Source of the DNA: Ruminococcus sp.
GTDB lineage: Bacteria; Bacillota; Clostridia; Oscillospirales; Ruminococcaceae
Assembly: GCA_017472145.1 (NCBI GenBank)
Contig: JAFUQX010000058.1
Span: 124,001 to 188,000, forward strand
DNA: 64,000 nt
Direction: 5' to 3'
The stretch's first letter is position 1, and every line of letters starts with the position of its first letter. Position numbers and translations under genes: made by a program. Positions 1 to 64,000 of the stretch are shown here, piece by piece. Under the pieces are notes generated by a model. That model saw only the letters and a program-made list of their open reading frames with translations. It searched no databases and was not told the DNA's origin.

Positions 1-27
1 TTATTTGATGTTTTTCCATGCACAAAT

Positions 28-68
28 AAAAAAACGAAGCCGCCGCTCATACACAAGCGGCAGCTTCT
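28..68 (-). terminator. Intrinsic terminator of the 85-618 lipoprotein gene
   Basis: On the minus strand a GC-rich stem (GAAGCTGCCGCT with AGCGGCGGCTTC) is followed by seven T residues. It lies directly downstream of the lipoprotein gene and closes the sigma factor/beta-propeller/lipoprotein unit. Confidence 0.8.
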
Positions 69-84
69 GAAGTATATTGCATTC

Positions 85-618
85 TTATTGATCCTGCAAA
101 GGATTCTCCAGCTCATCGATCCGGAAGGTCTCAGATGTGAAATAATTGGTGCAGATCTTCTCATCTCTCACAAAGAAGCTGCATGCAGACCCCAGGACCG
201 CTTCATAAGTGCCCTCCGGACGGGATTCACCTGCATCCGCCAGAAAGCAAAGGTAGGATTCCCCGGCCTGAGGTGCTGGAAAATCCTCCAGGCCATGATC
301 GGCATATACGGTAATCAGATTCCCTTCACACAAACCGCCCCGGTAACTTTCTGCAATGCAGATTTCCAGCACATCAAAGGTTACACCGCCGATAACGGTA
401 ATTTCAGCTGTCTCGATCTCTCCCTCGATCACATACTGAGAATACCGGCTCAGCTCGGAAAGCGTCGGGGCAAAGGCATATTCTCCCCACATGAAATGGG
501 ATACGAGTGTGGTTGTTTCAGATGCTGCTTCGTCGCTTTCTCCGGATGAAACCGGACTGCATGCGCACAGGCTCTGCATCAGTACAGCAAGCAGCAAAAC
601 AGGAAGCCTTTTTGCCAT
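85..618 (-). CDS. Predicted secreted lipoprotein of unknown function
   Basis: A 177-residue protein. The N-terminus has Lys-Arg, a hydrophobic stretch and a lipobox-like LCAC at about residue 20, so it is probably lipid-anchored outside the membrane. The rest is acidic with no family I recognise. I place the start at the ATG preceded by GAGGTG six bases upstream. A GTG nine bases further up overlaps that ribosome site. It lies 18 bases after the beta-propeller gene and probably shares its transcript. Function is not assigned. Confidence 0.65.
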   Translation of the reverse strand: MAKRLPVLLLAVLMQSLCACSPVSSGESDEAASETTTLVSHFMWGEYAFAPTLSELSRYSQYVIEGEIETAEITVIGGVTFDVLEICIAESYRGGLCEGNLITVYADHGLEDFPAPQAGESYLCFLADAGESRPEGTYEAVLGSACSFFVRDEKICTNYFTSETFRIDELENPLQDQ

Positions 619-636
619 ATGTATCACCTCATTTGA

Positions 637-2772
637 TCAGAATGTGATGCGGTCGGTTTCCTGCATGGTCATAAGATCAACCGCAACGATGCCGCCGGAA
701 TTCACCAGATATGCATAATCTCCGATATAGAGACTGCGCTGTGCTGTGTGCTCATCCTCTGTATAGTAAACGCCCAGCTGGGTAAAGCTGCCATTCTCAT
801 AGGAATAAAGTGCATAGCCATTTTCGGTAATGTACATCTTTGTGGTAGGGTGGACCCATGCGCAGTTAAAGGGAACGGCGATCAGATTCTTCTCAGGTGC
901 GATCAGAAGCATCTTTCGTTCATAGACCGCTTCAGAATACAGATATCTGCCGTCCGGCCGCTCAGGAATGACATCCTCCGCATAGATGGGCATATAGCCG
1001 CATTCAATAAGATCATTCGGATCGCTGTTGTCAAACATCACAAGCTTCAGCCCGGTTTCCATGCCATTTTCATCTGCATCTATGCCGAAGCCCAACAGAA
1101 GATTTTCATCCCACTGCTGCATGTAGGTGCTGTAGCCTGTGATCTTGTACTCGTCCAGAATCACCGGATTCGCAGGGTCAGACAGATCGATGGAAAACAG
1201 CGGATCGGTCTGACGATAGGTCACCAGATACAGCAGATCGCTCTGAAAGCTTGCGGACTTGATGGTCTCTGTAGGAGCAATTCCCTCCAATGCGCCAATC
1301 TGTTCCATATTGCTGTCGAATACATACACTGCGCTGCTCTGCTCAATGGTCATAGAGGCCACATATTCATCGCGGGTCTCAGTTCGCTTCTGCTGGGTTA
1401 CAGCCGCACGAAAGTATCCATTGTATTCACTCATGGAAAACTGATCCTTGACATAACCCAGAACCGAAGCCGAGCCTGTAGGTGCAATGCTTCCGCTGTC
1501 GATAGAGAGACGGGTAAAATCGGTATACTGACCATCCTCCTCCCATCGGCTGCTGCTGAGATAGATATTCTCAATTGAACAGTACATAGAGCCGCTGAAT
1601 CCGGCCAGGCACTTGAAATCGATGGATACATCCGGCGTATCGGACAACACATTCAGGCTGCCGATATTGGTAAAGGAATCACTGAATTCGCATTCGATCT
1701 CCGCTGTCTCCTCGTTCACCTCTGCTGCAGGAAGGAGGATCTCCTCCGGGGCTGCGGCTTCATATACGCCGTCACAGCCGTAGGACGGAATGCAGTATAA
1801 CGGATCATTTTCGTCATATGTATCATACCAGGAATCGTTCGTCACAAGATACATCGTGCCATCCTCCATAAGGCGCACATCAGAGGTGCAGCCATCCTGG
1901 GAATAGCAGCCAAGAAGTGCTGGCTCTGCTCCGGTCTCATAGATCAGCACATAGGTACGGGCCGTACCCTCTGAAGCATCCTCTGTCTGACCAACACCCT
2001 CTGCAAGGACGATAAGTCTCCCGTCCTTCAGGTACATAGAATGAACGCCCATGCTTGTTACGATCTCAGGAAGGTCATCTCCGATCATCAGCGTTGTCCT
2101 CTCCCCGAAAACGCCGTCTGCAACAGGAACAATCTCCACGATCTGATCATATTCTGTGCCGATCCGCTTACAATAGAGATATTCTCCGTCTGTAAGGACA
2201 ATGTCTGACTCCAGAACCCCCTGCTCCTGATTGTAGGTCTCGGAATATTCTTCTCCTTCAGCTTCGGCGATGTCGGCCGCATCGGCCGTTGTTATCGTTT
2301 CTTCCAGAGCAGCTGAAGACGTCTCCCCTGCACCGTCCACGGCCTCCATAGCCATCTCCTCCTCGACAAACCCGTTTTCAAGTATTGCTTCTCCATAAAG
2401 CACACCTTTTTCTTCATCTGAATATATATAGGTATTTTCTTTGATATAGTGCTTCATAAGAGCCTCTACCTGCTCATAATTTTCCGCAGCTATACTATAG
2501 CTGCCGACAGATGCTGTCAGGAAGGAAATGTCCGCCTCGCTGACATCATTTTTTCCGTTCCCGGCCTGACGGGCTATATAACCGCCTGTGCCCAGGACAA
2601 TGGTACAGGCCGCCGCACCGGCTGTCCAGCGGATCCAGCTTCTGTGACGGATGGTCTTTTGTTTCCTTTCTGCCTGCTGCTCATCCAGCGTCTTTTTTAC
2701 AGACTCCGGAAGAAGCCGCTCAGGAATCCTCGGCTCCTGCATGATTTCCTTTATCTCGTCGTGTCTGTTCAT
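637..2772 (-). CDS. Membrane-anchored beta-propeller domain protein
   Basis: A 711-residue protein with a short basic cytoplasmic N-terminus (about 1-46), one membrane segment (about 47-68, with WTAGAAACTIVLGTGGYIA) and a large acidic extracytoplasmic part. From about residue 190 it resembles the secreted beta-propeller proteins of Firmicutes: repeated strands such as VLTDGEYLYCKRIG and IGDYAYLVNSGGIVAVDL. It follows an ECF sigma factor gene by 13 bases. That layout is typical of a sigma factor and a membrane protein that holds or senses for it, so the cytoplasmic tail could act as an anti-sigma segment. That role is inference. No catalytic motif was recognised. Confidence 0.72.
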   Translation of the reverse strand: MNRHDEIKEIMQEPRIPERLLPESVKKTLDEQQAERKQKTIRHRSWIRWTAGAAACTIVLGTGGYIARQAGNGKNDVSEADISFLTASVGSYSIAAENYEQVEALMKHYIKENTYIYSDEEKGVLYGEAILENGFVEEEMAMEAVDGAGETSSAALEETITTADAADIAEAEGEEYSETYNQEQGVLESDIVLTDGEYLYCKRIGTEYDQIVEIVPVADGVFGERTTLMIGDDLPEIVTSMGVHSMYLKDGRLIVLAEGVGQTEDASEGTARTYVLIYETGAEPALLGCYSQDGCTSDVRLMEDGTMYLVTNDSWYDTYDENDPLYCIPSYGCDGVYEAAAPEEILLPAAEVNEETAEIECEFSDSFTNIGSLNVLSDTPDVSIDFKCLAGFSGSMYCSIENIYLSSSRWEEDGQYTDFTRLSIDSGSIAPTGSASVLGYVKDQFSMSEYNGYFRAAVTQQKRTETRDEYVASMTIEQSSAVYVFDSNMEQIGALEGIAPTETIKSASFQSDLLYLVTYRQTDPLFSIDLSDPANPVILDEYKITGYSTYMQQWDENLLLGFGIDADENGMETGLKLVMFDNSDPNDLIECGYMPIYAEDVIPERPDGRYLYSEAVYERKMLLIAPEKNLIAVPFNCAWVHPTTKMYITENGYALYSYENGSFTQLGVYYTEDEHTAQRSLYIGDYAYLVNSGGIVAVDLMTMQETDRITF

Positions 2773-2785
2773 ATGTAAGCTCCTT

Positions 2786-3289
2786 TCAATCCTGAAGCTG
2801 TACCCGCAGCACAGCCTTCATTCGTGATAGCCGGGAACGGACTGTACCCGGCTGCATATCGCAGATCCGTCCGATCTCCTCACTGGTATATCCGCTGAGC
2901 ACAGACAGGGATAAAATCAGACGGTCTGTGTCGGACAGGGTTTGCAGAACCTCTCTCAGTTCCGAAGGGGCATAGGAAAAATCCTCCGAAACCGCATGAG
3001 CTGTAAGCTCCTCCTGCTGTCGGTAATAGTCCCGCTGCTTCCGTTTGATTTTAGCTGATAGAATGCGGAAAATCCAGCTGCGGAAGGCCTCCGGATTCTT
3101 CAGATTCTTTATGGATGCAAAGGCTTCCATTACGGTTTCACTGACTGCATCTGCGGCATCGTGCTCATGATTGCGGAGACTGTAATAGGCCGTATGGTAC
3201 AGATCCTGATATACCGTTTCATATAGCCGTGCAAAGGCGGCCGTGTCCCCCTGCTGAGCCAGCTTTGTATCGGCTGCGAAATCTGTCAT
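2786..3289 (-). CDS. RNA polymerase ECF-type sigma factor
   Basis: A 167-residue sigma-70 family protein with region 2 at about 10-75 (FARLYETVYQDLYHTAYYSL, then AFRSWIFRILSAKIKRK) and region 4 at about 110-160 (LSDTDRLILSLSVLSGYTSE, a helix-turn-helix ending in GTVRSRLSRMK). Length and order fit the ECF group. The start is the ATG preceded by GAGGTG. A GTG or ATG upstream would lie inside that site. It is the first gene of a three-gene unit with the membrane beta-propeller protein, which may control it. No ECF-type autoregulatory promoter could be identified with confidence in the 220 bases upstream. Confidence 0.88.
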   Translation of the reverse strand: MTDFAADTKLAQQGDTAAFARLYETVYQDLYHTAYYSLRNHEHDAADAVSETVMEAFASIKNLKNPEAFRSWIFRILSAKIKRKQRDYYRQQEELTAHAVSEDFSYAPSELREVLQTLSDTDRLILSLSVLSGYTSEEIGRICDMQPGTVRSRLSRMKAVLRVQLQD

Positions 3290-3465
3290 AGAAATCACCT
3301 CTTTATTTATTTTGTATAAGTCGACTTGTATGCTGCGTCATAGAAAGCACTTCCATATACTGGATTCTATTTATATAGTGTCGAATCGGCCCTTATTTGC
3401 TGCATGCGTTCTCAAACTTTGTAGAAATGTACGAAAAACGCATCTCGTATTCGTCTATATTATAC

Positions 3466-3495
3466 AAAAAGAGGGAGCTGTTGCCAGACTCCCTC
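3466..3495 (-). terminator. Intrinsic terminator after the acyl-CoA synthetase gene
   Basis: Minus-strand stem GAGGGAG/CTCCCTC with an 11-base loop followed by five T residues, 22 bases after the stop codon of the 3517-5802 gene. Confidence 0.8.
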
Positions 3496-3516
3496 TCATT
3501 TTCATTTGAACTTCAA

Positions 3517-5802
3517 TCAGGACTTGCTGTTCTCCGCATCACGCTGACGCAGCTCCACACGGCGGATCTTACCGCTGATGGTCTTGGGCAGCTCATCCAC
3601 AAACTCAACCACTCTCGGATACTTATAGGGAGCGGTATGTGTCTTTACGTAATCCTGCACTTCCTTTTTGAGCGCATCAGACGGTGCAGTTCCCTTCGTC
3701 AGCACGATGGTTGCCTTTACAACCTGACCTCTTACCGGATCCGGCACGCCTGTGATCGCGCACTCCAGAACATAGGGCAGCTCCATGATTACGCTCTCGA
3801 TCTCGAACGGGCCGATACGATAGCCGGAAGACTTGATAACATCATCAATACGGCCTACATACCACAGATAGCCGTCCTCATCACGGGTAGCCTGGTCTCC
3901 TGTATGATAGTAATCATTGTACCATACAGACTTGGTCTTTTCCTCATTCCGGTAATAGCCGGTAAACAGACCGCACGGGCCCTTGCCGCCCGGTGTGTGG
4001 ATACAGATCTCACCCGGCTCGCCGTCCTTGGTTTCATTGCCGTCAGCATCCAGCACCACGATCTCATACAGCGGACTGGGACGGCCCATAGAACCGATCT
4101 TCGGTGTTGTACCCACCAGATTGGAGATAGCCATCGTCGTCTCTGTCTGGCCGAAGCCCTCCATAATGGTCAGGCCTGTAGCCTTCTTGAACTGCTGGAA
4201 TACCTCCGGATTCAGTGCCTCGCCTGCTGTTGTTGCATATTCAATAGAAGAAAGATCATATTTGGACAGATCCTCCTTGATGAAGAAACGGTACATAGTC
4301 GGCGGTGCACAGAAGGTGGTAATATTGTATTTTGCAAACATCGGAAGAATATCCTCCGGATGGAAACGCTCAAAGTCATAAGTAAACAGTCCGGCCTCGC
4401 ACAGCCACTGACCATAGATCTTACCCCACAGCGCCTTGCCCCAGCCTGTATCGGAAATAGTGAAATGCAGGCCGTCCGGCTTTACATTATGCCAGTATTT
4501 TGCTGTAGGATAGTGACCCAGCGGGTAAGTATGAGAGTGTGTTGCAATGCTGGGATAGCCGGTCGTACCAGATGTGAAAATCATCAGAAGCGTATCTTCG
4601 CCGCAGGGAGTGTCCTCCTTACGATCATATACATCCGAGCAGAGCAGCATTTTGCTGTTATAGTCATGCCAGCCCGGACGCTTGCCGCCAACCATGACCT
4701 TGATCATATCCGGATAAGCCTTTGCGGCATTTTCGGCATGTACAGATACGTCTCCGTCTGCGGTACAGATAATGGCCTTTACACCGGCCGCCTTGTAACG
4801 ATAATCAAAGTCATGCTCTACCAGCTGATTGGTAGCCGGAATGGCAATGGCACCGATCTTGTGCAGAGCCAGCATGGTAAACCAGAACTGATAGTGACGC
4901 TTCAGCACGAGCATTACACGATCGCCCTTGCCAATACCCAGAGATTCCAGATAGTTTGCAGTCATGTTGGAATACTTCTTCATGTCCGCAAAGGTGAAGG
5001 TATGCTCCTCCTTATCATTGGAAACCCACAGCATAGCACGCTTATTCGGAGTCTTTTCTGCAATCTTGTCTACGCAGTCATAGGCAAAGTTGAATTTGTC
5101 CTCATTCTTAAAGCGGATGGAGGTGAGCACGCCGTTTTCATCTACCTCTGTCTCAATGAAATCGTCTGCAACCGTACGGCCATTGTTCTGCTGTGTATAT
5201 TCCTGCATCTCTGCATAAACAGCCTCATTTTCCTCTGTACCTACACCCGGACGCAGAACAATCGCATACAGCTCACAATCTTCACCGTCCAGTGCGCGGA
5301 GCGCATGGGGTTCCCCGCTGTTATAGTAAATCGTATCGCCGGCTTCCAGAACCTCCACACGGTCACGGATCTGGATCATCAGACGGCCCTTGATTACAAT
5401 ATCGATCTCCTGTCCCTCGTGACTGGAGAAGGACATATCCTCCTCACCGGTGTAGGGGATCTTTACCAGAAACGGCTCTGCGATCTTATCCCGGAAGGAC
5501 GAGGCCAGGTCATGATAAAAAAAGCCGCTCTTTCTGGCAATGGGCAGACCCTCACCCTTACGTGTCACAGTATACAGAGTCAGACTAGGGCTGCTACCTT
5601 CCAGCAGATCCTTGATCTCCACACCGAAAACATCGGCACACTTATAAATAAAAGTAAAGCCAAAGTCTGTGTCTCCCTGCTCAAGAATACGGTACTCCTC
5701 TTCTGTGATCTCGGTTTTCTCAGCCATTTCCGCTTCGGTGAGACCTGCAATCATTCGCAGCTCCCGGATTCTTGCAGCAACGTCTTTCAGTTGTGTTTCC
5801 AT
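3517..5802 (-). CDS. XRE-cupin-acyl-CoA synthetase fusion (AMP-forming)
   Basis: A 761-residue protein in three parts. Residues 1-70 are an XRE-type helix-turn-helix. Residues about 95-190 are a cupin barrel (SSHEGQEIDIVIKGRLMIQI, GDTIYYNSGEPHAL). Residues about 230-760 are an ANL-family adenylating enzyme with the phosphate loop FTSGTTGYP near 405, the hinge motif GRIDDVIKSSGYRI and the catalytic lysine in TISGKIRR near 745. The family activates a carboxylic acid with ATP and CoA. The layout resembles medium-chain or acetyl-CoA-type synthetases. The substrate is unknown. The start is the ATG preceded by AAGGAA. An open frame continues 55 codons upstream but runs through the T-box terminator. 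The gene is controlled by that T-box, an unusual setting for an acyl-CoA ligase. Confidence 0.88.
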   Translation of the reverse strand: METQLKDVAARIRELRMIAGLTEAEMAEKTEITEEEYRILEQGDTDFGFTFIYKCADVFGVEIKDLLEGSSPSLTLYTVTRKGEGLPIARKSGFFYHDLASSFRDKIAEPFLVKIPYTGEEDMSFSSHEGQEIDIVIKGRLMIQIRDRVEVLEAGDTIYYNSGEPHALRALDGEDCELYAIVLRPGVGTEENEAVYAEMQEYTQQNNGRTVADDFIETEVDENGVLTSIRFKNEDKFNFAYDCVDKIAEKTPNKRAMLWVSNDKEEHTFTFADMKKYSNMTANYLESLGIGKGDRVMLVLKRHYQFWFTMLALHKIGAIAIPATNQLVEHDFDYRYKAAGVKAIICTADGDVSVHAENAAKAYPDMIKVMVGGKRPGWHDYNSKMLLCSDVYDRKEDTPCGEDTLLMIFTSGTTGYPSIATHSHTYPLGHYPTAKYWHNVKPDGLHFTISDTGWGKALWGKIYGQWLCEAGLFTYDFERFHPEDILPMFAKYNITTFCAPPTMYRFFIKEDLSKYDLSSIEYATTAGEALNPEVFQQFKKATGLTIMEGFGQTETTMAISNLVGTTPKIGSMGRPSPLYEIVVLDADGNETKDGEPGEICIHTPGGKGPCGLFTGYYRNEEKTKSVWYNDYYHTGDQATRDEDGYLWYVGRIDDVIKSSGYRIGPFEIESVIMELPYVLECAITGVPDPVRGQVVKATIVLTKGTAPSDALKKEVQDYVKTHTAPYKYPRVVEFVDELPKTISGKIRRVELRQRDAENSKS

Positions 5803-5888
5803 GTCAGTTTCCTTCTTTCCTGCCCTCCGGCATATTTTTTGTTTGAGATTTGTGGAAAAATAACCGCCTGAAATCAGGCAATAAAGAC

Positions 5889-6172
5889 AAAAAAGTCTCA
5901 AGCAGGAATTTCCCTTCTTCAGGAAATCTTGCTTGAGACGAATATTTCTATCCGCGGTACCACTCAAATTGCGCAGAATCTGCGCCGCTTTACGGCTCTG
6001 ACAAGCCTTGTGCCGTCACGTAGCACATACGGGAACGCCTACTACAAGCTTCTGCTATGATTCGGATTCCAGCTCAGAAGGGATAAGTCTTAATGTAGTT
6101 CTCAGCACCGGCTTCCACCAACCGCCGGCTCTCCGTGCCTGCGAAATACAGACCGTCTTCGTCATCGCTATT
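5889..6172 (-). promoter_or_regulatory. T-box leader (tRNA-sensing riboswitch), probable Tyr specifier
   Basis: On the minus strand the conserved T-box core TGGTACCGCGG lies at 5952-5962. It is followed by a strong terminator (arms 5895-5904 and 5930-5939, then T6). Upstream is a Stem I-like domain with an AGAG bulge region and distal GGCGGTTGG/GGAAGCCGG hairpin. The 3' side of the specifier loop reads GAGAACTACATT. The triplet TAC followed by A suggests tyrosine. AAC (asparagine) is the alternative frame. Stem II (CTTCTG/CAGAAG) follows. T-boxes read through when the cognate tRNA is uncharged. Here the regulated gene is the acyl-CoA synthetase 87 bases downstream. Confidence 0.88.
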
Positions 6173-6198
6173 TTACCACATGATTCAATTGTAATTAT

Positions 6199-6227
6199 AG
6201 TTTATCACATTTCCTCTCCTTTGTCAA
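6199..6227 (-). promoter_or_regulatory. Sigma-A-type promoter of the T-box transcript
   Basis: Minus-strand TTGACA at 6222-6227 and TAAACT at 6199-6204 with a 17-base spacer. A better -10 hexamer, TATAAT, lies five bases further down (22-base spacing). The transcript would start just ahead of the T-box Stem I. Confidence 0.55.
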
Positions 6228-6267
6228 GGTGCTCACAAAATTTTTCTCTCTGCTTGGATTTCAAACT

Positions 6268-7566
6268 TTACTGGCCCCTCTGCTGTATTATTCTCAGCTC
6301 ATATACACTGCATACAAACATCCACAGAACAAAATAGATGCATACGCTCCCGACCGAAAGTGCTTTCTGCCAAAAGAAAATTTCAAGGCTGTGCTCCTGA
6401 AGCTGAGAAGCAATTTGCAGGATATAATCAGCCAGAAACTGAGAAAGGATCAGCCCCGAAAGCAGAGACGGAACGGACAGAAGCAAAAGCTCTGCAAAGA
6501 ACAGACGACATAGCTGTTTTGCACGCAGTCCCATGCACTGAAGCATACGGTAATAGCCCGACTTCTGCTGCACATAATTTTGCAGCATAGAAAACAGAGC
6601 CACACTCATAGCCAGGAGTACTGCCGCACAGACAGCTGCTGAGGTATGGCCGATGAGTACCTGCTGCATGGAAATGGTTGTGAAAAGGGTGATGGCCTCA
6701 TTGGACAAAAGATCACAGCCATCCTTCAGAAGCTCTGTACGCTGAACAGAAGCCGCTGAAAAATCCTCAGCAAACAGGCGTACTATGTAGCTTGGCACAT
6801 GAAAAGCAGATAATTCCGCAGTTTCTGTCACATATATCTGGGCGCAGCGTTCCTTGCCATGAAGATAGAAAATATCTGCATCTGCGATCCCGCAGAGAGT
6901 GTAGTTTTCCAGAATACAAATATCCTTTAAATAAAGGGAGACTGTTTCACCGATAAGAGAGGATTGTTTCTCCTTGGAAATTCCGTACTTTTCCAGCATA
7001 TAGTCACTCATGAGAAGCTCGCCCGGATTCTGCGGAAGACGGCCCGTCAGCCAGCTTGCTTCTTTATCAAACTTCTGCTGGAATTCCTCCTGCTCCGCTC
7101 CGGCCAGAAGCGTGCTGCCGCTTACAAGAACATCAATCCGGAAGGGTACAGCATAGGCGGATTCAGAGACAGCACCTTCTGCATCGAAATCATAAGTAAA
7201 ATCATTGATGCCCTCATAGTGAATGCCATTCCATTCAAGAGAAGAGGAGCTGAGATAGATCTGCCTGATCTCATCAATAGACTCCCCGGCCATCTGCCGG
7301 AGATTCAGTTCTGAGACGGCTGTATATTCTCCCGAACTTCGGATAAGCATTTCAGCTGTTTCTGAATCTGCAATGACCGCATTCTGACACAGAGACATTT
7401 TCTGCTTTACAAGTACCTCCATACTCGTATGGAGAGACAGGACATAGGTCAGCATAGTGCATAGCAGCACGGCGCAGGTGAAGACCATCCCTGCAATTTT
7501 CAGTGAAAAACCGGGATTCCGGCGGATATTCCGCATGGCCAGCATCAGTCTGTCTGTTTGTTTCAT
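6268..7566 (-). CDS. ABC transporter permease, FtsX-like
   Basis: A 432-residue membrane protein with one N-terminal segment (about 22-45), a large extracytoplasmic domain and three C-terminal membrane segments (about 300-425), the usual FtsX/MacB-type layout. It has the C-terminal phrase YYRMLQCMGLRAKQLCRLFF expected in this family. The start is the ATG overlapping the previous gene's stop (ATGA). A longer open frame upstream lies within the preceding permease gene. It is the last gene of a four-gene unit (lipoprotein, ATPase, two permeases), so it probably pairs with the 7563-8708 permease. Substrate unknown. Confidence 0.8.
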   Translation of the reverse strand: MKQTDRLMLAMRNIRRNPGFSLKIAGMVFTCAVLLCTMLTYVLSLHTSMEVLVKQKMSLCQNAVIADSETAEMLIRSSGEYTAVSELNLRQMAGESIDEIRQIYLSSSSLEWNGIHYEGINDFTYDFDAEGAVSESAYAVPFRIDVLVSGSTLLAGAEQEEFQQKFDKEASWLTGRLPQNPGELLMSDYMLEKYGISKEKQSSLIGETVSLYLKDICILENYTLCGIADADIFYLHGKERCAQIYVTETAELSAFHVPSYIVRLFAEDFSAASVQRTELLKDGCDLLSNEAITLFTTISMQQVLIGHTSAAVCAAVLLAMSVALFSMLQNYVQQKSGYYRMLQCMGLRAKQLCRLFFAELLLLSVPSLLSGLILSQFLADYILQIASQLQEHSLEIFFWQKALSVGSVCIYFVLWMFVCSVYELRIIQQRGQ

Positions 7567-8708
7567 ACAGAGACACCGCCTTCCTCCAGAGCAGAAACAT
7601 CCATCTTTATTCGCCTTTGCTGACTGAATGCAGAAAAACCGATTGCAGCAAATCCGCAAAGCACGAACAATACAAAAACAAGTACGGTCTGCGAAGCCGT
7701 AAAACAGGATACACCGGCCAGCCGGAAGACCGCCTGATCGCCGCAGTATATTCCTATAAGCAAAAGGCCTGTGCTTAAGAATGCCGATACAGCAAAAGCC
7801 CCGCAGAGAAGCCACGCATAAAGCGCACCGATCCTTCGCTTTTCTGCGCCGAGAAAACAGCAGAGCACTGTAAAGGAGGTGCGTCTGTGCAGGAGCATTC
7901 CGCAGAAATGAAGGAGCGTCATCCAGTAAAGCAGCGTCAGCAATACGGAAACGCCATACAGCAGGACCTCAATCATATTCATAGAGGAAAACCATGGCTC
8001 TGCCCTGGAGGAAAAGGTTACACCCATCGCCTCACAGGTCCTGCGGATCTCCGGCAGGTCGGAAATCTGTTCTACTGTACCCGTCATACCGTAGCTCTGA
8101 GGAATTCCGATTTCGGAAATCATCCGGATATACGGTACAAAATTCACGATCACATCGCCGTATTCATCACACTCCGGATAGATACCCAGTACGGGAAATT
8201 CCTCTGAAGTCTTGGTGTAGCTTTCAAATACGAATGCATCGCCTGCGTCACAGCCAAGCTCACCGGCCGCACGCTCCGACAGCCAGATCGCAGGTGTTTC
8301 TTCCGTTTCAGCTGTCCATAGCTGTCCGCTTACGGCCGTGAGCTCTGCATCCTCCACTGTCCAGAGATAACAGATCCGATAGCTTTCCTTATCAATGACA
8401 GCATCCTTTTCTGTGCATCGTATGGTGCTGCGCAGATCGCCTGTGCAGTCTGCATGTATTTCTGAAAAGCCTGCATCCAGAAGCGCCGTTCTCTGGGTAT
8501 AGTCTGCACGGATAAGGGTTACCGTTTCCCCTTCCGGATACTGGATGTCCAGATAGGCGGACAATGTGCTGCGGATGGAAAGGCTTGTCATCCAGAGCAA
8601 TACACAGACTGTGATCAGGCACACCTGCACCAGAATCATAGCAAGGACAGTCTTTTTCTGAATGCGTGTCTCACGGATGACCAGGGAGAACAAATCAGAA
8701 AGTCGCAT
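7563..8708 (-). CDS. ABC transporter permease, FtsX-like
   Basis: A 381-residue membrane protein with an N-terminal segment (about 18-45), an extracytoplasmic domain (about 50-225) and three C-terminal segments. It overlaps the ATPase gene upstream by 14 bases and the second permease downstream by four, so translation is probably coupled. Two unequal permeases plus one ATPase resemble peptide-sensing or lipoprotein-type exporters of Firmicutes. The exact cargo cannot be read from sequence. Confidence 0.78.
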   Translation of the reverse strand: MRLSDLFSLVIRETRIQKKTVLAMILVQVCLITVCVLLWMTSLSIRSTLSAYLDIQYPEGETVTLIRADYTQRTALLDAGFSEIHADCTGDLRSTIRCTEKDAVIDKESYRICYLWTVEDAELTAVSGQLWTAETEETPAIWLSERAAGELGCDAGDAFVFESYTKTSEEFPVLGIYPECDEYGDVIVNFVPYIRMISEIGIPQSYGMTGTVEQISDLPEIRRTCEAMGVTFSSRAEPWFSSMNMIEVLLYGVSVLLTLLYWMTLLHFCGMLLHRRTSFTVLCCFLGAEKRRIGALYAWLLCGAFAVSAFLSTGLLLIGIYCGDQAVFRLAGVSCFTASQTVLVFVLFVLCGFAAIGFSAFSQQRRIKMDVSALEEGGVSV

Positions 8709-9357
8709 CGTCGATCACCTGCCCGTCTTCAAGCGTGATGATACGGTCGGTTTTTGCAGCATCCTCACGATTATGGGTAATCAGTATCACAGTTTTTCCC
8801 TGCCCGGCCATGGCGCGCAGAAGCTGCATGACGATCGCACCGTTCTCCGTATCCAGACTGCCGCACGGCTCATCAGCCAGAATCACAGGCGGATCGCAGA
8901 CCATGGCTCTTGCAATAGCTGTCCGCTGCTTTTCACCGCCGGACAAAGAGGATGCAAGGGCATTTTTCTTATGAAGCAGACCCACAGCCGCCAGTTGTTT
9001 TTCTACCAGACTGCGCCGTTCTCTTTTGGGAACCGCTCCAATTATCAGCGGCATTTCTACGTTCTGATAAACGGTGTACTGCGGTTCAAGGAAAAACTGC
9101 TGGAATACAAAGCCGATGTGCTGGTTACGGAAGGCCGCCAGCTGTACCTCGGACATCTTCTGCAGAGATATATCATCGTAAAAGACCTCGCCGGATGTCG
9201 GGCTGTCCAGTCCGCCTAAAATACGCAGGAGCGTGCTTTTTCCGCTGCCGGAACGTCCCACTATTGCAGTAAATGTCCCATCCTGAATTTGCAGATCCGT
9301 TTCCTTTAAAGCCTCGCAGTGCGGATAGCTTCTGCTGATTTGCTTTACTGTAATCAT
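8695..9357 (-). CDS. ABC transporter ATP-binding protein (LolD/MacB type)
   Basis: A 220-residue ATPase with Walker A GRSGSGKST at about residues 36-44, Q-loop FVFQQFF, signature SLSGGEKQR, Walker B VILADEPCGSLD and the H-loop HNRED. The signature and short length fit the LolD/MacB/FtsE group that works with FtsX-type permeases. I chose the ATG preceded by AGGAG; the frame is open ten codons further up, inside the lipoprotein gene. It overlaps the lipoprotein stop by four bases. Confidence 0.88.
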   Translation of the reverse strand: MITVKQISRSYPHCEALKETDLQIQDGTFTAIVGRSGSGKSTLLRILGGLDSPTSGEVFYDDISLQKMSEVQLAAFRNQHIGFVFQQFFLEPQYTVYQNVEMPLIIGAVPKRERRSLVEKQLAAVGLLHKKNALASSLSGGEKQRTAIARAMVCDPPVILADEPCGSLDTENGAIVMQLLRAMAGQGKTVILITHNREDAAKTDRIITLEDGQVIDDATF

Positions 9358-10061
9358 TGTGCACTCTCCTCGTAAACGAATTCCCACTCAAATTCATCAT
9401 AAACCAGACTATAGGCCCCGTCCTGATAATGATACAAAAGCGGAAACCACATTCCGTAGTCAGACAATTCACAAGTAAGCTCGATATTTGTTCCGTAGGG
9501 CTCCGGGGTAAAATTCATAGGGTTAATGTAAAACTCTGCACGATTGTCCACTAAGTCCGTCTGGATCTGCCGACTGTTCTTATACTTAGTCTGAAGCGTG
9601 CTTTTTTCTTCATCTGTATATTCAGCATCATCAAACTGCTGGTTCTGGAAAACCGAATTTGCAAATGCAGCCTCTTCATAATACTCACGAAGCTCGGTCA
9701 GACGCTCCTCCTCCAGACCCACAAGCTGAAAATACTTATGCTCGGTGATCTCGACATACCCTTCTCCATCTGTAAAATAGTACCGGCCATTTTTGATTTC
9801 CGGCATTTCTACATCAAAAATCAGTCCATCCTGAACAGATTCACGATCACTCCAGTAAAATACGCCGTTGTACAGCTTACCCTTTCCAGCCAGATCGGGA
9901 TACTCATCACTTTCTGCGTTTATAATAGGATCAATTAATGCTCCCTGCCATGCAGATTCCCCTGTAATTTTATCATAATCGATGACATCCCCTTGGCCGC
10001 AGGCCGTAAACGTACAGACTGCTGCAAGAAGGATGCCGGTAAGTATCTTTTTCATATCCAT
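9354..10061 (-). CDS. Predicted lipoprotein associated with the ABC transporter
   Basis: A 235-residue protein with a signal peptide and lipobox (CTFTAC near residue 20). The mature part is acidic and rich in Tyr, with no recognised domain. It is the first gene of the unit with the ATPase and two FtsX-type permeases, and the stop codon overlaps the ATPase start. A surface subunit or adaptor for that transporter is a reasonable guess but is inference only. The start is the first ATG of ATGGATATG, preceded by AAAGGATAAGGG. Confidence 0.7.
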   Translation of the reverse strand: MDMKKILTGILLAAVCTFTACGQGDVIDYDKITGESAWQGALIDPIINAESDEYPDLAGKGKLYNGVFYWSDRESVQDGLIFDVEMPEIKNGRYYFTDGEGYVEITEHKYFQLVGLEEERLTELREYYEEAAFANSVFQNQQFDDAEYTDEEKSTLQTKYKNSRQIQTDLVDNRAEFYINPMNFTPEPYGTNIELTCELSDYGMWFPLLYHYQDGAYSLVYDEFEWEFVYEESAQ

Positions 10062-10123
10062 CCCTTATCCTTTCCTAAAAAGCTTTCTTTTTTCCGGCCC
10101 TCTCCCCCTCTTCCTTTATTCAC

Positions 10124-10152
10124 ATAATATCACAGAATTATCCACATGTCAA
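10124..10152 (-). promoter_or_regulatory. Sigma-A-type promoter of the lipoprotein/ABC operon
   Basis: Minus-strand TTGACA at 10147-10152, 17-base spacer, TATTAT at 10124-10129, about 60 bases upstream of the lipoprotein start. Confidence 0.7.
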
Positions 10153-10167
10153 GCCTTTCGGATAATG

Positions 10168-10200
10168 TAAAAATCGGACTGCCGCAATGACAGTCCGATG
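10168..10200 (-). terminator. Intrinsic terminator of the MacAB-like operon
   Basis: Minus-strand stem ATCGGACTG/CAGTCCGAT with a nine-base loop followed by a T-rich run, about 70 bases after the MacB-like permease stop codon. Confidence 0.75.
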
Positions 10201-10267
10201 TAAAAGGAGAAAAAATCTATCTGCTTCTGTAATTTTGGCTGTTTTGCCTTCCTCATGCATCCGCTTC

Positions 10268-11431
10268 TTAACCCGTTGTATGAAGTGCGTCAATCGGCTG
10301 AAGCTTGGAGGCCTTTGCCGCCGGATAGCTTCCGAAAAGCACACCGATCACCGCACAGAACGCAATAGCTGCAAAAGCGACCGTCAGATTCATAGCGATG
10401 ATGCTGCCTGCAATCAGGTTGTAGACAGAAATTCCGCAGTAAGAAAACAGCAGACCGATCAGACCGCCCATGATGGAGAGAATGCATGCCTCACACAGGA
10501 ACTGGAGCATAATATGCTTTCGCTTTGCGCCTACAGCCTTTCGTATGCCGATTTCTCTGGTACGCTCTGTTACGGACACCAGCATGATATTCATAATACC
10601 GATCCCGCCTACGATCAGGGAAATAGCTGCTATGCCAGCAAGCAGGAGAGACATGGTATTCGTCACATCATTCATAGTGTCCAGCACCTCAGACTGATTG
10701 TTCACAGAATAGGCATCCTCATCCCTTGTTGTACGAAGCAAAAACATTTCAATGATGTTGATGGCGGAATTCACACGATCCGAATCAGCGGCCTTTACAT
10801 AAAAGCTGCTGATCCTGCTCTGCCCCGTGATACGCTCTGCAACGGAGTAGGGAATGATAATCTTGCTGTCATCCGAACCGGCCAGACTGCGACCCTGCTC
10901 AGCAAGAACACCGACGACGGTATAGTTGCGGTCATCGATCGTGATCGTGCCACCCACAGCATCCCATGTTCCGAACAGGTCTGTGGCCACCTCCGTGCCA
11001 ATGACAGCTACATGAGTGTACCATTCAATATCAGAGGGCGCAAGAATGCGTCCGCTCTGTACAGATTCATCCTGTACGGTAAAATACTCCGCTGTTGTGC
11101 CTACAATGGAATAAGAGCCGCTTTCCGTTCCTTTTTTCACAGTCTGATTCATAGAAATGACAGGAGCTACACTGCTGATTGCACGGTATTCTGTCAGAGA
11201 TTCTGCCTCCTCTGCTGAAATGGAAACATCTTCATCGCTGATCGTTGCCGTAATCAGATCTGAACCCATACTGCTGATGCTGTCTGTAATACCGCTGGTT
11301 GCCCCCTGCGTGATGGAAACCAGAATGACAACTGCCATAACACCGATGATAATACCCAGCATGGTCAGGAAAGAACGCATTTTATTGTTGAAAATCGCTT
11401 TCAGAGAAAGCTTGATGATTTTCCATGTCAT
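10268..11431 (-). CDS. MacB-like ABC transporter permease
   Basis: A 387-residue permease with the MacB_PCD/FtsX layout: a membrane segment at about 20-42 (LTMLGIIIGVMAVVILVSI), an extracytoplasmic domain to about 255, then three membrane segments with the family phrases GGIGIMNIMLVSVTERTREI and GIRKAVGAK. Start at the ATG with AAGGAG upstream, overlapping the ATPase stop (ATGA). With the ATPase and the HlyD/MacA-like adaptor upstream it forms a complete tripartite-style export unit, commonly for antimicrobial peptides or toxic lipids in Firmicutes. Confidence 0.88.
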   Translation of the reverse strand: MTWKIIKLSLKAIFNNKMRSFLTMLGIIIGVMAVVILVSITQGATSGITDSISSMGSDLITATISDEDVSISAEEAESLTEYRAISSVAPVISMNQTVKKGTESGSYSIVGTTAEYFTVQDESVQSGRILAPSDIEWYTHVAVIGTEVATDLFGTWDAVGGTITIDDRNYTVVGVLAEQGRSLAGSDDSKIIIPYSVAERITGQSRISSFYVKAADSDRVNSAINIIEMFLLRTTRDEDAYSVNNQSEVLDTMNDVTNTMSLLLAGIAAISLIVGGIGIMNIMLVSVTERTREIGIRKAVGAKRKHIMLQFLCEACILSIMGGLIGLLFSYCGISVYNLIAGSIIAMNLTVAFAAIAFCAVIGVLFGSYPAAKASKLQPIDALHTTG

Positions 11432-12105
11432 ATCGCACACTCCTTCTCGCTCAGGATTCCATCGTGTACATAGACACTGCGCTGGGCCTGCTTTGCCACA
11501 TTGTTGTCGTGTGTAATAAGTACAATGGTGTTGCCGTTTTTCCAAAGCTCCCGGATGATATCCATGACCTCTTTGCCCGAAACAGAGTCCAGATTTCCGG
11601 TAGGCTCATCAGCCAGAATGATAGACGGCTGCGCAGCCAGTACCCGTGCAATTGCCACACGCTGCTGCTGGCCGCCGGAAAGCTGAGATGGCTTGTGATT
11701 CATTCGTTCCGAAAGCCCCACCTGCTCCAGTGTTTTCAGTACACGCTCCCTTCGCTCTGAGGCTGCGATCCTATGATAGAGCAGCGGCATTTCTACATTT
11801 TCATAGGCTGTGAGATCCGGGAGAAGATTAAACTGCTGAAAAATAAACCCGATTTTTCCTCCCCGTATATCACTCAGCTCATCCTCTGTACAGCTGTCTA
11901 CATATTCCCCATCCAGGATGTAGTCGCCGCTGTCCGGAACATCCAGGCATCCGATGATGTTCATCAGGGTGGATTTTCCGCTTCCGGAGGGACCAAGAAT
12001 GGATACAAATTCATGCGGCTTGATATGGAGATTTATATCTTTCAGCACGGGAACTTCTACCTCACCTAGTTCGTATGATTTATATATGTGACGTAATTTG
12101 ATCAT
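11428..12105 (-). CDS. MacB-like ABC transporter ATP-binding protein
   Basis: A 225-residue ATPase with Walker [10 protein letters not shown] at about 39-47, [20 protein letters not shown], signature [14 protein letters not shown], Walker [13 protein letters not shown] and H-loop ITHDN. This matches the LolD/MacB group closely. It lies between the adaptor gene (15-base gap) and its permease (four-base overlap), and powers that exporter. Confidence 0.92.
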
Positions 12106-12120
12106 GATTATGCACCTCGA

Positions 12121-13929
12121 TTAACCGCCGAAGCTGCCCATTCCGCCGCCGAAGCCGCCGCCCTGCGGCATCTGACTGGGATCAAAATCGCTGAAATCCA
12201 TGTTGCCGCCCATTCCGCCGGGCATTCCGCCGCCAAAGCCGCCCATGCTGCCGCCGCCAAAGCCAGAGGAGCTTTCGGAATCAGAGCCTGTAGCCGTTGT
12301 ACTCACCTCTGTGAGAATAATAAGATCCCCTTCGGCCAGCTCATCACTTTCGATCATAATATAGCTGCCGTCAGACATGCCGGTCTCTACCGTACATTTT
12401 GTAAGATCCTCCAGGGACAGCTCCTCCTGAGCATATTCACTGCCGCTTTCTGCACCGCTTGGAGCAAGATAAACATAGCTCTCATCTCCGGAGGTTCTCA
12501 CCGCATCCACAGGAACAAGGAGACCCTCGCCGCTGCTTTCAATAACGATTTCCGCAGAAGCACTCATCCCGGAATAGATTCCTTCCGCATAGTCAATCTC
12601 TGCAGTGATCTGATAGGCGGTTGTGCCGCCGCTGGCACTGCCGTTATAGGAAAGATTGCTTACTGCTCCGGTATATGTACCATTTACAGCATCCACGGTT
12701 ACAGTAACCTCCTGACCGATAGCTACATTGGCAATATCCAGCTCATCTACAGACAGATTCAGTGTAAAGCCGTCTGTGCCCATTACAATCGCAATTTCAG
12801 CACCGGCCTGGAGCGCATCTCCTTCACATACCGGAAGCTCTGTTACAAGGCCATCGCAGGGGGCTGTGATCTCCACTTCCTTCTCCGTAACATTTTCGGT
12901 TATTTCCCTTGTAGCCTCATCCATCACGGTTTCCGTAATGGTGGCTGTTACTACAGCGATCACATCCCCTTCTTCCACTGTATCGCCCACAGCCACGTGG
13001 AGCGTATCCACCGTACAGGGATTTTCACAGGAAAGGATCTCATTGGTAACCGGAGACAGATTTCCGCTTCCGCTGATGGTGGAATCCACATCACCATATG
13101 TGATCTCCTCGGCTTTATAGATCGTTGTGATTTCTGCCGCAATCTGATTCCGGGCCGCCAGTCGGGATACTGCAAATCCGATTCCGGCTGCTAGCAGGCA
13201 GATCACGGTTACAAGGATGATGATTTTTCTAACCTTGGAGGTTTTCTTTTTCTTAGGTGCAGGTGAGCTCATTTTTATTTTTTCCTTTCCAGCTGTATTT
13301 TTAGGAAGATCTATATATTTGGCCATGCTGTGCCGCAGAGAAGCGGTCAGAAATACAGGTACATTGATTCCATCCAGCCCCTTCCCATCTGAGCTGCGGA
13401 AAACGGTAGACAGGGAGATCAGGTCTGTACCGCTGGATTTGCGCTCTTTTTTTGCATGCTGCATGATTTCAGAGGAAGCGTCCTGTATGATTTCCTTGGT
13501 ATATTCTATGGTATATCCCAGAATTTCTGCAATAGCCGCCGTACTGAGGGAGCCAAAGGTCTGACATAGATAGGCCATACGCTTTACATCCTCGATCTCC
13601 TTCAGATGTTCCGTAAAAACACGAAACCGTGGCTGTACAGCCGGCGGTTCCAGAGAAGCAAAGGCACTGTCTGCTTCCGGTGGATCCTTCAGCATACGAA
13701 GGATTTCTGCCGCCAACAGAGCTTTAAAGCTCTCCTTGGGATGTTCTTTTGCCGCAAAAAGCTTTTCCAGAACCCTTGTCCAGGCCTCCATCATCATAGG
13801 TGCAGCCGTCGCCGTGTCCTGTACTGCATGGAAACTCAGAAACCATGCGCATCGGATGTGCGTTTCCATGAGCTTTTCCAGTGCCTTTTCATTTTTTCTT
13901 TTGATTTGTCTGAACTGTTCGATATCCAT
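12121..13929 (-). CDS. MacA/HlyD-like efflux adaptor with N-terminal sigma-factor-like domain
   Basis: A 602-residue protein. Residues 1-165 look like an ECF sigma factor: a region-2-like helix bundle and a region-4-like helix-turn-helix (FGSLSTAAIAEILGYTIEYT). About 245-265 is a membrane segment (IIILVTVICLLAAGIGFAV). Residues 285-540 are a HlyD/MacA adaptor: lipoyl-like halves around VDTLHVAVGDTVEEGDVIAV and VEITAPCDGLVTELPVCEGD, then a beta-barrel. The tail is rich in Gly, Met and Phe. The adaptor links the MacB-like ABC complex to the cell surface. Joining a sigma-like domain to the cytoplasmic side is unusual. It could be a sensor, a recruited anti-sigma mimic or a degenerate fusion. Start: the ATG with GGAG eight bases upstream; a longer frame begins at 13971 but has no ribosome site. 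Confidence 0.8.
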   Translation of the reverse strand: MDIEQFRQIKRKNEKALEKLMETHIRCAWFLSFHAVQDTATAAPMMMEAWTRVLEKLFAAKEHPKESFKALLAAEILRMLKDPPEADSAFASLEPPAVQPRFRVFTEHLKEIEDVKRMAYLCQTFGSLSTAAIAEILGYTIEYTKEIIQDASSEIMQHAKKERKSSGTDLISLSTVFRSSDGKGLDGINVPVFLTASLRHSMAKYIDLPKNTAGKEKIKMSSPAPKKKKTSKVRKIIILVTVICLLAAGIGFAVSRLAARNQIAAEITTIYKAEEITYGDVDSTISGSGNLSPVTNEILSCENPCTVDTLHVAVGDTVEEGDVIAVVTATITETVMDEATREITENVTEKEVEITAPCDGLVTELPVCEGDALQAGAEIAIVMGTDGFTLNLSVDELDIANVAIGQEVTVTVDAVNGTYTGAVSNLSYNGSASGGTTAYQITAEIDYAEGIYSGMSASAEIVIESSGEGLLVPVDAVRTSGDESYVYLAPSGAESGSEYAQEELSLEDLTKCTVETGMSDGSYIMIESDELAEGDLIILTEVSTTATGSDSESSSGFGGGSMGGFGGGMPGGMGGNMDFSDFDPSQMPQGGGFGGGMGSFGG

Positions 13930-14000
13930 TCGATCCGCTCCGTTTCCATAGGTGATGCTATTATCATACACTTGCCTGCTAAATCCACGCTAAAGGCTGT

Positions 14001-14028
14001 GTGATAAAATACTGAAAAAAATTATCAC
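14001..14028. promoter_or_regulatory. Inverted repeat between divergent adaptor operon and two-component genes
   Basis: GTGATAA at 14001-14007 and TTATCAC at 14022-14028 form a perfect 7-base inverted repeat in the intergenic region. A TATACT -10-like element for the response regulator lies at 14071-14076. The position suits an operator for the adjacent response regulator, but that is inference. Confidence 0.35.
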
Positions 14029-14108
14029 GCAAAAAACATCATTTCTTTAGGAGGATTTTAGTCTGGCATGGTATACTGACAGAGAAAAATAAAATGGGGG
14101 TGCTATAT

Positions 14109-14783
14109 ATGCGGATTCTAGTAGCAGAGGATGATCCGAAGCTCCGGAAATCCCTGGTACATATTCTGGAAAGCAGTCAGCTGCTGGCCGACGGTGTAGG
14201 CAATGGAACAGAAGCCCTGACCTACGCCATGTCAGGAAATTATGATGGGATCATATTGGATATTATGATGCCGGAAATGGATGGAATCGAGGTCCTGAAA
14301 GCCATGCGCCGTGAGGGACTCACTACACCGGTTATGTTTCTCACGGCCAGAACAGAGGTCTATCAAAGAGTAGAGGGGCTGGACGCAGGTGCGGACGACT
14401 ATCTTCCCAAGCCCTTCTCCACATCAGAGCTGCTGGCCCGTGTACGTGCCATGCTGCGCCGGAAAGGAGCATACACGCCGGATCTGCTCACCTTTCGGGA
14501 TCTGATTCTGAACCGCTCCACCTATGAGCTTCAATATGGAAGCAGTGTGCAGATTCTGAGCGGCAAGGAATTCCAGATCATGGAAATGCTGATGCAACGT
14601 CCGAACTTCATCATCCCGACAGAACAGTTTCTGTCTCACATCTGGGGATGGGATGCCAATGTGGAGGTCAGCGTTGTGTGGGTCCATATTTCCAACCTGC
14701 GCAAAAAGATAAACGCTGTTCAAGCGCCCTTTGAGATCCGATTCGTCCGGAATGCAGGATATATTCTGGGGGAAATCAAATGA
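14109..14783 (+). CDS. OmpR-family response regulator
   Basis: A 224-residue regulator. The receiver domain (1-115) has the acidic pair EDD, the phospho-acceptor Asp in IILDIMMPEMDG and the conserved Lys in LPKPFS. The C-terminal winged helix (about 130-224) has EFQIMEMLMQRP and VSVVWVHISNLRKKI. The start is the ATG seven bases after GGGGGTG; an earlier in-frame ATG at 14094 is itself part of that site. It overlaps the histidine kinase gene by four bases and is divergent from the MacAB-like operon, its likely target. Confidence 0.92.
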   Translation: MRILVAEDDPKLRKSLVHILESSQLLADGVGNGTEALTYAMSGNYDGIILDIMMPEMDGIEVLKAMRREGLTTPVMFLTARTEVYQRVEGLDAGADDYLPKPFSTSELLARVRAMLRRKGAYTPDLLTFRDLILNRSTYELQYGSSVQILSGKEFQIMEMLMQRPNFIIPTEQFLSHIWGWDANVEVSVVWVHISNLRKKINAVQAPFEIRFVRNAGYILGEIK

Positions 14784-16012
14784 TCTATAATCTGCGCAGG
14801 AAGTTTATCAAAATCTGCACCATCTCCTTTCTGCTCGTTTTTTTCTGTATTTTCACCATATTGCTTGTTTCCAACTATGTGCAAATGAATCGCATGGTGG
14901 ATACCCTTACAGATATGATTTCAGAAAACAATGGACAGCTTCCGAATCCTGCCGGTCCTACACCAAATCAGCCGGACAGAGAACCTCCTTTGCCGGATAT
15001 GATCGACAGAGAAACGAAGCTGGCTACTCGTTTCTTTACAGTAACGATCAGCCAAAGCGATCTTCCTGAAAGAGTGAACCTGCAGTTTGTCTCCAGCATC
15101 ACGGAAGAAGAAGCCAGAAACTATGCCGAAGAAGCTGCTGCCCGAAACAATGAAAGAGGCTGGATCGATGACTATCGATATAAAATCTATCAGACACAAT
15201 CCGGCCGCACAGAGATCGTTTTTGTAAATGGCAGCATGCCCAGAGCTATGACAAGCCAAAGCCTGATTTCCGCTTTCTCAGTTTTTGCAATCAGCAGTCT
15301 GGCTGTGCTTACATTGATCATTCTGATTTCCAAACAGGCCGTTCGGCCGGCGGCAGAAAGCTACGAAAAACAGCAGCAGTTTATCACAGATGCCAACCAT
15401 GAGCTGAAAACGCCGCTTACGCTGATTCTGACCAACGTGGATATTGCAGAGTCGGAGGTGGGACAGAATGAATGGCTGGATGACATCCGCAGCGAGGGAC
15501 AGCGTATGAGCGCTCTGGTCAATCGCCTGGCTGTGCTTACCCGAATGGACGAGGAGAAATCCGCAGAACAACCCGAGCGTTTTTGTCTCAGTGACGCTAT
15601 TGAAGACACGGTTTCAGAGTTCAGCGGACTGGCTGCCCAAAAGGGCCTTCGCTTTCATTTCCAGATCGACAGGAATATTTTCTTCCGCGGAAACGAATCA
15701 GAAATCCGTCAGGTGATTGCGATCCTTCTGGATAATGCGATCAAATACTGTGACAAGGACGGCTGGATCCATGCCTCCTTCCAGGGCCGGCGCCATTCTG
15801 TCTTTATTATCGAGAATGCTTATTCTGATGTAAAAAAACTGAAGCTGGACCGAGTGTTTGACCGGTTCTACCGGGCCGATCCGGCAAGAACCAGCGGCAG
15901 CGGGTTCGGCATTGGTCTCTCCATAGCCAAGGAAATCGTAGAAAAGCATCATGGAGAAATAAAGGTTTACGCCGGAAAGGAAGATGCGATCGGCTTCAGG
16001 CTGCGATTCTGA
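14780..16012 (+). CDS. Sensor histidine kinase
   Basis: A 410-residue membrane kinase with two membrane segments (about 12-33 and 155-180) bracketing an extracytoplasmic sensor domain, the H-box DANHELKTPLTLILTNV, N-box VIAILLDNAIKYC, and G-boxes FDRFYRADPARTSGSGFGIG. It works with the response regulator immediately upstream. The adjacent efflux operon suggests it senses cell-envelope stress or an antimicrobial compound. Confidence 0.92.
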   Translation: MIYNLRRKFIKICTISFLLVFFCIFTILLVSNYVQMNRMVDTLTDMISENNGQLPNPAGPTPNQPDREPPLPDMIDRETKLATRFFTVTISQSDLPERVNLQFVSSITEEEARNYAEEAAARNNERGWIDDYRYKIYQTQSGRTEIVFVNGSMPRAMTSQSLISAFSVFAISSLAVLTLIILISKQAVRPAAESYEKQQQFITDANHELKTPLTLILTNVDIAESEVGQNEWLDDIRSEGQRMSALVNRLAVLTRMDEEKSAEQPERFCLSDAIEDTVSEFSGLAAQKGLRFHFQIDRNIFFRGNESEIRQVIAILLDNAIKYCDKDGWIHASFQGRRHSVFIIENAYSDVKKLKLDRVFDRFYRADPARTSGSGFGIGLSIAKEIVEKHHGEIKVYAGKEDAIGFRLRF

Positions 16013-16031
16013 TCGATTTATACATAGGCAG

Positions 16032-16083
16032 AAAGGGCTGCTGCACCGAATTCAAATGGTACAGCAGCCCTTTTCCATTTTTC
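16032..16083 (+). terminator. Intrinsic terminator of the two-component operon
   Basis: Stem AAAGGGCTGCTG/CAGCAGCCCTTTT with an 18-base loop followed by TTTTCCATTTTT. Confidence 0.85.
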
Positions 16084-16142
16084 ATGTGATCTGAAACGCA
16101 GCAGCCTTCGGAAGATGGTTCCAGATTTCTACTCAGGAATTA

Positions 16143-16535
16143 TCACACAAAAAAAGCAGACCCACCTCTGCTGTTTTCCTTGTCAGCCCAGATTCTGATA
16201 TTGTCTGAGGCCAGTGCGATCACCTCGGAGTTGGTTGGCTTCCCAACCGGATAATTAAAGAAGTTGTTGATCGCATCCGGATTCCGGAAATAGGCCAGCT
16301 CAACCGCATACCTGATTGCACGCTCAACATTGCAGCTGTCTGTATTGTACATTTCCGCAACCCGTTTGTAGATAGACGTAATACTGTCAAGAAGCTCAGG
16401 TTGTCTGGCGGCACATACGATCGCCGATCGGAGATATCTGTACCCCTTCAGATTGGCCTGAATTCCTATGCTGCGCACAAGGGTCGTTACTGTCATTTCC
16501 ATGACTTTGTCTGCTTGGTTCATCTTGCATTTCAC
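16143..16535 (-). CDS. Stand-alone Spo0A C-terminal (DNA-binding) domain protein
   Basis: About 126-130 residues that match the sporulation regulator Spo0A effector domain: IGIQANLKGYRYLRSAIV, then NVERAIRYAVELAYF and GKPTNSEVIALASDNIRI. The receiver domain of Spo0A is absent. The protein could bind Spo0A-type sites without phosphorylation control. The start is uncertain: a GTG at 16535 sits close to AAGGA, and an ATG at 16523 lies 15 bases from it. It is a single-gene unit. Confidence 0.8.
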   Translation of the reverse strand: MKCKMNQADKVMEMTVTTLVRSIGIQANLKGYRYLRSAIVCAARQPELLDSITSIYKRVAEMYNTDSCNVERAIRYAVELAYFRNPDAINNFFNYPVGKPTNSEVIALASDNIRIWADKENSRGGSAFFV

Positions 16536-16551
16536 ATTCCTTTTTTATAAT

Positions 16552-16580
16552 ATAGCATTGTGTTATCCTCATAGCATTGT
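16552..16580. repeat. Tandem 10-base direct repeat upstream of the Spo0A-domain gene
   Basis: ATAGCATTGT occurs exactly at 16552-16561 and again at 16571-16580, 19 bases apart, just upstream of the ribosome site and around the probable promoter. It may be a two-site operator. Nothing else was recognised in 16536-16753. Confidence 0.4.
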
Positions 16581-16753
16581 ACTCTCCTCACTATATAATC
16601 GGGAAATAACTCATTTCATTACACCCTTTTGCGAAGATTGTATGCATGCACAAATTAATCACAAGTATCAGACGTATGCTTATGCATTTTGCTGAGATCA
16701 TTTTTTCAATATGCCAGCATTTCTTTTGTAATTTTACAGTCAGCGATCCGGAT

Positions 16754-18154
16754 CTATCTTATCCAGGCCCGTTCAAGTGCCTCAGCGCCTCTGATAAGCT
16801 GCTGTGTATTCAATCCTGAAAAGCCGACAACAACCGTATTCTCCTGCAAAGCTGAAACCGGGAATGAATAGTACTCTGACAAACCATAAACCTTAACGCC
16901 CTCCCTGGCCGCACTGGAGAGAAGCTCACTCTGATTCATGCCATTCTCAACGGTAAGCAGGAGATGCATGCCTGCGTCACAGCCCGATACCTTTACAAAA
17001 TCCCCGAGACGGCCCTCCGATATTTTTTTGCACAAAACATCCCGCCGCTGCCGGTAGATTTTTTTCATACGGTTGATATGCCTGTCATAATGTCCCTTTT
17101 CCATAAATTTTGCAAGGGTCAGCTGCTCAAAAACCGGAACGGTGCAGGAATAAAAACCAAGACGCACAGTGAATCGCCTGCAAAGAGACCGGGGAAGCAC
17201 CATGTAGCTGATTCGCATAGAGGGAGCAAGACTTTTTGTGAACGTGCTGATGTAAATGACCTTCTCATGAACGTCCATGCTCTGAAGCGTTGGAATCGGA
17301 CGTCCTGCATAACGGAACTCCCCGTCATAATCATCCTCGATAATGTACCTGTCCTCCTTGAAATCAGCCCATCGAAGAAGCTCCAGCCGACGGCTCACTG
17401 GCATGACAATTCCCAGAGGAAAATGATGAGAAGGTGTTACATGCAGCACATTGATCCCAAAGCCGGATATCGCATCTGCACTGGCTCCCTTTTCATCCAT
17501 AGGAATGGGAAATACTCTTGATGCATGAGCGCTGAAAATATTGTATATTTTACTATATCCTGGATTTTCAACCCCGTATGCATTGTCTCGGCCAAGAAGC
17601 TGGATGATCAGCCCGGTCAGGTATTCAGAACCGGCGCCGATCACAATCTGCTCAGGATCTACCGCCATCCCGCGGAATTCCTTCAGATATTCAGCAATTC
17701 TCACACGAAGGGACAGAATCCCCTGAGGAGGACAGGCATTGAGCAGATCTGCACTCCGCTCACTGAGCACCTCCCGTGAAAGCTTGGCCCATGTGGAAAA
17801 GGGAAAAACAGAGGTGTCTACACGATTGGTACGGAAATCGTATATGATCTCAGAAGGTTCATCAAAAGCCTTTTCGGTCTCTTGTGTCTTATTGTCAAAA
17901 ATATACTCCTCCGATAAGCATTCCACATAGAAGCCGCTTCCAGGCTTTGAGGTTATATATCCCTCGGCCATGAGCTGTGCATAGGCTGTTTCCACTGTAA
18001 TCATACTGATTTTCAGATGAGCGGACAGTGCACGCTTGGAAGGCAGTCTCTCTCCGTTTTTGATATTACCGGATTTTATCTCCTCTCTCAAATAACTGTA
18101 AAGCTGCATATACAGCGGTGTTTTACTGCTTGTATCCAAATTCAAAGTAAACAT
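16754..18154 (-). CDS. pdxR: PdxR, MocR-family (GntR-aminotransferase) regulator of pdxST
   Basis: A 466-residue protein with an N-terminal GntR-type winged helix (about 1-75: LYMQLYSYLREEIKSGNI, RLPSKRALSAHLKIS) and a C-terminal fold-type I aminotransferase-like domain with the PLP lysine in the STFTKSLAPSMRI stretch near residue 310. PdxR senses pyridoxal 5'-phosphate and controls vitamin B6 synthesis. It is divergent from pdxS with a 106-base shared intergenic region, which supports this role over other MocR paralogues. Confidence 0.9.
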   Translation of the reverse strand: MFTLNLDTSSKTPLYMQLYSYLREEIKSGNIKNGERLPSKRALSAHLKISMITVETAYAQLMAEGYITSKPGSGFYVECLSEEYIFDNKTQETEKAFDEPSEIIYDFRTNRVDTSVFPFSTWAKLSREVLSERSADLLNACPPQGILSLRVRIAEYLKEFRGMAVDPEQIVIGAGSEYLTGLIIQLLGRDNAYGVENPGYSKIYNIFSAHASRVFPIPMDEKGASADAISGFGINVLHVTPSHHFPLGIVMPVSRRLELLRWADFKEDRYIIEDDYDGEFRYAGRPIPTLQSMDVHEKVIYISTFTKSLAPSMRISYMVLPRSLCRRFTVRLGFYSCTVPVFEQLTLAKFMEKGHYDRHINRMKKIYRQRRDVLCKKISEGRLGDFVKVSGCDAGMHLLLTVENGMNQSELLSSAAREGVKVYGLSEYYSFPVSALQENTVVVGFSGLNTQQLIRGAEALERAWIR

Positions 18155-18191
18155 ACCAAACCGACCTTATAAAATTTTCCAAAACCGGACA

Positions 18192-18220
18192 TTGCAGCAA
18201 TGCCGATTCTGTGTTACTAT
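18192..18220 (+). promoter_or_regulatory. pdxST promoter in the pdxR-pdxS intergenic region
   Basis: TTGCAG at 18192-18197, 17-base spacer, TACTAT at 18215-18220, about 40 bases upstream of pdxS. Confidence 0.6.
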
Positions 18221-18260
18221 TGTAGCATAAAATCATTTGAAAAGCAAGGAGAAAAATACG

Positions 18261-19136
18261 ATGGAAAACAATCGCTACAAACTGAATAAGGAGCTGGCCC
18301 AGATGCTGAAGGGCGGCGTTATTATGGATGTAACCACACCGGAGCAGGCCAGAATCGCTGAAGCCGCGGGCGCATGCGCCGTTATGGCACTGGAAAGAAT
18401 CCCCGCTGACATCCGGGCGGCCGGAGGCGTCTCCAGAATGAGTGATCCGAAGATGATCAAGGGCATTCAGGACGCAGTATCCATCCCTGTTATGGCCAAG
18501 TGCAGAATCGGTCATTTTGCAGAGGCACAGATTTTACAGGCAATTGAAATCGACTATATTGATGAGAGCGAGGTACTCTCCCCGGCCGACGACAAATTTC
18601 ACATCAACAAGAGAAGCTTTGATGTTCCCTTTGTCTGCGGTGCAAAGGATCTGGGAGAGGCCCTGAGAAGAATCAATGAGGGTGCGGCCATGATCCGTAC
18701 AAAGGGCGAACCGGGAACAGGCGATATCGTACAGGCCGTCCGCCATATGCGCATGATGAACAGTGAAATCCGGAAGATCACCTCCATGAGTGAGGATGAG
18801 CTGTACAATGAAGCCAAGGTGCTTCAGGTTCCTTATGAGCTGGTGCTGTATGTTCATGAAAACGGCCGTCTTCCGGTTGTGAATTTTGCGGCAGGCGGTG
18901 TGGCCACTCCGGCTGATGCTGCTCTGATGATGCAGCTGGGTGCAGAGGGTGTATTTGTAGGTTCAGGCATTTTCAAGTCAGGAAATCCGGAAAAAAGAGC
19001 AGCCTCCATTGTCAAGGCCGTGACCAACTTCAGGGATGCAAAGATGCTGGCAAAGCTCTCTGAGGATCTGGGAGAAGCAATGGTTGGTATCAATGAAGAT
19101 GAAATCAGCCTGCTCATGGCAGAAAGAGGCAAGTGA
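18261..19136 (+). CDS. pdxS: Pyridoxal 5'-phosphate synthase subunit PdxS
   Basis: A 291-residue protein with the PdxS/SNZ hallmarks: [19 protein letters not shown], the active-site lysine in [16 protein letters not shown], and [27 protein letters not shown]. It condenses ribose 5-phosphate, glyceraldehyde 3-phosphate and ammonia (from PdxT) to PLP. Start at the ATG with AAGGAG upstream; the longer frame from 18237 lacks a site. The stop overlaps the pdxT start (TGATG). Confidence 0.98.
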
Positions 19137-19690
19137 TGCGGATCGGTGTGCTGGCCTTGCAGGGCGCATTCATTGAGCACGAAAAAAAGCTGCTTGAATG
19201 CGGTGCAGAGGCTTTTGAAATCAGACAGCGGCGTGATATGGCACGTTCCTTTGACGGACTGATCCTCCCGGGCGGCGAAAGCACTGTTATGGGAAAGCTG
19301 CTTCAGGAGCTGGAGCTTATGAAGCCAATCCGCCAGAGTATCCAGGATGGTACGCCTGTAATGGGCACCTGCGCAGGGCTGATCCTGCTGGCAGAGCATA
19401 TTTCCGGAGAAGACACAGTTCATATCGGTACAATGGGCATTACAGCAAAACGAAATGCCTACGGCCGACAGCTGGGAAGCTTTCACACCAATGCCCCATT
19501 TAAGGGCATCGGTGAGATCCCCATGACCTTTATCCGTGCACCCTTTATAGAAAGTATAACCAAAGCGGAAAGCCTTGCAGAGGTGGATGGCAAAATCATT
19601 GCCGCCCGACAGGAGAATCAGCTGGCCCTGGCCTTTCATCCGGAGCTGGAGCAGTCGGCAGCCGTGCATGAATATTTTCTAAGTATGTAA
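19136..19690 (+). CDS. pdxT: Glutaminase subunit PdxT of PLP synthase
   Basis: A 184-residue class I glutamine amidotransferase with LILPGGEST, the nucleophile in GTCAGLILLAE and a C-terminal FHPEL His-Glu pair. It supplies ammonia to PdxS. The gene overlaps pdxS by one base, so the two are co-translated. Confidence 0.97.
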   Translation: MRIGVLALQGAFIEHEKKLLECGAEAFEIRQRRDMARSFDGLILPGGESTVMGKLLQELELMKPIRQSIQDGTPVMGTCAGLILLAEHISGEDTVHIGTMGITAKRNAYGRQLGSFHTNAPFKGIGEIPMTFIRAPFIESITKAESLAEVDGKIIAARQENQLALAFHPELEQSAAVHEYFLSM

Positions 19691-19702
19691 ATCAGACAAA
19701 AT

Positions 19703-19739
19703 GGAGAGCGTCCTTTGGTGGCTGCTCTCCGTTTTTTAT
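19703..19739 (+). terminator. Intrinsic terminator of pdxST
   Basis: Stem GGAGAGC/GCTCTCC followed by GTTTTTT, 13 bases after the pdxT stop. Confidence 0.85.
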
Positions 19740-19767
19740 AAGAATGGTAAATAAATTTACACTGCTA

Positions 19768-19796
19768 TTGACATAGCAATAGTAAAGTTGTATAAT
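19768..19796 (+). promoter_or_regulatory. Consensus sigma-A promoter of the CotH-dockerin gene
   Basis: TTGACA at 19768-19773 and TATAAT at 19791-19796 with a 17-base spacer. The -35 sits inside a small inverted repeat (TGCTATTGACATAGCA), a possible operator. Confidence 0.8.
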
Positions 19797-19860
19797 ATAA
19801 TCACAAGATGTACCCTTCAATCGTCAGATTCGACAACAGAGACAGAAAGGAGCTGACTAT

Positions 19861-22800
19861 ATGAATTTGACTAAATACAAACGAATATGCGGAATCCTTA
19901 CAGCCTGCACCATGACGGCTTCCCTGAATACAGGCTTTCCGCAGTTCATCGCAAGTGCAGCAGACTATGTACATAACGCAACCTTTGATTCGTCAGAAGA
20001 CGGCTGGTATATTTGGACACACTCCAGCGCATCCGCGGCCATGGCCGCAGAAAACGGGAAGCTTACCATTACTGTGTCCGACACGGGAGAAGATACCTAC
20101 CATATACAGGCTTATTTCCCCTATCTGACGCTGTATGAAGGCTGTGAATATCGCCTGACATATGATATCTCATCCGATATTTCCTGCTCATCCGAGGCAA
20201 TGGTGCAGCGCAATTCCGGAGATTATGATGCCTTTTCTTGGAGAATGATCGATGTATCTCCTACTGTACAGACACTGAGCGACACCTTTACCATGACCGA
20301 AACGGTTGAGAGCGACGCTCGCATTACCTTTACCGCAGGCTATTTCGGCACGGAGCTTGCAGAGCATAAAATATATATTGACAATGTAAAGCTGGAGCTG
20401 ATCAGCGGTACACCGCCGGTCACCGGGCCGGATAACAACATTCTCTATCCAAATGAGGCTGGAAGTGTTGTCCTCAACGAATTCTGCACGCAGAACAAGG
20501 AATGTCTCCTGGACAGCTATGGAACGGCTTCCGACTGGATCGAGCTGCACAATCCGGGCGGTACATCCATTGACATCAGCGGCTATGGCCTGACGGATAA
20601 AGCATCTGAGCCTTATCGATACATCTTCCCGGAGGGAACGGTGCTGGAGGCTGGTGAATACAGGGTTATCTTTGCCTCCAAGAGCGAATCCAGCGGAAAT
20701 GAGCTGCATACAGGATTTGCTCTGAGCAAAAGCGGAGAAACTATGACTCTTACAGATCCCTCCGGAAAAACGGTGCAGACCGTAACGATCCCTACCCTTG
20801 CAGAAGATGTAACCTATGGCCTGTCTCCGGAAGGCTCAGGAATCTGGGCGTCCATGACTCCCACACCAACCAGAATCAATGAGGTCAGTGTTCCCTCCCC
20901 TGTTTTCTCGGCAAGCTCAGGATTCTATGATGCTGACTTTAACCTGACTCTTTCTACTGAAGCCGTACAAGGCGATATATACTATACGCTGGACGGAAGT
21001 GATCCGACTACGTCTGATACGGCAATCAAGTACAGCAGCCCCATTAAAATGTATGACCGAACCAGTGAGCCGAATGTATACAGCCAGTATCAGCACGATG
21101 ATACGGCGCAGTCCATCACACTGAAGATGGAGTATAATGCTCCGGATTACAATGTAGACAAGATCACAGTTGTACGGGCCGCTGTAAAGCGGAGTGACGG
21201 CCAGTACAGTGATATCATTACAAACAGCTATATTGTGGGTAATTCTGAGGATATGCAGGTCTATAAGGATATTGCTGTCATTTCCCTTGTAACAGATCCG
21301 GACAACCTCTTTGACCCGGATACGGGCATCTATGTAGCGGGTACACAGTATGTAAACTGGAAAAACAGCAGCTCCTATAATCCGAATCTCAGTGAGTGGG
21401 ATGCAAGCAATGTTGCTAATTTCTTCTCCAGAGGCCGCAGCTGGGAGCGCCCGGTGACCTTTGAGCTGTTTGAAAACGGCGAATCCGTCATCAAGCAGGA
21501 TATGGGACTCCGTATCAAGGGCACTTCCACGAGAAACTGTGCAGTTAAAAACTTCAATTTGTTCGCACGAAGCGATTATGGCGATTCAAAGCTCCAGACC
21601 ATTCTCTTTGAGGATAATTTCTCTGAACAGAAGGATAAGATCATTAAAAAGTATGACTCCATCAGTCTGCGTGCTATGACGCATGGAGACGGCGCTCGTA
21701 TCCGTGAAACCATCGGTCAGGAGCTGCTTTCCAGCCGGGAGGCCGTAGGTACACAGGACTACAAGCCCTGTGTTGTCTTTATTGACGGCGAATACTGGGG
21801 TGTATATCAGATCGGCGAAAAGATTTCCGATTACTTCATCCAGAGCCATTACGACATTCCCAAGGAGCAGGTGTCTATCATCAAGCGTCCCAGCAATACC
21901 CGTGTAGAAAGCGGCACAGAGGCCGATGCAGATGAATGGGATTACCTCATGAATTATGCGGTCAATAATAATGCTGCCAATGACAGTGTGTACAATTATC
22001 TTGCAGGTGAAATCGACATGCAGAGCCTGATTGAACATTACTGTACGGGCCTGTATCTGGGTACGTTCGACTGGCCGGGATATAATTTCGTAGCATGGAA
22101 AAATAATGGAAGCACCATTGCGGATAACCCCTATTCCGATGGAAAATGGCGGTTTGTGACTTATGACCTGGACTATACTATGGGTTCAACCTATGAGACA
22201 TTCGGCGGCGTGGAAGGATATGCTTATAATTCCTTCGATCACATTATGCGAGCCGATATCACAGATCGTGAAACCAACAAGCTGTTCAAGGGCCTTCTGA
22301 AGAACGAAGCCTTTAAGGAGCAGTTTGCACTGACCTATCAGGACTATGCAAACTATGTATTCGCTCCCGAAACAGCTGCTCCCATCATCGAAAAATATCG
22401 TTCCAATACAACGCTGCTGTCCGAATCAAATGAAAGTGATAAACGCTGGGGTCTGGGCTTTGAAGCCTGCTCGCTGGCTACGCAGCTGAATACCATTGAA
22501 GAGTATTTTGAAAATCGTGCTTCCTATACCCTGGAGGATATGAGAACCTATCTTGGTCTGACAGGTACACTGAAGAATGTCACACTGAAAGCCAACGGCA
22601 ACGGCACCATCCAGATCAACACCATCACTCCGGAGCTGACAAATGGTTCGTGGACTGGTCAGTACTATACCGACTATCCGGTTACTGTAACTGCAATTCC
22701 GGCCGAAGGTGCAGCCTTTACCGGATGGACAGGCGCTGTTGTCTCTGATGAGCTGACTGTAACCGTTCCGTTCAGTACGGCTATTACACTTCAGGCTAAT

Positions 22801-23001
22801 TTCGCAGGCGGTACGGCGGCTGGCAGCGGCGATATCAATGCAGACGGCCAGACAAGTATTCTGGATGCCGTTCTGCTTCAGAAACATCTTGTAGGTGCAG
22901 CCGCTCTGACGGATTCTCAGCTGAATGCAGCCGATGTAACATCCGACAAGACCGTCAACATTTTTGACCTGGCCTATCTCAAGAAAATTATCATGGGATA
23001 A
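19861..23001 (+). CDS. Secreted multidomain CotH-family protein with CBM and dockerin
   Basis: A 1,046-residue secreted protein. In order: signal peptide (about 1-34); a CBM4/9-type carbohydrate-binding module (about 36-182); a lamin-tail domain (about 198-310, VVLNEFCTQNKE, SDWIELHNPGG); a chitobiase C-terminal-like domain (about 340-400, IYYTLDGSDPTTSDTA); a CotH kinase-like domain (about 470-860, with MGLRIKGTSTRN, YWGVYQIGEKISDYF, TYDLDYTMG); a bacterial repeat (about 905-985, FTGWTGAV); and a C-terminal type I dockerin with two Asn/Asp loops (GDINADGQTSILDAVLLQK, ADVTSDKTVNIFDLAYLKK). CotH proteins with dockerins are known from Ruminococcus cellulosomes; their role on fibre is unresolved. 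Single-gene unit with its own promoter and terminator. Confidence 0.88.
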   Translation: MNLTKYKRICGILTACTMTASLNTGFPQFIASAADYVHNATFDSSEDGWYIWTHSSASAAMAAENGKLTITVSDTGEDTYHIQAYFPYLTLYEGCEYRLTYDISSDISCSSEAMVQRNSGDYDAFSWRMIDVSPTVQTLSDTFTMTETVESDARITFTAGYFGTELAEHKIYIDNVKLELISGTPPVTGPDNNILYPNEAGSVVLNEFCTQNKECLLDSYGTASDWIELHNPGGTSIDISGYGLTDKASEPYRYIFPEGTVLEAGEYRVIFASKSESSGNELHTGFALSKSGETMTLTDPSGKTVQTVTIPTLAEDVTYGLSPEGSGIWASMTPTPTRINEVSVPSPVFSASSGFYDADFNLTLSTEAVQGDIYYTLDGSDPTTSDTAIKYSSPIKMYDRTSEPNVYSQYQHDDTAQSITLKMEYNAPDYNVDKITVVRAAVKRSDGQYSDIITNSYIVGNSEDMQVYKDIAVISLVTDPDNLFDPDTGIYVAGTQYVNWKNSSSYNPNLSEWDASNVANFFSRGRSWERPVTFELFENGESVIKQDMGLRIKGTSTRNCAVKNFNLFARSDYGDSKLQTILFEDNFSEQKDKIIKKYDSISLRAMTHGDGARIRETIGQELLSSREAVGTQDYKPCVVFIDGEYWGVYQIGEKISDYFIQSHYDIPKEQVSIIKRPSNTRVESGTEADADEWDYLMNYAVNNNAANDSVYNYLAGEIDMQSLIEHYCTGLYLGTFDWPGYNFVAWKNNGSTIADNPYSDGKWRFVTYDLDYTMGSTYETFGGVEGYAYNSFDHIMRADITDRETNKLFKGLLKNEAFKEQFALTYQDYANYVFAPETAAPIIEKYRSNTTLLSESNESDKRWGLGFEACSLATQLNTIEEYFENRASYTLEDMRTYLGLTGTLKNVTLKANGNGTIQINTITPELTNGSWTGQYYTDYPVTVTAIPAEGAAFTGWTGAVVSDELTVTVPFSTAITLQANFAGGTAAGSGDINADGQTSILDAVLLQKHLVGAAALTDSQLNAADVTSDKTVNIFDLAYLKKIIMG

Positions 23002-23015
23002 GTTATAGAAAAATT

Positions 23016-23066
23016 GAAATTCCGCCCGGCTGGACCTTTCCTACATCGGGCGGAATTTCTTTTTAT
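23016..23066 (+). terminator. Intrinsic terminator of the CotH-dockerin gene
   Basis: Perfect 13-base stem GAAATTCCGCCCG/CGGGCGGAATTTC followed by T6. Confidence 0.9.
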
Positions 23067-23113
23067 AATGCAGGGTCAATGTGCTTCCCCTGGACTTCAT
23101 CATATTCTCATAC

Positions 23114-23152
23114 AAATAAGCATCCTCCGGACTTTTCAGAGGATGCTTATTT
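23114..23152 (-). terminator. Hairpin terminator between convergent dockerin genes
   Basis: Perfect 14-base stem AAATAAGCATCCTC/GAGGATGCTTATTT with an 11-base loop, 35 bases after the stop of the minus-strand gene. The U-run is short in both directions, so it may act bidirectionally or mainly protect the 3' end. Confidence 0.6.
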
Positions 23153-23186
23153 TCGGGGCTATACTGCAAAAAGATACAGAAATGCC

Positions 23187-25541
23187 TTAGCTATAGGGGA
23201 AATAAAATGCTTCATAAGCATCGGATTGCTCGCTTGTACGGACACGCACCTCTGCGCCGTCTGTTTTAAAAATGATTTCGTAATGCGAACCTGCATAGAC
23301 AATATTTCCATCTGAATCAGCAGTCCAGTTGTATGTCTGATCATCAAAGGGTAAAAAGCCGCTTTCTGTCTCCGCACACTCCAGCACAGCAATGTCTCCA
23401 AATAAATCCATACCAGTCGGATAGCACCAGTAGAAATCAATGTTGCTTTCTCCCAAAAAGCTGTACTGATGCACAGCCAGGGCCGAAGGACAATAATCAG
23501 CAGCTACATCACATTCATTGGGTACTTCATAATAAAGAAGATCTCCTCTATCCATCCCATCGCCCGGTGTGAAGGTACGGAAACCGATACGCGCATTCCT
23601 GGCCGTCTCCTTATCCAGAGTAAGCTGGCCCAGAAAATCATCCACTAAACAGCCGCCGCCCTCTGTCCGCTTTACATCTACAGTAATAAGATCACCGGAT
23701 TTTGTGATATTCCACGCATACTTCTCTGTGCCCTCAAACTCAGCTTCCGGATACAGGTACAAAACCTTTGCCTTAAAGAAGCTCTCCGGGTACATATCCT
23801 GGAAAAAAGCAACACCCTTCTCTGTCATAAAGCCGGAAAGGATTTCTGTCAGCTCCTGGAAGGATGTGATGCAGACCCCTTCTCCTTCTCTCCAGTCATT
23901 GAATGAATCCCAATCGACGGCCTCATCGCCGCACAGATAGGATATATCTGAAAGGCCCATTGAATGATACGTACCATGGATCTCCTCTGTGCCCTGTACA
24001 GACCAGACGACTTCATTTTCATGATACTGCTCTCTGGGCAGGGAAACCTGTGAAATCAGAACGTATTCTTCATATTCAGTTCCTTCCGGATATACACAAT
24101 TAGTTTCCATATATGCATACTCAATTTGCAGATCGCCGTTCTGATAGAAAACATCATCGATCACAACCGCATCATCATATGCATGCGCAGGTCTCAGATC
24201 CAGAAAAAGCACATTTTGCTCAAAAAAGGCTTCATCATAGGTGGTCTTCAGAGAACGGACCACAGCATCCCTGAAAAAAGGCGTTATCGTATTATCCAGC
24301 TGCTCCGGCGATGTAATAACAAAGGGTATGTCGATCAGAGCCGCATTCCAGCCTTGCCAGGTGACCGCCTTGGTTATATCGATTCGTGTCACTGGACTTA
24401 ACTCCGATGTGTTTCCCTGATCGCGGAGGATCTCCTTCAGCAAAATCATATCAAAAACATTGATTCTTCCATCAGAATTCACATCAGCTGCGGCCTTCTC
24501 TGCGGCCGAGAGCGCACGCTGAGTCAGCAGATGCTTTTGCAGGATGACTGCATCTCCCATATTCACCTTCCCATCCCAGGTCAGATCGCCGGGCTGAGCC
24601 TCTGTGCCGCCGCTTTCAACAGCAGGAAGAAGAAACCTTCCGCTGCTCGCTGTCAGCGTGTAGACCTCATAGCTGTCTGAATCTGAAGCGGTGACATCCA
24701 CAGTTCCATCCTCTACGGGAGAAAGGAGACAGAAATTCCGGATATCCGGTGTGGTCTCCTTCAAACCGCCGTCCATCCAGCTGGCACAGGTGCTGCTAAG
24801 TTCTATTTCCGCCACCTCTGTATCAGAGACAGTAATGCAGCCGTCCCAGTCTGTTGTTATACCAAACTGAACCGTATCTTCTTCATACTCATAATCTGTG
24901 CAGATGAAGAAATATTCCTCCGGCAGACGAGTGTTTACATAGGCGTAATAGCCTTCATTTACTACATCCTCCATAGAAAACGGCGCATAATCTGCGCAGA
25001 TCGGGCCGATCACACTGCTGGTTTCTTCCGCAGTTGCATACATCTGGTCTTTCGTCTCCTGAATGTAGGCATCTACATCTGCATCTTTGATATAATTCCG
25101 CTCCCCGTCCTTTCTGACGGAAATCTCGCCATTCTTTACTGTTACCGTATAATTCCGGATATGCGGATAGAAGTAATGATAGTGAGAATCGTTCTCATCC
25201 AGAATCGTGAATTCAACGATCTGCTCACACCATTCCAATGCAGACACTACATAAGTGCCGTCCTCTTCCGGTCTGAATATGTACCCATAGGTGCTGTGCT
25301 CAGAACTGAATGAAGACTGCGCACCAATAAGATACGTGCTGTTATCCCACATAAAGTAAACGGAATCCGTATCCACACGATAACTTTCCGGATACGTTTC
25401 CAGCAGCGCCGTGTACTCACTCCAGGTACTGGGATAGAAAGTCTCCTCCGCATAAACAAGGGATGCAGTTGATACAGGCCACATTGCAGCAGCCGTCATG
25501 CATGCTGTCAGCATGGTCATCATTTTACAAAAAGTCTTCAT
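23187..25541 (-). CDS. Secreted protein with internal dockerin, function unknown
   Basis: A 784-residue protein with a signal peptide (about 1-31, ending near LVYAEE). An unassigned acidic, Tyr-rich region follows (about 32-320). A complete type I dockerin lies in the middle (about 322-382: GDLTWDGKVNMGDAVILQKH, ADVNSDGRINVFDMILLKE). A second unassigned domain fills about 395-784. Dockerins are normally terminal, so the central position means the protein presents one module on each side of the scaffold contact. The start is the ATG with GGAGGA upstream. No catalytic motif was recognised in either flanking domain. Confidence 0.75.
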   Translation of the reverse strand: MKTFCKMMTMLTACMTAAAMWPVSTASLVYAEETFYPSTWSEYTALLETYPESYRVDTDSVYFMWDNSTYLIGAQSSFSSEHSTYGYIFRPEEDGTYVVSALEWCEQIVEFTILDENDSHYHYFYPHIRNYTVTVKNGEISVRKDGERNYIKDADVDAYIQETKDQMYATAEETSSVIGPICADYAPFSMEDVVNEGYYAYVNTRLPEEYFFICTDYEYEEDTVQFGITTDWDGCITVSDTEVAEIELSSTCASWMDGGLKETTPDIRNFCLLSPVEDGTVDVTASDSDSYEVYTLTASSGRFLLPAVESGGTEAQPGDLTWDGKVNMGDAVILQKHLLTQRALSAAEKAAADVNSDGRINVFDMILLKEILRDQGNTSELSPVTRIDITKAVTWQGWNAALIDIPFVITSPEQLDNTITPFFRDAVVRSLKTTYDEAFFEQNVLFLDLRPAHAYDDAVVIDDVFYQNGDLQIEYAYMETNCVYPEGTEYEEYVLISQVSLPREQYHENEVVWSVQGTEEIHGTYHSMGLSDISYLCGDEAVDWDSFNDWREGEGVCITSFQELTEILSGFMTEKGVAFFQDMYPESFFKAKVLYLYPEAEFEGTEKYAWNITKSGDLITVDVKRTEGGGCLVDDFLGQLTLDKETARNARIGFRTFTPGDGMDRGDLLYYEVPNECDVAADYCPSALAVHQYSFLGESNIDFYWCYPTGMDLFGDIAVLECAETESGFLPFDDQTYNWTADSDGNIVYAGSHYEIIFKTDGAEVRVRTSEQSDAYEAFYFPYS

Positions 25542-25687
25542 GGAATCATCCTCCATTTTCTGAATTCATTCAGGAATTCTGTGCATACGCACAAGCATTC
25601 CCTCTGTTTCTTTTGACGTTTCAGTATGCGAAAATGTGCGGTCTGAATATGTAAACTTTTAATGAAATGATATCCCGCATGATGCTT

Positions 25688-26866
25688 TCAGGATTCCGCT
25701 TCCGACCTGTATGCCATGTTCTGTTCGATCAGATCCCATCGCTGCTTCACACAATCGGCACTGCGCAGCGGATCCGGAGGCGTATGGAATGCATAGTCCA
25801 ACAGCCGGGATAAATCGGTGGTGGCTACATGAAGCCGTGTATCGGAAGATGCGTAATAGATATACACAGATCCATCCTCCCGCACAATTGCACCGTTTGT
25901 AAACACCACATTTGAAACATCGCCTATGCGTTCTTCTCCAAGGGGTGCAAGAAAATACCCGGATGGTTCAGCAATTACACGCCATGGCTCTTTCCGGTCA
26001 GTAACAAATACATACAGAACATATCGCAGACCGGCGGCCGTATTGCGTACACCATGGGCCAGATGCAGCCATCCCCTTTCTGTTTCAATGGGAACTGCAC
26101 CGCAGCCATTCTTTGCTTCCGTAATGGTGTGATATTTTCTGAGACTTGTCATGATCTCCTTATCAATCACCGCATGTGTGATATCGGAAACAAGTCCGAA
26201 TCCGATCCCGCCGCCTGAGCCGGTTTCAATAAAGCCATCCATGGGCCGTGTATAAAACGCATATTTCCCGTCTACAAATTTCGGAAGCAGACAGACATTC
26301 CGCTGCTGAGGGCTGTTCAATGTGATCAGATTCGGAAGCCGCTCCCAGCTTTCCAGATCCTTTGTCCGGACAATGCCAGCGGCCGCTGTGGCTGCGGACA
26401 GATCGGAGGCTTCATGCGCGCTGGACTCCGAACAGAATACTCCATAAATCCAGCCATCCTCATGCTGCGTCAGACGCATATCATATACATTGGTTTCGTC
26501 CGGATACACATCCGGAAGGAGGATCGGCTTTTCTCGGAAATGAAATTGATCTACGCCATTTTCACTCTCAGCCACTGCAAAAAAGCTCTTTCGGTCCTGC
26601 CCCTCCATGCGGACGACCAGACAGTATTTTCCATTCTGCCAGACTGCACCGGCATTGAATACGGCATTGACACCCAGCCGTTCCATAAAGTACGGATTCG
26701 TCCGGGGATTCAGGTCATACCTCCAGTGCAGCGGCACGTGTTCTCTTGTCAGCACCGGATATTTCCAGCGGGTATAGATGCCATTGTAAAAGCTGGACGC
26801 TTCATTTCTGCGAACAAGAAGTGCATCCTGCAAAGCCTTCTGCCGCAGATATTCCTTGTGATACAT
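25688..26866 (-). CDS. GH130 family glycoside phosphorylase (mannosylglucose phosphorylase-like)
   Basis: A 392-residue cytoplasmic five-bladed propeller enzyme. Recognisable GH130 stretches are [49 protein letters not shown] and [11 protein letters not shown]. The length and the MEGQDR/GVDQFHF pattern fit the GH130 branch of 4-O-beta-D-mannosyl-D-glucose phosphorylase known from Ruminococcus albus, which splits Man-Glc with phosphate. There is no signal peptide. The gene follows a secreted GH9-dockerin enzyme by 44 bases, probably co-transcribed, coupling outside cutting to inside phosphorolysis. The start is the ATG after GAGGAGG. Confidence 0.85.
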
Positions 26867-26910
26867 CACAATTCCTCCTCATTATTATAATATGGATATT
26901 CTTCATTTTC

Positions 26911-29244
26911 TCAGGTCAAAAGCATCTCCTTCATAAGGCTCAGATCAAAGACGTTGACGGAATGATCCTCATTGAGGTCTCCGGCTGCACGATCCGTAAG
27001 ACCTCCGGCCTTCAGAAGCCATTTCTGAAGCATGACAGCATCTGCAAGAGAAAATGTACCGTCAGCATTCACGTCCCCTTTCAACGGTTCTTCACGCTCA
27101 TCCTCTGTCATAGAAATCAGAAAGACAAGCGGTGAATTCCAGTAAATGGTGATCTCATTTGTAGAATAGCTTCCCTCATCATCAACATAGCACTTTGCAG
27201 GTGCTGTATCCGCAAGATACTTCTGTGCTGAAGGGTCCGCCAGATCGGAATTCACTCCCCCGACCAGCATACCAGGGCTGGCCTGGCCTTTCGCTATAGA
27301 AGGCCTGTGATGGGGATTCTGCGGAGAAACCGTACCATGCCCTGTCACATAGCAAATTCCGTTCGGATTTCTGCCCAACAGATAATGCAGCTGCTGCTCG
27401 GCCGCAGTCATATAAGATTCATCTCCGGTCAGCTCATACGCAAGAGAAAGGACGATTCCTGCATTTGCAATCGTCATATTGCTGCCCCAGGTATAGGCCG
27501 TAATAGCTGTTTCGTATCCCGTTTCTGCGATATTCTCCGTGTAGACATTGACCCAATTGAAAAGCATTTCCTTCGCCTTTGCATATTCGGCAGATTCTGT
27601 GTCGATGCCATCCATAGTCAGCAGTGCGATGTTTCCGTAATGTCCCACCATATGCCATTCCAGACCATCCTTGTAATAGGTACCAGTAATGGAATCGATT
27701 GCATTCAGATAAGCCGTATCACCCGTTGCACGGTACATCTGACAGGCAGCCCAGTAGCGTTCGTCACCGTCCCTCGAATCGGAATAACCGACATTCGAGA
27801 GATCCTCCGGATCTTCAAAAATCAGATCAGGATGCGCCTGAAGGAATTCCCAGGCATCTTCAGCCGCAGAAAAACAGGTTTCAGCAAATTCTGCATCCAT
27901 GCCATAATAGTACTCATAAGCCATCGCCATAATTGCACAGAAATCCGCTGTAGCAGCCGTGGAGACCGGGGCCAGAAGCTGCTGGGCAGTTTCCTTTTCC
28001 GGCATTATCGTTCCGGGATTGTTCTCGCTGTTCACCTGATGATACACGCCGCCGGATTCCGCCTGCATTTTCAGCATCCATTCTATCTCATAACGGGCCT
28101 CATCCAGAATATCCGGAATACCGTTTCCGCTTTCGGAAATTCCTATGCTGTCACTGTGAATAGACGGATTGGCTTCATAGGCCAGAAGCAGATCGGCAAC
28201 AGCCTTTGCGGCCGGAACGACATAGCGTCCGTAGTCCCCTGCATCATGCCAGCCGCCGGAAACATCGATCTGCTCGCTTGTACCATATACAGAAGCCAGA
28301 CCCGTATGGCAGGCTGCATGCCCGAAGATCTCATCCTCCACCTCGCAGCCGCAGCGCTGGAGATAGAGCATCCGGACCGCATCATCAAGGACACTGTCAT
28401 ATACATGCTCTGAAATCTCAAAGGTGTAGGACGCATCCAGTTCACCGCAGGTAATATAATAACGGCCTGGTTCTGTCACAGCTGAAAAATCACCATAGAA
28501 ATTGATTTCATCGGCACTTGTATTTTCCCGTTCGCCGTAAAGCACGTCCGTATACAGGATCTCCTCTGTCTCTGCATCAACAACAGAAAATTCGGTTTCT
28601 GTTGTAATGCCACGGAATACAGCCACTTTTTCAGCATCCGGCTTATATCCGAGCTGATTTATTGTGATGGGCGGCTCATAAGGGTCATAGGTTTCCACCT
28701 GACTTTCGTCAACCTCCTGAAGAACCACATTGTCAATATAAATCGTATGCTCCGGAAGCACCTCACTATGATTGCCGCAGTTCAGCACCAGCTTTGCATC
28801 AGCCGTTTCCTTTTCCATAGCGAACGTCAGGCTGATCGTCTGCACTTCATCGGAAAGCGTTATGCCCTGGGCTGCATACGCCTGATAACTTCCGCCGTCC
28901 TGTTGAATGAGGGCATCAATATAACGCTCCTGAGTGGAAGAAATGTCGAAGGTCAGCTGATAGCAGCATCCCTGACTCAGAGTAACAGAGTTACTGGAAA
29001 GCTGCACAGCATAGTTGACCGAGCCAAGCGCCGAAACTGTCAGGCCCAGCATTCCATTCTCATGCGAAACAGAGGCAGAGGCATCGCTTTTCGTATAGAT
29101 CCCCCAGCCGTCAATACCGCTGTCAAAGGTGGAATTTGTAATGAGATTAACCGTTTCTGCATAGACAGGCATAGAGCAGGCCCCTGAAAACATAGCTGCT
29201 GAACACAGAACGGCCCCGCACCTTTTCATAAATTGATTTTTCAT
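26911..29244 (-). CDS. Secreted GH9 endoglucanase with CBM and dockerin
   Basis: A 777-residue cellulosomal enzyme: signal peptide (about 1-30); CBM4/9-like module (about 34-182) related to the one in the 19861-23001 protein; Ig-like CelD_N domain (about 195-285, ITINQLGYKPDAEKVAVFRG); GH9 catalytic domain (about 290-700) with the Asp pair in GGWHDAGDYGRYVVPA, the PHHRPS motif and the acid Glu in EGSYSTNEITIYWNSPL; C-terminal dockerin (about 713-777, GDVNADGTFSLADAVMLQKW). GH9 enzymes cleave beta-1,4-glucan with inversion. The start is the ATG with GGAGGA upstream. It heads a unit with the GH130 phosphorylase. Confidence 0.95.
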   Translation of the reverse strand: MKNQFMKRCGAVLCSAAMFSGACSMPVYAETVNLITNSTFDSGIDGWGIYTKSDASASVSHENGMLGLTVSALGSVNYAVQLSSNSVTLSQGCCYQLTFDISSTQERYIDALIQQDGGSYQAYAAQGITLSDEVQTISLTFAMEKETADAKLVLNCGNHSEVLPEHTIYIDNVVLQEVDESQVETYDPYEPPITINQLGYKPDAEKVAVFRGITTETEFSVVDAETEEILYTDVLYGERENTSADEINFYGDFSAVTEPGRYYITCGELDASYTFEISEHVYDSVLDDAVRMLYLQRCGCEVEDEIFGHAACHTGLASVYGTSEQIDVSGGWHDAGDYGRYVVPAAKAVADLLLAYEANPSIHSDSIGISESGNGIPDILDEARYEIEWMLKMQAESGGVYHQVNSENNPGTIMPEKETAQQLLAPVSTAATADFCAIMAMAYEYYYGMDAEFAETCFSAAEDAWEFLQAHPDLIFEDPEDLSNVGYSDSRDGDERYWAACQMYRATGDTAYLNAIDSITGTYYKDGLEWHMVGHYGNIALLTMDGIDTESAEYAKAKEMLFNWVNVYTENIAETGYETAITAYTWGSNMTIANAGIVLSLAYELTGDESYMTAAEQQLHYLLGRNPNGICYVTGHGTVSPQNPHHRPSIAKGQASPGMLVGGVNSDLADPSAQKYLADTAPAKCYVDDEGSYSTNEITIYWNSPLVFLISMTEDEREEPLKGDVNADGTFSLADAVMLQKWLLKAGGLTDRAAGDLNEDHSVNVFDLSLMKEMLLT

Positions 29245-29291
29245 GAATATTCCTCCTGTTTCCAATCTGTATTGTGATTATACACAATTAT

Positions 29292-29320
29292 ATTATACAA
29301 CATAGCGTGTTTTCTATCAA
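29292..29320 (-). promoter_or_regulatory. Promoter of the GH9-GH130 unit
   Basis: Minus-strand TTGATA at 29315-29320, 17-base spacer, TATAAT at 29292-29297. The sequences TACACAA and TTGTGTA flank it (29281-29287 and 29325-29332), a possible operator repeat. Confidence 0.65.
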
Positions 29321-29473
29321 TGATGTTGTGTATACATTCTGTAAACCATAAAGCGCAAACGAACATGGCTGGCCTGAAACCAGAAAACCATATTTGAAAA
29401 GCTATAGCAAAGGGCTGCTGTGAACTTAAGCGATGCAGCGTCCATGACGTTCCATCGCTTGCATTCAAATATG

Positions 29474-29507
29474 AAAAAAGCAGTCCGACTTCTCGAACTG
29501 CTTTTTT
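29474..29507 (-). terminator. Intrinsic terminator of the 29509-29757 gene
   Basis: Stem AAAGCAGT/ACTGCTTT with T6 on the minus strand, starting right at the stop codon; A and T runs on both sides make it potentially bidirectional. Bases 29330-29473 hold nothing else I can recognise. Confidence 0.7.
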
Positions 29508-29508
29508 A

Positions 29509-29757
29509 TTATCCGAAGTATTCACCTACACTTGCACCGCTGTTATATTCCTTACGAATGCGCACAATAACTGCACCGTCCGGCTGTTCAGATTCCTCAT
29601 CGATTTTGTAGCGTGTCTTGTTCTTATCCATCTGGGCCTTGTAACGCTGAACCTCCTCCCGATTCAGCTTGATCAGAGATTCAACGGACAGACCACTGCC
29701 TTCTTTCTGCTGGAATCTGAGTGTCTGCATAATGCAGGCTGCTTGTATTCTTTTCAT
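29509..29757 (-). CDS. Small conserved hypothetical protein
   Basis: An 82-residue soluble protein beginning MKRIQAACIMQTLRFQQKEG and continuing with VQRYKAQMDKNKTRYKI and PDGAVIVRIRKEYN. I recognise it as a conserved small protein widespread in Clostridia, with no assigned function. The start is the ATG nine bases after GGAG; an ATG three codons earlier abuts that site. It is a single-gene unit with its own terminator. Confidence 0.72.
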   Translation of the reverse strand: MKRIQAACIMQTLRFQQKEGSGLSVESLIKLNREEVQRYKAQMDKNKTRYKIDEESEQPDGAVIVRIRKEYNSGASVGEYFG

Positions 29758-30015
29758 ATGCTTCATCTCCGTTTTTAATTCAGCTTACGCTGTATCTCAA
29801 TTATACCAGATTTCAGATTTTTTCGCAAAGCACATTTTTTACAAAAATTCTCCTATAGAATGATTGGTGAAAAAGCTCAGAAGCCATCATGTTATCACAG
29901 CTGAGAGCAAATCCACACCTTTGCAGAAGGAAGGAACCAATCGGACAGATCTGTCATATACTGAATAGAAATATCAGGATATATTTCGACTTTGATTTGA
30001 AAGGAGTTTTTCGTA

Positions 30016-33000
30016 ATGACAAATTTGTCAGATTATCCAAGCAGCGAATTTGTCAGAACCTTTGATATAGAAGCGATTTCGCTTCCCATCGTTTATAATG
30101 AATTCGGTGATCATGACCCGAATGGCATGCTCTATGTGCTGAAAAAGGATTCACAGCGGATCCAGCAGAGGGCAAGGGAGAATTTTGAGATGAATCCTCC
30201 CAAGCCCTATAAAGAGGTGCAGCCCCTTGTCATCAGAGCCAATGCAGGCGATGAGATTCACATCAACTTCTATAACAAGCTTGACAGAAGAGCCTCCATG
30301 CATGTGCAGGGACTGCGCTATGATGTTCAGACCTCGGATGGCGCAAATGTCGGGAATAATCTGGATACCACCACGGATGGGTTTATACACTACGTCTGGT
30401 ATGCAGAAAAAGAAGGTGTCTATCTGTTTTCAGATTTAGGTGATGCACGAAGCAGCGAGGACGCTACCAATGTGCACGGTTTATTCGGGGCCATCATCGT
30501 TGAAAAGCCTGAATCTGCCTGGTTTGATCCGATAACAGGCAAGGAAATCGAAAGCGGTCTGTTTGCGGATATTTACCATCCTGTAAGTCCTTCTTTTCGT
30601 GAATATGCAGTGTTTTTCCATGATGAGCTGGAAATCCGGAACAAGAACGGCGAGCAGCCTGTTGACCCTCATACAGGACTTCCCAATGGAACTACTGCTA
30701 TCAGCTATCGCAGTGAACCCATGCGAAACCGGCTGCCGCTGAATGAGATCCACCATGTTGTTACGGACGAGGACATTTCCATGAGTTCCTGGAGCTATGG
30801 CGATCCTGCGCCGCCGATTCTGCGGGCCTATGTGGGAGATCCTGCAAAGATCCGATTGATTCACGGCGGTATTAAGGAAACCCATGTATTCCATCTGCAC
30901 AACCACCAGTGGAGACTTGAACCGAGCGATCCCAAATCCACGATCATCGATTCTATTTCCATCAGTCCGCAGGAATGTTACACGCTGGACATTCTGTACG
31001 GGGCCGGCAGTCTGACCAGAATGATCGGCGATGCAATTTTCCATTGCCATCTGTACCCCCATTTTCACGAGGGCATGTGGACACTCTGGAGAATCTTTGA
31101 CCGTCTTGAGGACGGAACAGGTGAGCTGCCCGACGGCACACCCATAGAGCAGCTTATGCCGCTGCGGGATCGTCCGTGTCCGCCAAAGAAAGATCCCCTT
31201 CATCCGGGATATCCCAATTTTATCAATGGTGAAGCCAGCGAAAGGCCCCTTCAGCCGCCCTTTGGGATCCTGGACGAAAACGGAAATAACAAAATATTCC
31301 CCACACCATTGGAAGCTGCCAATTTCGTCCGGAATTTTGCGCCCGGTGCCCTGTACTCCGAAACCTGTCCATGCAGATGTCCAAAGGATATCAAGGTGTT
31401 TGAAATCGCAGTGGTGCAGGCCAAAATCATCTATAACCGCTATGGCTGGCACGACCCTCAGGGACGATTCTTTGTTCTGAAGGAGGATATCGAACGCCAT
31501 GGAACACTTGAAAATTATCTGGAAAAGGTAGAGCTGGGTAAAATACGTCCTGAACCGCTTGTGATCCGTGCCAATGCAGGAGATTGTATCGAAATTCGTC
31601 TGACCAATTTCCTGCCGGAATTCATCGAGGAAAGCCCATTCCAGATGAAAACGCTGACAGACATCATTGGATTTCACATTCACCTTGTAAAGTTCGATAC
31701 CATTGTGTCGGATGGTGCAGCCAATGGCTGGAGCAATATTGCCGGCGCACGAAAATGCGAAACTCTGATCGAACGATTCTTTGCCAATGAAGAGCTGAAT
31801 ACCGTCTTTTTCCATGACCATCTGTTTGCCAATTCCCATCAGCAGCATGGAATGTTCGGCGCACTGCTCGTTGAACCGGCCGGCTCCGAATTTCTCAATC
31901 CCAAAAACGGAAGGCCGCTGAAAAGCGGTGCAAATGCAGTCATCCGGAAAGCAAACGGAGAGTCCTACCGTGAATTTGCCATGTTCGTTCACGACTTTGC
32001 ACTGCTGTTTGATAAGGATGGAAATCCGCTGAATCCTCCTGAGCATCCCGGTTCGGATGATGACCCGGGAGTAATGGGCATCAGCTACCGCTGCGAGCCA
32101 ATGCGGGAACGCCTGAAAAAGAAAAATGACCCATCTCATATTTTCAGCTCACGGAAATACGGCGACCCGGCCACGCCCATTCTGGAGACCTACCCCGGCG
32201 ATCCCATGGTCATCCGGCTCCTGGACGGTGCGCACGAAGAACAGCACGCATTCAATATCAATGGCATGTCGTGGCGGAAAGAAATCACTGACCCGATTTC
32301 GCCGATCATTGCAGAGCAGACGCTTGGCATCTCAGAAGCATTCAACATCCGTATTGACGAGTATTACGGCGCAGGCGATTATCTGTATTATTTCGGGGGA
32401 CTGGACGATGTATGGCTCGGTTTGTGGGGCATCATCCGGGCACATCATCGCCGTCAGAAGCATCTTCTTCCGCTGTGCAATCGGAATAAGCCCATACCGT
32501 TTCCCCTTTGTCCGCCGAAGGGAGCAGCTGTCCGCAAATTTGAAATCGCAGCAATTCAGACAAACATTGAGTATAACCGTTATGGGGATCATGACCCTGA
32601 GGGTATGCTGTTTGTTCCTCTGGAGCATGCACAGGATATCAGATGCGGACGGAAGAAACCGATTCCTTTGATCCTGCGTGCCAATGCCGGAGATTGGATC
32701 GAAATCACACTGCACAATCAGTTTGATAAACCGGTACTGTATCACGACTACCCGTCTGTTCCGCTGGATTTGCGGCATAAGCCGTCAGACAGAGTATCTC
32801 TCAGCCCGCAGTTCCTGAAACGTGATCCTATATGCGCAGCCGGTGTGAATGTGGGCTATAACAGGCCAGAGCAGACGGCTGCTCCCGGTGAATGTATCCG
32901 TTACCTGTGGTATGCAGATAAGGAATACGGAACATGTATGCTTGGTGCATTCGGTGACCTGCGCAATCACAGATATCATGGTTTATTCGGCGCAATCATC

Positions 33001-33699
33001 ATTGAACCGCCTGCGGCCCAGTATTACTGCAATTGTCTCGTCCGGAAAGAAAACTACGGCGAACAGGCCGTGATCACTGCACCTGGTGTAAAATCGTTCC
33101 GGGAATTTGTACTATTTGCGCACAATGGCATCCGTCTCCTCGATAAGGATGGAAATCTGATAAAGACGGCTGCACAGGATGAGGGCGGCGGACACGGCGG
33201 TGTCGATCATGAAGATACAGGGGAAAAGGGCTTCAACTATCGTTCCGAACGTTTTTTTAACAGGCTGAAACGGGGTTCTGCTATCAGCAAGGTGTTCAGT
33301 TCCAAAGTCCATGGCGACCCTGCAACACCGCTTTTACAGTCCTATACAGGTGAGCGTATTATCATCCGTTATCTCATGCCGGGAGACAAACCGAGAAATA
33401 TCGGCTTTATACTGCACGGGCATAACTGGCTTGCTCAGCCTGATGATCCGTTTTCAAGGAGAATCTCTGTGCAGGGAGCCGTCAGTGTTGGCGGTGTGTA
33501 CAACATTGAGCTGGAAAATGGTGCATCTGAATATCCCGGTGACTATCTGTATCGTTCCGGTTCCCTGAAATGGGACGTAGAATCCGGTATGTGGGGAATC
33601 TTCCGCGTAATGAAAAAGGGAATTCGCTACTGCTGTGAATGTGCATGCCGAACCATCGGCAACTGGTGGGGAAAGAAACGATTTGAAAAAAATCCGTAA
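30016..33699 (+). CDS. Giant three-repeat (six-cupredoxin) multicopper-oxidase-like protein
   Basis: A 1,227-residue protein made of three tandem repeats of about 390 residues, starting near 14, 455 and 838. Each opens with a phrase like FEIAAIQTNIEYNRYGDHDP and contains RANAGD. Repeat 1 keeps copper-type motifs HVFHLHNHQW and IFHCHLYPHFHEGMW; repeat 2 keeps FHIHLVKFD and FFHDHLFANSHQQHG but has lost the C-terminal His set; repeat 3 keeps only HGHNW. Size and layout resemble the manganese oxidase MnxG and ceruloplasmin-like proteins. There is no signal peptide and the C-terminus is basic with CCECAC. Copper oxidase chemistry in an anaerobe is unexpected; metal binding or spore association are alternatives. 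The start follows AAAGGAG. Confidence 0.82.
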   Translation: MTNLSDYPSSEFVRTFDIEAISLPIVYNEFGDHDPNGMLYVLKKDSQRIQQRARENFEMNPPKPYKEVQPLVIRANAGDEIHINFYNKLDRRASMHVQGLRYDVQTSDGANVGNNLDTTTDGFIHYVWYAEKEGVYLFSDLGDARSSEDATNVHGLFGAIIVEKPESAWFDPITGKEIESGLFADIYHPVSPSFREYAVFFHDELEIRNKNGEQPVDPHTGLPNGTTAISYRSEPMRNRLPLNEIHHVVTDEDISMSSWSYGDPAPPILRAYVGDPAKIRLIHGGIKETHVFHLHNHQWRLEPSDPKSTIIDSISISPQECYTLDILYGAGSLTRMIGDAIFHCHLYPHFHEGMWTLWRIFDRLEDGTGELPDGTPIEQLMPLRDRPCPPKKDPLHPGYPNFINGEASERPLQPPFGILDENGNNKIFPTPLEAANFVRNFAPGALYSETCPCRCPKDIKVFEIAVVQAKIIYNRYGWHDPQGRFFVLKEDIERHGTLENYLEKVELGKIRPEPLVIRANAGDCIEIRLTNFLPEFIEESPFQMKTLTDIIGFHIHLVKFDTIVSDGAANGWSNIAGARKCETLIERFFANEELNTVFFHDHLFANSHQQHGMFGALLVEPAGSEFLNPKNGRPLKSGANAVIRKANGESYREFAMFVHDFALLFDKDGNPLNPPEHPGSDDDPGVMGISYRCEPMRERLKKKNDPSHIFSSRKYGDPATPILETYPGDPMVIRLLDGAHEEQHAFNINGMSWRKEITDPISPIIAEQTLGISEAFNIRIDEYYGAGDYLYYFGGLDDVWLGLWGIIRAHHRRQKHLLPLCNRNKPIPFPLCPPKGAAVRKFEIAAIQTNIEYNRYGDHDPEGMLFVPLEHAQDIRCGRKKPIPLILRANAGDWIEITLHNQFDKPVLYHDYPSVPLDLRHKPSDRVSLSPQFLKRDPICAAGVNVGYNRPEQTAAPGECIRYLWYADKEYGTCMLGAFGDLRNHRYHGLFGAIIIEPPAAQYYCNCLVRKENYGEQAVITAPGVKSFREFVLFAHNGIRLLDKDGNLIKTAAQDEGGGHGGVDHEDTGEKGFNYRSERFFNRLKRGSAISKVFSSKVHGDPATPLLQSYTGERIIIRYLMPGDKPRNIGFILHGHNWLAQPDDPFSRRISVQGAVSVGGVYNIELENGASEYPGDYLYRSGSLKWDVESGMWGIFRVMKKGIRYCCECACRTIGNWWGKKRFEKNP

Positions 33700-33706
33700 T
33701 ATATGC

Positions 33707-33743
33707 AAAAAAGGATTCCGGGGTTACAGCCGGAATCCTTTTT
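33707..33743 (+). terminator. Intrinsic terminator of the cupredoxin gene
   Basis: Stem AAGGATTCCGG/CCGGAATCCTT with an eight-base loop and flanking A and T runs. Confidence 0.88.
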
Positions 33744-33791
33744 CAGTATTATTGAAAGTCTTTCGTTTACACGATGCTTCGGCATATGAAG

Positions 33792-33820
33792 AAATCCTCG
33801 CTCGAAAAGAGCGAGGATTT
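33792..33820 (-). terminator. Hairpin terminator of the Asp-box dockerin gene
   Basis: Stem AAATCCTCGCTC/GAGCGAGGATTT with a five-base loop, 30 bases beyond the stop of the minus-strand gene at 33850; symmetric enough to act in both directions. Confidence 0.6.
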
Positions 33821-33849
33821 TCTCTTTCAATGAGATCGATAAACTGGAT

Positions 33850-35685
33850 CTAATTCAGCATAATGCTTTCTTCCGGTATGATCGAGATCTCCACGGCCTC
33901 CTTGTTCGTCGCATAGCCGACATACAGGTATCCATCGCAGACAAGACTCTTGACATAATGGAAGCCCTTTCTCTTGGCCTTTCCTTCGTAGATCAGCTCC
34001 GGATCGCTGGAATTGCTTCTGAGCAGATAGGCCTGGTCAAACGTCTGGCCATCTGCGGAAAGCACCACTGCAAGCGGACTGCGAAGGCTGTTGCTGACAG
34101 GAGAACCGGCCATGAACGCTGTTCCGTCTGAGAGGTTGCCTGCACTTTGCTTTGTCCGAGCATCGGGCATTTCCGTTATCTGAGGGCTGCTCCATGTAAC
34201 ACCCTCGTCCCGGCTGTAGGATACGATCTTTTTGTAGCTGCTTTGCTGATCTCTGAAAATCATCACGATCGTTCCATCAGACTGTACAAAGAGGCTCGGT
34301 TCCATTTCTACTGAGGCAGAGCCAGAAATATTCGGCGTGAAATCGCCTTTTTTCCAGCCTGTAATCCCGCTGGGATCGTCCGTATAAATCGGACTGACGA
34401 TCAGTCCCTCCTGGAAATGTGCAGCATTGACAACTCGGCCCGACTCGAGTACATGGGGATCCTGCTCAAAAACAGCATTCATCGGTGTGCCGTCTGCCAT
34501 CATAACCGGCTGCGGATCTGTCCAGGTGACACCATCCTGAGAAGTCATATAGTAAGCAAAGCCGCCTCGCGGAGACAGATCGGCCGGCCAATAGTTGATA
34601 TAGGCAACAAGCTGGTCATCTGTTGCAAGCCAGCCGCCGGAGGAGCAATAGCCGTCACCGATATCCTGAATGAGCAGCTGCGGCTCACTCCATGTCCGGC
34701 CCTGATCAGAGCTGACAGCATACATAACGTGCGTATCCTCGGAATCCTCGTCTTTTGCCGAGCTCTGCCACTGGCAGTAAAGTTTTCCATCATATCCTGC
34801 AAGACAAACACCATTGCAGTAATGATCACTGTCCTCATCTGCCTTCCAGACAGTCACAGTTTCAAGCCCTTCCGGATAGGAAAGGGAAAGCGTATCTGTG
34901 TTATCCTGATCGAACAGTCCGTCCGCTACACTGAAACGAAACGCTCTTTCTGTTGGTTCAGTGGGATCACCCGATGCATTGATAAGCTCTCTCTTCATAA
35001 GGCACAGATCAAAAACATCGATCTTTCCATCCACACACAGATCACCAGCCGTCCAGTCCGTCATGCTTCCTGCATTCAGCAGCCACTTCTGCATCATCGT
35101 GACATCTACTGCGGCAAACTGACCGTCTGCATTGACATCCCCACGAATTACTGCGATGTCCTTAGCCACGACCATGACCGTATAATTGACACATCCGGAA
35201 GACTGTCCGTTCTCACCAAGCGTGATGACATCCCCTTTTTCAAAAGAAGCCTGATACAAACTGAATACAACATCATTTGAATTGACAATATCCTCTCCGG
35301 TGTCCATCCATTCTGAAAGCCATGCCGGAGATGAGTCTACACGATCATCCAATGCAATATAAACGAAAATATCGGCATTGGCCGTGAAGGTGCCAAGATC
35401 ACCATCATAGGCCTTAGAATCGGCAGCTGTACGGATATAGTCCACACCGATCAGGAAGCCCGGAACGGTTTCAAAGGTCACATCCCGATCTCCGAATTGC
35501 AGATCCCCCTCTTGCAGGTCACTCTGAACAGACCAGTCTGCCGCATTTTCAGAATCGCTTACCTGTAACTGACTGATCGCACTGGCCGCAGAAACCTGCG
35601 TCCAGGATATAGCCCCGGTCAAACCAGAAATGACTGTCAGCGCAAGTGCAAGCGAGCCTATCTGTTTCAAACATAATTTTTTCAC
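33850..35685 (-). CDS. Secreted Asp-box (BNR) sialidase-like protein with internal dockerin
   Basis: A 611-residue protein with a signal peptide (about 1-33), an unassigned beta-rich domain (about 35-175), a complete type I dockerin in the middle (about 180-238: GDVNADGQFAAVDVTMMQKW, GDLCVDGKIDVFDLCLMKRE) and a six-bladed-propeller-like domain to the end. That domain has three clear Asp boxes: SSDQGRTW, SQDGVTW and SRDEGVTW. Sialidases and several other exo-glycosidases share this fold. The substrate cannot be told. The start is a GTG preceded by GGGGG; the longer frame upstream has no ribosome site and would place the signal peptide internally. Confidence 0.8.
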   Translation of the reverse strand: MKKLCLKQIGSLALALTVISGLTGAISWTQVSAASAISQLQVSDSENAADWSVQSDLQEGDLQFGDRDVTFETVPGFLIGVDYIRTAADSKAYDGDLGTFTANADIFVYIALDDRVDSSPAWLSEWMDTGEDIVNSNDVVFSLYQASFEKGDVITLGENGQSSGCVNYTVMVVAKDIAVIRGDVNADGQFAAVDVTMMQKWLLNAGSMTDWTAGDLCVDGKIDVFDLCLMKRELINASGDPTEPTERAFRFSVADGLFDQDNTDTLSLSYPEGLETVTVWKADEDSDHYCNGVCLAGYDGKLYCQWQSSAKDEDSEDTHVMYAVSSDQGRTWSEPQLLIQDIGDGYCSSGGWLATDDQLVAYINYWPADLSPRGGFAYYMTSQDGVTWTDPQPVMMADGTPMNAVFEQDPHVLESGRVVNAAHFQEGLIVSPIYTDDPSGITGWKKGDFTPNISGSASVEMEPSLFVQSDGTIVMIFRDQQSSYKKIVSYSRDEGVTWSSPQITEMPDARTKQSAGNLSDGTAFMAGSPVSNSLRSPLAVVLSADGQTFDQAYLLRSNSSDPELIYEGKAKRKGFHYVKSLVCDGYLYVGYATNKEAVEISIIPEESIMLN

Positions 35686-35823
35686 TTGTAATTCCCCCGT
35701 TTCTTTCGTCTTATGAGCGCAGCTGTGCAGGCAACTGCATTCGGGAAGAAAATCGCCGAATATCTGCATTGTCCGGATCCGGGCCGATGCCTATGCGTTT
35801 CGGCCTTTCACTCGGACTACTCT
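35686..35823 (-). promoter_or_regulatory. Structured 5' leader of the Asp-box dockerin gene
   Basis: About 138 bases between the promoter and the GTG start can fold into GC-rich hairpins: GTCCG/CGGAC closing GGCCGA/TCGGCC, then complementary segments around CAATGCAGATATTCGGC and CCGAATGCAG. It matches no riboswitch consensus I know. It may be an mRNA-stability or regulatory leader. Confidence 0.35.
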
Positions 35824-35829
35824 GGTCTT

Positions 35830-35858
35830 ATTATAGCATAGATCGGTCAAGATTGCAA
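35830..35858 (-). promoter_or_regulatory. Promoter of the Asp-box dockerin gene
   Basis: Minus-strand TTGCAA at 35853-35858, 17-base spacer, TATAAT at 35830-35835. Confidence 0.7.
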
Positions 35859-35878
35859 CTGTAATCCCGTAAATCAAC

Positions 35879-35917
35879 AAAATGCTCCTTCTGCCGGTTC
35901 AGGGCAGAAGGAGCATC
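35879..35917 (-). terminator. Terminator at the end of the rrf2-nifS-nifU-cysE-D/K operon
   Basis: Perfect 14-base stem ATGCTCCTTCTGCC/GGCAGAAGGAGCAT with a seven-base loop followed by TTTTG on the minus strand, about 60 bases after the acetyltransferase gene. Confidence 0.85.
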
Positions 35918-35978
35918 TCATGCTTTTGATTCAAATTCATTGTCTGCTGCAGCATTTTCGGGCTGTTTTTTCCTTAAG

Positions 35979-36473
35979 CTATAGCTTTTTCCGCATCTGA
36001 TACCATACAGTGCGCCCATGCTCAGAATCAGAAAGGCCTTCATTTTCAAATCCGAACTTCTCATAATAAGGAATCAGCTTCTCCTTACAAGTAAGTACCA
36101 ATCCTGCTCTCTTATTACTTTCAGCATCTTCAATGACTCTGTTCATCAGTATTGCAGCATATCCTTTTTTTTGATAATCAGGATGCGTTTCAACACCGAA
36201 AATCATCTGCCAGCTTCCATACTCATTATGCATACTCGCATCGTAATACATTTCGTCTCTCAGATCTGGTTCGTTGGTAACCATTCCATTTACCATACTG
36301 ATGATTTTCTCATCTGCTTCTAAAAGCCAGAAGTGATTTGCATATACCATCAGCCGATCCCCAAAAGTCTCTCTCGATGCGGCTTCTTCCTTAGGAAAAC
36401 ATAATTTTTCCAATTCCGCAATTCGATCCAAATCGGCTATTGACGCCTGTCTGATTCTATATTCTTTCATCAT
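35979..36473 (-). CDS. GNAT-family N-acetyltransferase
   Basis: A 164-residue acetyltransferase with the acetyl-CoA motif VETHPDYQKKGYAAILM and the C-terminal YYEKFGFENEG. The acceptor is unknown; the sequence resembles arylalkylamine-type GNATs. It is the last gene of the second sulfur/nitrogenase-like operon, starting with ATGATG that overlaps the previous stop. Its inclusion may mean it acts on an intermediate or product of the pathway, or may be passive. Confidence 0.82.
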   Translation of the reverse strand: MMKEYRIRQASIADLDRIAELEKLCFPKEEAASRETFGDRLMVYANHFWLLEADEKIISMVNGMVTNEPDLRDEMYYDASMHNEYGSWQMIFGVETHPDYQKKGYAAILMNRVIEDAESNKRAGLVLTCKEKLIPYYEKFGFENEGLSDSEHGRTVWYQMRKKL

Positions 36474-36880
36474 ACATCAAGAACTTCTGGTTCCTCGGTA
36501 AACGAATAAATAACCGCCTTTACATTATCCAAATACAAAGTATTGGTATTGCTTCCGCCTGCTTCATACATGTTCTTCAGATTCGGATACGCATCAAGCA
36601 TTGCCTGATGAACCTCCGTTCTGTTATCAGCCTTAAAAACACCGGATACCCGAATCCATCTGCCCGCTTTATCCATTGCAGATATTTCAAACTGCGGATT
36701 ACGGCCGATCTGTTTTGACACATCCTTCGTCTTTGAGGTCAGCACATATATTTTATTCTCATACAAAAGTGCTGTTCCGAATGGCCGTACTCTTGGACTG
36801 TCCTCATCGACCGTTGCAAGAAAATAAGTTCCTGCCTCCTTTAAAAAATCATGCAGCTTCTGCAAATCCCTTTGTGCCAT
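36470..36880 (-). CDS. Pyridoxamine-oxidase-like flavin/heme-type split-barrel protein
   Basis: A 136-residue split-barrel protein of the PNPOx-like class (FLATVDEDSPRVRPFGTALL, IYVLTSKTKDVSKQI, ISAMDKAGRWIRVSGVF). Such proteins bind FMN, F420 or heme and often reduce small molecules. It lies 15 bases after the NifK-like gene, so it belongs to the same transcript and could handle electrons or a side product. That is inference. Confidence 0.82.
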   Translation of the reverse strand: MAQRDLQKLHDFLKEAGTYFLATVDEDSPRVRPFGTALLYENKIYVLTSKTKDVSKQIGRNPQFEISAMDKAGRWIRVSGVFKADNRTEVHQAMLDAYPNLKNMYEAGGSNTNTLYLDNVKAVIYSFTEEPEVLDV

Positions 36881-36895
36881 AACGATTCCTCCTCA

Positions 36896-38185
36896 TTATA
36901 AATTATCATATAAGTCTTCTGTAAAGGTCAGACAGCCTCTGTAGCCTGCATATGTGCGATTAAACACCAGTCTTTCACTCATCGGGAATGACGCAAGAAT
37001 AAACTGCATGTCCTTCTCCAGAGCCACCTCACGCTCATTACTGCTTCCAATCAGCAAGGTAATTTCTCCCGGCTCATTGCACAGGGCCTGATTGATCTCA
37101 TATTGATCCGCTGTGAATACAACCCTCGGAGGAACGGCATATTCCAGATCATTAATCTGTGCTATAATACGTTCCTTATCTTCCGCACGAAAAATCGGTT
37201 CTGCTATAACTACCAGAACGGGCGTGAAGCTGAAGTCATTTGCCAAATACCTTGTAATTCCAACCGCAGTGCTTGCATCTGCTACAACAGCGAACCGTTT
37301 CCAGCTTACCACACCGATGGCCTGTGCAAAATAGCTGTATACATAATCTTCTTCTGCCTGAATTACCTTATCGACGATCGCCTTGTCCAGATGCAACGCC
37401 TCTGCCACCGTTCTTACAAACTTTGTTGTATCGGTAGCACCCACAAACAGCCCCGGTATTCTGACACTCGGAACGCCGAATTTTTCTTCAAATTTCTTTG
37501 CAGGACCTTTAAACAGCCATGGGTTTACGATAATATTCAATGCTGCGCCGGAGCATTTTTTTACATCAGCAATTCCTTGATGCTTTGTAAAAAATGTATT
37601 CACACGAAGGCCCAATTCAGATAATATCCGGTCAATTTCTTCCAGCGTTCCGCTCCAGAAAGGATCATGATAAGGAACGACTCCAAAGATATTTACAAGC
37701 TTCTCATCCTTTGGCACATTTTCCTCAATTACCTGATCGATCATAGTATTCCAGACAACCTCATATCCCAAATTGCTGTCCCCGGCAAAGCCCGGCGTTT
37801 CAATCGGATATACTTCATAGCCCTTAGCCTGAAATTCATCTGTAACGCTGACGATATCATCTCCGATGATGCCGGCGGTACAGCCTGTAAGTACAAAATA
37901 GGCATCTGCATCTATAATATCAAGCGCACCCTGAATCGTAGTACGCAGCTTATCTGTTCCGCCAAAGACAACTTCTTTCTCCAGCATATTGCTGGAAGGC
38001 AGGGATACGCTGCTGACAAAGCATGAATTTTTATGTCCCGACTGACCTTGCTCAGCAGCAGATGTCTGCATACAGCAGCCGGGGCCCGCATGGTAAATCG
38101 GGCAGACCTTATGCAGTGCTCCAAGAATCGAATTGATGCCTGCTAAAACGCAGCCGCCTCTGGGATTTTCCAATATCTGTGACAT
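36896..38185 (-). CDS. Nitrogenase-like beta subunit (NifK-type), pair 1
   Basis: A 429-residue protein of the nitrogenase component 1 superfamily. The three P-cluster-type cysteines are present at Cys12, Cys37 and Cys102 (GGCVLAG, HAGPGCC, TGCTAGIIGDD), with Cys12-Cys37 spacing equal to that of NifK Cys70-Cys95. The conserved VVFGGTDKL stretch follows. It is shorter than a typical NifK (over 500) because the N-terminal extension is absent, as in NifN and many nitrogenase-like enzymes. It starts 10 bases after its partner D subunit. Together they would form an alpha2-beta2 reductase reduced by the NifH-like protein. It is not assigned to N2 fixation because of its sulfur-gene context. Confidence 0.88.
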   Translation of the reverse strand: MSQILENPRGGCVLAGINSILGALHKVCPIYHAGPGCCMQTSAAEQGQSGHKNSCFVSSVSLPSSNMLEKEVVFGGTDKLRTTIQGALDIIDADAYFVLTGCTAGIIGDDIVSVTDEFQAKGYEVYPIETPGFAGDSNLGYEVVWNTMIDQVIEENVPKDEKLVNIFGVVPYHDPFWSGTLEEIDRILSELGLRVNTFFTKHQGIADVKKCSGAALNIIVNPWLFKGPAKKFEEKFGVPSVRIPGLFVGATDTTKFVRTVAEALHLDKAIVDKVIQAEEDYVYSYFAQAIGVVSWKRFAVVADASTAVGITRYLANDFSFTPVLVVIAEPIFRAEDKERIIAQINDLEYAVPPRVVFTADQYEINQALCNEPGEITLLIGSSNEREVALEKDMQFILASFPMSERLVFNRTYAGYRGCLTFTEDLYDNL

Positions 38186-38195
38186 ACCTTTTTCC

Positions 38196-39641
38196 TCACT
38201 TAATTATATATTTGAACGCATCTTCCTCATACCAGGATGCCTTATACGGCAGCTTCACATGCTGAGACAGTTTTACATTAAATCCGGGATTCTGAAGCTG
38301 ATCTGCAATCTTATTGCCTAGAAACAGCAAGCCATCATATCCCATCGTTGGTCTTTTGCCATCCAACACATGCGTGGTCGGTATTCCAAGCTTTGCGGCC
38401 CACTCCGGCACACCGATAAATGCGTCCGGCTTCAGCTTATTGATGAGATTTACCTGTTCAAAGGGCTGCATATTAGCAATATCCACGACATAGTCCTTAT
38501 GTATGCCATTCAGATATTCAATATCCACCTGCGCATCTTCATCGTAAGTCGGAGTTTCCAGTCCCACCAGCTCCATACCGAAATCATCAATGAGTGCAGC
38601 GGCTGCGAAGGATCGTCCGGTTCCTCCGCAGATAAATACTCTCTTGCCTTGCAGTCTCTCTCTAAGCTTTGCAACCAATGGTTCAATGCGCTGATGCTCT
38701 CTTGCAATTATTTCTTCAACCTCCTGCTCTTTTCCCAGAACCTTCGCAATGCCGCGGAACCACTTATCCGTATTCCGAATTCCGATGGGCATAACAGTGT
38801 GGGAATATGGAATCTCATAATCCTCCCACAGCGTCTTCATAAACTCATCTGCAAACACCTTGCAAATGGATGTAGAGGCCTCTGCTGCCGGGATTCTCTT
38901 GATTTTTTCCAGGGAACTATAAAATGGAATATAATTCACCTTCACACCGATCAGCGCAAGCATTCGCTCCATTTCCTTTTGATCTGCAAAGCTTATCGTA
39001 GTAGGTGCAAACAGATTCACAAGCCCCTTTTCCTTAGGAATACGCTCCTGCTTCAAAATGTATTTGTTAATAGACAGAAATGCCGCATCAAAGCCAGAGG
39101 CACAAATCTTCGACTTGAAGCCCTCACAATGAATAGGAACGATAACAGCATCCGGATATTCCTTCTGTAAATCTGACGCGATCGCATCAATATCGTCTCC
39201 GATGATTCCCGACGCACAGGACGCATAGATAAATATCAGCTTCGGATGATATCGCTCCACTGCCTTTTGCACAGAATCACGAAGCTTTTGCTCTCCGCCG
39301 AATACCACACTCTTTTGATCGATATTGGTCACAATGATTCTTGGGTTTTTGATGTTTTTGATTCCTCTGTGGGCCTGTCCTACACGATACATATCCACAG
39401 CCATAATGGAGCATCCCACACATCCCTGCGGAGAATGAGAAATAAACACAGAATCCTCCAAAGACATCAATGCTGCCATGCTATTGATCTGCTGACACTG
39501 CAGACCCTGTGCAAAGCTTCTGTCAGCCTTTTTGAGACATCCTTTTCTGAAATTCTCCTCGGCTTCTTTTCCGGTTGTTCCTAAATCGTTTATTCTGCCC
39601 GGTCTGCTCTCACGTACACCGGAATACTGTACTTTTGCCAT
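38196..39641 (-). CDS. Nitrogenase-like alpha subunit (NifD-type), pair 1
   Basis: A 481-residue alpha-type subunit. P-cluster-type cysteines lie at Cys49, Cys74 and Cys142 (GLQCQQ, SPQGCVGC, ASCASGIIGDD). The cofactor ligand equivalent to NifD Cys275 is Cys260 (TSICKVFADEF). The equivalent of His442 is His424, exactly the NifD distance from the shared GYDG motif. However, positions matching Gln191 and His195 in CEGFRGVSQSLGH are Cys180 and Phe184. So it appears able to hold a NifB-derived cofactor but not to run nitrogenase chemistry. It follows cysE by 49 bases. Of the two pairs in this window it is the better candidate for the catalytic one. Confidence 0.88.
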   Translation of the reverse strand: MAKVQYSGVRESRPGRINDLGTTGKEAEENFRKGCLKKADRSFAQGLQCQQINSMAALMSLEDSVFISHSPQGCVGCSIMAVDMYRVGQAHRGIKNIKNPRIIVTNIDQKSVVFGGEQKLRDSVQKAVERYHPKLIFIYASCASGIIGDDIDAIASDLQKEYPDAVIVPIHCEGFKSKICASGFDAAFLSINKYILKQERIPKEKGLVNLFAPTTISFADQKEMERMLALIGVKVNYIPFYSSLEKIKRIPAAEASTSICKVFADEFMKTLWEDYEIPYSHTVMPIGIRNTDKWFRGIAKVLGKEQEVEEIIAREHQRIEPLVAKLRERLQGKRVFICGGTGRSFAAAALIDDFGMELVGLETPTYDEDAQVDIEYLNGIHKDYVVDIANMQPFEQVNLINKLKPDAFIGVPEWAAKLGIPTTHVLDGKRPTMGYDGLLFLGNKIADQLQNPGFNVKLSQHVKLPYKASWYEEDAFKYIIK

Positions 39642-39690
39642 TATATCGCCTTCCTGACTTTCTGTTTATTCCGGGATAATACCCGTTTTT

Positions 39691-40584
39691 TCATTTTAAT
39701 TGAAGCTCCTGCTTCTTCACACTTACTCTTGTTCCCTTTGCAATTGACTTTGTGACAAAGGTATTGCCGCCTACCACCACATCTTCCTCAATCACCGTAT
39801 CTCCGCCTAAAATGGAAGAACCAGAGTAAATAGTAACACGATCCCCTATGGTGGGATGTCGTTTTATACCCTTCAGTTTCTGGCCACCCTTTGTAGATAA
39901 TCCGCCTAAAGTAACACCTTGGTATACCTTCACATGCTCCCCTATTACAGTTGTTTCTCCAATTACAATTCCAGTCCCATGATCCATGAAGAAATGCTTG
40001 CCAATAGAGGCTCCGGGATGAATGTCTATACCTGTAATGCTATGTGCATGCTCCGTCATAATTCGCGGAATCATTGGCACACCCAGCAAAAACAGTTCGT
40101 GAGCAATTCTATAAACGGAAATCGCATAAAGGCCTGGATAAGATAAAATCACTTCATCTTTACTGCCTGCAGCGGGATCTCCGTCATAAGCAGCCTGAAT
40201 ATCCGTTTCCAGATATTCTCTTATCTGCGGTATTTTTTCCATAAAGTCAAAAGTCATATTCTGCGCTTTTTCCTCTAAGGCCGAGTCTGATAAATCGGAA
40301 GAAGTGCAGCAATAACGCAGTACAATCATAACCTGCTTATTCAAGTGAAAAATAACATCCTCAATCGCAGCTGCCATATTATTCTTCACGCTGTATATCT
40401 TATAAACCTTATCGCTGTAATATCCCGGATATAGGATTTTCAGCAGCTTTTCCACAATATCAATGATTGCCTTTTTATCCGGCTGATTGTATAGATCCAT
40501 CTTATTGACAGCTCTTTCACCCTCATAATCCTGAAGTATTGTCTGAACAATGTGCTCTACTCTTTCTTCATCCAATTTGCTCAT
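39691..40584 (-). CDS. cysE: Serine O-acetyltransferase (CysE/EpsC type)
   Basis: A 297-residue acetyltransferase with an N-terminal helical domain and a C-terminal left-handed beta-helix. Typical elements are GIDIHPGASIGKHFFMDHGTGIVIGE, VYQGVTLGG and the KRHPTIGDRVTIYSG hexapeptide run. It makes O-acetylserine, the carbon acceptor for cysteine synthase. The N-terminal extension resembles the SAT/EpsC group. It sits between nifU and the NifD-like gene, four bases after nifU, so the sulfide acceptor and the reductase are made from one mRNA. Confidence 0.93.
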   Translation of the reverse strand: MSKLDEERVEHIVQTILQDYEGERAVNKMDLYNQPDKKAIIDIVEKLLKILYPGYYSDKVYKIYSVKNNMAAAIEDVIFHLNKQVMIVLRYCCTSSDLSDSALEEKAQNMTFDFMEKIPQIREYLETDIQAAYDGDPAAGSKDEVILSYPGLYAISVYRIAHELFLLGVPMIPRIMTEHAHSITGIDIHPGASIGKHFFMDHGTGIVIGETTVIGEHVKVYQGVTLGGLSTKGGQKLKGIKRHPTIGDRVTIYSGSSILGGDTVIEEDVVVGGNTFVTKSIAKGTRVSVKKQELQLK

Positions 40585-40587
40585 CCG

Positions 40588-41025
40588 TTAATATCCCTCG
40601 CCTTCTGCTGTTTCTGAAACATCATTCACCGGCTTTTCCAGACCTTCAATGACAATATGTTTTTTTTCAGCATAGTCCCATAACGCTGCATGGATCGCTT
40701 CTTCCGCAAGCAAGGAACAATGTACTTTTACAGGCGGCAGGCCATCCAAAGCCTCCAGGACGACTTTATTGGTGACCTTCAATGCCTCCTGTATGGTTTT
40801 TCCTTTTACCAGCTCCGTAGCCATACTGCTCGCTGCAACTGCGGCCCCGCAGCCAAATGTCTTGAATTTCACCTCCCTTATAATGCTCTGTTCATCGATA
40901 TCCAAATACATACGCATGATATCGCCGCATCTTGCATTTCCAACCGTTCCAACGCCGCTTGGATTTTCAATTTCTCCCACATTTCGCGGATTGCTAAAGT
41001 GATCTATAACTTTTGCACTGTACAT
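40588..41025 (-). CDS. nifU: Fe-S cluster scaffold protein, NifU/IscU type
   Basis: A 145-residue IscU/NifU-N scaffold with three conserved cysteines in GNARCGD, KTFGCGAAVAASS and PVKVHCSLLAEE. It builds Fe-S clusters with the NifS desulfurase encoded just upstream. It has only the U-type domain, not the longer NifU with ferredoxin and Nfu domains. The operon position suggests supply of clusters to the nitrogenase-like proteins. Confidence 0.93.
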   Translation of the reverse strand: MYSAKVIDHFSNPRNVGEIENPSGVGTVGNARCGDIMRMYLDIDEQSIIREVKFKTFGCGAAVAASSMATELVKGKTIQEALKVTNKVVLEALDGLPPVKVHCSLLAEEAIHAALWDYAEKKHIVIEGLEKPVNDVSETAEGEGY

Positions 41026-41071
41026 TTTAAGTCAAACCTCTTTCCATTACTTTACAGGAATTCAATAACCA

Positions 41072-42253
41072 TCACTTTTGATTTTTTACAAAATCCTCAT
41101 ATAATGGTGACATATTACGCAACTTGGTGATAATCTTCTTCAGCGAATCTACCACAAAATCAATATCCTCCAGAGTAGTATCTTCTGATAAAGTCAATCG
41201 CAAAGAACCATGTGCAACCTCATGAGGCAATCCGATCGCCAGAAGTACATGAGAAGGATCTAATGAGCCAGACGTGCAGGCCGAACCACTGGAAGCACAT
41301 ATTCCAATCTGATTCAACAGGATCAGAACCGATTCGCCTTCAATAAAACGGAAACAGAAATTCGCATTGTTCGGAAGTCTGTCTGTCCTATGGCCATTCA
41401 ATCTGGCGTATGGAATTTCCGACAGAACCCTATCTATCAAATGATCTCTTATCGCTGTTTCCTGCGCATTTCTTGTCTCCATTGTGTCCTTGGCGATCTG
41501 GGCCGCCTTGCCAAAACCAACAATTCCCGAAACATTAGAGGTTCCGGCCCTTCTGCTGCGTTCCTGTGCGCCGCCATGGATAAATGAACGGATTTTAACA
41601 CCATTACGGATATAAAGAATACCAATGCCCTTCGGGCCATTCAGCTTGTGTCCGCTGGCCGAAAGCATGTCGATATGCATTTTTTCTACATCAATCGGAA
41701 TATGTCCATAGGCCTGTACCGCATCTGTGTGAAACAGAATCCCATTTTCATGTGCAATTCTTCCGATTTCTGCAATGGGCTCAATCGTTCCGATTTCATT
41801 ATTTGCAGTCATTATAGAAATCAGAATTGTGTCCGGACGAATTGCCTTCTTTAATGCTTCAAGAGAAATTTTTCCGTCTTCATCTACATCAAGATAGGTT
41901 ACTTCACAGCCCAGCTTCTCCAGATATTCGCATGTATGCAGAATTGCGTGATGTTCGATTTTGCTGGTTATGATGTGCTTTCCTTTAGAAGCATATGCTT
42001 CTGCGGCTGCTTTTAACGCCCAGTTGTCAGATTCGCTTCCGCCGCCGGTAAAATAAATTTCTTCCGGATTTGCTCCGATCAGATCGGCCGCCTGCTTTCT
42101 TGCTGCATCAACAGCTCTCTTTCCCTCGCCTGCAAAATCATATATCGCAGAAGGATTACCGTATATCTCCCTGAAAAACGGAAGCATCTCATTTAAAACA
42201 GCCTCACTTACCTGTGTAGTTGCCGCATTGTCCAGATAAATCATCTTATTCAT
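41072..42253 (-). CDS. nifS: Cysteine desulfurase (NifS/IscS type)
   Basis: A 393-residue PLP enzyme with MIYLDNAATTQ at the N-terminus, the PLP lysine in SASGHKLNGPKG and the active-site cysteine in CASSGSACTSGSLDPSHVL. It releases sulfur from cysteine for cluster assembly by NifU. The start ATG overlaps the rrf2 stop (ATGA); a second ATG three codons later is an alternative. The arrangement rrf2-nifS-nifU is the classical Fe-S module. Confidence 0.95.
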   Translation of the reverse strand: MNKMIYLDNAATTQVSEAVLNEMLPFFREIYGNPSAIYDFAGEGKRAVDAARKQAADLIGANPEEIYFTGGGSESDNWALKAAAEAYASKGKHIITSKIEHHAILHTCEYLEKLGCEVTYLDVDEDGKISLEALKKAIRPDTILISIMTANNEIGTIEPIAEIGRIAHENGILFHTDAVQAYGHIPIDVEKMHIDMLSASGHKLNGPKGIGILYIRNGVKIRSFIHGGAQERSRRAGTSNVSGIVGFGKAAQIAKDTMETRNAQETAIRDHLIDRVLSEIPYARLNGHRTDRLPNNANFCFRFIEGESVLILLNQIGICASSGSACTSGSLDPSHVLLAIGLPHEVAHGSLRLTLSEDTTLEDIDFVVDSLKKIITKLRNMSPLYEDFVKNQK

Positions 42254-42714
42254 ATCCTCACTTTTTTCTCCTGACACTTTGCATTTTGATTGGACACCAT
42301 GATCTCCTCTTGCCAATCCATCAGATCATCCAGCGTAATTCCCTCAAGAGTATCATTGATTGCAGAATCTAACTTTTTCCATATACGATAGCTTACACAA
42401 GTCTCTCGATTTTCACAAGGAACTCCATCTTCGCTTACACACTCTGTCGGTGATATGCTGCCTTCTGTCGTCCTTAAAATTTGTTTGATCGTATATTGCT
42501 CTGGAGGATATTTAAGAAGATAGCCGCCGCAAGGGCCCTTGATACTTTTTACCAATGCAGCTTTGTGCAGGATCGAGACAATTTGCTCCAAATACTTGAC
42601 AGATATATTTTGTCTTTGCGCAATATCCTTGAGTTTTACTGGTTCCCCATCATTATGACATGCCAAGTCCATCATGAATTTGATTGCGTTTTTTCCTCTT
42701 GTTGATATCCTCAT
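42250..42714 (-). CDS. Rrf2-family regulator with IscR-like cysteines
   Basis: A 154-residue winged-helix regulator (MRISTRGKNAIKFMMDLA, QNISVKYLEQIVSILHKAAL, KGPCGGYLL). It has three cysteines spaced C-X7-C-X5-C near residues 93-107 (ECVSEDGVPC, RETC), similar to Fe-S-binding IscR/NsrR and unlike the cysteine regulator CymR. It probably senses Fe-S status and controls its own operon and perhaps the twin promoter at 53878. The start is the ATG preceded by GAGGAGG. An in-frame extension upstream overlaps the Cys-Cys leader peptide region and lacks a ribosome site. Confidence 0.88.
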   Translation of the reverse strand: MRISTRGKNAIKFMMDLACHNDGEPVKLKDIAQRQNISVKYLEQIVSILHKAALVKSIKGPCGGYLLKYPPEQYTIKQILRTTEGSISPTECVSEDGVPCENRETCVSYRIWKKLDSAINDTLEGITLDDLMDWQEEIMVSNQNAKCQEKKVRI

Positions 42715-42731
42715 AAATTCCTCCTCACAAC

Positions 42732-42764
42732 TTATGATCCACAGCACATTGCAGCTTTCGCCAT
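42732..42764 (-). CDS. Putative 10-residue Cys-Cys leader peptide
   Basis: ATG to TAA encodes MAKAAMCCGS, with an AGGAAAAGG ribosome site eight bases upstream. It lies between the operon promoter and the rrf2 gene, mirroring the poly-Cys leader at 53716-53820. No terminator is visible between it and rrf2, so a translation-coupling or sensing role is more likely than classical attenuation. Function is inferred only. Confidence 0.45.
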   Translation of the reverse strand: MAKAAMCCGS

Positions 42765-42815
42765 AGAGCGCGCCTTTTCCTACTTTTTTGATAGACTTTA
42801 TATGTTATTAAATTG

Positions 42816-42905
42816 ATTATACACCACTTTTCCTCTTTTGTCAATAGTATTTTCCTGAAAAAACTATACTTAGTTCCTTTTATAGGTTATAGTTTCACAC
42901 TAGAT
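42816..42905 (-). promoter_or_regulatory. Promoter/operator of the rrf2-nifS-nifU-cysE-D/K operon (twin copy 1)
   Basis: Minus-strand TTGACA at 42839-42844, 17-base spacer, TATAAT at 42816-42821: a perfect sigma-A promoter. The upstream 60 bases contain AAACTATA and TATAGTTT as an inverted repeat around CCTATAAAAGG. The whole block is about 80 percent identical to the promoter at 53878-53965, including CTATTGACAAA, GGAAAAGTGGTGTATAATCA and AAAGYCTATC after the -10. That degree of identity indicates a common regulator. Confidence 0.85.
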
Positions 42906-42914
42906 CGCTTCTGC

Positions 42915-42962
42915 TTGAAAAATGAAAGGGATAAACTGTGTATCCCTGCACAGTTTATCCCT
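42915..42962 (-). terminator. Intrinsic terminator after the ABC importer genes
   Basis: Perfect 14-base stem AGGGATAAACTGTG/CACAGTTTATCCCT with an eight-base loop, followed by TTTCATTTTT on the minus strand. It ends the nifB-to-importer operon 26 bases after its last gene. Confidence 0.9.
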
Positions 42963-42988
42963 CCTTAAAACATTCAGCAATGAACCAG

Positions 42989-43774
42989 CTAAATGTTATA
43001 TTCAATATCCTCAATGTCTCCGCCAAGATTGAGAATGTCAAGTATTTTAGAACGGTACAGCTGAAAAGTATCCTGTGCTCTAGCACGAGGCCTAGGCAGA
43101 TCGATATCAATGACAGCCTCCACCTTTGACGGCCGTGCGGACATAACCACAACCTTGTCAGACATATATATGGCTTCATCCACATCGTGCGTAACCATAA
43201 TCATAGTCATATTGTGTTTTTTCCATATTTCCAGAATCTCATCCTGCAGATTCATTCTTGTGAATGCATCCAATGCGCCCAGCGGCTCATCCAGTAACAG
43301 TACCTTTGGATGGCCAACCAACGCTCTGGCCAAAGACGCTCTCTGATTCATTCCGCCAGAGAGCTGGTGAGGATACGCCTTTTCAAATCCGTTCAATCCA
43401 ATCAGGTCGATAAAATCCTGAACATCTTTTTTAGTGCTTTTGTAGATATGTCTGGCCTTCAATCCAAAGGCTATATTCTTTTCAACTGTAAGCCATGGGA
43501 AAAGATTCGACCCCTGAAACGCAAATCCTCGATCACTTCCTGGTTTCAGTATTTTCTTGCCATCCAGAATGATCTCCCCGCTGCTCGGAGTATCCAATCC
43601 CCCAATCAGACGCAAAAGAGTTGACTTTCCGCATCCAGACGGGCCGATCAGGCTTATAAAGGATCCAGGTTCAATATCCAGGGAAAAATCATTCAAGGCC
43701 ACAATGCTTTCTTTAGAAACATCCTGGTTGGCGAATTCTTTTCTCACATTCCGAATCGATATCTGTCCTACCAT
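42989..43774 (-). CDS. ABC transporter ATP-binding protein (SsuB/TauB/NrtD type)
   Basis: A 261-residue ATPase with Walker A GPSGCGKST, signature QLSGGMNQRASLARAL, Walker B VLLLDEPLGALD and the phrase MTMIMVTHDVDEAIYMSDKV, characteristic of the nitrate/sulfonate/taurine importer group. The start is the ATG with AAAGGAG upstream; the frame is open further into the permease gene but that is overlap. It overlaps the permease by seven bases. Confidence 0.92.
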   Translation of the reverse strand: MVGQISIRNVRKEFANQDVSKESIVALNDFSLDIEPGSFISLIGPSGCGKSTLLRLIGGLDTPSSGEIILDGKKILKPGSDRGFAFQGSNLFPWLTVEKNIAFGLKARHIYKSTKKDVQDFIDLIGLNGFEKAYPHQLSGGMNQRASLARALVGHPKVLLLDEPLGALDAFTRMNLQDEILEIWKKHNMTMIMVTHDVDEAIYMSDKVVVMSARPSKVEAVIDIDLPRPRARAQDTFQLYRSKILDILNLGGDIEDIEYNI

Positions 43775-44727
43775 TTGATCACTCCTTTCTGCCATACCAG
43801 AACACGATCCCTTACCTTGAAAAGTAATGTCAAGATCAATGAGCACAATATTGCAATTATAATCAGTCCCGCATATACGCCATCGTACATCATAACCTGC
43901 TTCTGCCAGTTGATATACCAACCGATACCACTGGAATTTCCATTCATCTCCACTGCCATAAGTGTAGCAAATGACGATACTGTTCCATAAAATATACCCA
44001 GGAATATACTTGGCATAGCACTCGGAATAGCTACATGTATAATTTTATACAAAGTAGATGCGCCCAGCGTACTGGATACTTCAAAATGAACCTGACTGGT
44101 GCTTTGAATACCGCTGCTTGTCATGAGTGTAACCGGGAACCATACTGCAAAAGCAATTAAGAAGACATTGGCTGCATGTGTTGTCGGAAATACACTCAAG
44201 GCCAATGGAATCCACGCAGTTGTGGGAATCGGACCTATAATCTTTGTAACAGGATTCAGCCAATATCCGACTTTTTTATTATATCCGAGTGCTAGACCGG
44301 TGAGAAAACCAATTGATGCACCCCATGCAAAGCCTGTTATCAGCAGTCCCAATGAGGACAGTACGTTCTCCAAAAGAAACAGTCTCTGTTCATACAGCAA
44401 TCCGATAATCCGATCCAGAGACGGGAAATATAAAGTCGGCAGCAGCGTCGTTTTTGTAATAATAGTATTCAGAAACATAATAAAAGCGATCGTACCAGCC
44501 GCCAAGGGAGCTTTGTATACCAGCCTTTCCCTTATCTTTTTTACAAAAATCGATACAATTGCAAATAGAAGATACAGCGCCAAAACAATCAGCAGCAAAT
44601 AGACATAGTATGGGTGCTCTGTTGTCTTCTGTTTACCGCTGTCCTCCAATCCGTAATATGCTGCAACGGAAAGAAGAACAGCCAACACTGGCAATATAAG
44701 CTTTATCATAATAATGTATTTCTTCAT
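43768..44727 (-). CDS. ABC transporter permease (SsuC/TauC type)
   Basis: A 319-residue membrane protein. Three N-terminal segments (about 5-95) precede the BPD_transp_1 domain, whose EAA-like loop is GASTLYKIIHVAIPSAMPSI near residue 225. The remainder (TGFAWGASIGFLTGLALGYN, GPIPTTAWIPLALSVF) is typical of aliphatic sulfonate, taurine and nitrate importers. The extra N-terminal segments are less common in SsuC. Confidence 0.9.
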   Translation of the reverse strand: MKKYIIMIKLILPVLAVLLSVAAYYGLEDSGKQKTTEHPYYVYLLLIVLALYLLFAIVSIFVKKIRERLVYKAPLAAGTIAFIMFLNTIITKTTLLPTLYFPSLDRIIGLLYEQRLFLLENVLSSLGLLITGFAWGASIGFLTGLALGYNKKVGYWLNPVTKIIGPIPTTAWIPLALSVFPTTHAANVFLIAFAVWFPVTLMTSSGIQSTSQVHFEVSSTLGASTLYKIIHVAIPSAMPSIFLGIFYGTVSSFATLMAVEMNGNSSGIGWYINWQKQVMMYDGVYAGLIIIAILCSLILTLLFKVRDRVLVWQKGVIKW

Positions 44728-44778
44728 TTTCGCTCCTATCTTCGCTGTATGAGAGAGTATGTGGATCGATTCTGCATA

Positions 44779-45888
44779 TTACATCTCCTCAATCCAATCT
44801 TTCATCCACAGCAGAAAGTCATTTTTTTTACTCTCATCAATTGAAAAGGTACCGTCTTCATTATAAATGTAACTATCCGGAACGCCCTCAAATTCAACCG
44901 TATGTTCTGACGTGAATTCTTCGATATCCCGGCCTTCCTGCAGATCTCCGATCGCAAGCAAATCGGTGCATGCGTTTCGGAATGTTTCCTCCATTACGCT
45001 GACAGACGGCTGATAATTATAGGAAGCAAGAAGCTTTGCATTATTTTCCAGATCACCGGAGCACTGTTCATTTTCAATCTGAAGCTTGGCAGTATTCTCC
45101 GGCTCAGCCTGTACATAAGCAGACGCCTTCATCAATGCACGTGTATACGCTGCTGCTGCCTCCGGGTGCTCCGATGCTGCCGATGTTGTTACAAACGCTG
45201 CACAGCAATACTCATCCTTAAACTTTTCATCCTCTGTGAGATCTAAGATTTTTGTAAAGCCGTATTCTGCCTCTGCCGATGCTGCTACCGGATCATGCAG
45301 CGCAACAGCGTCTACTGCTCCATTGGCTAAGGCCAGCGGCAAATCGGTCAGATTATATACGACCAATTCGATTTCCATATTGTTTGTACTTACACCAATT
45401 CCAAGATCCGCAAGCTTTCTTTTCAGTGCCACTACTGAAGAATCGCTCATTCCAGGAACACCGATCTTTTTTCCCTTCAGGTCAGAAAGGTCATCAATGT
45501 CTGAATCTGCGGATACATAGTACTTTGTGCAGCCTGTGTGAAGTCCTGCCGTAAAAGTGATTTCGAGGCCGCTGTCCACCTGCGGAATCAGGCTTCCAGC
45601 CAGACCCACACATGCATCAATTTGTCCGGATGCAACCAGATCTGCTGTCTGCTGCATGTCGATTTCTACAAGCTCATACTGAATACCTGCATCATTGAAT
45701 TCTTCTTCAAAATAGCCATTATCCGCTGCAATATGTAACGGGGCCAGGCACAAAGAACCATTCGCAGTCCCGATTTTAAAGACATAAGCATCACCACTTT
45801 CCTTGCTGCTTCCGCAGCCGGTAAGAAAAAGCGTCAATGACAGTGTGAAGGCCAGAACAAAAGAAAATAATCTCTTTATATTTCTCAT
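44779..45888 (-). CDS. ABC transporter substrate-binding lipoprotein (SsuA/NMT1 type)
   Basis: A 369-residue lipoprotein with a signal peptide and lipobox LTGC near residue 25. The mature part is an NMT1/SsuA-like binding fold (FKIGTANGSLCLAPLHIAAD, MQQTADLVASGQIDACVGLA, LKGKKIGVPGMSDSSVVALK). This clade binds sulfonates, nitrate, taurine or pyrimidine precursors. Its place behind the nitrogenase-like operon suggests the ligand is the organosulfur substrate of the system; the ligand is not known. The ribosome site is GAAAGAGG. Confidence 0.9.
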   Translation of the reverse strand: MRNIKRLFSFVLAFTLSLTLFLTGCGSSKESGDAYVFKIGTANGSLCLAPLHIAADNGYFEEEFNDAGIQYELVEIDMQQTADLVASGQIDACVGLAGSLIPQVDSGLEITFTAGLHTGCTKYYVSADSDIDDLSDLKGKKIGVPGMSDSSVVALKRKLADLGIGVSTNNMEIELVVYNLTDLPLALANGAVDAVALHDPVAASAEAEYGFTKILDLTEDEKFKDEYCCAAFVTTSAASEHPEAAAAYTRALMKASAYVQAEPENTAKLQIENEQCSGDLENNAKLLASYNYQPSVSVMEETFRNACTDLLAIGDLQEGRDIEEFTSEHTVEFEGVPDSYIYNEDGTFSIDESKKNDFLLWMKDWIEEM

Positions 45889-45945
45889 AAATATAACCTC
45901 TTTCTAATTTTCCTCATCGTTTTGATGTTTTCGTTTCGCCTATGA

Positions 45946-45993
45946 TAAAAAAATGGACAGCCAAAGGTTTTTACTGAAAACCTCCGGTTGTCC
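45946..45993 (-). terminator. Terminator-like hairpin between the NifX-like gene and the importer genes
   Basis: Minus-strand stem built from GGACA/TGTCC and AGGTTTT/AAAACCT with a short loop, followed by ATTTTTTTAT. No promoter is evident before the importer genes, so it probably sets a read-through ratio between enzyme and transporter. Its 5' arm shares AACCRGAGGTTTT with the hairpin at 52416-52467. Confidence 0.75.
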
Positions 45994-46017
45994 GGTCAAT
46001 TCATTATTGAAGAAATT

Positions 46018-46491
46018 CTATCCTCTAAGGGATTCGTGTTTGTCAATGCGGCTGTAATAGAATGTAATTTTATCAAGGGCCTCCTCTGCCGAGCAGCTGA
46101 CATCAAAGGCCGATATGGCTTTTCGCTCAAGCTGCTTCTGAATATGGAAACCGATCTTCTTACATACAACGCATCTGCAATCTGAAATAAGCATAACTTT
46201 GGATGATAGGTCACCCTGTCCGCTGCATCCGCCTCCAGCAGAGCTTCCGCAGCCTCCATGAGCACGGTCGCCGCATCCGCCGGATGAGCCGCATCTATTC
46301 AACAAGGCTGCTGTCTCATCCCGGATCTTATCCGGATGAAAGATTCTTTCTTCAGCCTGTCTGTATACACCATCTGTTACTTCATAAATAATGAAGCTCT
46401 TGGCTGATCCAAAGGTTTCATCAATCTGCTTTCCGTCAGAGGATGCAATTGCAATTTTATAAGACAAAGCTGCCGCCCCCATTAGTTCCAT
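46018..46491 (-). CDS. NifX/NafY-like cofactor-binding protein with Cys/Gly-rich insert
   Basis: About 149-157 residues of the dinitrogenase iron-molybdenum cofactor family: YKIAIASSDGKQIDETFGSA, FIIYEVTDGVYRQAEERIF and VMLISDCRCVVCKKIG. Residues about 86-113 form a Gly/Cys-rich insert with four cysteines (NRCGSSGGCGDRAHGGCGSS onward) not seen in the second NifX-like protein here. It could carry or insert an Fe-S cofactor. The start is uncertain: ATG 46491 overlaps the NifK-like gene, and a TTG at 46467 better fits the family N-terminus. Confidence 0.82.
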   Translation of the reverse strand: MELMGAAALSYKIAIASSDGKQIDETFGSAKSFIIYEVTDGVYRQAEERIFHPDKIRDETAALLNRCGSSGGCGDRAHGGCGSSAGGGCSGQGDLSSKVMLISDCRCVVCKKIGFHIQKQLERKAISAFDVSCSAEEALDKITFYYSRIDKHESLRG

Positions 46492-47780
46492 CTCTGAACA
46501 GCAACAGAATAAATGTCCTCAATCAGACGAATTCCGCCAGTATAGCCTACATAGAAATCATCCAGAACCACTTTATCCTGTACCGGCCAGGAAATGTTCA
46601 GATAATGTCCGAACATCTTTTCTGTAAGCTCTTTTTCATAATAGCTGCCAAGAATCAGCGGATACCCATGGTAATCATGCGCCTGGATCTCATTGTGGAT
46701 TTTATATCCGTCTGTTTCAAAGCGAACTTCTGCCTTCAGGCCATAATTCAGGTTCTCAAATTCTGCCCGGATCTGATCCTGAAACGCCTTTGGCGTATCA
46801 TCCGTTATAAACTGCTTTGCGGGCACAAGTCCCAGATCATTTACAAGGAACTTCGTAAGGCCAAGTGCGTACTGTGCATCTGCAACAACAGAAAACTGCT
46901 TGGCCATAACACGGGTTTCCAGGAACATATCCGCATACCGCTCTATCAAATAATAGTAATAGTTTTCATGCTCATTGATGATGCCTTCTATCTTCTGTTC
47001 ATCAACGCCTGCAAACTTACCCACTTCTCTGAGGAATTTGCTTGTTTCATAAGCACCGATCGGCAACGTAGGATAATGAAGATACGGAATCCCCAGCTTC
47101 TTCTCCATTTTCTTCATGTTGCCTACAGATACCCAAGGCGACACAAGCAGGTTAAATTCTGCCTTCGGAATGCGGTTGATATTCTCAATACCGCGCTGAT
47201 ATCCAAATATAGTATTCGGCGTCAGTCCAAGCTCTGCAATCAGCTTTTCCAGTTCTCTGATATTTCCAAGCCAAAATAAATCCTGATAAGGAACGTCGGC
47301 CCATATGTTCACCAGTCCCTTTTCCTTTTCATCAGACTTTTCCAGATACTGCTCAATAATTGCATCAATTACCTGCTCGTGGCCTTTATAATTATTCCCC
47401 TTAAAGCCTGCTGTGGAAGCGAAAATGACAGGCTTATCTGCATCCTCATATCGGCTGACGACCTCTCCCGTATCATCACCCACGATTTCCGGAATACAGC
47501 CGGTCAGTACCACATAAAGATCCGCATCGATCACCTTCAGCGCATTTTCGATGGTTGTATCCAGCTTTTTTACACCGCCGAATACTACGTCCTTCTCATT
47601 GATGCTGGTACAGGGAAAAATATTCGGTGAAAAATAGCCGCTGCTTCCGATGGAATCGGAAAGCTTCTGTGCACATCCGGGGCCAGAGTGCAGCACCGGA
47701 ATTGCTCGTGTGATGGCCTGTACTGTCTGCATGGCTCCCATTGCGCATTTGTATCTCTGTTTGTCCAGTAACTTCGCCAT
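46482..47780 (-). CDS. Nitrogenase-like beta subunit (NifK/NifN-type), pair 2
   Basis: A 432-residue component 1 homologue with P-cluster-type cysteines at Cys12, Cys36 and Cys95 (YKCAMGAM, HSGPGCAQ, TGCIPEIVGDD) and VVFGGVKKL. It is short like NifN. NifN of nitrogen fixers has lost most of these cysteines while this protein keeps all three, so an intact P-cluster-like site is possible. The stop and start overlap (TAATG) with the alpha-type partner upstream indicates coupled translation. Confidence 0.88.
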   Translation of the reverse strand: MAKLLDKQRYKCAMGAMQTVQAITRAIPVLHSGPGCAQKLSDSIGSSGYFSPNIFPCTSINEKDVVFGGVKKLDTTIENALKVIDADLYVVLTGCIPEIVGDDTGEVVSRYEDADKPVIFASTAGFKGNNYKGHEQVIDAIIEQYLEKSDEKEKGLVNIWADVPYQDLFWLGNIRELEKLIAELGLTPNTIFGYQRGIENINRIPKAEFNLLVSPWVSVGNMKKMEKKLGIPYLHYPTLPIGAYETSKFLREVGKFAGVDEQKIEGIINEHENYYYYLIERYADMFLETRVMAKQFSVVADAQYALGLTKFLVNDLGLVPAKQFITDDTPKAFQDQIRAEFENLNYGLKAEVRFETDGYKIHNEIQAHDYHGYPLILGSYYEKELTEKMFGHYLNISWPVQDKVVLDDFYVGYTGGIRLIEDIYSVAVQRWN

Positions 47781-49243
47781 TACTTCTTCGCCTCCTCTAA
47801 GAATTTGTCAACGTTCTGCTTATACCACCAATCTGTGTAAGGAAGCTTTACCCTTCTGGCCAGATTCTTCTCAAAGCTGCGGTTATGAATACTGTCCAAA
47901 ATGGACTGCGCAAATTCCAATGTATGCTTGTAGCCAAAGATCATGTATTCGTCTGCAACATATACAGCAGGTGTTCCGTTCTTGATCGCCCATACAGTAG
48001 AGCCGGGATGTCTTGACAGGTACAGATCCGGCTGATACTTGTTCAGAATATTCATCACTTCATAATTCTGCTGATCTGCCACACTGGCCTCAAAGTCTAC
48101 ATCATTTTCCAGCAGATATTCCATGGACGGCGGAACATCTCCGTTTTCGTATTTCTTGTCATAATGCCACGCAAGCGCCCATACGACTTCAATTCCAAGC
48201 TCGTTCAGGACTCTGGAAACCTCAAATGTATAACCGGGGCCCATACCAAGAACCGCCTTTAAGCCCTTTAATTCCTTTTTGATTGCTTCAATCTGCGGAA
48301 TATAAATCGCACGCTGCTCCTCAATATATTTTTCTACAGCCTCACTTCTGTCTGTAACTCTTCCGATTTCACGAAGCCATGTCTCAAATCCAGCAATACC
48401 AAGCGGATTGATGGTTCTGATATATGGAACGCCATATTTTTCCTCCAGACCGTTGCCAAGATAATTTCCCAGCGTTCCGCAGATACAGGTAGTAGCCAGT
48501 GATTCTGATATGTGACTTAATTCCTCAACTGTAGAATTACAATAGAGGAAAATCGGTTCCAGATCAAAGTTCTTAAAGATTTCTATAATCTCCGGTCTTG
48601 CACTCTCATAGAAATTCTTAAAGTTAATGGTGTTTCTCTTCTGCTTCGGCGGCTGTACAATACTGCTCAGTACGGCATGGTCCGAAATATCAAAACCAGT
48701 TGCCCAGATTCTTGACTTGAATCCTTCACAGTGTACGGCCACGATCGGCACATCTACTTCAGCTTTTACATCATCTACAACACTGTCGATATCTTCACCG
48801 ATAATACCTGTTGCACAGGAGCTTGTTACAAAGATCGCCTTCGGTGAATACCTTTCATTCACTTCGAGGATAATTTTTCTAAGTGCCTCGGCTGAACCAA
48901 AGATGGTATCCTTCTCATTCATATCGGTTCCGACATATACGGTGTTATTGGTTACACCGCGCTTTTTGGCCATTACCTTATCCAGATAATATGCCCCTGC
49001 GCTTGCGACAGAACAGCCTGCCGGGCCGTGATGAATGATTGCCACATCTCTGATGGCCGAAAGCTGACCTAACGCACAGCTTGATAAGCAGGTACTGGAC
49101 TGGGAAAAGCATCGTGAACATCCTTTTAAAGTACCGCAGCTGCTCTGACTGGCCAGATCACTGAGCGTACCAATGTAACCTGTAATCGAACCAATGCGGT
49201 TTTCTCTGGTCGCTACATTGGAGCTATCTAAATTGAATGCCAT
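47780..49243 (-). CDS. Nitrogenase-like alpha subunit (NifD/NifE-type), pair 2
   Basis: A 487-residue alpha-type subunit. P-cluster-type cysteines are Cys52, Cys77 and Cys143 (SSTCLSSC, HGPAGC, SSCATGIIGED). The cofactor cysteine is Cys253 or Cys255 (TTCICGTLG). The His442 position appears to be Tyr (AVYVADEYMIFGY). Counterparts of Gln191 and His195 are Trp180 and Phe184. Loss of the His ligand with retention of Cys is the pattern of the scaffold subunit NifE, so this pair may mature the cofactor for pair 1, or act on its own substrate. Extra cysteines at 36, 42 and 45 lie in an N-terminal extension. Confidence 0.88.
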   Translation of the reverse strand: MAFNLDSSNVATRENRIGSITGYIGTLSDLASQSSCGTLKGCSRCFSQSSTCLSSCALGQLSAIRDVAIIHHGPAGCSVASAGAYYLDKVMAKKRGVTNNTVYVGTDMNEKDTIFGSAEALRKIILEVNERYSPKAIFVTSSCATGIIGEDIDSVVDDVKAEVDVPIVAVHCEGFKSRIWATGFDISDHAVLSSIVQPPKQKRNTINFKNFYESARPEIIEIFKNFDLEPIFLYCNSTVEELSHISESLATTCICGTLGNYLGNGLEEKYGVPYIRTINPLGIAGFETWLREIGRVTDRSEAVEKYIEEQRAIYIPQIEAIKKELKGLKAVLGMGPGYTFEVSRVLNELGIEVVWALAWHYDKKYENGDVPPSMEYLLENDVDFEASVADQQNYEVMNILNKYQPDLYLSRHPGSTVWAIKNGTPAVYVADEYMIFGYKHTLEFAQSILDSIHNRSFEKNLARRVKLPYTDWWYKQNVDKFLEEAKK

Positions 49244-49254
49244 ATAACCCCTCC

Positions 49255-50253
49255 TTAACCCTGATACGCTTCGTTGAAAAGATTGGTGGACAGATAGCGG
49301 AGTCCCGTATCAGGCAAAACAGCCACGATCGTTTTTCCTGCATTTTCTTCCCGCTTTGCAAGCTGCGTTGCAGCATAAATTGCAGCACCCGAAGATGTCC
49401 CTATCAGAATTCCATCCGTCTTGGCGACTTCTCTTGCAGCTTTATAGGCCTCAATCGTTTCCACCTCAAGCTTCTCATCATAGATATGTAAATCCATTGT
49501 TGACGGAATCCTCTCTGCTGGAACGCCCTCAAAGGGATGAACGCCTGTGATTTCCTCCGGCTCCGGATTTTCAGCACTCGGCAATGAATTTACGCCCGGC
49601 TGTATGGCAACTACCTTTATATCAGGATTTTTTGACTTCAAAAACCTGCCTGTTCCTGATACAGTTCCGCCTGTTCCTACATTTGCCACAAGAATATCTA
49701 CCTTGCCTTCTGTATCTTCCCAGATTTCCGGACCTGTTGTTGCTTCGTGAATGGCTGGATTTGCAGGATTTGCCGTCTGATCAACAAAGAAAATATCCTT
49801 TTCCTTCGACAGAACCTCTTCTCGAAGGGCCTTGATCGCAGCCACGAAATCGCCGCCGGTTTCCTGAAGGGTCCTGGCAATGGCCGGCTCCTCCGACAGC
49901 TTAATGGCTTCGCCGCCAAAAGCCTTGATTACCTGGAATCTCTCCTGACTGACCTGATCCTGAATATATACACGGAACTTATATCCCTTAGCAGCCGCTA
50001 TTGCAGCCAGTCCGATTCCCGTATTCCCGCTGGTAGTCTCTACGATCGTATCGCCCGGCTTTAAAAGGCCTCTTTTTTCTGCATCCTCTATCATCGCCAG
50101 TGCAATTCTGTCTTTTACACTCTGATTGGGATTGTAATACTCCAGCTTCACCAGGATTTTCGCATGTAAACCATGCTTCGCTTCATAGTTCCTGATCTCC
50201 AGAAGAGGCGTTTTCCCCACAAGCTCTGTAATGGATCCATATACCTTTGCCAT
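49255..50253 (-). CDS. Divergent cysteine synthase-like enzyme inside the nitrogenase-like operon
   Basis: A 332-residue fold-type II PLP enzyme. The PLP lysine lies in [17 protein letters not shown] and the substrate loop is [12 protein letters not shown], as in CysK. The helix region usually reading PDTMSVERR is QDQVSQERFQVIKAFGG, and residues 235-260 (GVNSLPSAENPEPEEITGVH) replace the usual HKIQGIG stretch. A canonical CysK is encoded at 52667-53605, so this paralogue may use a different acceptor or thiol, for example the product of the reductase. It lies between nifH and the NifD-like gene. The start is the ATG after GAGAGGATG. Confidence 0.88.
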   Translation of the reverse strand: MAKVYGSITELVGKTPLLEIRNYEAKHGLHAKILVKLEYYNPNQSVKDRIALAMIEDAEKRGLLKPGDTIVETTSGNTGIGLAAIAAAKGYKFRVYIQDQVSQERFQVIKAFGGEAIKLSEEPAIARTLQETGGDFVAAIKALREEVLSKEKDIFFVDQTANPANPAIHEATTGPEIWEDTEGKVDILVANVGTGGTVSGTGRFLKSKNPDIKVVAIQPGVNSLPSAENPEPEEITGVHPFEGVPAERIPSTMDLHIYDEKLEVETIEAYKAAREVAKTDGILIGTSSGAAIYAATQLAKREENAGKTIVAVLPDTGLRYLSTNLFNEAYQG

Positions 50254-50269
50254 TTTTCTCATCCTCTCA

Positions 50270-51487
<1,218 letters not shown>

Positions 51488-51495
<8 letters not shown>

Positions 51496-52360
51496 GTGAA
51501 AACGTTTCCTTTACATTTATTTTTCTCTGATAAATCTGATCGCCGTATTCTGACTTTCCAGGCACACCGACTGCATCCGCACGACAATGCTGGCAGTGAC
51601 GGAAAACATCAATGTATTTTGAAGCCCTCATTCTTGCTTCATCAATCTGCGCACAAACCGGTGCTTTCTGATCGGCTAATTCATACTGGGGAATAAGCGG
51701 AATAATGTTATAGATACTGGCCCCGGCCTCCTTTACGGTTCTGGCTATTTCCTCAATATGCTCTCCGTTGATCTCCGGAACAAGAACCGTATTTACCTTG
51801 ATCGTTATTCCGGCACCGGAAATCTTCTGAATGCCCTTCAATTGATTTTCAATCAGAATTCGGGCTCCTTCCACGCCTTCATATCTTTTTCCATGATAAA
51901 TAATATATTTGTTCAGCTTTGCCTCTATTTCCGGATCTACCGCATTCACAGTTACTGTCAGTGAGTCGATCCCCACCTCAATCACTTCATCTGCTTTTTC
52001 ATAGAGCAGAAGCCCATTTGTACTCATACACTTGATAAGGCCCGGAAATCTTTCCTTCACCTTCCTGAATGTCTCCAAAGCATAATCTGTTGCAAGCGTA
52101 TCTCCCGGGCCAGCAATTCCTGCAACTGTTATTTCCGGGCAGATCCCCAAAGCCTTTTCCAGTATATCTATGCTTTCATCCGGCGTGATCACTTTGGAGG
52201 TAACACCTGGTCTGTCTTCCACATCATTTATGACTCTGTCACAGAATCTACAGGCAATATTACACCCCGGACTGACCGGCAAATGGATTCTTCCAACATT
52301 ATTCTTGTGCCCGCCAAAGCACGGATGAGAATTCTGCAATTCCTGATATGTATTGCTCAT
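51488..52360 (-). CDS. nifB: NifB-like radical SAM cofactor synthase
   Basis: A 290-residue radical SAM enzyme opening with HPCFGGHKNNVGRIHLPVSP and the CX3CX2C motif at Cys33, Cys37, Cys40 (CNIACRFC). It has AGPGDTLA and ends with the NifB-type FRHCQHCRADAVGVPG. NifB fuses two 4Fe-4S clusters with a carbide and sulfur to give NifB-co, the 8Fe core of nitrogenase cofactors. Its presence argues that the D/K-like proteins hold a complex cofactor rather than only cubane clusters. It precedes the NifX-like and nifH genes. Confidence 0.93.
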
Positions 52361-52415
52361 GCTGTTTCCCGCCTTCTTTCCCTATGAATTTGCACCATAT
52401 AATGCAGTAGACCAA

Positions 52416-52467
52416 ACAAAAAAGCCAGAGGTATTGTCACTGCGTCGCCTTAACAAAACCTCTGGTT
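52416..52467 (-). terminator. Terminator-like hairpin between yezD and nifB
   Basis: Minus-strand stem CCAGAGGT/ACCTCTGG with a 25-base loop, then CTTTTTTG. It would reduce transcription into nifB from the cysK promoter, separating cysteine synthase expression from the nitrogenase-like genes. A separate nifB promoter was not recognised in the 55 bases that follow. The 5' arm resembles the hairpin at 45946-45993. Confidence 0.75.
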
Positions 52468-52473
52468 TTCCAG

Positions 52474-52635
52474 TCAGTCTTTTAATCTGAATTTTTCTGT
52501 TTTATCGATCTGAATGACCTTCCCATCCTGCACAATGAGGGTAACACTCCCGTACTTCATGGTACTCAGCAGCTTTTTGAGAATTTCTAAATGTGAACGT
52601 TCCAGTGTCTGCTTATCGATACTTGCTTCACTCAT
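52474..52635 (-). CDS. YezD-like small protein (DUF2292)
   Basis: A 53-residue protein beginning MSEASIDKQTLERSHLEILK and containing KYGSVTLIVQDGKVIQIDKT, the pattern of the YezD/DUF2292 family found next to cysteine and sulfur assimilation genes in Firmicutes. The ATG is preceded by GGAGGTGAATGTGA. It lies 31 bases after cysK in the same transcript. The molecular role of the family is not known to me. Confidence 0.88.
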   Translation of the reverse strand: MSEASIDKQTLERSHLEILKKLLSTMKYGSVTLIVQDGKVIQIDKTEKFRLKD

Positions 52636-52666
52636 TCACATTCACCTCCGTTTCATTTCCAAACAA

Positions 52667-53605
52667 TTAATTGTTGCTGAACAGCGGTGTAGACAAATAT
52701 CTGTCACCGGAATCCGGAAGCAGTGCAACAATGGTTTTTCCTGCATTTTCCGGTCTGTTTGCGAGAATGGAGGCGGCCTTTAACGCTGCACCCGATGAAA
52801 TACCTACCAGAATACCTTCGGTTACTGCAAAGGTTCTGCCTTCTGCAAATGCATCATCATTCTCTACAGCAATAACCTCATCATAAATACCAGTGTTCAG
52901 TACATCCGGTACAAATCCTGCGCCAATTCCCTGAATCTTGTGCGGGCCGGATGTTCCTGCGGAGAGCACCGGACTTCCGGCCGGCTCTACTGCAACGATC
53001 TTTACATCCGGATTCTTTTCCTTCAGATACTCGCCAACGCCTGTGATCGTACCGCCTGTACCAACACCTGCAACGAAAATATCAACCTTTCCATCTGTCT
53101 GTTCCCAGATCTCAGGACCTGTTGTCGCCTTATGCACTGCGGGATTTGCCGGATTTACAAACTGACCCAGAATAACTGCACCATCAATTTCTTCCTTCAG
53201 CTCCTCGGCCTTTGCAATAGCCCCCTTCATACCCTTCGCACCTTCCGTCAGTACCAGCTCGGCGCCATAAGCCTTCAGGAGATTTCTTCTTTCCACGCTC
53301 ATTGTATCCGGCAGTGTAAGGATCGCCCTGTAGCCCTTCGCCGCTGCGACAGCTGCCAGGCCAATTCCGGTATTGCCGCTTGTAGGCTCAATAATTGTTG
53401 CACCCTCCTTTAAGAGACCTTTCTTTTCTGCATCCTCAATCATGGCCAGAGCAATACGATCCTTTACAGAACCAGCCGGATTCAGGTATTCCAGCTTTGC
53501 AAGAATAACAGCATTTGATATTCCCTTCTTTTTTGCATAGCCGTTCAGCTTCAGAATCGGTGTGCCTCCGATCAGCTCCAGTGCGCTTTCTTTGATCTTA
53601 CTCAT
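52667..53605 (-). CDS. cysK: Cysteine synthase (O-acetylserine sulfhydrylase)
   Basis: A 312-residue canonical CysK: PLP lysine in [17 protein letters not shown], substrate loop [42 protein letters not shown] and GISSGAAL. It joins sulfide to O-acetylserine. The start is the ATG with GGAGG 10 bases upstream; an upstream extension of five codons lacks a site. It is the first large gene behind the poly-Cys leader and attenuator, so its expression should rise when charged Cys-tRNA falls. Confidence 0.96.
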
Positions 53606-53652
53606 GATAATTACCTCCATTAGTTGAATTTTCTGATTTTAGATTTTTATGT

Positions 53653-53687
53653 AAAAAGCAGCTGCCATATGCTTATGACAGCTGCTT
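53653..53687 (-). terminator. Attenuator terminator in the cysK leader
   Basis: Minus-strand stem AAGCAGCTG/CAGCTGCTT, extended inward by CATA/TATG, then TTTTT. Located 29 bases downstream of the poly-Cys leader stop codon and 47 bases upstream of cysK. It competes with the antiterminator pairing listed separately. Confidence 0.85.
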
Positions 53688-53735
53688 ACAGATACACCTT
53701 CGTATTGTTCGTAAGCTACGTACATAACGCATATG
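53666..53735 (-). promoter_or_regulatory. Antiterminator pairing segments of the cysK leader
   Basis: On the minus strand CATATGCGTTATG (53723-53735, inside the leader peptide gene just after its Cys codons) can pair with CATAAGCATATG (53666-53677, the loop of the terminator) over 12 bases with one bulge. GCTTAC and GTAAGC between them extend the helix. A ribosome stalled on the Cys codons would leave this helix free to form and block the terminator. Confidence 0.75.
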
Positions 53736-53820
53736 AAACACACATCGCACAGCAACAACAGCAGCGACACATGTCACGGTATTCACATCTTCTGTTAACC
53801 ACTGCCATATTCATTCTCAT
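53716..53820 (-). CDS. Poly-cysteine leader peptide of the cysK operon
   Basis: A 34-codon gene, start ATG with AGAGGAG eight bases upstream. The peptide begins MRMNMAVVNRRCEYRDMC and continues RCCCCCAMCVSYALCT. Nine of the codons are Cys, with five in a row. It starts about 58 bases after the -10 of a strong promoter and stops 29 bases before an intrinsic terminator. This is the textbook layout of ribosome-mediated attenuation, with cysteine as the sensed amino acid. Confidence 0.88.
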   Translation of the reverse strand: MRMNMAVVNRRCEYRDMCRCCCCCAMCVSYALCT

Positions 53821-53877
53821 AACTGCTGCTCCTCTCTTCCCTATCTTTTAGATAGGCTTTGTATGTTTTACAAGTTG

Positions 53878-53965
53878 ATTATACACCACTTTTCCTGCTT
53901 TGTCAATAGCATTTTCCAAAAAAATTATATATGTATTTCCTTTTATGCGTTATAGCTTTCTGCTA
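53878..53965 (-). promoter_or_regulatory. Promoter/operator of the cysK-yezD-nifB operon (twin copy 2)
   Basis: Minus-strand TTGACA at 53901-53906, 17-base spacer, TATAAT at 53878-53883. Upstream and downstream sequence nearly repeats that at 42816-42905: CTATAAC, ATAAAAGGAA, GGAAAATGCTATTGACAAA, GGAAAAGTGGTGTATAATCA, ACAAAGCCTATC. The upstream part touches the C-S lyase stop codon. Confidence 0.85.
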
Positions 53966-55144
53966 ACCAATCAAAGCATTCCTGATTCGATCCAGGGCCT
54001 CAGCCAAAACGCTCCTCGGGCAGGCAACATTGATACGCTGAAATCCCTTTCCGCATTCGCCAAATATTTGCCCGCTATCAAGCCAGAGCTTTGCCTTGTG
54101 GACAATCAAATGCTCCAGTTCATCTGCGCTCAGTCCTGCGGCCCGGAAATCTAACCATACAAGATATGTCCCCTCAAGCTCTATCATGTTCACTCCAGGA
54201 AGATTTTCTTCTACATACTTTTTAGTGAATGCAATGTTATCTGCCACATAGGACAGCATCGCCTGATACCATTCTTCACCTTGACTATATGCGGCTTCAC
54301 AAGCAACAAGACCCATTACACCCAATTGGCTTGTGCCTGCTGCGTCTAGTTCTTTCCGGAATCTTTTTTTCAGCTCCCGGTTGGGAATAAAGATATTAGA
54401 CATCATCATGCTGGCCAGATTGAATGTTTTGCTGGGAGATGTACAGGTAATGCTGATGTTCTCATACTCCTTTTTCAGACCTGCAAACACAACATGCTTC
54501 CCGCGAAATACAAGATCCTGATGAATCTCGTCGCTTACCACGATCACATCATGTTTTACACAAATATCTCCAAGCCTTATAAGCTCTGCTTCTGTCCATA
54601 CTCTCCCCACCGGATTATGCGGATTGCACAGAAAAAATAGTTTAATTTTTTCATCGATCAGCTTTTTCTCAAAGTCCTCAAAATCAATGTGATACCGGTT
54701 GTCTTCACCAAGATATAGGTTATTGCTTACAACTCTTCTTCCATTGTCCTCGATTACTTCCGAAAAAGGATAATATACGGGCTGCTGCAATAAAACTCCA
54801 TCACCGGGATCGGTGTATGCTTTTACAGCCATTGCAAGAGCAAAAACAACTCCTGGTGTTTTCACCAGCCATCTTTCGTTCACGTCCCAGTTATGATGCT
54901 TTTTCATCCACTTTCTCACAATTTCAAAATACGGCGTTTGTACCTCGCTGTATCCAAATATACCATGCCTAGCCCGCTCAACAAGTGCATCTTCAATATA
55001 GGAAGAGGTCTCAAAATCCATGTCGGCCACCCACAATGGCAATACATCCTCTGGCAAACCTCGTCTTTTGGCAAAATCATACTTTAAGCTTCTTGTATTG
55101 CGTCTGTCTATGATCCTATCAAAGTCAAGATTTCTCTCGGCCAT
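53963..55144 (-). CDS. MalY/PatB-type C-S lyase (cystathionine beta-lyase)
   Basis: A 393-residue fold-type I PLP enzyme with LPLWVADMDFETSSYIEDAL, NPHNPVGRVWTEAEL, VVSDEIHQDLV and the PLP lysine in CTSPSKTFNLASMM. MalY/PatB enzymes cleave cystathionine or cysteine S-conjugates to give homocysteine or thiols, pyruvate and ammonia. It overlaps the cystathionine synthase gene by 20 bases; the start is the ATG after GAGGG. It may also break down organosulfur conjugates that the island imports. Confidence 0.92.
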   Translation of the reverse strand: MAERNLDFDRIIDRRNTRSLKYDFAKRRGLPEDVLPLWVADMDFETSSYIEDALVERARHGIFGYSEVQTPYFEIVRKWMKKHHNWDVNERWLVKTPGVVFALAMAVKAYTDPGDGVLLQQPVYYPFSEVIEDNGRRVVSNNLYLGEDNRYHIDFEDFEKKLIDEKIKLFFLCNPHNPVGRVWTEAELIRLGDICVKHDVIVVSDEIHQDLVFRGKHVVFAGLKKEYENISITCTSPSKTFNLASMMMSNIFIPNRELKKRFRKELDAAGTSQLGVMGLVACEAAYSQGEEWYQAMLSYVADNIAFTKKYVEENLPGVNMIELEGTYLVWLDFRAAGLSADELEHLIVHKAKLWLDSGQIFGECGKGFQRINVACPRSVLAEALDRIRNALIG

Positions 55145-56300
55145 ACTGTTCACCCTCTATCTCACGAAATACCTTGTTTAACTCATACAGCAAATCCTCT
55201 GCATTTTCGATTCCAACGGATAACCGGAGCGTACTTTCCGTAATTCCATTCTTTTCACGAATTTCCTTAGGAACATCTGCATGTGTCTGTGTAGTCGGAT
55301 ATGTGATCAGCGTTTCCACGCCTCCCAGACTTTCTGCAAACTTGATCATACGCACTTTTTCCAGAATTGCCAAAGCAAACTCCTTGTTTTTAAGCTGGAA
55401 TGTCAGCATAGCACCAAAGCCTCTCGCCTGCTTTTTCATAATATTATAACCCGGATGCTCCGGAAGACCTGGATATATTACCCTTGTAACCGCACTTTGC
55501 GCCTTCAGCCAGTTTGCAATTTCAAGTGCATTGCTCTGTGCTTTTTCCATACGGATACCGAGTGTTTTGATTCCGCGAAGGATCAGCCAGCTGTCAAATG
55601 GTGCAAGTCCTGCTCCGGTTGTCTTTATCAGAAAAGCAAACTTTTCACGAATGTCCTCCCTGTTTGTAACCAGAAAGCCTGCCAATGTGTCATTATGTCC
55701 GCCAAGATATTTCGTTCCGCTGTGCACAACAATATCTGCTCCTAAATCCAACGGATTCTGAAGATAGGGTGACAGAAATGTATTATCAACAATCAGCAGC
55801 AGGCGGTGTCTTTTTGCAATTTCAGAAAGTGCTGCTATATCGGTTACATTCATCATCGGATTGGTCGGTGTCTCGATATAGATGGCTTTTGTATTTTCCT
55901 GAATGTAACTTTCCACGTCGTCCCTACAGCAGTCAATACTGGAAAATGTAACCCCGTTCTTCTCAGATACATTCCTGAAAAGCCGTATACTTCCCCCATA
56001 AAGATCCGCATCCGCAATCAGATGATCTCCTGGCTGAAACAGCTCCATCAGCAATGCAATTGCAGCCATGCCAGTCGAAAATGCAAATGCGTCTGTTCCG
56101 TTTTCCAATGCTGCAACGACTTTTTCCAAATGCTCTCTGGTTGGATTCTGAAGTCTGCTGTAATCATACCCAGTGCTTTTACCGACTCCCGGATGTGCGT
56201 AGGTGGCCGTCTGGTAGATCGGATAGCTGATAGAACCATAATTATTACAGCCGCCTTCTTCTTCCAAGTGCAGACACTTTGTCTCAATCGCCCTTTTCAT
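55125..56300 (-). CDS. Cystathionine gamma-synthase/lyase family enzyme
   Basis: A 391-residue Cys/Met-metabolism PLP enzyme with YSRLQNPTREHLEKVVAALE, FSTGMAAIALLME, IYIETPTNPMMNV, VVDNT-type IVDNTFLSPYLQNPL and the PLP lysine in VVHSGTKYLGGHND. Family members make cystathionine from activated homoserine and cysteine or degrade it. Some take sulfide or methanethiol directly. The sequence alone does not separate these. It follows the LysR gene by 18 bases with an AGGAGG site and precedes the C-S lyase. Confidence 0.93.
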   Translation of the reverse strand: MKRAIETKCLHLEEEGGCNNYGSISYPIYQTATYAHPGVGKSTGYDYSRLQNPTREHLEKVVAALENGTDAFAFSTGMAAIALLMELFQPGDHLIADADLYGGSIRLFRNVSEKNGVTFSSIDCCRDDVESYIQENTKAIYIETPTNPMMNVTDIAALSEIAKRHRLLLIVDNTFLSPYLQNPLDLGADIVVHSGTKYLGGHNDTLAGFLVTNREDIREKFAFLIKTTGAGLAPFDSWLILRGIKTLGIRMEKAQSNALEIANWLKAQSAVTRVIYPGLPEHPGYNIMKKQARGFGAMLTFQLKNKEFALAILEKVRMIKFAESLGGVETLITYPTTQTHADVPKEIREKNGITESTLRLSVGIENAEDLLYELNKVFREIEGEQYGREKS

Positions 56301-56318
56301 ATTGTATTTTCCTCCTTG

Positions 56319-57230
56319 CTATAACAGTGATTTATCCTTATATTTTGCAATTTCTTCCAGATATTTTTCTCCGATCGCACTTAAAACTGCATCTTTTCGG
56401 GAGATATATCCAATGGTCATTTTTTCATTGGATTTCAGCTTTACGGCGCAATAATCCTGACCGTTCAAATCCTCGCATATAATGCCTGAGCATAAGGTAT
56501 ACCCATTCAAGCCAACCATCAGATTCAGCATAGTGGCTCTGTCATTTGCTCTGATAAACCGCTTATACTGATATGTGCTTAAAACTTCCTCTGCAAAATA
56601 AAATGAATTATATTCTCCCTGTGCAAATCCAAGACATGGATACTCTTCCAGCTCCTCCAAAGCGATCTCCTTTTGCCCGGCTAGAGGATGACCTTTCCAC
56701 ATATACACATAGATACCACATTCCAACAGCGGAACAAAACGCAGTCCGGCTTCAGCAAATATCTTTGTAAGCACACTTCTGTTATAATCATTCAAATACA
56801 GAATGCCAATCTCACTCTTGTGATTTTTTACATTATCAATCACCTCATGGGTCTTGGTCTCATGCACCTCAAATTCATATTCATCCATTCCATATTGCTT
56901 TACCAATTCTACAAAAGCATTTACTGCAAATGTGTAATGCTGCATAGAGACACTGAACTGTTTCTTCAGATTGACCTGCGATACAAACTTTGCATCTAAG
57001 ATATCATACTGTTCAATTACAGATTTGGCATAACCAATGAATTCGGCCCCTTTGGTTGTGAGCGTGATTCCATTCTTAGAACGTATGAAAATATCAAAAC
57101 CAATCTCCTTTTCCAGTGAATGGATTGCCGACGAGAGACTGGGCTGAGAGATAAAAAGCTTTTTGGAAGCTTCATTCAGGGAATGTTCTCCAGCTACTGC
57201 AATCACATATTTCAGCTGAACGAGTGTCAT
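56319..57230 (-). CDS. LysR-family regulator (CysB/CmbR-like)
   Basis: A 303-residue regulator with an N-terminal helix-turn-helix (LKYVIAVAGEHSLNEASKKL, SQPSLSSAIHSLEKEIGFDI) and a LysR effector domain. The neighbours suggest a sulfur regulator of the CysB/CmbR/MetR kind that answers to O-acetylserine or homocysteine. The start is the ATG after TAGGAG; the nine-codon extension is not needed. An inverted repeat lies in its promoter. Confidence 0.9.
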   Translation of the reverse strand: MTLVQLKYVIAVAGEHSLNEASKKLFISQPSLSSAIHSLEKEIGFDIFIRSKNGITLTTKGAEFIGYAKSVIEQYDILDAKFVSQVNLKKQFSVSMQHYTFAVNAFVELVKQYGMDEYEFEVHETKTHEVIDNVKNHKSEIGILYLNDYNRSVLTKIFAEAGLRFVPLLECGIYVYMWKGHPLAGQKEIALEELEEYPCLGFAQGEYNSFYFAEEVLSTYQYKRFIRANDRATMLNLMVGLNGYTLCSGIICEDLNGQDYCAVKLKSNEKMTIGYISRKDAVLSAIGEKYLEEIAKYKDKSLL

Positions 57231-57256
57231 AAAACCATCTCCTATTCTTTCGATCA

Positions 57257-57304
57257 ATACAATAGGCTTTACTCTATTGTATCACAAATTACGGAATTTG
57301 TATA
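57257..57304 (-). promoter_or_regulatory. LysR gene promoter with LysR-type inverted repeat
   Basis: ATACAATAG (57257-57265) and CTATTGTAT (57274-57282) form a perfect 9-base inverted repeat of T-N-A type that overlaps the -10 hexamer TACAAT. A weak -35 TATACA lies 17 bases upstream. The transcript start region also carries AAAGCCTAT, as do the twin sulfur promoters. Autoregulation is likely. Confidence 0.6.
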
Positions 57305-57345
57305 ATTCATTTTTCCTTTAGCCGTTAATCGTTTTCTCCAATAGA

Positions 57346-57375
57346 TAAAAAAGCAGTTCATGTAAAACTGCTTTC
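57346..57375 (-). terminator. Intrinsic terminator after the rhodanese/PP-loop gene
   Basis: Minus-strand stem AAAGCAGTT/AACTGCTTT with a seven-base loop and T-run. It follows the second stop codon (57388) rather than the amber codon at 57517. Confidence 0.8.
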
Positions 57376-57387
57376 TCATGCATTTTA

Positions 57388-57516
57388 TCATTGCTTCTCA
57401 TCATATTCTTCCAGAAAATGATGTTTCACACCGCCTTGTTTATATGCAATCACAGTATCCAGGTTTACATTCTCCACACTTTTAAATATATGGTTTTCAA
57501 CCTGCGGATTGATCTG
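57388..57516 (-). pseudogene. In-frame C-terminal extension beyond the amber codon
   Basis: Forty-two codons and TGA in the same frame as the rhodanese/PP-loop gene, beginning immediately after TAG. The peptide QINPQVENHIFKSVENVNLD and the later FLEEYDE look like the normal end of TtcA-like proteins, followed at once by the terminator. I read this as coding sequence cut off by a point mutation or decoded by read-through. Confidence 0.7.
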
Positions 57517-58521
57517 CTACAGCGTTTTTATCAATTCCTTGATCTCCACTCTTTTAGAACGGTTTTCTTCGTTATTACATGTAGTACAGGTATCTGTAAA
57601 CTTGCAGGCACATTGAATAAAATGAAGTCCATTATAATCTCTCCAAGCCTTAATATCATCTTCTCTTACCAGATATAACGGACGTATCAGCTCCATTCCC
57701 TCAAAATTTGTGCTGTGCAATTTTGGCATCATAGTTTGAATCTGTGCCCCATAAAGCAGCCCCATAAGAATGGTTTCAATCACATCGTCATAATGATGTC
57801 CCAACGCAATTTTATTGCATCCCATCTTCTTTGCAAAGCTGTACAAATACCCTCTCCTCATTCTGGCACATAGATAACAAGGCGATTTATCCACATGATA
57901 TACGGAATCGAAAATGTCAGACTCAAATATAGTAATGGGTAGGCCTAGCTTCTTTGCATTATTCTCTATCACCTTACGATTCTCCGGACTATACCCAGGA
58001 TCCATTACAAGAAACTTCAGGCCAAAGTCAAATTTATTATGATTCTTCAGTTCCTGAAAGCATTTGGCCATCAGCATAGAATCTTTTCCGCCGGATATAC
58101 ATACTGCGATCTGATCTCCCGGTTTTACAAGCTCATATATGCGAATTGCTTTTGTAAATCTTGACCAGATGGTTTTTTTGAATTTCTTCCGCAGGCTCTG
58201 CGCTGCATTATCGGCCTTCTCCTTTTCATCTTTCTCATTCATCGTATCTATAAGCCATGCAATATATCCGCCCTCAAGACTTTCTGCATCAAATCCCTTT
58301 TCCTTTAGCCGTTCTGCTGCTTCTATGCTGAATTGACCTCTGCTGCAACAAATGACCAGTTTCTTCGATTTGTCGATCCATTCACTGTTTTCAATTTCTT
58401 CTGCCTTCAGACGTACAGCTCCTGGCATTATTCCATGCGCCGCCTCTATTTCATTACGCACATCAATTATCTGGTAACTTTCCTTATCTAATGATTTTAA
58501 CTTCTGCACTGAAATGCTCAT
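57517..58521 (-). CDS. Rhodanese-PP-loop ATPase fusion (TtcA-like), interrupted by amber codon
   Basis: A 334-residue protein as read to the first stop. Residues 1-100 form a rhodanese domain with the active cysteine in VICCSRGQFSIEA. Residues 115-334 form a TtcA-like PP-loop enzyme: ISGGKDSMLM, SPCYLCARMRRGYLY and GHHYDDVIETIL. Such enzymes transfer sulfur to tRNA or proteins. The frame continues after TAG (57517-57519) for 42 codons (QINPQVENHIFKSVENVNLD onward) to TGA at 57388, matching the usual C-terminus. So this is either a premature stop or read-through. The start is the ATG with GGAAGGAG upstream. Confidence 0.85.
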   Translation of the reverse strand: MSISVQKLKSLDKESYQIIDVRNEIEAAHGIMPGAVRLKAEEIENSEWIDKSKKLVICCSRGQFSIEAAERLKEKGFDAESLEGGYIAWLIDTMNEKDEKEKADNAAQSLRKKFKKTIWSRFTKAIRIYELVKPGDQIAVCISGGKDSMLMAKCFQELKNHNKFDFGLKFLVMDPGYSPENRKVIENNAKKLGLPITIFESDIFDSVYHVDKSPCYLCARMRRGYLYSFAKKMGCNKIALGHHYDDVIETILMGLLYGAQIQTMMPKLHSTNFEGMELIRPLYLVREDDIKAWRDYNGLHFIQCACKFTDTCTTCNNEENRSKRVEIKELIKTL

Positions 58522-58566
58522 ATTAATCTCCTTCCAATGCTGCACAAATCCTTTACGACCCTCCTG

Positions 58567-58671
58567 CTATGACCCGAACAGCCTCACAAGCAGCACAACC
58601 GCTGTGCGGCCCGGAATATCCCTCATCCTAAGTTGTAAAAGCAAACAGCAGATAACAAACAGGCCGTTCAT
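58567..58671 (-). CDS. Possible leader peptide upstream of the rhodanese/PP-loop gene
   Basis: A 34-codon frame starting MNGLFVICCLLLQ, with two adjacent Cys codons, lies in the 200-base leader of the rhodanese/PP-loop mRNA. The ribosome site (GCGGGCGG, about 14 bases away) is poor and no terminator was found before the gene. It is listed because the two other promoters of the island carry Cys-containing leaders. Confidence 0.25.
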   Translation of the reverse strand: MNGLFVICCLLLQLRMRDIPGRTAVVLLVRLFGS

Positions 58672-58727
58672 ATTGTGAAGCCGCCCGCTGTTTCAAATGC
58701 CTATCAATCATATCAACTATATCGTGT

Positions 58728-58756
58728 ATTATACACTTTTTTTCCGTATTTGTCAA
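58728..58756 (-). promoter_or_regulatory. Promoter of the rhodanese/PP-loop gene
   Basis: Minus-strand TTGACA at 58751-58756, 17-base spacer, TATAAT at 58728-58733. The spacer (GGAAA then GTG before TATAAT) resembles the twin sulfur promoters. The transcript has a leader of about 200 bases. Confidence 0.8.
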
Positions 58757-58763
58757 TGGGTCT

Positions 58764-58797
58764 GAAAAACCGCCTGTGAAGTGAGTCACAGGCGGTT
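58764..58797 (-). terminator. Intrinsic terminator of the 58829-59284 gene
   Basis: Perfect 12-base stem AACCGCCTGTGA/TCACAGGCGGTT followed by TTTC on the minus strand, ending eight bases before the next promoter's -35. Confidence 0.85.
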
Positions 58798-58828
58798 AGG
58801 AAACCATATTTGTTGTACAAGTTAAATT

Positions 58829-59284
58829 TTACACGCCAACATACGGACTGATTTTGTATGCTTGAACGTTTATATCAAAAGTTTCAAGGTACGGAATCCC
58901 ATCTTCATATGTCCAACGCTCAATATATGTTGGCTTTACAGCAAATAGCCGCTCATTTTTTAACATTGTATAAGCATCATAAGAACCTTTGAAACATTCT
59001 TGAAAGCAGTCACAAAAAAGGGAATTTTGCAGTGGGTGTCCCATTTCCTCACAAATCCCTTCGATTTGTATGTTGTCTATACACAAAGCCACATTGTGGT
59101 TATTTGAAAGCTGGCGGTATTTCTTAAAAGTGACATCCGTTTGAAAATAAAATATCCCATTAATCTGAACAACACTCATCATTCGTGAGGACACAATATT
59201 GTTTTCTGATGTTGAAAGCACCATTTTTCTTCCTTTGCCGAAATCTGAGAGAAGGGCTTGAAACTTATTAAGAAATGTATTCAT
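58829..59284 (-). CDS. Pyridoxamine-oxidase-like split-barrel protein
   Basis: A 151-residue PNPOx-like protein (GKGRKMVLSTSENNIVSSRM, FYFQTDVTFKKYRQLSNN, VALCIDNIQIEGICEEMG). It probably binds a flavin. It is distinct from the similar protein at 36470-36880. The start is the ATG after GGAGGAG, which lies inside the end of the methyltransferase remnant. Confidence 0.8.
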   Translation of the reverse strand: MNTFLNKFQALLSDFGKGRKMVLSTSENNIVSSRMMSVVQINGIFYFQTDVTFKKYRQLSNNHNVALCIDNIQIEGICEEMGHPLQNSLFCDCFQECFKGSYDAYTMLKNERLFAVKPTYIERWTYEDGIPYLETFDINVQAYKISPYVGV

Positions 59285-59420
59285 TTGCTCCTCCAAAACT
59301 CCAATTCAGGATCCTCTGATAGAACACTTCCGGATAAATATCTCTGTATTTTGCATAATCCTGAGAGGTCTGGCCCCAATCGAAAGGCTTTCCTCCATCA
59401 ATATTATTTAATTTCTGCAT
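59268..59420 (-). pseudogene. N-terminal remnant of a SAM-dependent methyltransferase
   Basis: Fifty codons from an ATG with GAGGGG upstream. The peptide KPFDWGQTSQDYAKYRDIYP matches the beginning of a common class I methyltransferase group, but the SAM-binding core is missing and the frame ends after about 11 unrelated residues. It keeps a strong promoter (59460-59488), which now drives the flavin-protein gene that overlaps its end. Confidence 0.65.
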
Positions 59421-59459
59421 AGGAACATTCCCCTCGGATTCTGAAACATATTTTATTAC

Positions 59460-59488
59460 ATTATACCCCATCTTCCCCAAAAAGTCAA
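59460..59488 (-). promoter_or_regulatory. Promoter of the methyltransferase remnant and split-barrel gene
   Basis: Minus-strand TTGACT at 59483-59488, 17-base spacer, TATAAT at 59460-59465. Confidence 0.75.
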
Positions 59489-59573
59489 CTTCTTTCCTTT
59501 ATCAAAAAGAACTGTTCCGGCCGCAGTCATCCAGACGATACTTTCATACGCTTTCATTATACTGGATGATATG

Positions 59574-60266
59574 TCAACAAGGCTGTACAGTATCTCCTCC
59601 GGCATTGAAACGATAACCAACACCCCGGATCGTTTCAATGTATTTTCCGCAGTCCCCAAGCTTGGCCCGAAGCGTCCGCATATGTACATCCACCGTTCTG
59701 CTTTCATTGCCAAAAGTATATCCCCACACTTCAGATAAAAGCTCTTCACGAGTATAAACCCGGCCATAATTTTTCATCATCAAAAGGAGTATTTCAAATT
59801 CTTTGAGTGTCAGAACCACATTTTCTTTGTTCACCAACACCAAATGCTTTACAGGACACATATAAAGATTTCCGCAAACATATTCCTCCTGGTTTTTTGC
59901 AGCTTTTGTTCTACGCAGAAGTGCACGGATCCGGGATATCAGCTCCATGGTGCCAAAGGGCTTGACAATATAATCATCTGCACCTTTGTCCAGTGCAATG
60001 ACCTTATCATACTCCGTAGATTTTGCGGTCAGCATGATAACCGGCATATTCTGTGTATCGGATCGTTTGCGAAGCTGATCAAGAATTTGCAGGCCGTCCT
60101 CACCGGGAAGCATCACATCCAGAAGCAGAAGGGACGGCACTCTCTGTCCCAACGCATTCCAAAAATCCTGCGGATGCGAAAATCCCTCTGCCTTATACCC
60201 CGCACGGCTCAAGGCGTAAAGAACAAATTCACAGGTATTATTTTCATCATCGAGTATGTAAATCAT
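59574..60266 (-). CDS. OmpR/PhoB-family response regulator, no adjacent kinase
   Basis: A 230-residue regulator. The receiver domain has LDDENN, the phospho-acceptor Asp in LLLLDVMLPGEDG and Lys in IVKPFG. The winged helix has LTLKEFEILLLMMKNYGRVY and SRTVDVHMRTLRAKLGDCGK. The start is the ATG after AAAGGTG. The region downstream (59490-59573) holds no kinase, so it is an orphan or its kinase was lost. Confidence 0.9.
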   Translation of the reverse strand: MIYILDDENNTCEFVLYALSRAGYKAEGFSHPQDFWNALGQRVPSLLLLDVMLPGEDGLQILDQLRKRSDTQNMPVIMLTAKSTEYDKVIALDKGADDYIVKPFGTMELISRIRALLRRTKAAKNQEEYVCGNLYMCPVKHLVLVNKENVVLTLKEFEILLLMMKNYGRVYTREELLSEVWGYTFGNESRTVDVHMRTLRAKLGDCGKYIETIRGVGYRFNAGGDTVQPC

Positions 60267-60393
60267 GTAGTACACCTTTCTTCTACGGTTTTGATACAAT
60301 ATTATTGTACCAAAGCAAGATGAAGTCTGAAACCGCTGTTCCATAAATTCTGCGTAAAATCAGAGAATCGAACACCTATGCTGCTGACAGCAG

Positions 60394-60423
60394 AAAAAAG
60401 GCCCGAGATATGGGCCTTTTTTT
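60394..60423 (-). terminator. Intrinsic terminator of the phn operon
   Basis: Minus-strand stem AAAGGCCC/GGGCCTTT with a nine-base loop followed by a T-run, overlapping the stop codon of the acetyltransferase gene. Confidence 0.85.
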
Positions 60424-60877
60424 AATAGAAATCACATTTTGCATTCATGAGACGCAATGTAAACTTGTCATGTGTCTTTTTCATACTTTCCCGCTGATAA
60501 AACCGATGGGCACAAACTCGTTTTTTATGACTGCCGACTTCAAGCTGTTCACATAAACACTTCCTTGCGGTTTCTGATGCTGCTGCCAGCAGCTGCCGGC
60601 CAATTCCCTGCGAACGAAAGCCGTCCAACACTGCCAGCTCCATAATTTCGGCAATCCTTGCAGCATGATGCAATTGGTATTCCATGCGCATATGGAGCGT
60701 ACCGACAACCTGTCCGTTCAGTTCAGCCACCAGGATCACATGGTTCTGATCGTCTGACATTGCCTCATAGCCATAAGCAAACTCTGTTTCCGGAAGCTTT
60801 TCATCTTCCATTTCACAAATCAGCTGATAGACCGCTGAAAGATCGTCCGCCGCCGCTTCCCGTATCAACACCTTCAT
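60422..60877 (-). CDS. GNAT acetyltransferase of the phn operon (PhnO-like)
   Basis: A 151-residue acetyltransferase with the acetyl-CoA motif VLDGFRSQGIGRQLLAAASE and RFYQRESMKKTHDKFTLRL. PhnO acetylates aminoalkylphosphonates before carbon-phosphorus lyase acts. The four-base overlap with the PHP esterase gene and the terminator right after it place it as the last gene of the phn operon, which supports this role. Confidence 0.85.
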   Translation of the reverse strand: MKVLIREAAADDLSAVYQLICEMEDEKLPETEFAYGYEAMSDDQNHVILVAELNGQVVGTLHMRMEYQLHHAARIAEIMELAVLDGFRSQGIGRQLLAAASETARKCLCEQLEVGSHKKRVCAHRFYQRESMKKTHDKFTLRLMNAKCDFY

Positions 60878-61677
60878 CCGAAGATACGCACTGCGCCGCT
60901 TGCTTCTGCGATATAATCACCGATATCAGGTGAATTCAGTTCATAGCGTCCGTGAAAGTCACTGCCGCCTGTAAGAAACAGCCCGTATCGCTCCGCATAC
61001 TCTTTTATAATGGCTTTATCTTTTTCTGAATTGGCATGATGGTTCAGTTCAAGTCCATCTAATCCGCTTTCGACAAGTGCAGGGATCAGCTCGAAATTCT
61101 GCTGCTGTCCACTGTGAGCCAGTACGGCAAATCCGCCGGCTTCCTTGACCGCCCTGACCGCCTTGAACGGATCCATATACTCAATATCAAAATGACAGAT
61201 ACCGTTATTTTTAAAGGTATTGTAGTAGAATTCGCCGAACATCTCTCCTGCCCGGCCGCGGCTCACAAGATCATCCATAATATGCTGTTTGTAGATGTAT
61301 CTGCCGTCTGCTTTCGGGAGCTTTTCGATGTCAATCTCAAATCCATGCTGGTTGAGGATCTCGATCTGACGGAGAGAGTTTTCATGCCGGGCCTGCAAAG
61401 TCGGTGTCACAGCCTGTTCCAGAATCTCAGGTCTTCGGATATTGTATCCCAGAACATGCACCCTGAAATTCTTGTCATAATCAAAAGCAGAGATTTCAAT
61501 GCCAGCCAGAACCTTTACCTTATCGGAATATACCAGCTGATTTGCATGAGAGAGTGTGTCATGGTCTGTGATGACAATTCCGTCCAGCTGTTTTTCTTCC
61601 GCACGTCTGACAATTTCCGCAATATGCAGCGAGCCGTCAGAAACAGTGGAATGAATATGCATATCCGCTTTCATCAT
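60874..61677 (-). CDS. PHP-domain cyclic phosphate esterase (PhnPP-like)
   Basis: A 267-residue PHP phosphoesterase with metal ligands in KADMHIHSTVSDGSL, ITDHDTLSH, GIEISAFD, VLAHSG and GGSDFHG. In C-P lyase operons of some anaerobes (Eggerthella lenta) a PHP enzyme opens 5-phosphoribosyl 1,2-cyclic phosphate and removes the phosphate, doing the job of PhnP. The position between phnL and the acetyltransferase, with four-base overlaps, fits. Confidence 0.85.
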   Translation of the reverse strand: MMKADMHIHSTVSDGSLHIAEIVRRAEEKQLDGIVITDHDTLSHANQLVYSDKVKVLAGIEISAFDYDKNFRVHVLGYNIRRPEILEQAVTPTLQARHENSLRQIEILNQHGFEIDIEKLPKADGRYIYKQHIMDDLVSRGRAGEMFGEFYYNTFKNNGICHFDIEYMDPFKAVRAVKEAGGFAVLAHSGQQQNFELIPALVESGLDGLELNHHANSEKDKAIIKEYAERYGLFLTGGSDFHGRYELNSPDIGDYIAEASGAVRIFG

Positions 61678-62366
61678 ACAAAACTGCCCTCCGAAATGTT
61701 ATATACCTTGTCACACAAGCCATCCATAAACTCAAGGTCGTGAAAAATTCCGATCATGCTCGTCTGCTCGTTCTTCAGCCTGATCAGTATATCCTTAACA
61801 AGAATTTTTGTCTTGTTGTCAAGAGAAGCTGTCGGCTCGTCAAGCAGCATCAGTCTTGGATTCTTTACCATGATATGTGCAAGATTCAGTCTCAGCCGTT
61901 CTCCGCCGGAAAAGGTATTCGGATAAATATCCCACAGACTCTTTGGAAGTCTGAAGTAATCCAGCATCTCCTCCGCTCTGGCCGCAGCCTGGGCCTTATC
62001 ACAACCGGTTTCCAGCAGAGCATTCATGACATGTTCCTTTGCAGTCGTTCTCGGCATGACACTCAGAAACTGTGACACATATCCGATTTCATGCTTGCGC
62101 AGGTGGAGCATCTCCCTTTCACTTGCTTTTGTCAGATCAATTCGGCCAAACGCCTCACTATCGTATATAATCTCTCCGCAGGTTGCCAGATATGTACGGT
62201 TGATACACTTGAGAATAGTGGATTTACCTGCACCAGACAGACCCACGATACCGATAAATTGGCCTTTATCGAGAGAAAAATTAACATTTTTACAAGATCT
62301 GATTTCTCTCTCCACATTGTGAAGATAGAAGTTTTTTGTAAGATTTTTGATTTGCAGAATCTGCAT
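61674..62366 (-). CDS. phnL: C-P lyase ABC-type subunit PhnL
   Basis: A 230-residue ABC ATPase with Walker A GLSGAGKST, the signature FSGGERLRLNLAHIM, Walker B LMLLDEPTASLD and the PhnL-like VSQFLSVMPRTTAKEHVM. It belongs to the C-P lyase complex rather than to a membrane transporter. The start is the ATG with CAGGAGG upstream, five bases before which phnM ends. Confidence 0.92.
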   Translation of the reverse strand: MQILQIKNLTKNFYLHNVEREIRSCKNVNFSLDKGQFIGIVGLSGAGKSTILKCINRTYLATCGEIIYDSEAFGRIDLTKASEREMLHLRKHEIGYVSQFLSVMPRTTAKEHVMNALLETGCDKAQAAARAEEMLDYFRLPKSLWDIYPNTFSGGERLRLNLAHIMVKNPRLMLLDEPTASLDNKTKILVKDILIRLKNEQTSMIGIFHDLEFMDGLCDKVYNISEGSFV

Positions 62367-62370
62367 TGTA

Positions 62371-63522
62371 TTACCTCCTGTATTCCACTCTTGATGTCGG
62401 CCGGCCATCCACGAGGACATGCGTGATCACAGGATAGCCATCGAGGATATCGACAATGGAGAGATCCGCTTTCTTTCCGATTTCGATAGAACCATATTCC
62501 TTGTCTATCTTCATGGCTTTCGCAGGATTCAGTGTTGCCTTTTTCACCATTTCCGGAAGCGGCTGGCCGTATTTTGTATGCATGGTAAAAATGCTGTGCA
62601 GAATCGCCTGAGGATAATAGTCAGAACAGAGAATGTCTCCGCAGCCCTCATTGATGGCTTCAGCCGCAGACATATTCCCCGAATGAGAACCTCCGAGAAG
62701 AATATTCGGAGCTCCGACAACGGTGTAATAGCCTCTCTTACTGGCTTCCTTTGCGACCGCAATCGTAATCGGGAACTCGCTGATATCAACACCGATTTTC
62801 TCATTCAGCTCCAGCTTTTCCACTGTATCATCATCGTGGGAAGCGACTGTTATGCCCTTTGCATGCGCTATCCCGGCCAGCTCTCTGAGCTGTGCAAGGG
62901 AAAGTGTTTTCTTTGTGCGCTGCTCCTCTAAAATCTCTTCAAAGGTCGCTTCAGATGTATCAATTGACTTTTCATAAATCGCAAGGTCACGGTACTGTCC
63001 CTGTCCGGGCGTATGATCCATAAAAGAGATCTCGTGAACAAGTCCCTGCTCCATCATGGACTTTGCAATATCGTAGGCCTCAAGATAATCGATTTCAATT
63101 CTCAGATGACAACGATGATGAATCAGATGATTGCGGTTGTGAATATCCGCAAGCAGTGCGGCCATTCTGGCCACGCTTTCCTTATTGCGCATGGTACACG
63201 GTCCGAAGGCCTTTGTTTCATACAAGGAAAAGGAGTGATATATTGTAGTGATTCCGAGCTGAAGCAGCTCCTTTTCACACTCTTTAAGCGCAAGCTCATA
63301 GTCGAATACGGCGGTCGGTCGGGGACTGATGAACTTCTCCACCTTATCGGAGTGTACGTCAATAAATCCGGGAAGAATGTATCGGCCGTGCGCATCAATG
63401 GTTCTGTCTGCCTTTCCTGTAAACACACAGATATCCTGAATCACGCCGTCTTCAATGAGCAGAGAGCGGCCTTCAATGATTTCATCGGGCGTTACAATGC
63501 GTCCGTTTTTTATTTCTATCAT
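62371..63522 (-). CDS. phnM: Ribose triphosphonate hydrolase PhnM
   Basis: A 383-residue amidohydrolase with LPGFIDVHSDKVEKFISPRP, SHDDDTVEKLELNEKIG, GAPNILLGGSHSGNMSA and CSDYYPQAIL, all typical of PhnM. It removes pyrophosphate from 5'-triphospho-alpha-D-ribosyl phosphonate ahead of the C-P lyase step. It lies between phnK and phnL. Confidence 0.95.
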   Translation of the reverse strand: MIEIKNGRIVTPDEIIEGRSLLIEDGVIQDICVFTGKADRTIDAHGRYILPGFIDVHSDKVEKFISPRPTAVFDYELALKECEKELLQLGITTIYHSFSLYETKAFGPCTMRNKESVARMAALLADIHNRNHLIHHRCHLRIEIDYLEAYDIAKSMMEQGLVHEISFMDHTPGQGQYRDLAIYEKSIDTSEATFEEILEEQRTKKTLSLAQLRELAGIAHAKGITVASHDDDTVEKLELNEKIGVDISEFPITIAVAKEASKRGYYTVVGAPNILLGGSHSGNMSAAEAINEGCGDILCSDYYPQAILHSIFTMHTKYGQPLPEMVKKATLNPAKAMKIDKEYGSIEIGKKADLSIVDILDGYPVITHVLVDGRPTSRVEYRR

Positions 63523-63536
63523 AGATCGGATTCTCC

Positions 63537-64000
63537 TTATAAAAGCGAATGTACAAGCTGCTGTGTATAGGCGTGCTGCGGATCTTCCAGAATCTGGTCA
63601 GTGAGGCCGCTTTCAATGATTTTACCATCAAGCATCACGACCGTACGATCGGCAAGCATTCTGATAACCGCCAGATCATGGGAAACCAGCAGAATGGAAA
63701 TGCCATACTTTGTCTTGATTTTCCGAATCAGATCGAGAACTCTTGCCTGTACAGAAAGATCCAGTCCTGTAGTAACCTCATCAAGAAGCAAAATTGACGG
63801 ATTATTGGCAAGAGCCTTGGAAATCTGCACTCTCTGCTGCATACCGCCCGAAAAATTCTTCGGGGCCTCTGACATTCTGGAGGTCAGAATCTCCACGGCC
63901 TCCAGCAGCTCCATGGCCCGCTCGGTCATTTCACCAGCATTGCGGCTTCCGGCAGCAATAATCTTTTCAGCAATATTGGATGCTGCGGAATAATCCATTC
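63537..64000 (-). CDS. phnK: C-P lyase ABC-type subunit PhnK (5' end outside window)
   Basis: At least 154 C-terminal residues of an ABC ATPase: signature NFSGGMQQRVQISKALANNP, Walker B ILLLDEVTTGLDLSVQ and ILLVSHDLAVIRMLADRTVV. The signature and its position before phnM identify PhnK. The N-terminus with Walker A lies beyond base 64000, and the phnGHIJ genes are expected there. Confidence 0.9.
   Translation of the reverse strand, partial: MDYSAASNIAEKIIAAGSRNAGEMTERAMELLEAVEILTSRMSEAPKNFSGGMQQRVQISKALANNPSILLLDEVTTGLDLSVQARVLDLIRKIKTKYGISILLVSHDLAVIRMLADRTVVMLDGKIIESGLTDQILEDPQHAYTQQLVHSLL

Follow-up and report, generated by a model that had tools for sequence, protein, structure and literature searches.

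A nitrogenase-like operon with an embedded cysteine synthase gene in a Ruminococcus genome: a probable organosulfur reductase related to Mar

Results

Gene content of the operon

We examined a 64,000-nt stretch of DNA, hereafter the window, from Ruminococcus sp. (GCA_017472145.1, contig JAFUQX010000058.1, positions 124,001-188,000, forward strand), in which a set of nitrogenase-like and sulfur genes lies at 35979..53605. ORFs and translations showed an open, unbroken reading frame for every named gene, and all of them lie on the minus strand, in the 5' to 3' order listed below. Intergenic gaps range from -13 to 129 bases, except for 277 bases before rrf2 (a few starts are approximate).

52667..53605, minus strand: cysK1, cysteine synthase at the operon head (ORF and translation)
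52474..52635, minus strand: yezD-like small ORF, 53 aa (ORF)
51488..52360, minus strand: nifB-like radical SAM protein, 290 aa, without a NifX tail (TIGR01290)
51124..51495, minus strand: nifX1, NifX-type (translation; named by similarity and place; relatives annotated NifB/NifX family)
50270..51118, minus strand: nifH-type Fe protein (TIGR01287, 464 bits, above cut-off)
49255..50253, minus strand: cysK2, CysK-family paralogue between nifH and D-A (cysteine synthase family)
47780..49243, minus strand: D-A, alpha-type component 1 protein, Mar superclade (MarD match, residues, tree)
46482..47780, minus strand: K-A, beta-type component 1 protein (MarK match, conserved cysteines)
46018..46491, minus strand: nifX2, NifX-type with a Gly/Cys-rich insert (PF02579, 48.9 bits)
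44779..45888, minus strand: ssuA-like substrate-binding lipoprotein (TIGR01728 SsuA_fam, 82 bits; cut-off 163.5)
43768..44727, minus strand: ssuC-like permease (translation and place; orthologue adjoins ssuA/ssuB in other loci)
42989..43795, minus strand: ssuB-like ATPase, start approximate (ABC ATPase families, best 25 all below curated cut-offs)
42250..42714, minus strand: rrf2, Rrf2-family regulator (PF02082, 129 bits)
41072..42253, minus strand: nifS, cysteine desulfurase (TIGR03402, 598.7 bits, above cut-off)
40588..41025, minus strand: nifU, N-terminal-type scaffold (PF01592, 161.6 bits)
39691..40584, minus strand: cysE-type serine O-acetyltransferase (TIGR01172, 163.5 bits, cut-off 210.65; SATase_N above cut-off)
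38196..39641, minus strand: D-B, second alpha-type component 1 protein, own group-IV clade (MarD match, residues, tree)
36896..38185, minus strand: K-B, beta-type partner of D-B (MarK match, conserved cysteines)
36470..36880, minus strand: PNPOx-like small flavin-fold protein, named by eye (ORF)
35979..36473, minus strand: GNAT acetyltransferase, named by eye (ORF)

Pfam and NCBIfam scans assigned four proteins to Oxidored_nitro (235-279 bits) and gave matches to Fer4_NifH (430 bits), Nitro_FeMo-Co (nifX2), NifU_N and Rrf2. NifH and NifS exceeded their NCBIfam cut-offs; the nifB, cysE and SsuA-family matches fell below their own, with the nifB-like protein scoring 271 bits against TIGR01290 (cut-off 343.65) over model positions 8-279 of 441. 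No close solved relative of the ssuA-like protein was found (best match 21.5 bits). The ORF at 52474..52635 is called yezD-like after the name used in the earlier note, with no family match behind it. In the host genome (94.3% complete), the Oxidored_nitro genes found were these four only. An earlier note on this DNA had described nif-like, cys and ssu genes interleaved on one strand, and the ORFs and family scans agree with that description at this location. It left unmentioned the Rrf2 regulator and the terminal PNPOx-like and GNAT genes, as well as the metB/C-like, malY-like and LysR genes directly upstream (53963-57257). A homologue of the GNAT protein (190 bits), annotated GNAT, adjoins a component 1 pair in T. 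saccharophilum.

Conserved core and accessory genes

We fetched 80 loci with the same D-A (80-97% identity), of which 51 were well flanked (5 kb or more on each side) and 77 were assessable for the gene 5' of D-A; 38 D-A genomes and a class sample of 391 genomes were also compared. Since the gene order recurs among these loci, the cluster is not a product of chance. Members of the D-A clade were found in Bacillota, Spirochaetota and Bacteroidota. A core of nifB-nifX-nifH-cysK-D-K-nifX is conserved, with K-A present in 51/51 well-flanked loci, nifB and nifH each in 45/51, and nifX1 and nifX2 each in 39/51. A CysK-family gene lay directly 5' of D-A on the same strand in 63 of the 77 assessable loci (cysK2-type in 47, a second type in 16), and the tie to cysteine synthase proposed in the earlier note is thus strong and conserved; at 10 of the 77, nifH directly preceded D-A and cysK was absent. 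The cysK2 genes form a monophyletic subfamily (99/97). Among the well-flanked loci, a cysK1 orthologue (at least 70% identity) occurred in 36/51 and the yezD-like ORF in 21/51, followed by GNAT (8/51), window-type ssuA (7/51), nifS (4/51), nifU (3/51) and the PNPOx-like gene (2/51). The importer and nifSU/cysE are accessory. Absences in D-A genomes, here and below, are weak evidence, since the set includes incomplete metagenome bins.

Two component 1 pairs

Against solved structures, D-A scored 314 bits with MarD of methylthio-alkane reductase (Mar) and 118 with NifD, and K-A scored 381 bits with MarK and 88 with NifK. The component 1 tree placed D-A in a superclade with R. rubrum MarD (98/95), apart from the NifD/NifE/VnfD/AnfD clade (100/99); D-A forms its own clade (100/100), sister to the strict Mar clade rather than inside it, in a tree of alpha subunits only. 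Residues C52, C77, C143, C255, W180, F184, H360, R411 and H412 of D-A are each found in 97% or more of the 82 rows, K-A C12, C36 and C95 are conserved too, and all six P-cluster cysteines are present in the pair (D-A C52/C77/C143 and K-A C12/C36/C95). D-A retains equivalents of MarD Cys270, Arg428-His429, Trp195, Phe199, His375 and the three P-cluster cysteines, the roles of MarD residues and their equivalent positions in nitrogenase being those of PMC12552129. It has Ile at MarD His194, which is missing from some other superclade rows too, and Gly/Ala/Ser at Cys73; since neither residue is kept, the substrate of D-A may differ from that of Mar. Judged from sequence, pair A belongs to the Mar superclade as a near relative of MarDK.

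D-B scored 243 bits with MarD, the next match being a nitrogenase alpha chain (124), and K-B scored 246 bits with MarK, followed by a NifE chain (91). Although C49, C74, C142, C260 and H424 of D-B are conserved and all six P-cluster cysteines are present in pair B (D-B C49/C74/C142 and K-B C12/C37/C102), the Arg-His loop is absent, so that only the cofactor Cys of the Mar ligand set is retained. In the tree, D-B is a separate group-IV clade that groups neither with MarD nor with NifE, and a single clade for both pairs, which the earlier note had put forward for checking, was rejected (AU test, p 0.017). D-B occurred in 7/51 well-flanked D-A loci and an orthologue in 21/38 D-A genomes; in the class sample it was found in three of 391 genomes, all three with a D-A orthologue (7/391; p 3.5e-6). 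D-B/K-B is accessory to the D-A system.

The D proteins scored 164 and 175 bits against TIGR01862 (cut-off 486), and none of the host's four Oxidored_nitro genes came near the NifE or NifN cut-off. At the Gln191/His195 positions of nitrogenase, D-A holds Trp/Phe and D-B holds Cys/Phe. A nitrogenase alpha subunit above cut-off was seen in 2/38 D-A genomes, and 36/38 showed none. Neither pair is predicted to be a nitrogenase. These scores and the separate clades bear out the earlier note in setting both pairs outside NifDK/NifEN, and the MarD/MarK scores and component 1 tree bear it out in linking pair A to MarDK.

Fe protein

The best solved relative of the nifH product was the nitrogenase iron protein 1cp2 (474 bits), compared with 289 bits for MarH (9fmg). 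In a tree built without MarH itself, the window Fe protein grouped with NifH/VnfH/AnfH (97/97), and another clade (100/98) held four H proteins of D124-/D-A-type loci and one Isr-like H. Fe-protein type varies among relatives: the NifH type is seen at the D124-type locus L154, and the other type at a locus with a 54% identical D-A homologue (L148). The window nifH was the sole match at E 1e-40 in the host genome, and in 32/38 D-A genomes the D-A-system NifH was the only such match. These results place the Fe protein of the D-A system with the classical NifH type rather than the MarH type.

Discussion

Proposed function

We consider that the operon probably encodes an assimilatory organosulfur reductase of anaerobic gut-type bacteria, which would cleave C-S bonds and trap sulfide or a thiol on O-acetylserine; we infer its substrate, product and chemistry from the predicted proteins. 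By homology, NifB, as the proposed source of the core, would build an [Fe8S9C]-type cofactor together with the NifX proteins and NifS/NifU. NifH would pass ATP-driven electrons via the P-cluster to the D-A cofactor, a cluster for which residue conservation points to Cys255 and His412 as ligands, as in MarD. D-A/K-A would then reductively cleave the C-S bond of an organosulfur compound imported by the accessory importer, and CysK1/CysK2 would trap sulfide, or possibly a small thiol, on O-acetylserine from CysE, from which the neighbouring MetB/MalY-type proteins could move sulfur on to methionine. D-B/K-B would be a second, optional reductase sharing NifB and NifH and probably acting on a different or preceding substrate. 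Since window-type ssuA occurs at so few loci, the substrate cannot be deduced from the importer. Siroheme sulfite reductase was not found in the host genome and was seen in only 6/38 D-A genomes (32/38 showed none), so in most of them sulfite, once released, would lead nowhere. However, this absence is not specific to D-A, since it is common across the class anyway (the enzyme was present in 97/391 class genomes and in 2/7 with a D-A orthologue). Several observations sit against the reductase reading: characterised Mar yields methanethiol, in place of sulfide, for the synthesis of methionine rather than cysteine, 10/77 loci are without cysK before D-A, the NifH is of nitrogenase type, and MarD His194 and Cys73 are lost.

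Alternative explanations

There is a small but appreciable chance that the pairs form a relay, in which an imported sulfonate or thioether is first split by D-B/K-B (or a D122-type analogue) into sulfite or methanethiol; D-A/K-A would then either reduce this product to sulfide in place of siroheme sulfite reductase or make methane from methanethiol. Pairs of the non-Arg-His kind (D-B/D122 type) occurred in 9/391 genomes, seven of the nine with a D-A-family gene (12/391, at least 46% identical; p 1e-10, uncorrected for kinship), compared with 0/10 genomes whose matches were all more distant (p 0.005, also uncorrected for kinship). Ssu-type importer genes adjoin such a pair in the window and at L139, L146 and L148, and at T. 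saccharophilum L142 they adjoin an Arg-His-type second pair instead. The rarity of sulfite reductase among D-A genomes would also fit; yet six of the 38 carry it, 17/38 show no D-B orthologue, two of the nine second-pair genomes have no D-A-family match (one being only 73% complete), and the D-A active site is of the Mar thioether-cleaving type. We allow a small chance to the broader proposal that gut anaerobes use this two-step relay in place of siroheme sulfite reductase. The optional pair beside the Ssu importer (D-B or D122 type) would free sulfite or methanethiol, D-A/K-A with classical NifH would turn it into sulfide that CysK2 catches at once, and much of the rumen and human gut 'Cluster III nifH' would be this enzyme. 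Were methanethiol the intermediate, these bacteria, though not archaea, would be releasing methane.

It is quite unlikely that D-B/K-B is instead a NifEN-like scaffold maturing the cofactor for D-A/K-A. D-B has the P-cluster cysteines and cofactor Cys without the Mar Arg-His ligand, neither nifH nor nifB was seen next to it at L138-L141, and the consulted part of PMC3464626 suggests such a role for linked group-IV gene pairs; however, the 17 D-A genomes in which no D-B was found weigh against a scaffold too, D-B does not group with NifE (174 bits against the 505-bit NifE cut-off), and active MarDK was purified with MarB as the only mar gene besides MarHDK (PMC12552129), in a production host of which only the lack of nifD and anfHDGK, among structural genes, is stated. 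A role in metal or Fe-S cofactor supply or in redox balance through H2 release, with the sulfur genes merely supplying cysteine for cluster assembly, is very unlikely: nifS, nifU and cysE do lie in the operon and Mar produces H2 in vitro (PMC12552129), but nifS and nifU occur at few loci, in contrast to the CysK-type gene, which belongs to the core, and active-site residues are retained as in Mar. Divergent N2 fixation, as proposed for gut carriers of Cluster III nifH and for the group-IV enzymes of Endomicrobium, appears highly improbable. The nitrogenase-type NifH would suit it, and PMC4995403, in the part consulted, saw no reason to exclude fixation in Lachnospira/Butyrivibrio relatives and cites Endomicrobium proavitum as fixing 15N2 even though it lacks that histidine in NifD. 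Against this stand the Gln191/His195 substitutions (equivalences from PMC12552129), the lack of NifE, NifN or any other component 1 among genes found in the host genome, the lack of N2 reduction by Mar with the same ligands (PMC12552129), and the distance of both D proteins from any nitrogenase cut-off, in a comparison whose tree left out the Endomicrobium protein.

Implications for nifH surveys

The D-A systems form a distinct branch of nitrogenase-like sulfur enzymes in three phyla, with their own cysteine synthase, and many carriers are from rumen or gut. Since they have a classical NifH and yet 36/38 genomes are without a nitrogenase alpha above cut-off, nifH surveys likely count them as nitrogen fixers. 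A NifH-based screen placed nitrogenases in 23% of 501 rumen genomes (PMC6776011), and candidate human-gut diazotrophs include relatives of Lachnospira, Butyrivibrio and Ruminococcaceae (PMC4995403, in the part consulted). Genes of the D-A system may explain the 'Cluster III nifH' of candidate gut diazotrophs, and the counts in both studies may partly rest on this sulfur system. Mar reduces acetylene (PMC12552129), so acetylene assays too may give a misleading result.

Comparison with known systems

Mar, Isr with SsuCAB and the group-IV tie to cysteine synthase are already in print. The operon shares with Mo-nitrogenase (NifHDK/NifEN) the fold family, Fe protein type, P-cluster cysteines and NifB and NifX parts, but NifE/NifN were not found in the host genome, and D-A lacks equivalents of His442 and Gln191/His195 and belongs to another clade. 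With Isr (isethionate reductase, IsrBHDK and SsuCAB of Rhodobacter capsulatus, PMC11423573; the Isr-like protein among those compared is that of R. hungatei, L126) it shares nitrogenase-like organosulfur assimilation and an Ssu-type importer (ssuABC-like, 42989-45888), although the window-type ssuA is confined to 7/51 loci. The Isr induced locus also holds serine acetyltransferase, cysteine desulfurase and rhodanese genes (PMC11423573). The nitrogenase-like organosulfur system with an Ssu-type importer that the earlier note proposed thus has a published precedent in IsrBHDK. IsrD, however, lacks equivalents of Cys62, Cys154 and Cys275, all retained by D-A and D-B, and IsrB is not NifB-like and the Isr product is sulfite, whereas the window nifB is NifB-like and sulfite reductase was not found in its host.

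A general tie of nitrogenase-like proteins to cysteine and methionine synthesis has been stated for group-IV NflDK, whose genes lie beside O-acetylhomoserine sulfhydrylase or cysteine synthase (PMC3464626; Pillotina, PMC13067680; mlp clusters, PMC10418091), and Cys275-type group-IV proteins were tied to cysteine synthase in 2012 (PMC3464626); the consulted parts of these sources do not describe a clade or ligand analysis, a dedicated CysK subfamily or any tie to gut nifH. Mar itself (MarBHDK, R. rubrum, PMC12552129) is closest, with MarD/MarK as nearest solved relatives, the P-cluster cysteines, a NifB-type partner and the Cys270, Arg428-His429, Trp195, Phe199 and His375 equivalents in common. 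It differs in that D-A forms a separate clade (100/100) with Ile for His194 and Gly/Ala/Ser for Cys73, and in that the window has a nitrogenase-type NifH, a CysK-type gene inside the operon, two NifX proteins and an optional second D/K pair. Of the distinctions from Mar claimed earlier, the embedded CysK paralogue stands, while the importer and the second pair (each in 7/51 loci) are accessory. What sets the operon apart is a dedicated CysK-type gene placed between nifH and D, together with a NifH of the classical type.

Organization of the operon and its surroundings

ORFs and translations of the window showed a minus-strand series of genes with further genes upstream on the same strand:

53605 down to 35979, minus strand: series of 20 genes
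53963-57257, minus strand: malY-like, metB/metC-like and LysR genes, directly upstream of the operon
57517-58545, minus strand: rhodanese fused to a TtcA/ThiI-like ATPase domain, a further sulfur-handling gene (named by eye)

The gene order on the minus strand is cysK1, a 53-aa yezD-like ORF, nifB, nifX1, nifH, cysK2, D-A, K-A, nifX2 and ssuA, followed by ssuC, ssuB, rrf2, nifS, nifU, cysE, D-B, K-B, a PNPOx-like gene and a GNAT gene. D-A and K-A (pair A) and D-B and K-B (pair B) are nitrogenase-like component 1 pairs; here and below, labels such as MetN, MetQ, TcyJ, corrinoid protein, GNAT, PNPOx and yezD were assigned on inspection of the sequence unless a family match is cited. From nifB to nifX2, neighbouring genes overlap or lie at most about 16 bases apart (starts shifted to the nearest ATG). 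NifH and NifS scored above curated NCBIfam cut-offs, and the four Oxidored_nitro proteins found in the host genome (94.3% complete) are all encoded in this series. No known RNA or riboswitch reached the gathering score between positions 28000 and 64000 of the window. Just beyond the 3' end, at 33850-35769, lies a gene for a secreted protein with, by eye, a dockerin-like segment and sialidase-like repeats, which suits a Ruminococcus-type host degrading fibre or mucin.

Phylogeny and ligands of the two component 1 pairs

Among solved structures, the top match of D-A was MarD of the methylthio-alkane reductase Mar (314 bits, vs 118 for NifD) and that of K-A was MarK (381 bits, vs 88 for NifK), while D-A scored 164 bits against the NCBIfam nitrogenase alpha model, whose cut-off is 486. 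In a tree of 41 D proteins, with a single characterised MarD and no Endomicrobium, Isr (isethionate reductase) or Bch sequences among its references, D-A and its homologue from Treponema saccharophilum formed a 100/100 clade, which was joined in a 98/95 superclade by a strict Mar group (Rhodospirillum rubrum MarD, one Ruminiclostridium hungatei protein and one Bacteroidales protein) and two further groups. According to PMC12552129, the [Fe8S9C] cluster of MarD is ligated by Cys270 and His429, the latter on its own loop beside Arg428. All 16 superclade rows keep this Arg-His pair, the cofactor Cys, three P-cluster Cys, Trp195, Phe199 and His375, and across 82 D-A rows conservation is 97% or higher at C52, C77, C143, C255, W180, F184, H360, R411 and H412. 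Two positions of D-A deviate from MarD: His194 is replaced by Ile, and Cys73 by Gly, Ala or Ser.

The best solved relatives of pair B were likewise MarD for D-B (243 bits) and MarK for K-B (246 bits), and D-B scored 175 bits against the same nitrogenase alpha cut-off of 486. In the 41-protein tree D-B formed a clade apart, with 100/100 support, the group-IV backbone around it being unresolved. It keeps the P-cluster and cofactor Cys residues, is without the Arg-His loop and has Cys in place of Trp195 and Thr in place of His375; its His424 is conserved in a 17-row alignment and invariant in a 12-row alignment.

An earlier note had asked whether both pairs form one clade, and its reading required that they lie outside true NifDK/NifEN. 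A place outside agrees with the component 1 tree, in which NifD, NifE, VnfD and AnfD group on their own with 100/99 support; this separation, the sub-cut-off scores and the finding of only four Oxidored_nitro genes in the host rule out true NifDK/NifEN. The single clade was rejected, since D-A and D-B as one duplicated lineage gave a p-AU of 0.017. Membership in Isr was ruled out by the cysteine pattern.

A conserved unit with an embedded cysteine synthase

At least 581 relatives were found among the genomes of bacteria and archaea; the best 80 (80-97% identical) were retained, so that locus frequencies describe the near clade only. These best 80 of at least 581 loci came from Bacillota (63), Spirochaetota (9) and Bacteroidota (8), and 46 of the 80 titles carried a rumen or gut word or a bin code. 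Gene presence was counted, with identity thresholds applied per gene, in the 51 loci flanked by 5 kb or more on each side. K-A was present in all 51, nifB and nifH in 45 each, nifX1 and nifX2 in 39 each, cysK1 in 36 and cysK2 in 33; yezD-like (21) and GNAT (8) genes were less frequent, followed by ssuA and D-B (7 each), rrf2 (6), cysE (5), nifS (4), nifU (3) and PNPOx (2). Since relatives of metC (23/51), malY (18/51) and lysR (16/51) recur beside D-A, the sulfur regulon extends beyond 35979-53605.

Of 77 assessable loci, 63 had a same-strand CysK-family gene as the immediate 5' neighbour of D-A, the window type in 47 and a second type in 16; in the others D-A was preceded by nifH (10) or by no recognised gene (3, L058 and L086 among them), and one locus (L027) has a broken copy. 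The 83 D-A entries came from 82 loci, five of them edge-cut, the broken copy yielding two entries; L058 and L086, in which a spurious opposite-strand ORF precedes D-A despite a CysK-like match at that place, stand outside the 63. Because of these locus frequencies and 5' neighbour counts, the embedded cysteine synthase is core, and the importer, the second pair and the Fe-S genes are accessory. Thus, of the features said to distinguish the system from Mar, the embedded cysK held, while the importer and the second pair (7/51 each) did not.

Window-type cysK2 forms its own subfamily (99/97), and the cofactor lysine is present in all 109 aligned CysK rows. The second type (41-46% identical to cysK2) replaces it before D-A in L052 and 15 other loci, the L052 copy having TSGNMG in place of TSGNTG. 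The PII-type nifI genes of nif operons in clostridia and archaea sit at the position that cysK2 (49255-50253) takes here, so cysK2 might act as a sensor of sulfur status besides making cysteine. Interrupted copies occur in same-genus genomes, in nifB, nifH, cysK2 and D-A of L027 (genome G007) and in a D gene of L028 (G012), from either decay or assembly error.

Genome content was compared among 38 D-A genomes (G000, G001, G007 and 35 picked from the 80 loci, mostly on longer contigs), many of them incomplete metagenome bins. A D-B orthologue was present in 21 of the 38. Across 391 genomes of the class, D-B orthologues occurred in three, all among the seven with a D-A orthologue (kinship uncorrected). 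A D-A-family gene (at least 46% identical) was found in 12 of the 391, and pairs lacking Arg-His (D-B and the related D122 type) in nine, seven of which hold a D-A-family gene (kinship uncorrected); such pairs occurred in none of ten genomes whose matches were all more distant, a set defined by score rather than by the Arg-His status of each member.

The Fe protein and the question of nitrogen fixation

In an H-protein tree that held no MarH, the window NifH grouped with NifH, VnfH and AnfH (97/97), apart from a 100/98 clade of Isr-like H proteins and those of the D124 type, a Mar relative; it scored 474 bits against 1cp2 NifH vs 289 against MarH. The Fe-protein type varies inside clades, a D124 locus (L154) carrying the NifH type and a locus with a 54% D-A homologue (L148) the other, an apparent exchange of types between clades.

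PMC4995403 proposes Lachnospira, Butyrivibrio and related Clostridiales, which carry Cluster III nifH, as candidate diazotrophs of the human gut; it describes a NifD histidine as missing in three strains and kept in others, and sees no grounds for ruling out fixation. In PMC6776011, a NifH-based screen detected rumen nitrogenases in 23% of 501 genomes, their expression in sheep being low, and PMC4149025 lists 22 nitrogenase-related genes in Clostridium indolis, nifN not identified, and suggests nitrogen fixation. Among the D-A genomes, exactly one NifH match at 1e-40 was found in 32 of 38, and in a 33rd (G007) one gene in two pieces; nitrogenase alpha exceeded its cut-off only in R. hungatei and Konateibacter massiliensis. 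In each of five Butyrivibrio genomes (G085, G086, G087, G091 and G092) NifH matched only once, and none of the five had a nitrogenase alpha exceeding its cut-off. Butyrivibrio hungatei NK4A153 and Lachnobacterium bovis DSM 14045 are culturable D-A hosts in which no nitrogenase alpha was seen. The operon is not a nitrogenase, though nitrogenase-like by its nifH, and we infer that these published nifH carriers may, outside the examined genomes, hold the D-A system.

Proposed mechanism and released product

From the observed gene content, ligands, clade and linkage, we propose that NifB, NifX, NifS and NifU would assemble and carry the [Fe8S9C]-type cluster, that NifH would send electrons via the P-cluster and that D-A would cut a C-S bond, with CysK capturing the sulfide on O-acetylserine supplied by CysE. 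Siroheme sulfite reductase was not found in 32 of the 38 D-A genomes, the host included, and CysH/CysD-family matches above 100 bits occurred in only nine of the 38, the host not among them; sulfide is therefore favoured over sulfite as the released product, although absence of the reductase is common in the class. That its loss would set D-A hosts apart was ruled out, since 2/7 D-A orthologue genomes vs 97/391 class genomes overall have one. D-A without a preceding cysK was commoner alongside sulfite reductase (3/6 vs 1/32 genomes, p 0.009; tallied by hand, with the L027 broken copy scored as cysK-bearing and kinship uncorrected), which is only a hint. The importer binding protein had no usable solved relatives for substrate inference, and importer family alone is insufficient to fix the substrate.

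Other members of the superfamily

The genome of R. hungatei DSM 14427 (L122-L130) holds D-A, D-B, strict Mar (L123), D124-type (L124), D122-type (L122) and Isr-like (L126, so labelled by residues alone) genes together with Mo-, V- and Fe-nitrogenase alpha genes, and is a natural test bed for the superfamily. On plasmid pTS2 of T. saccharophilum (L142:3386-22382), an ABC importer is flanked by a D-A homologue (60%) and another Mar-type pair, accompanied by genes of the radical SAM and O-acetylhomoserine sulfhydrylase types and by nifX, nifH and cysK; this set adjoins a type I-C CRISPR locus. In L146 and L148 too, a second pair and Ssu-type genes accompany nifH, D-A and cysK. At L148:13727-18937, after D-A, a D122 pair and ssuABC, we noted by eye genes for a corrinoid protein, two corrinoid methyltransferase homologues and a corrinoid activase; PMC10418091 describes mlp clusters that also have MarHDK-like genes nearby. 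The D124-type relatives of L153, L154 and L155 adjoin, by eye, a methionine-type ABC importer, and L154 and L155 carry a metC and CysK-like pair reminiscent of reverse transsulfuration.

Comparison with known systems

Mar was reportedly described by North et al. 2020 (Science). Mar (PMC12552129), Isr with SsuCAB (PMC11423573) and group-IV genes adjoining cysteine synthase (PMC3464626; PMC13067680) are already in print. In the open-access literature, subscription journals and preprints outside PMC being beyond its scope, our search did not find the D-A clade named. As far as that literature shows, the D-A clade, its ligand set, the dedicated CysK subfamily, the classical NifH and the link to gut nifH genes are new.
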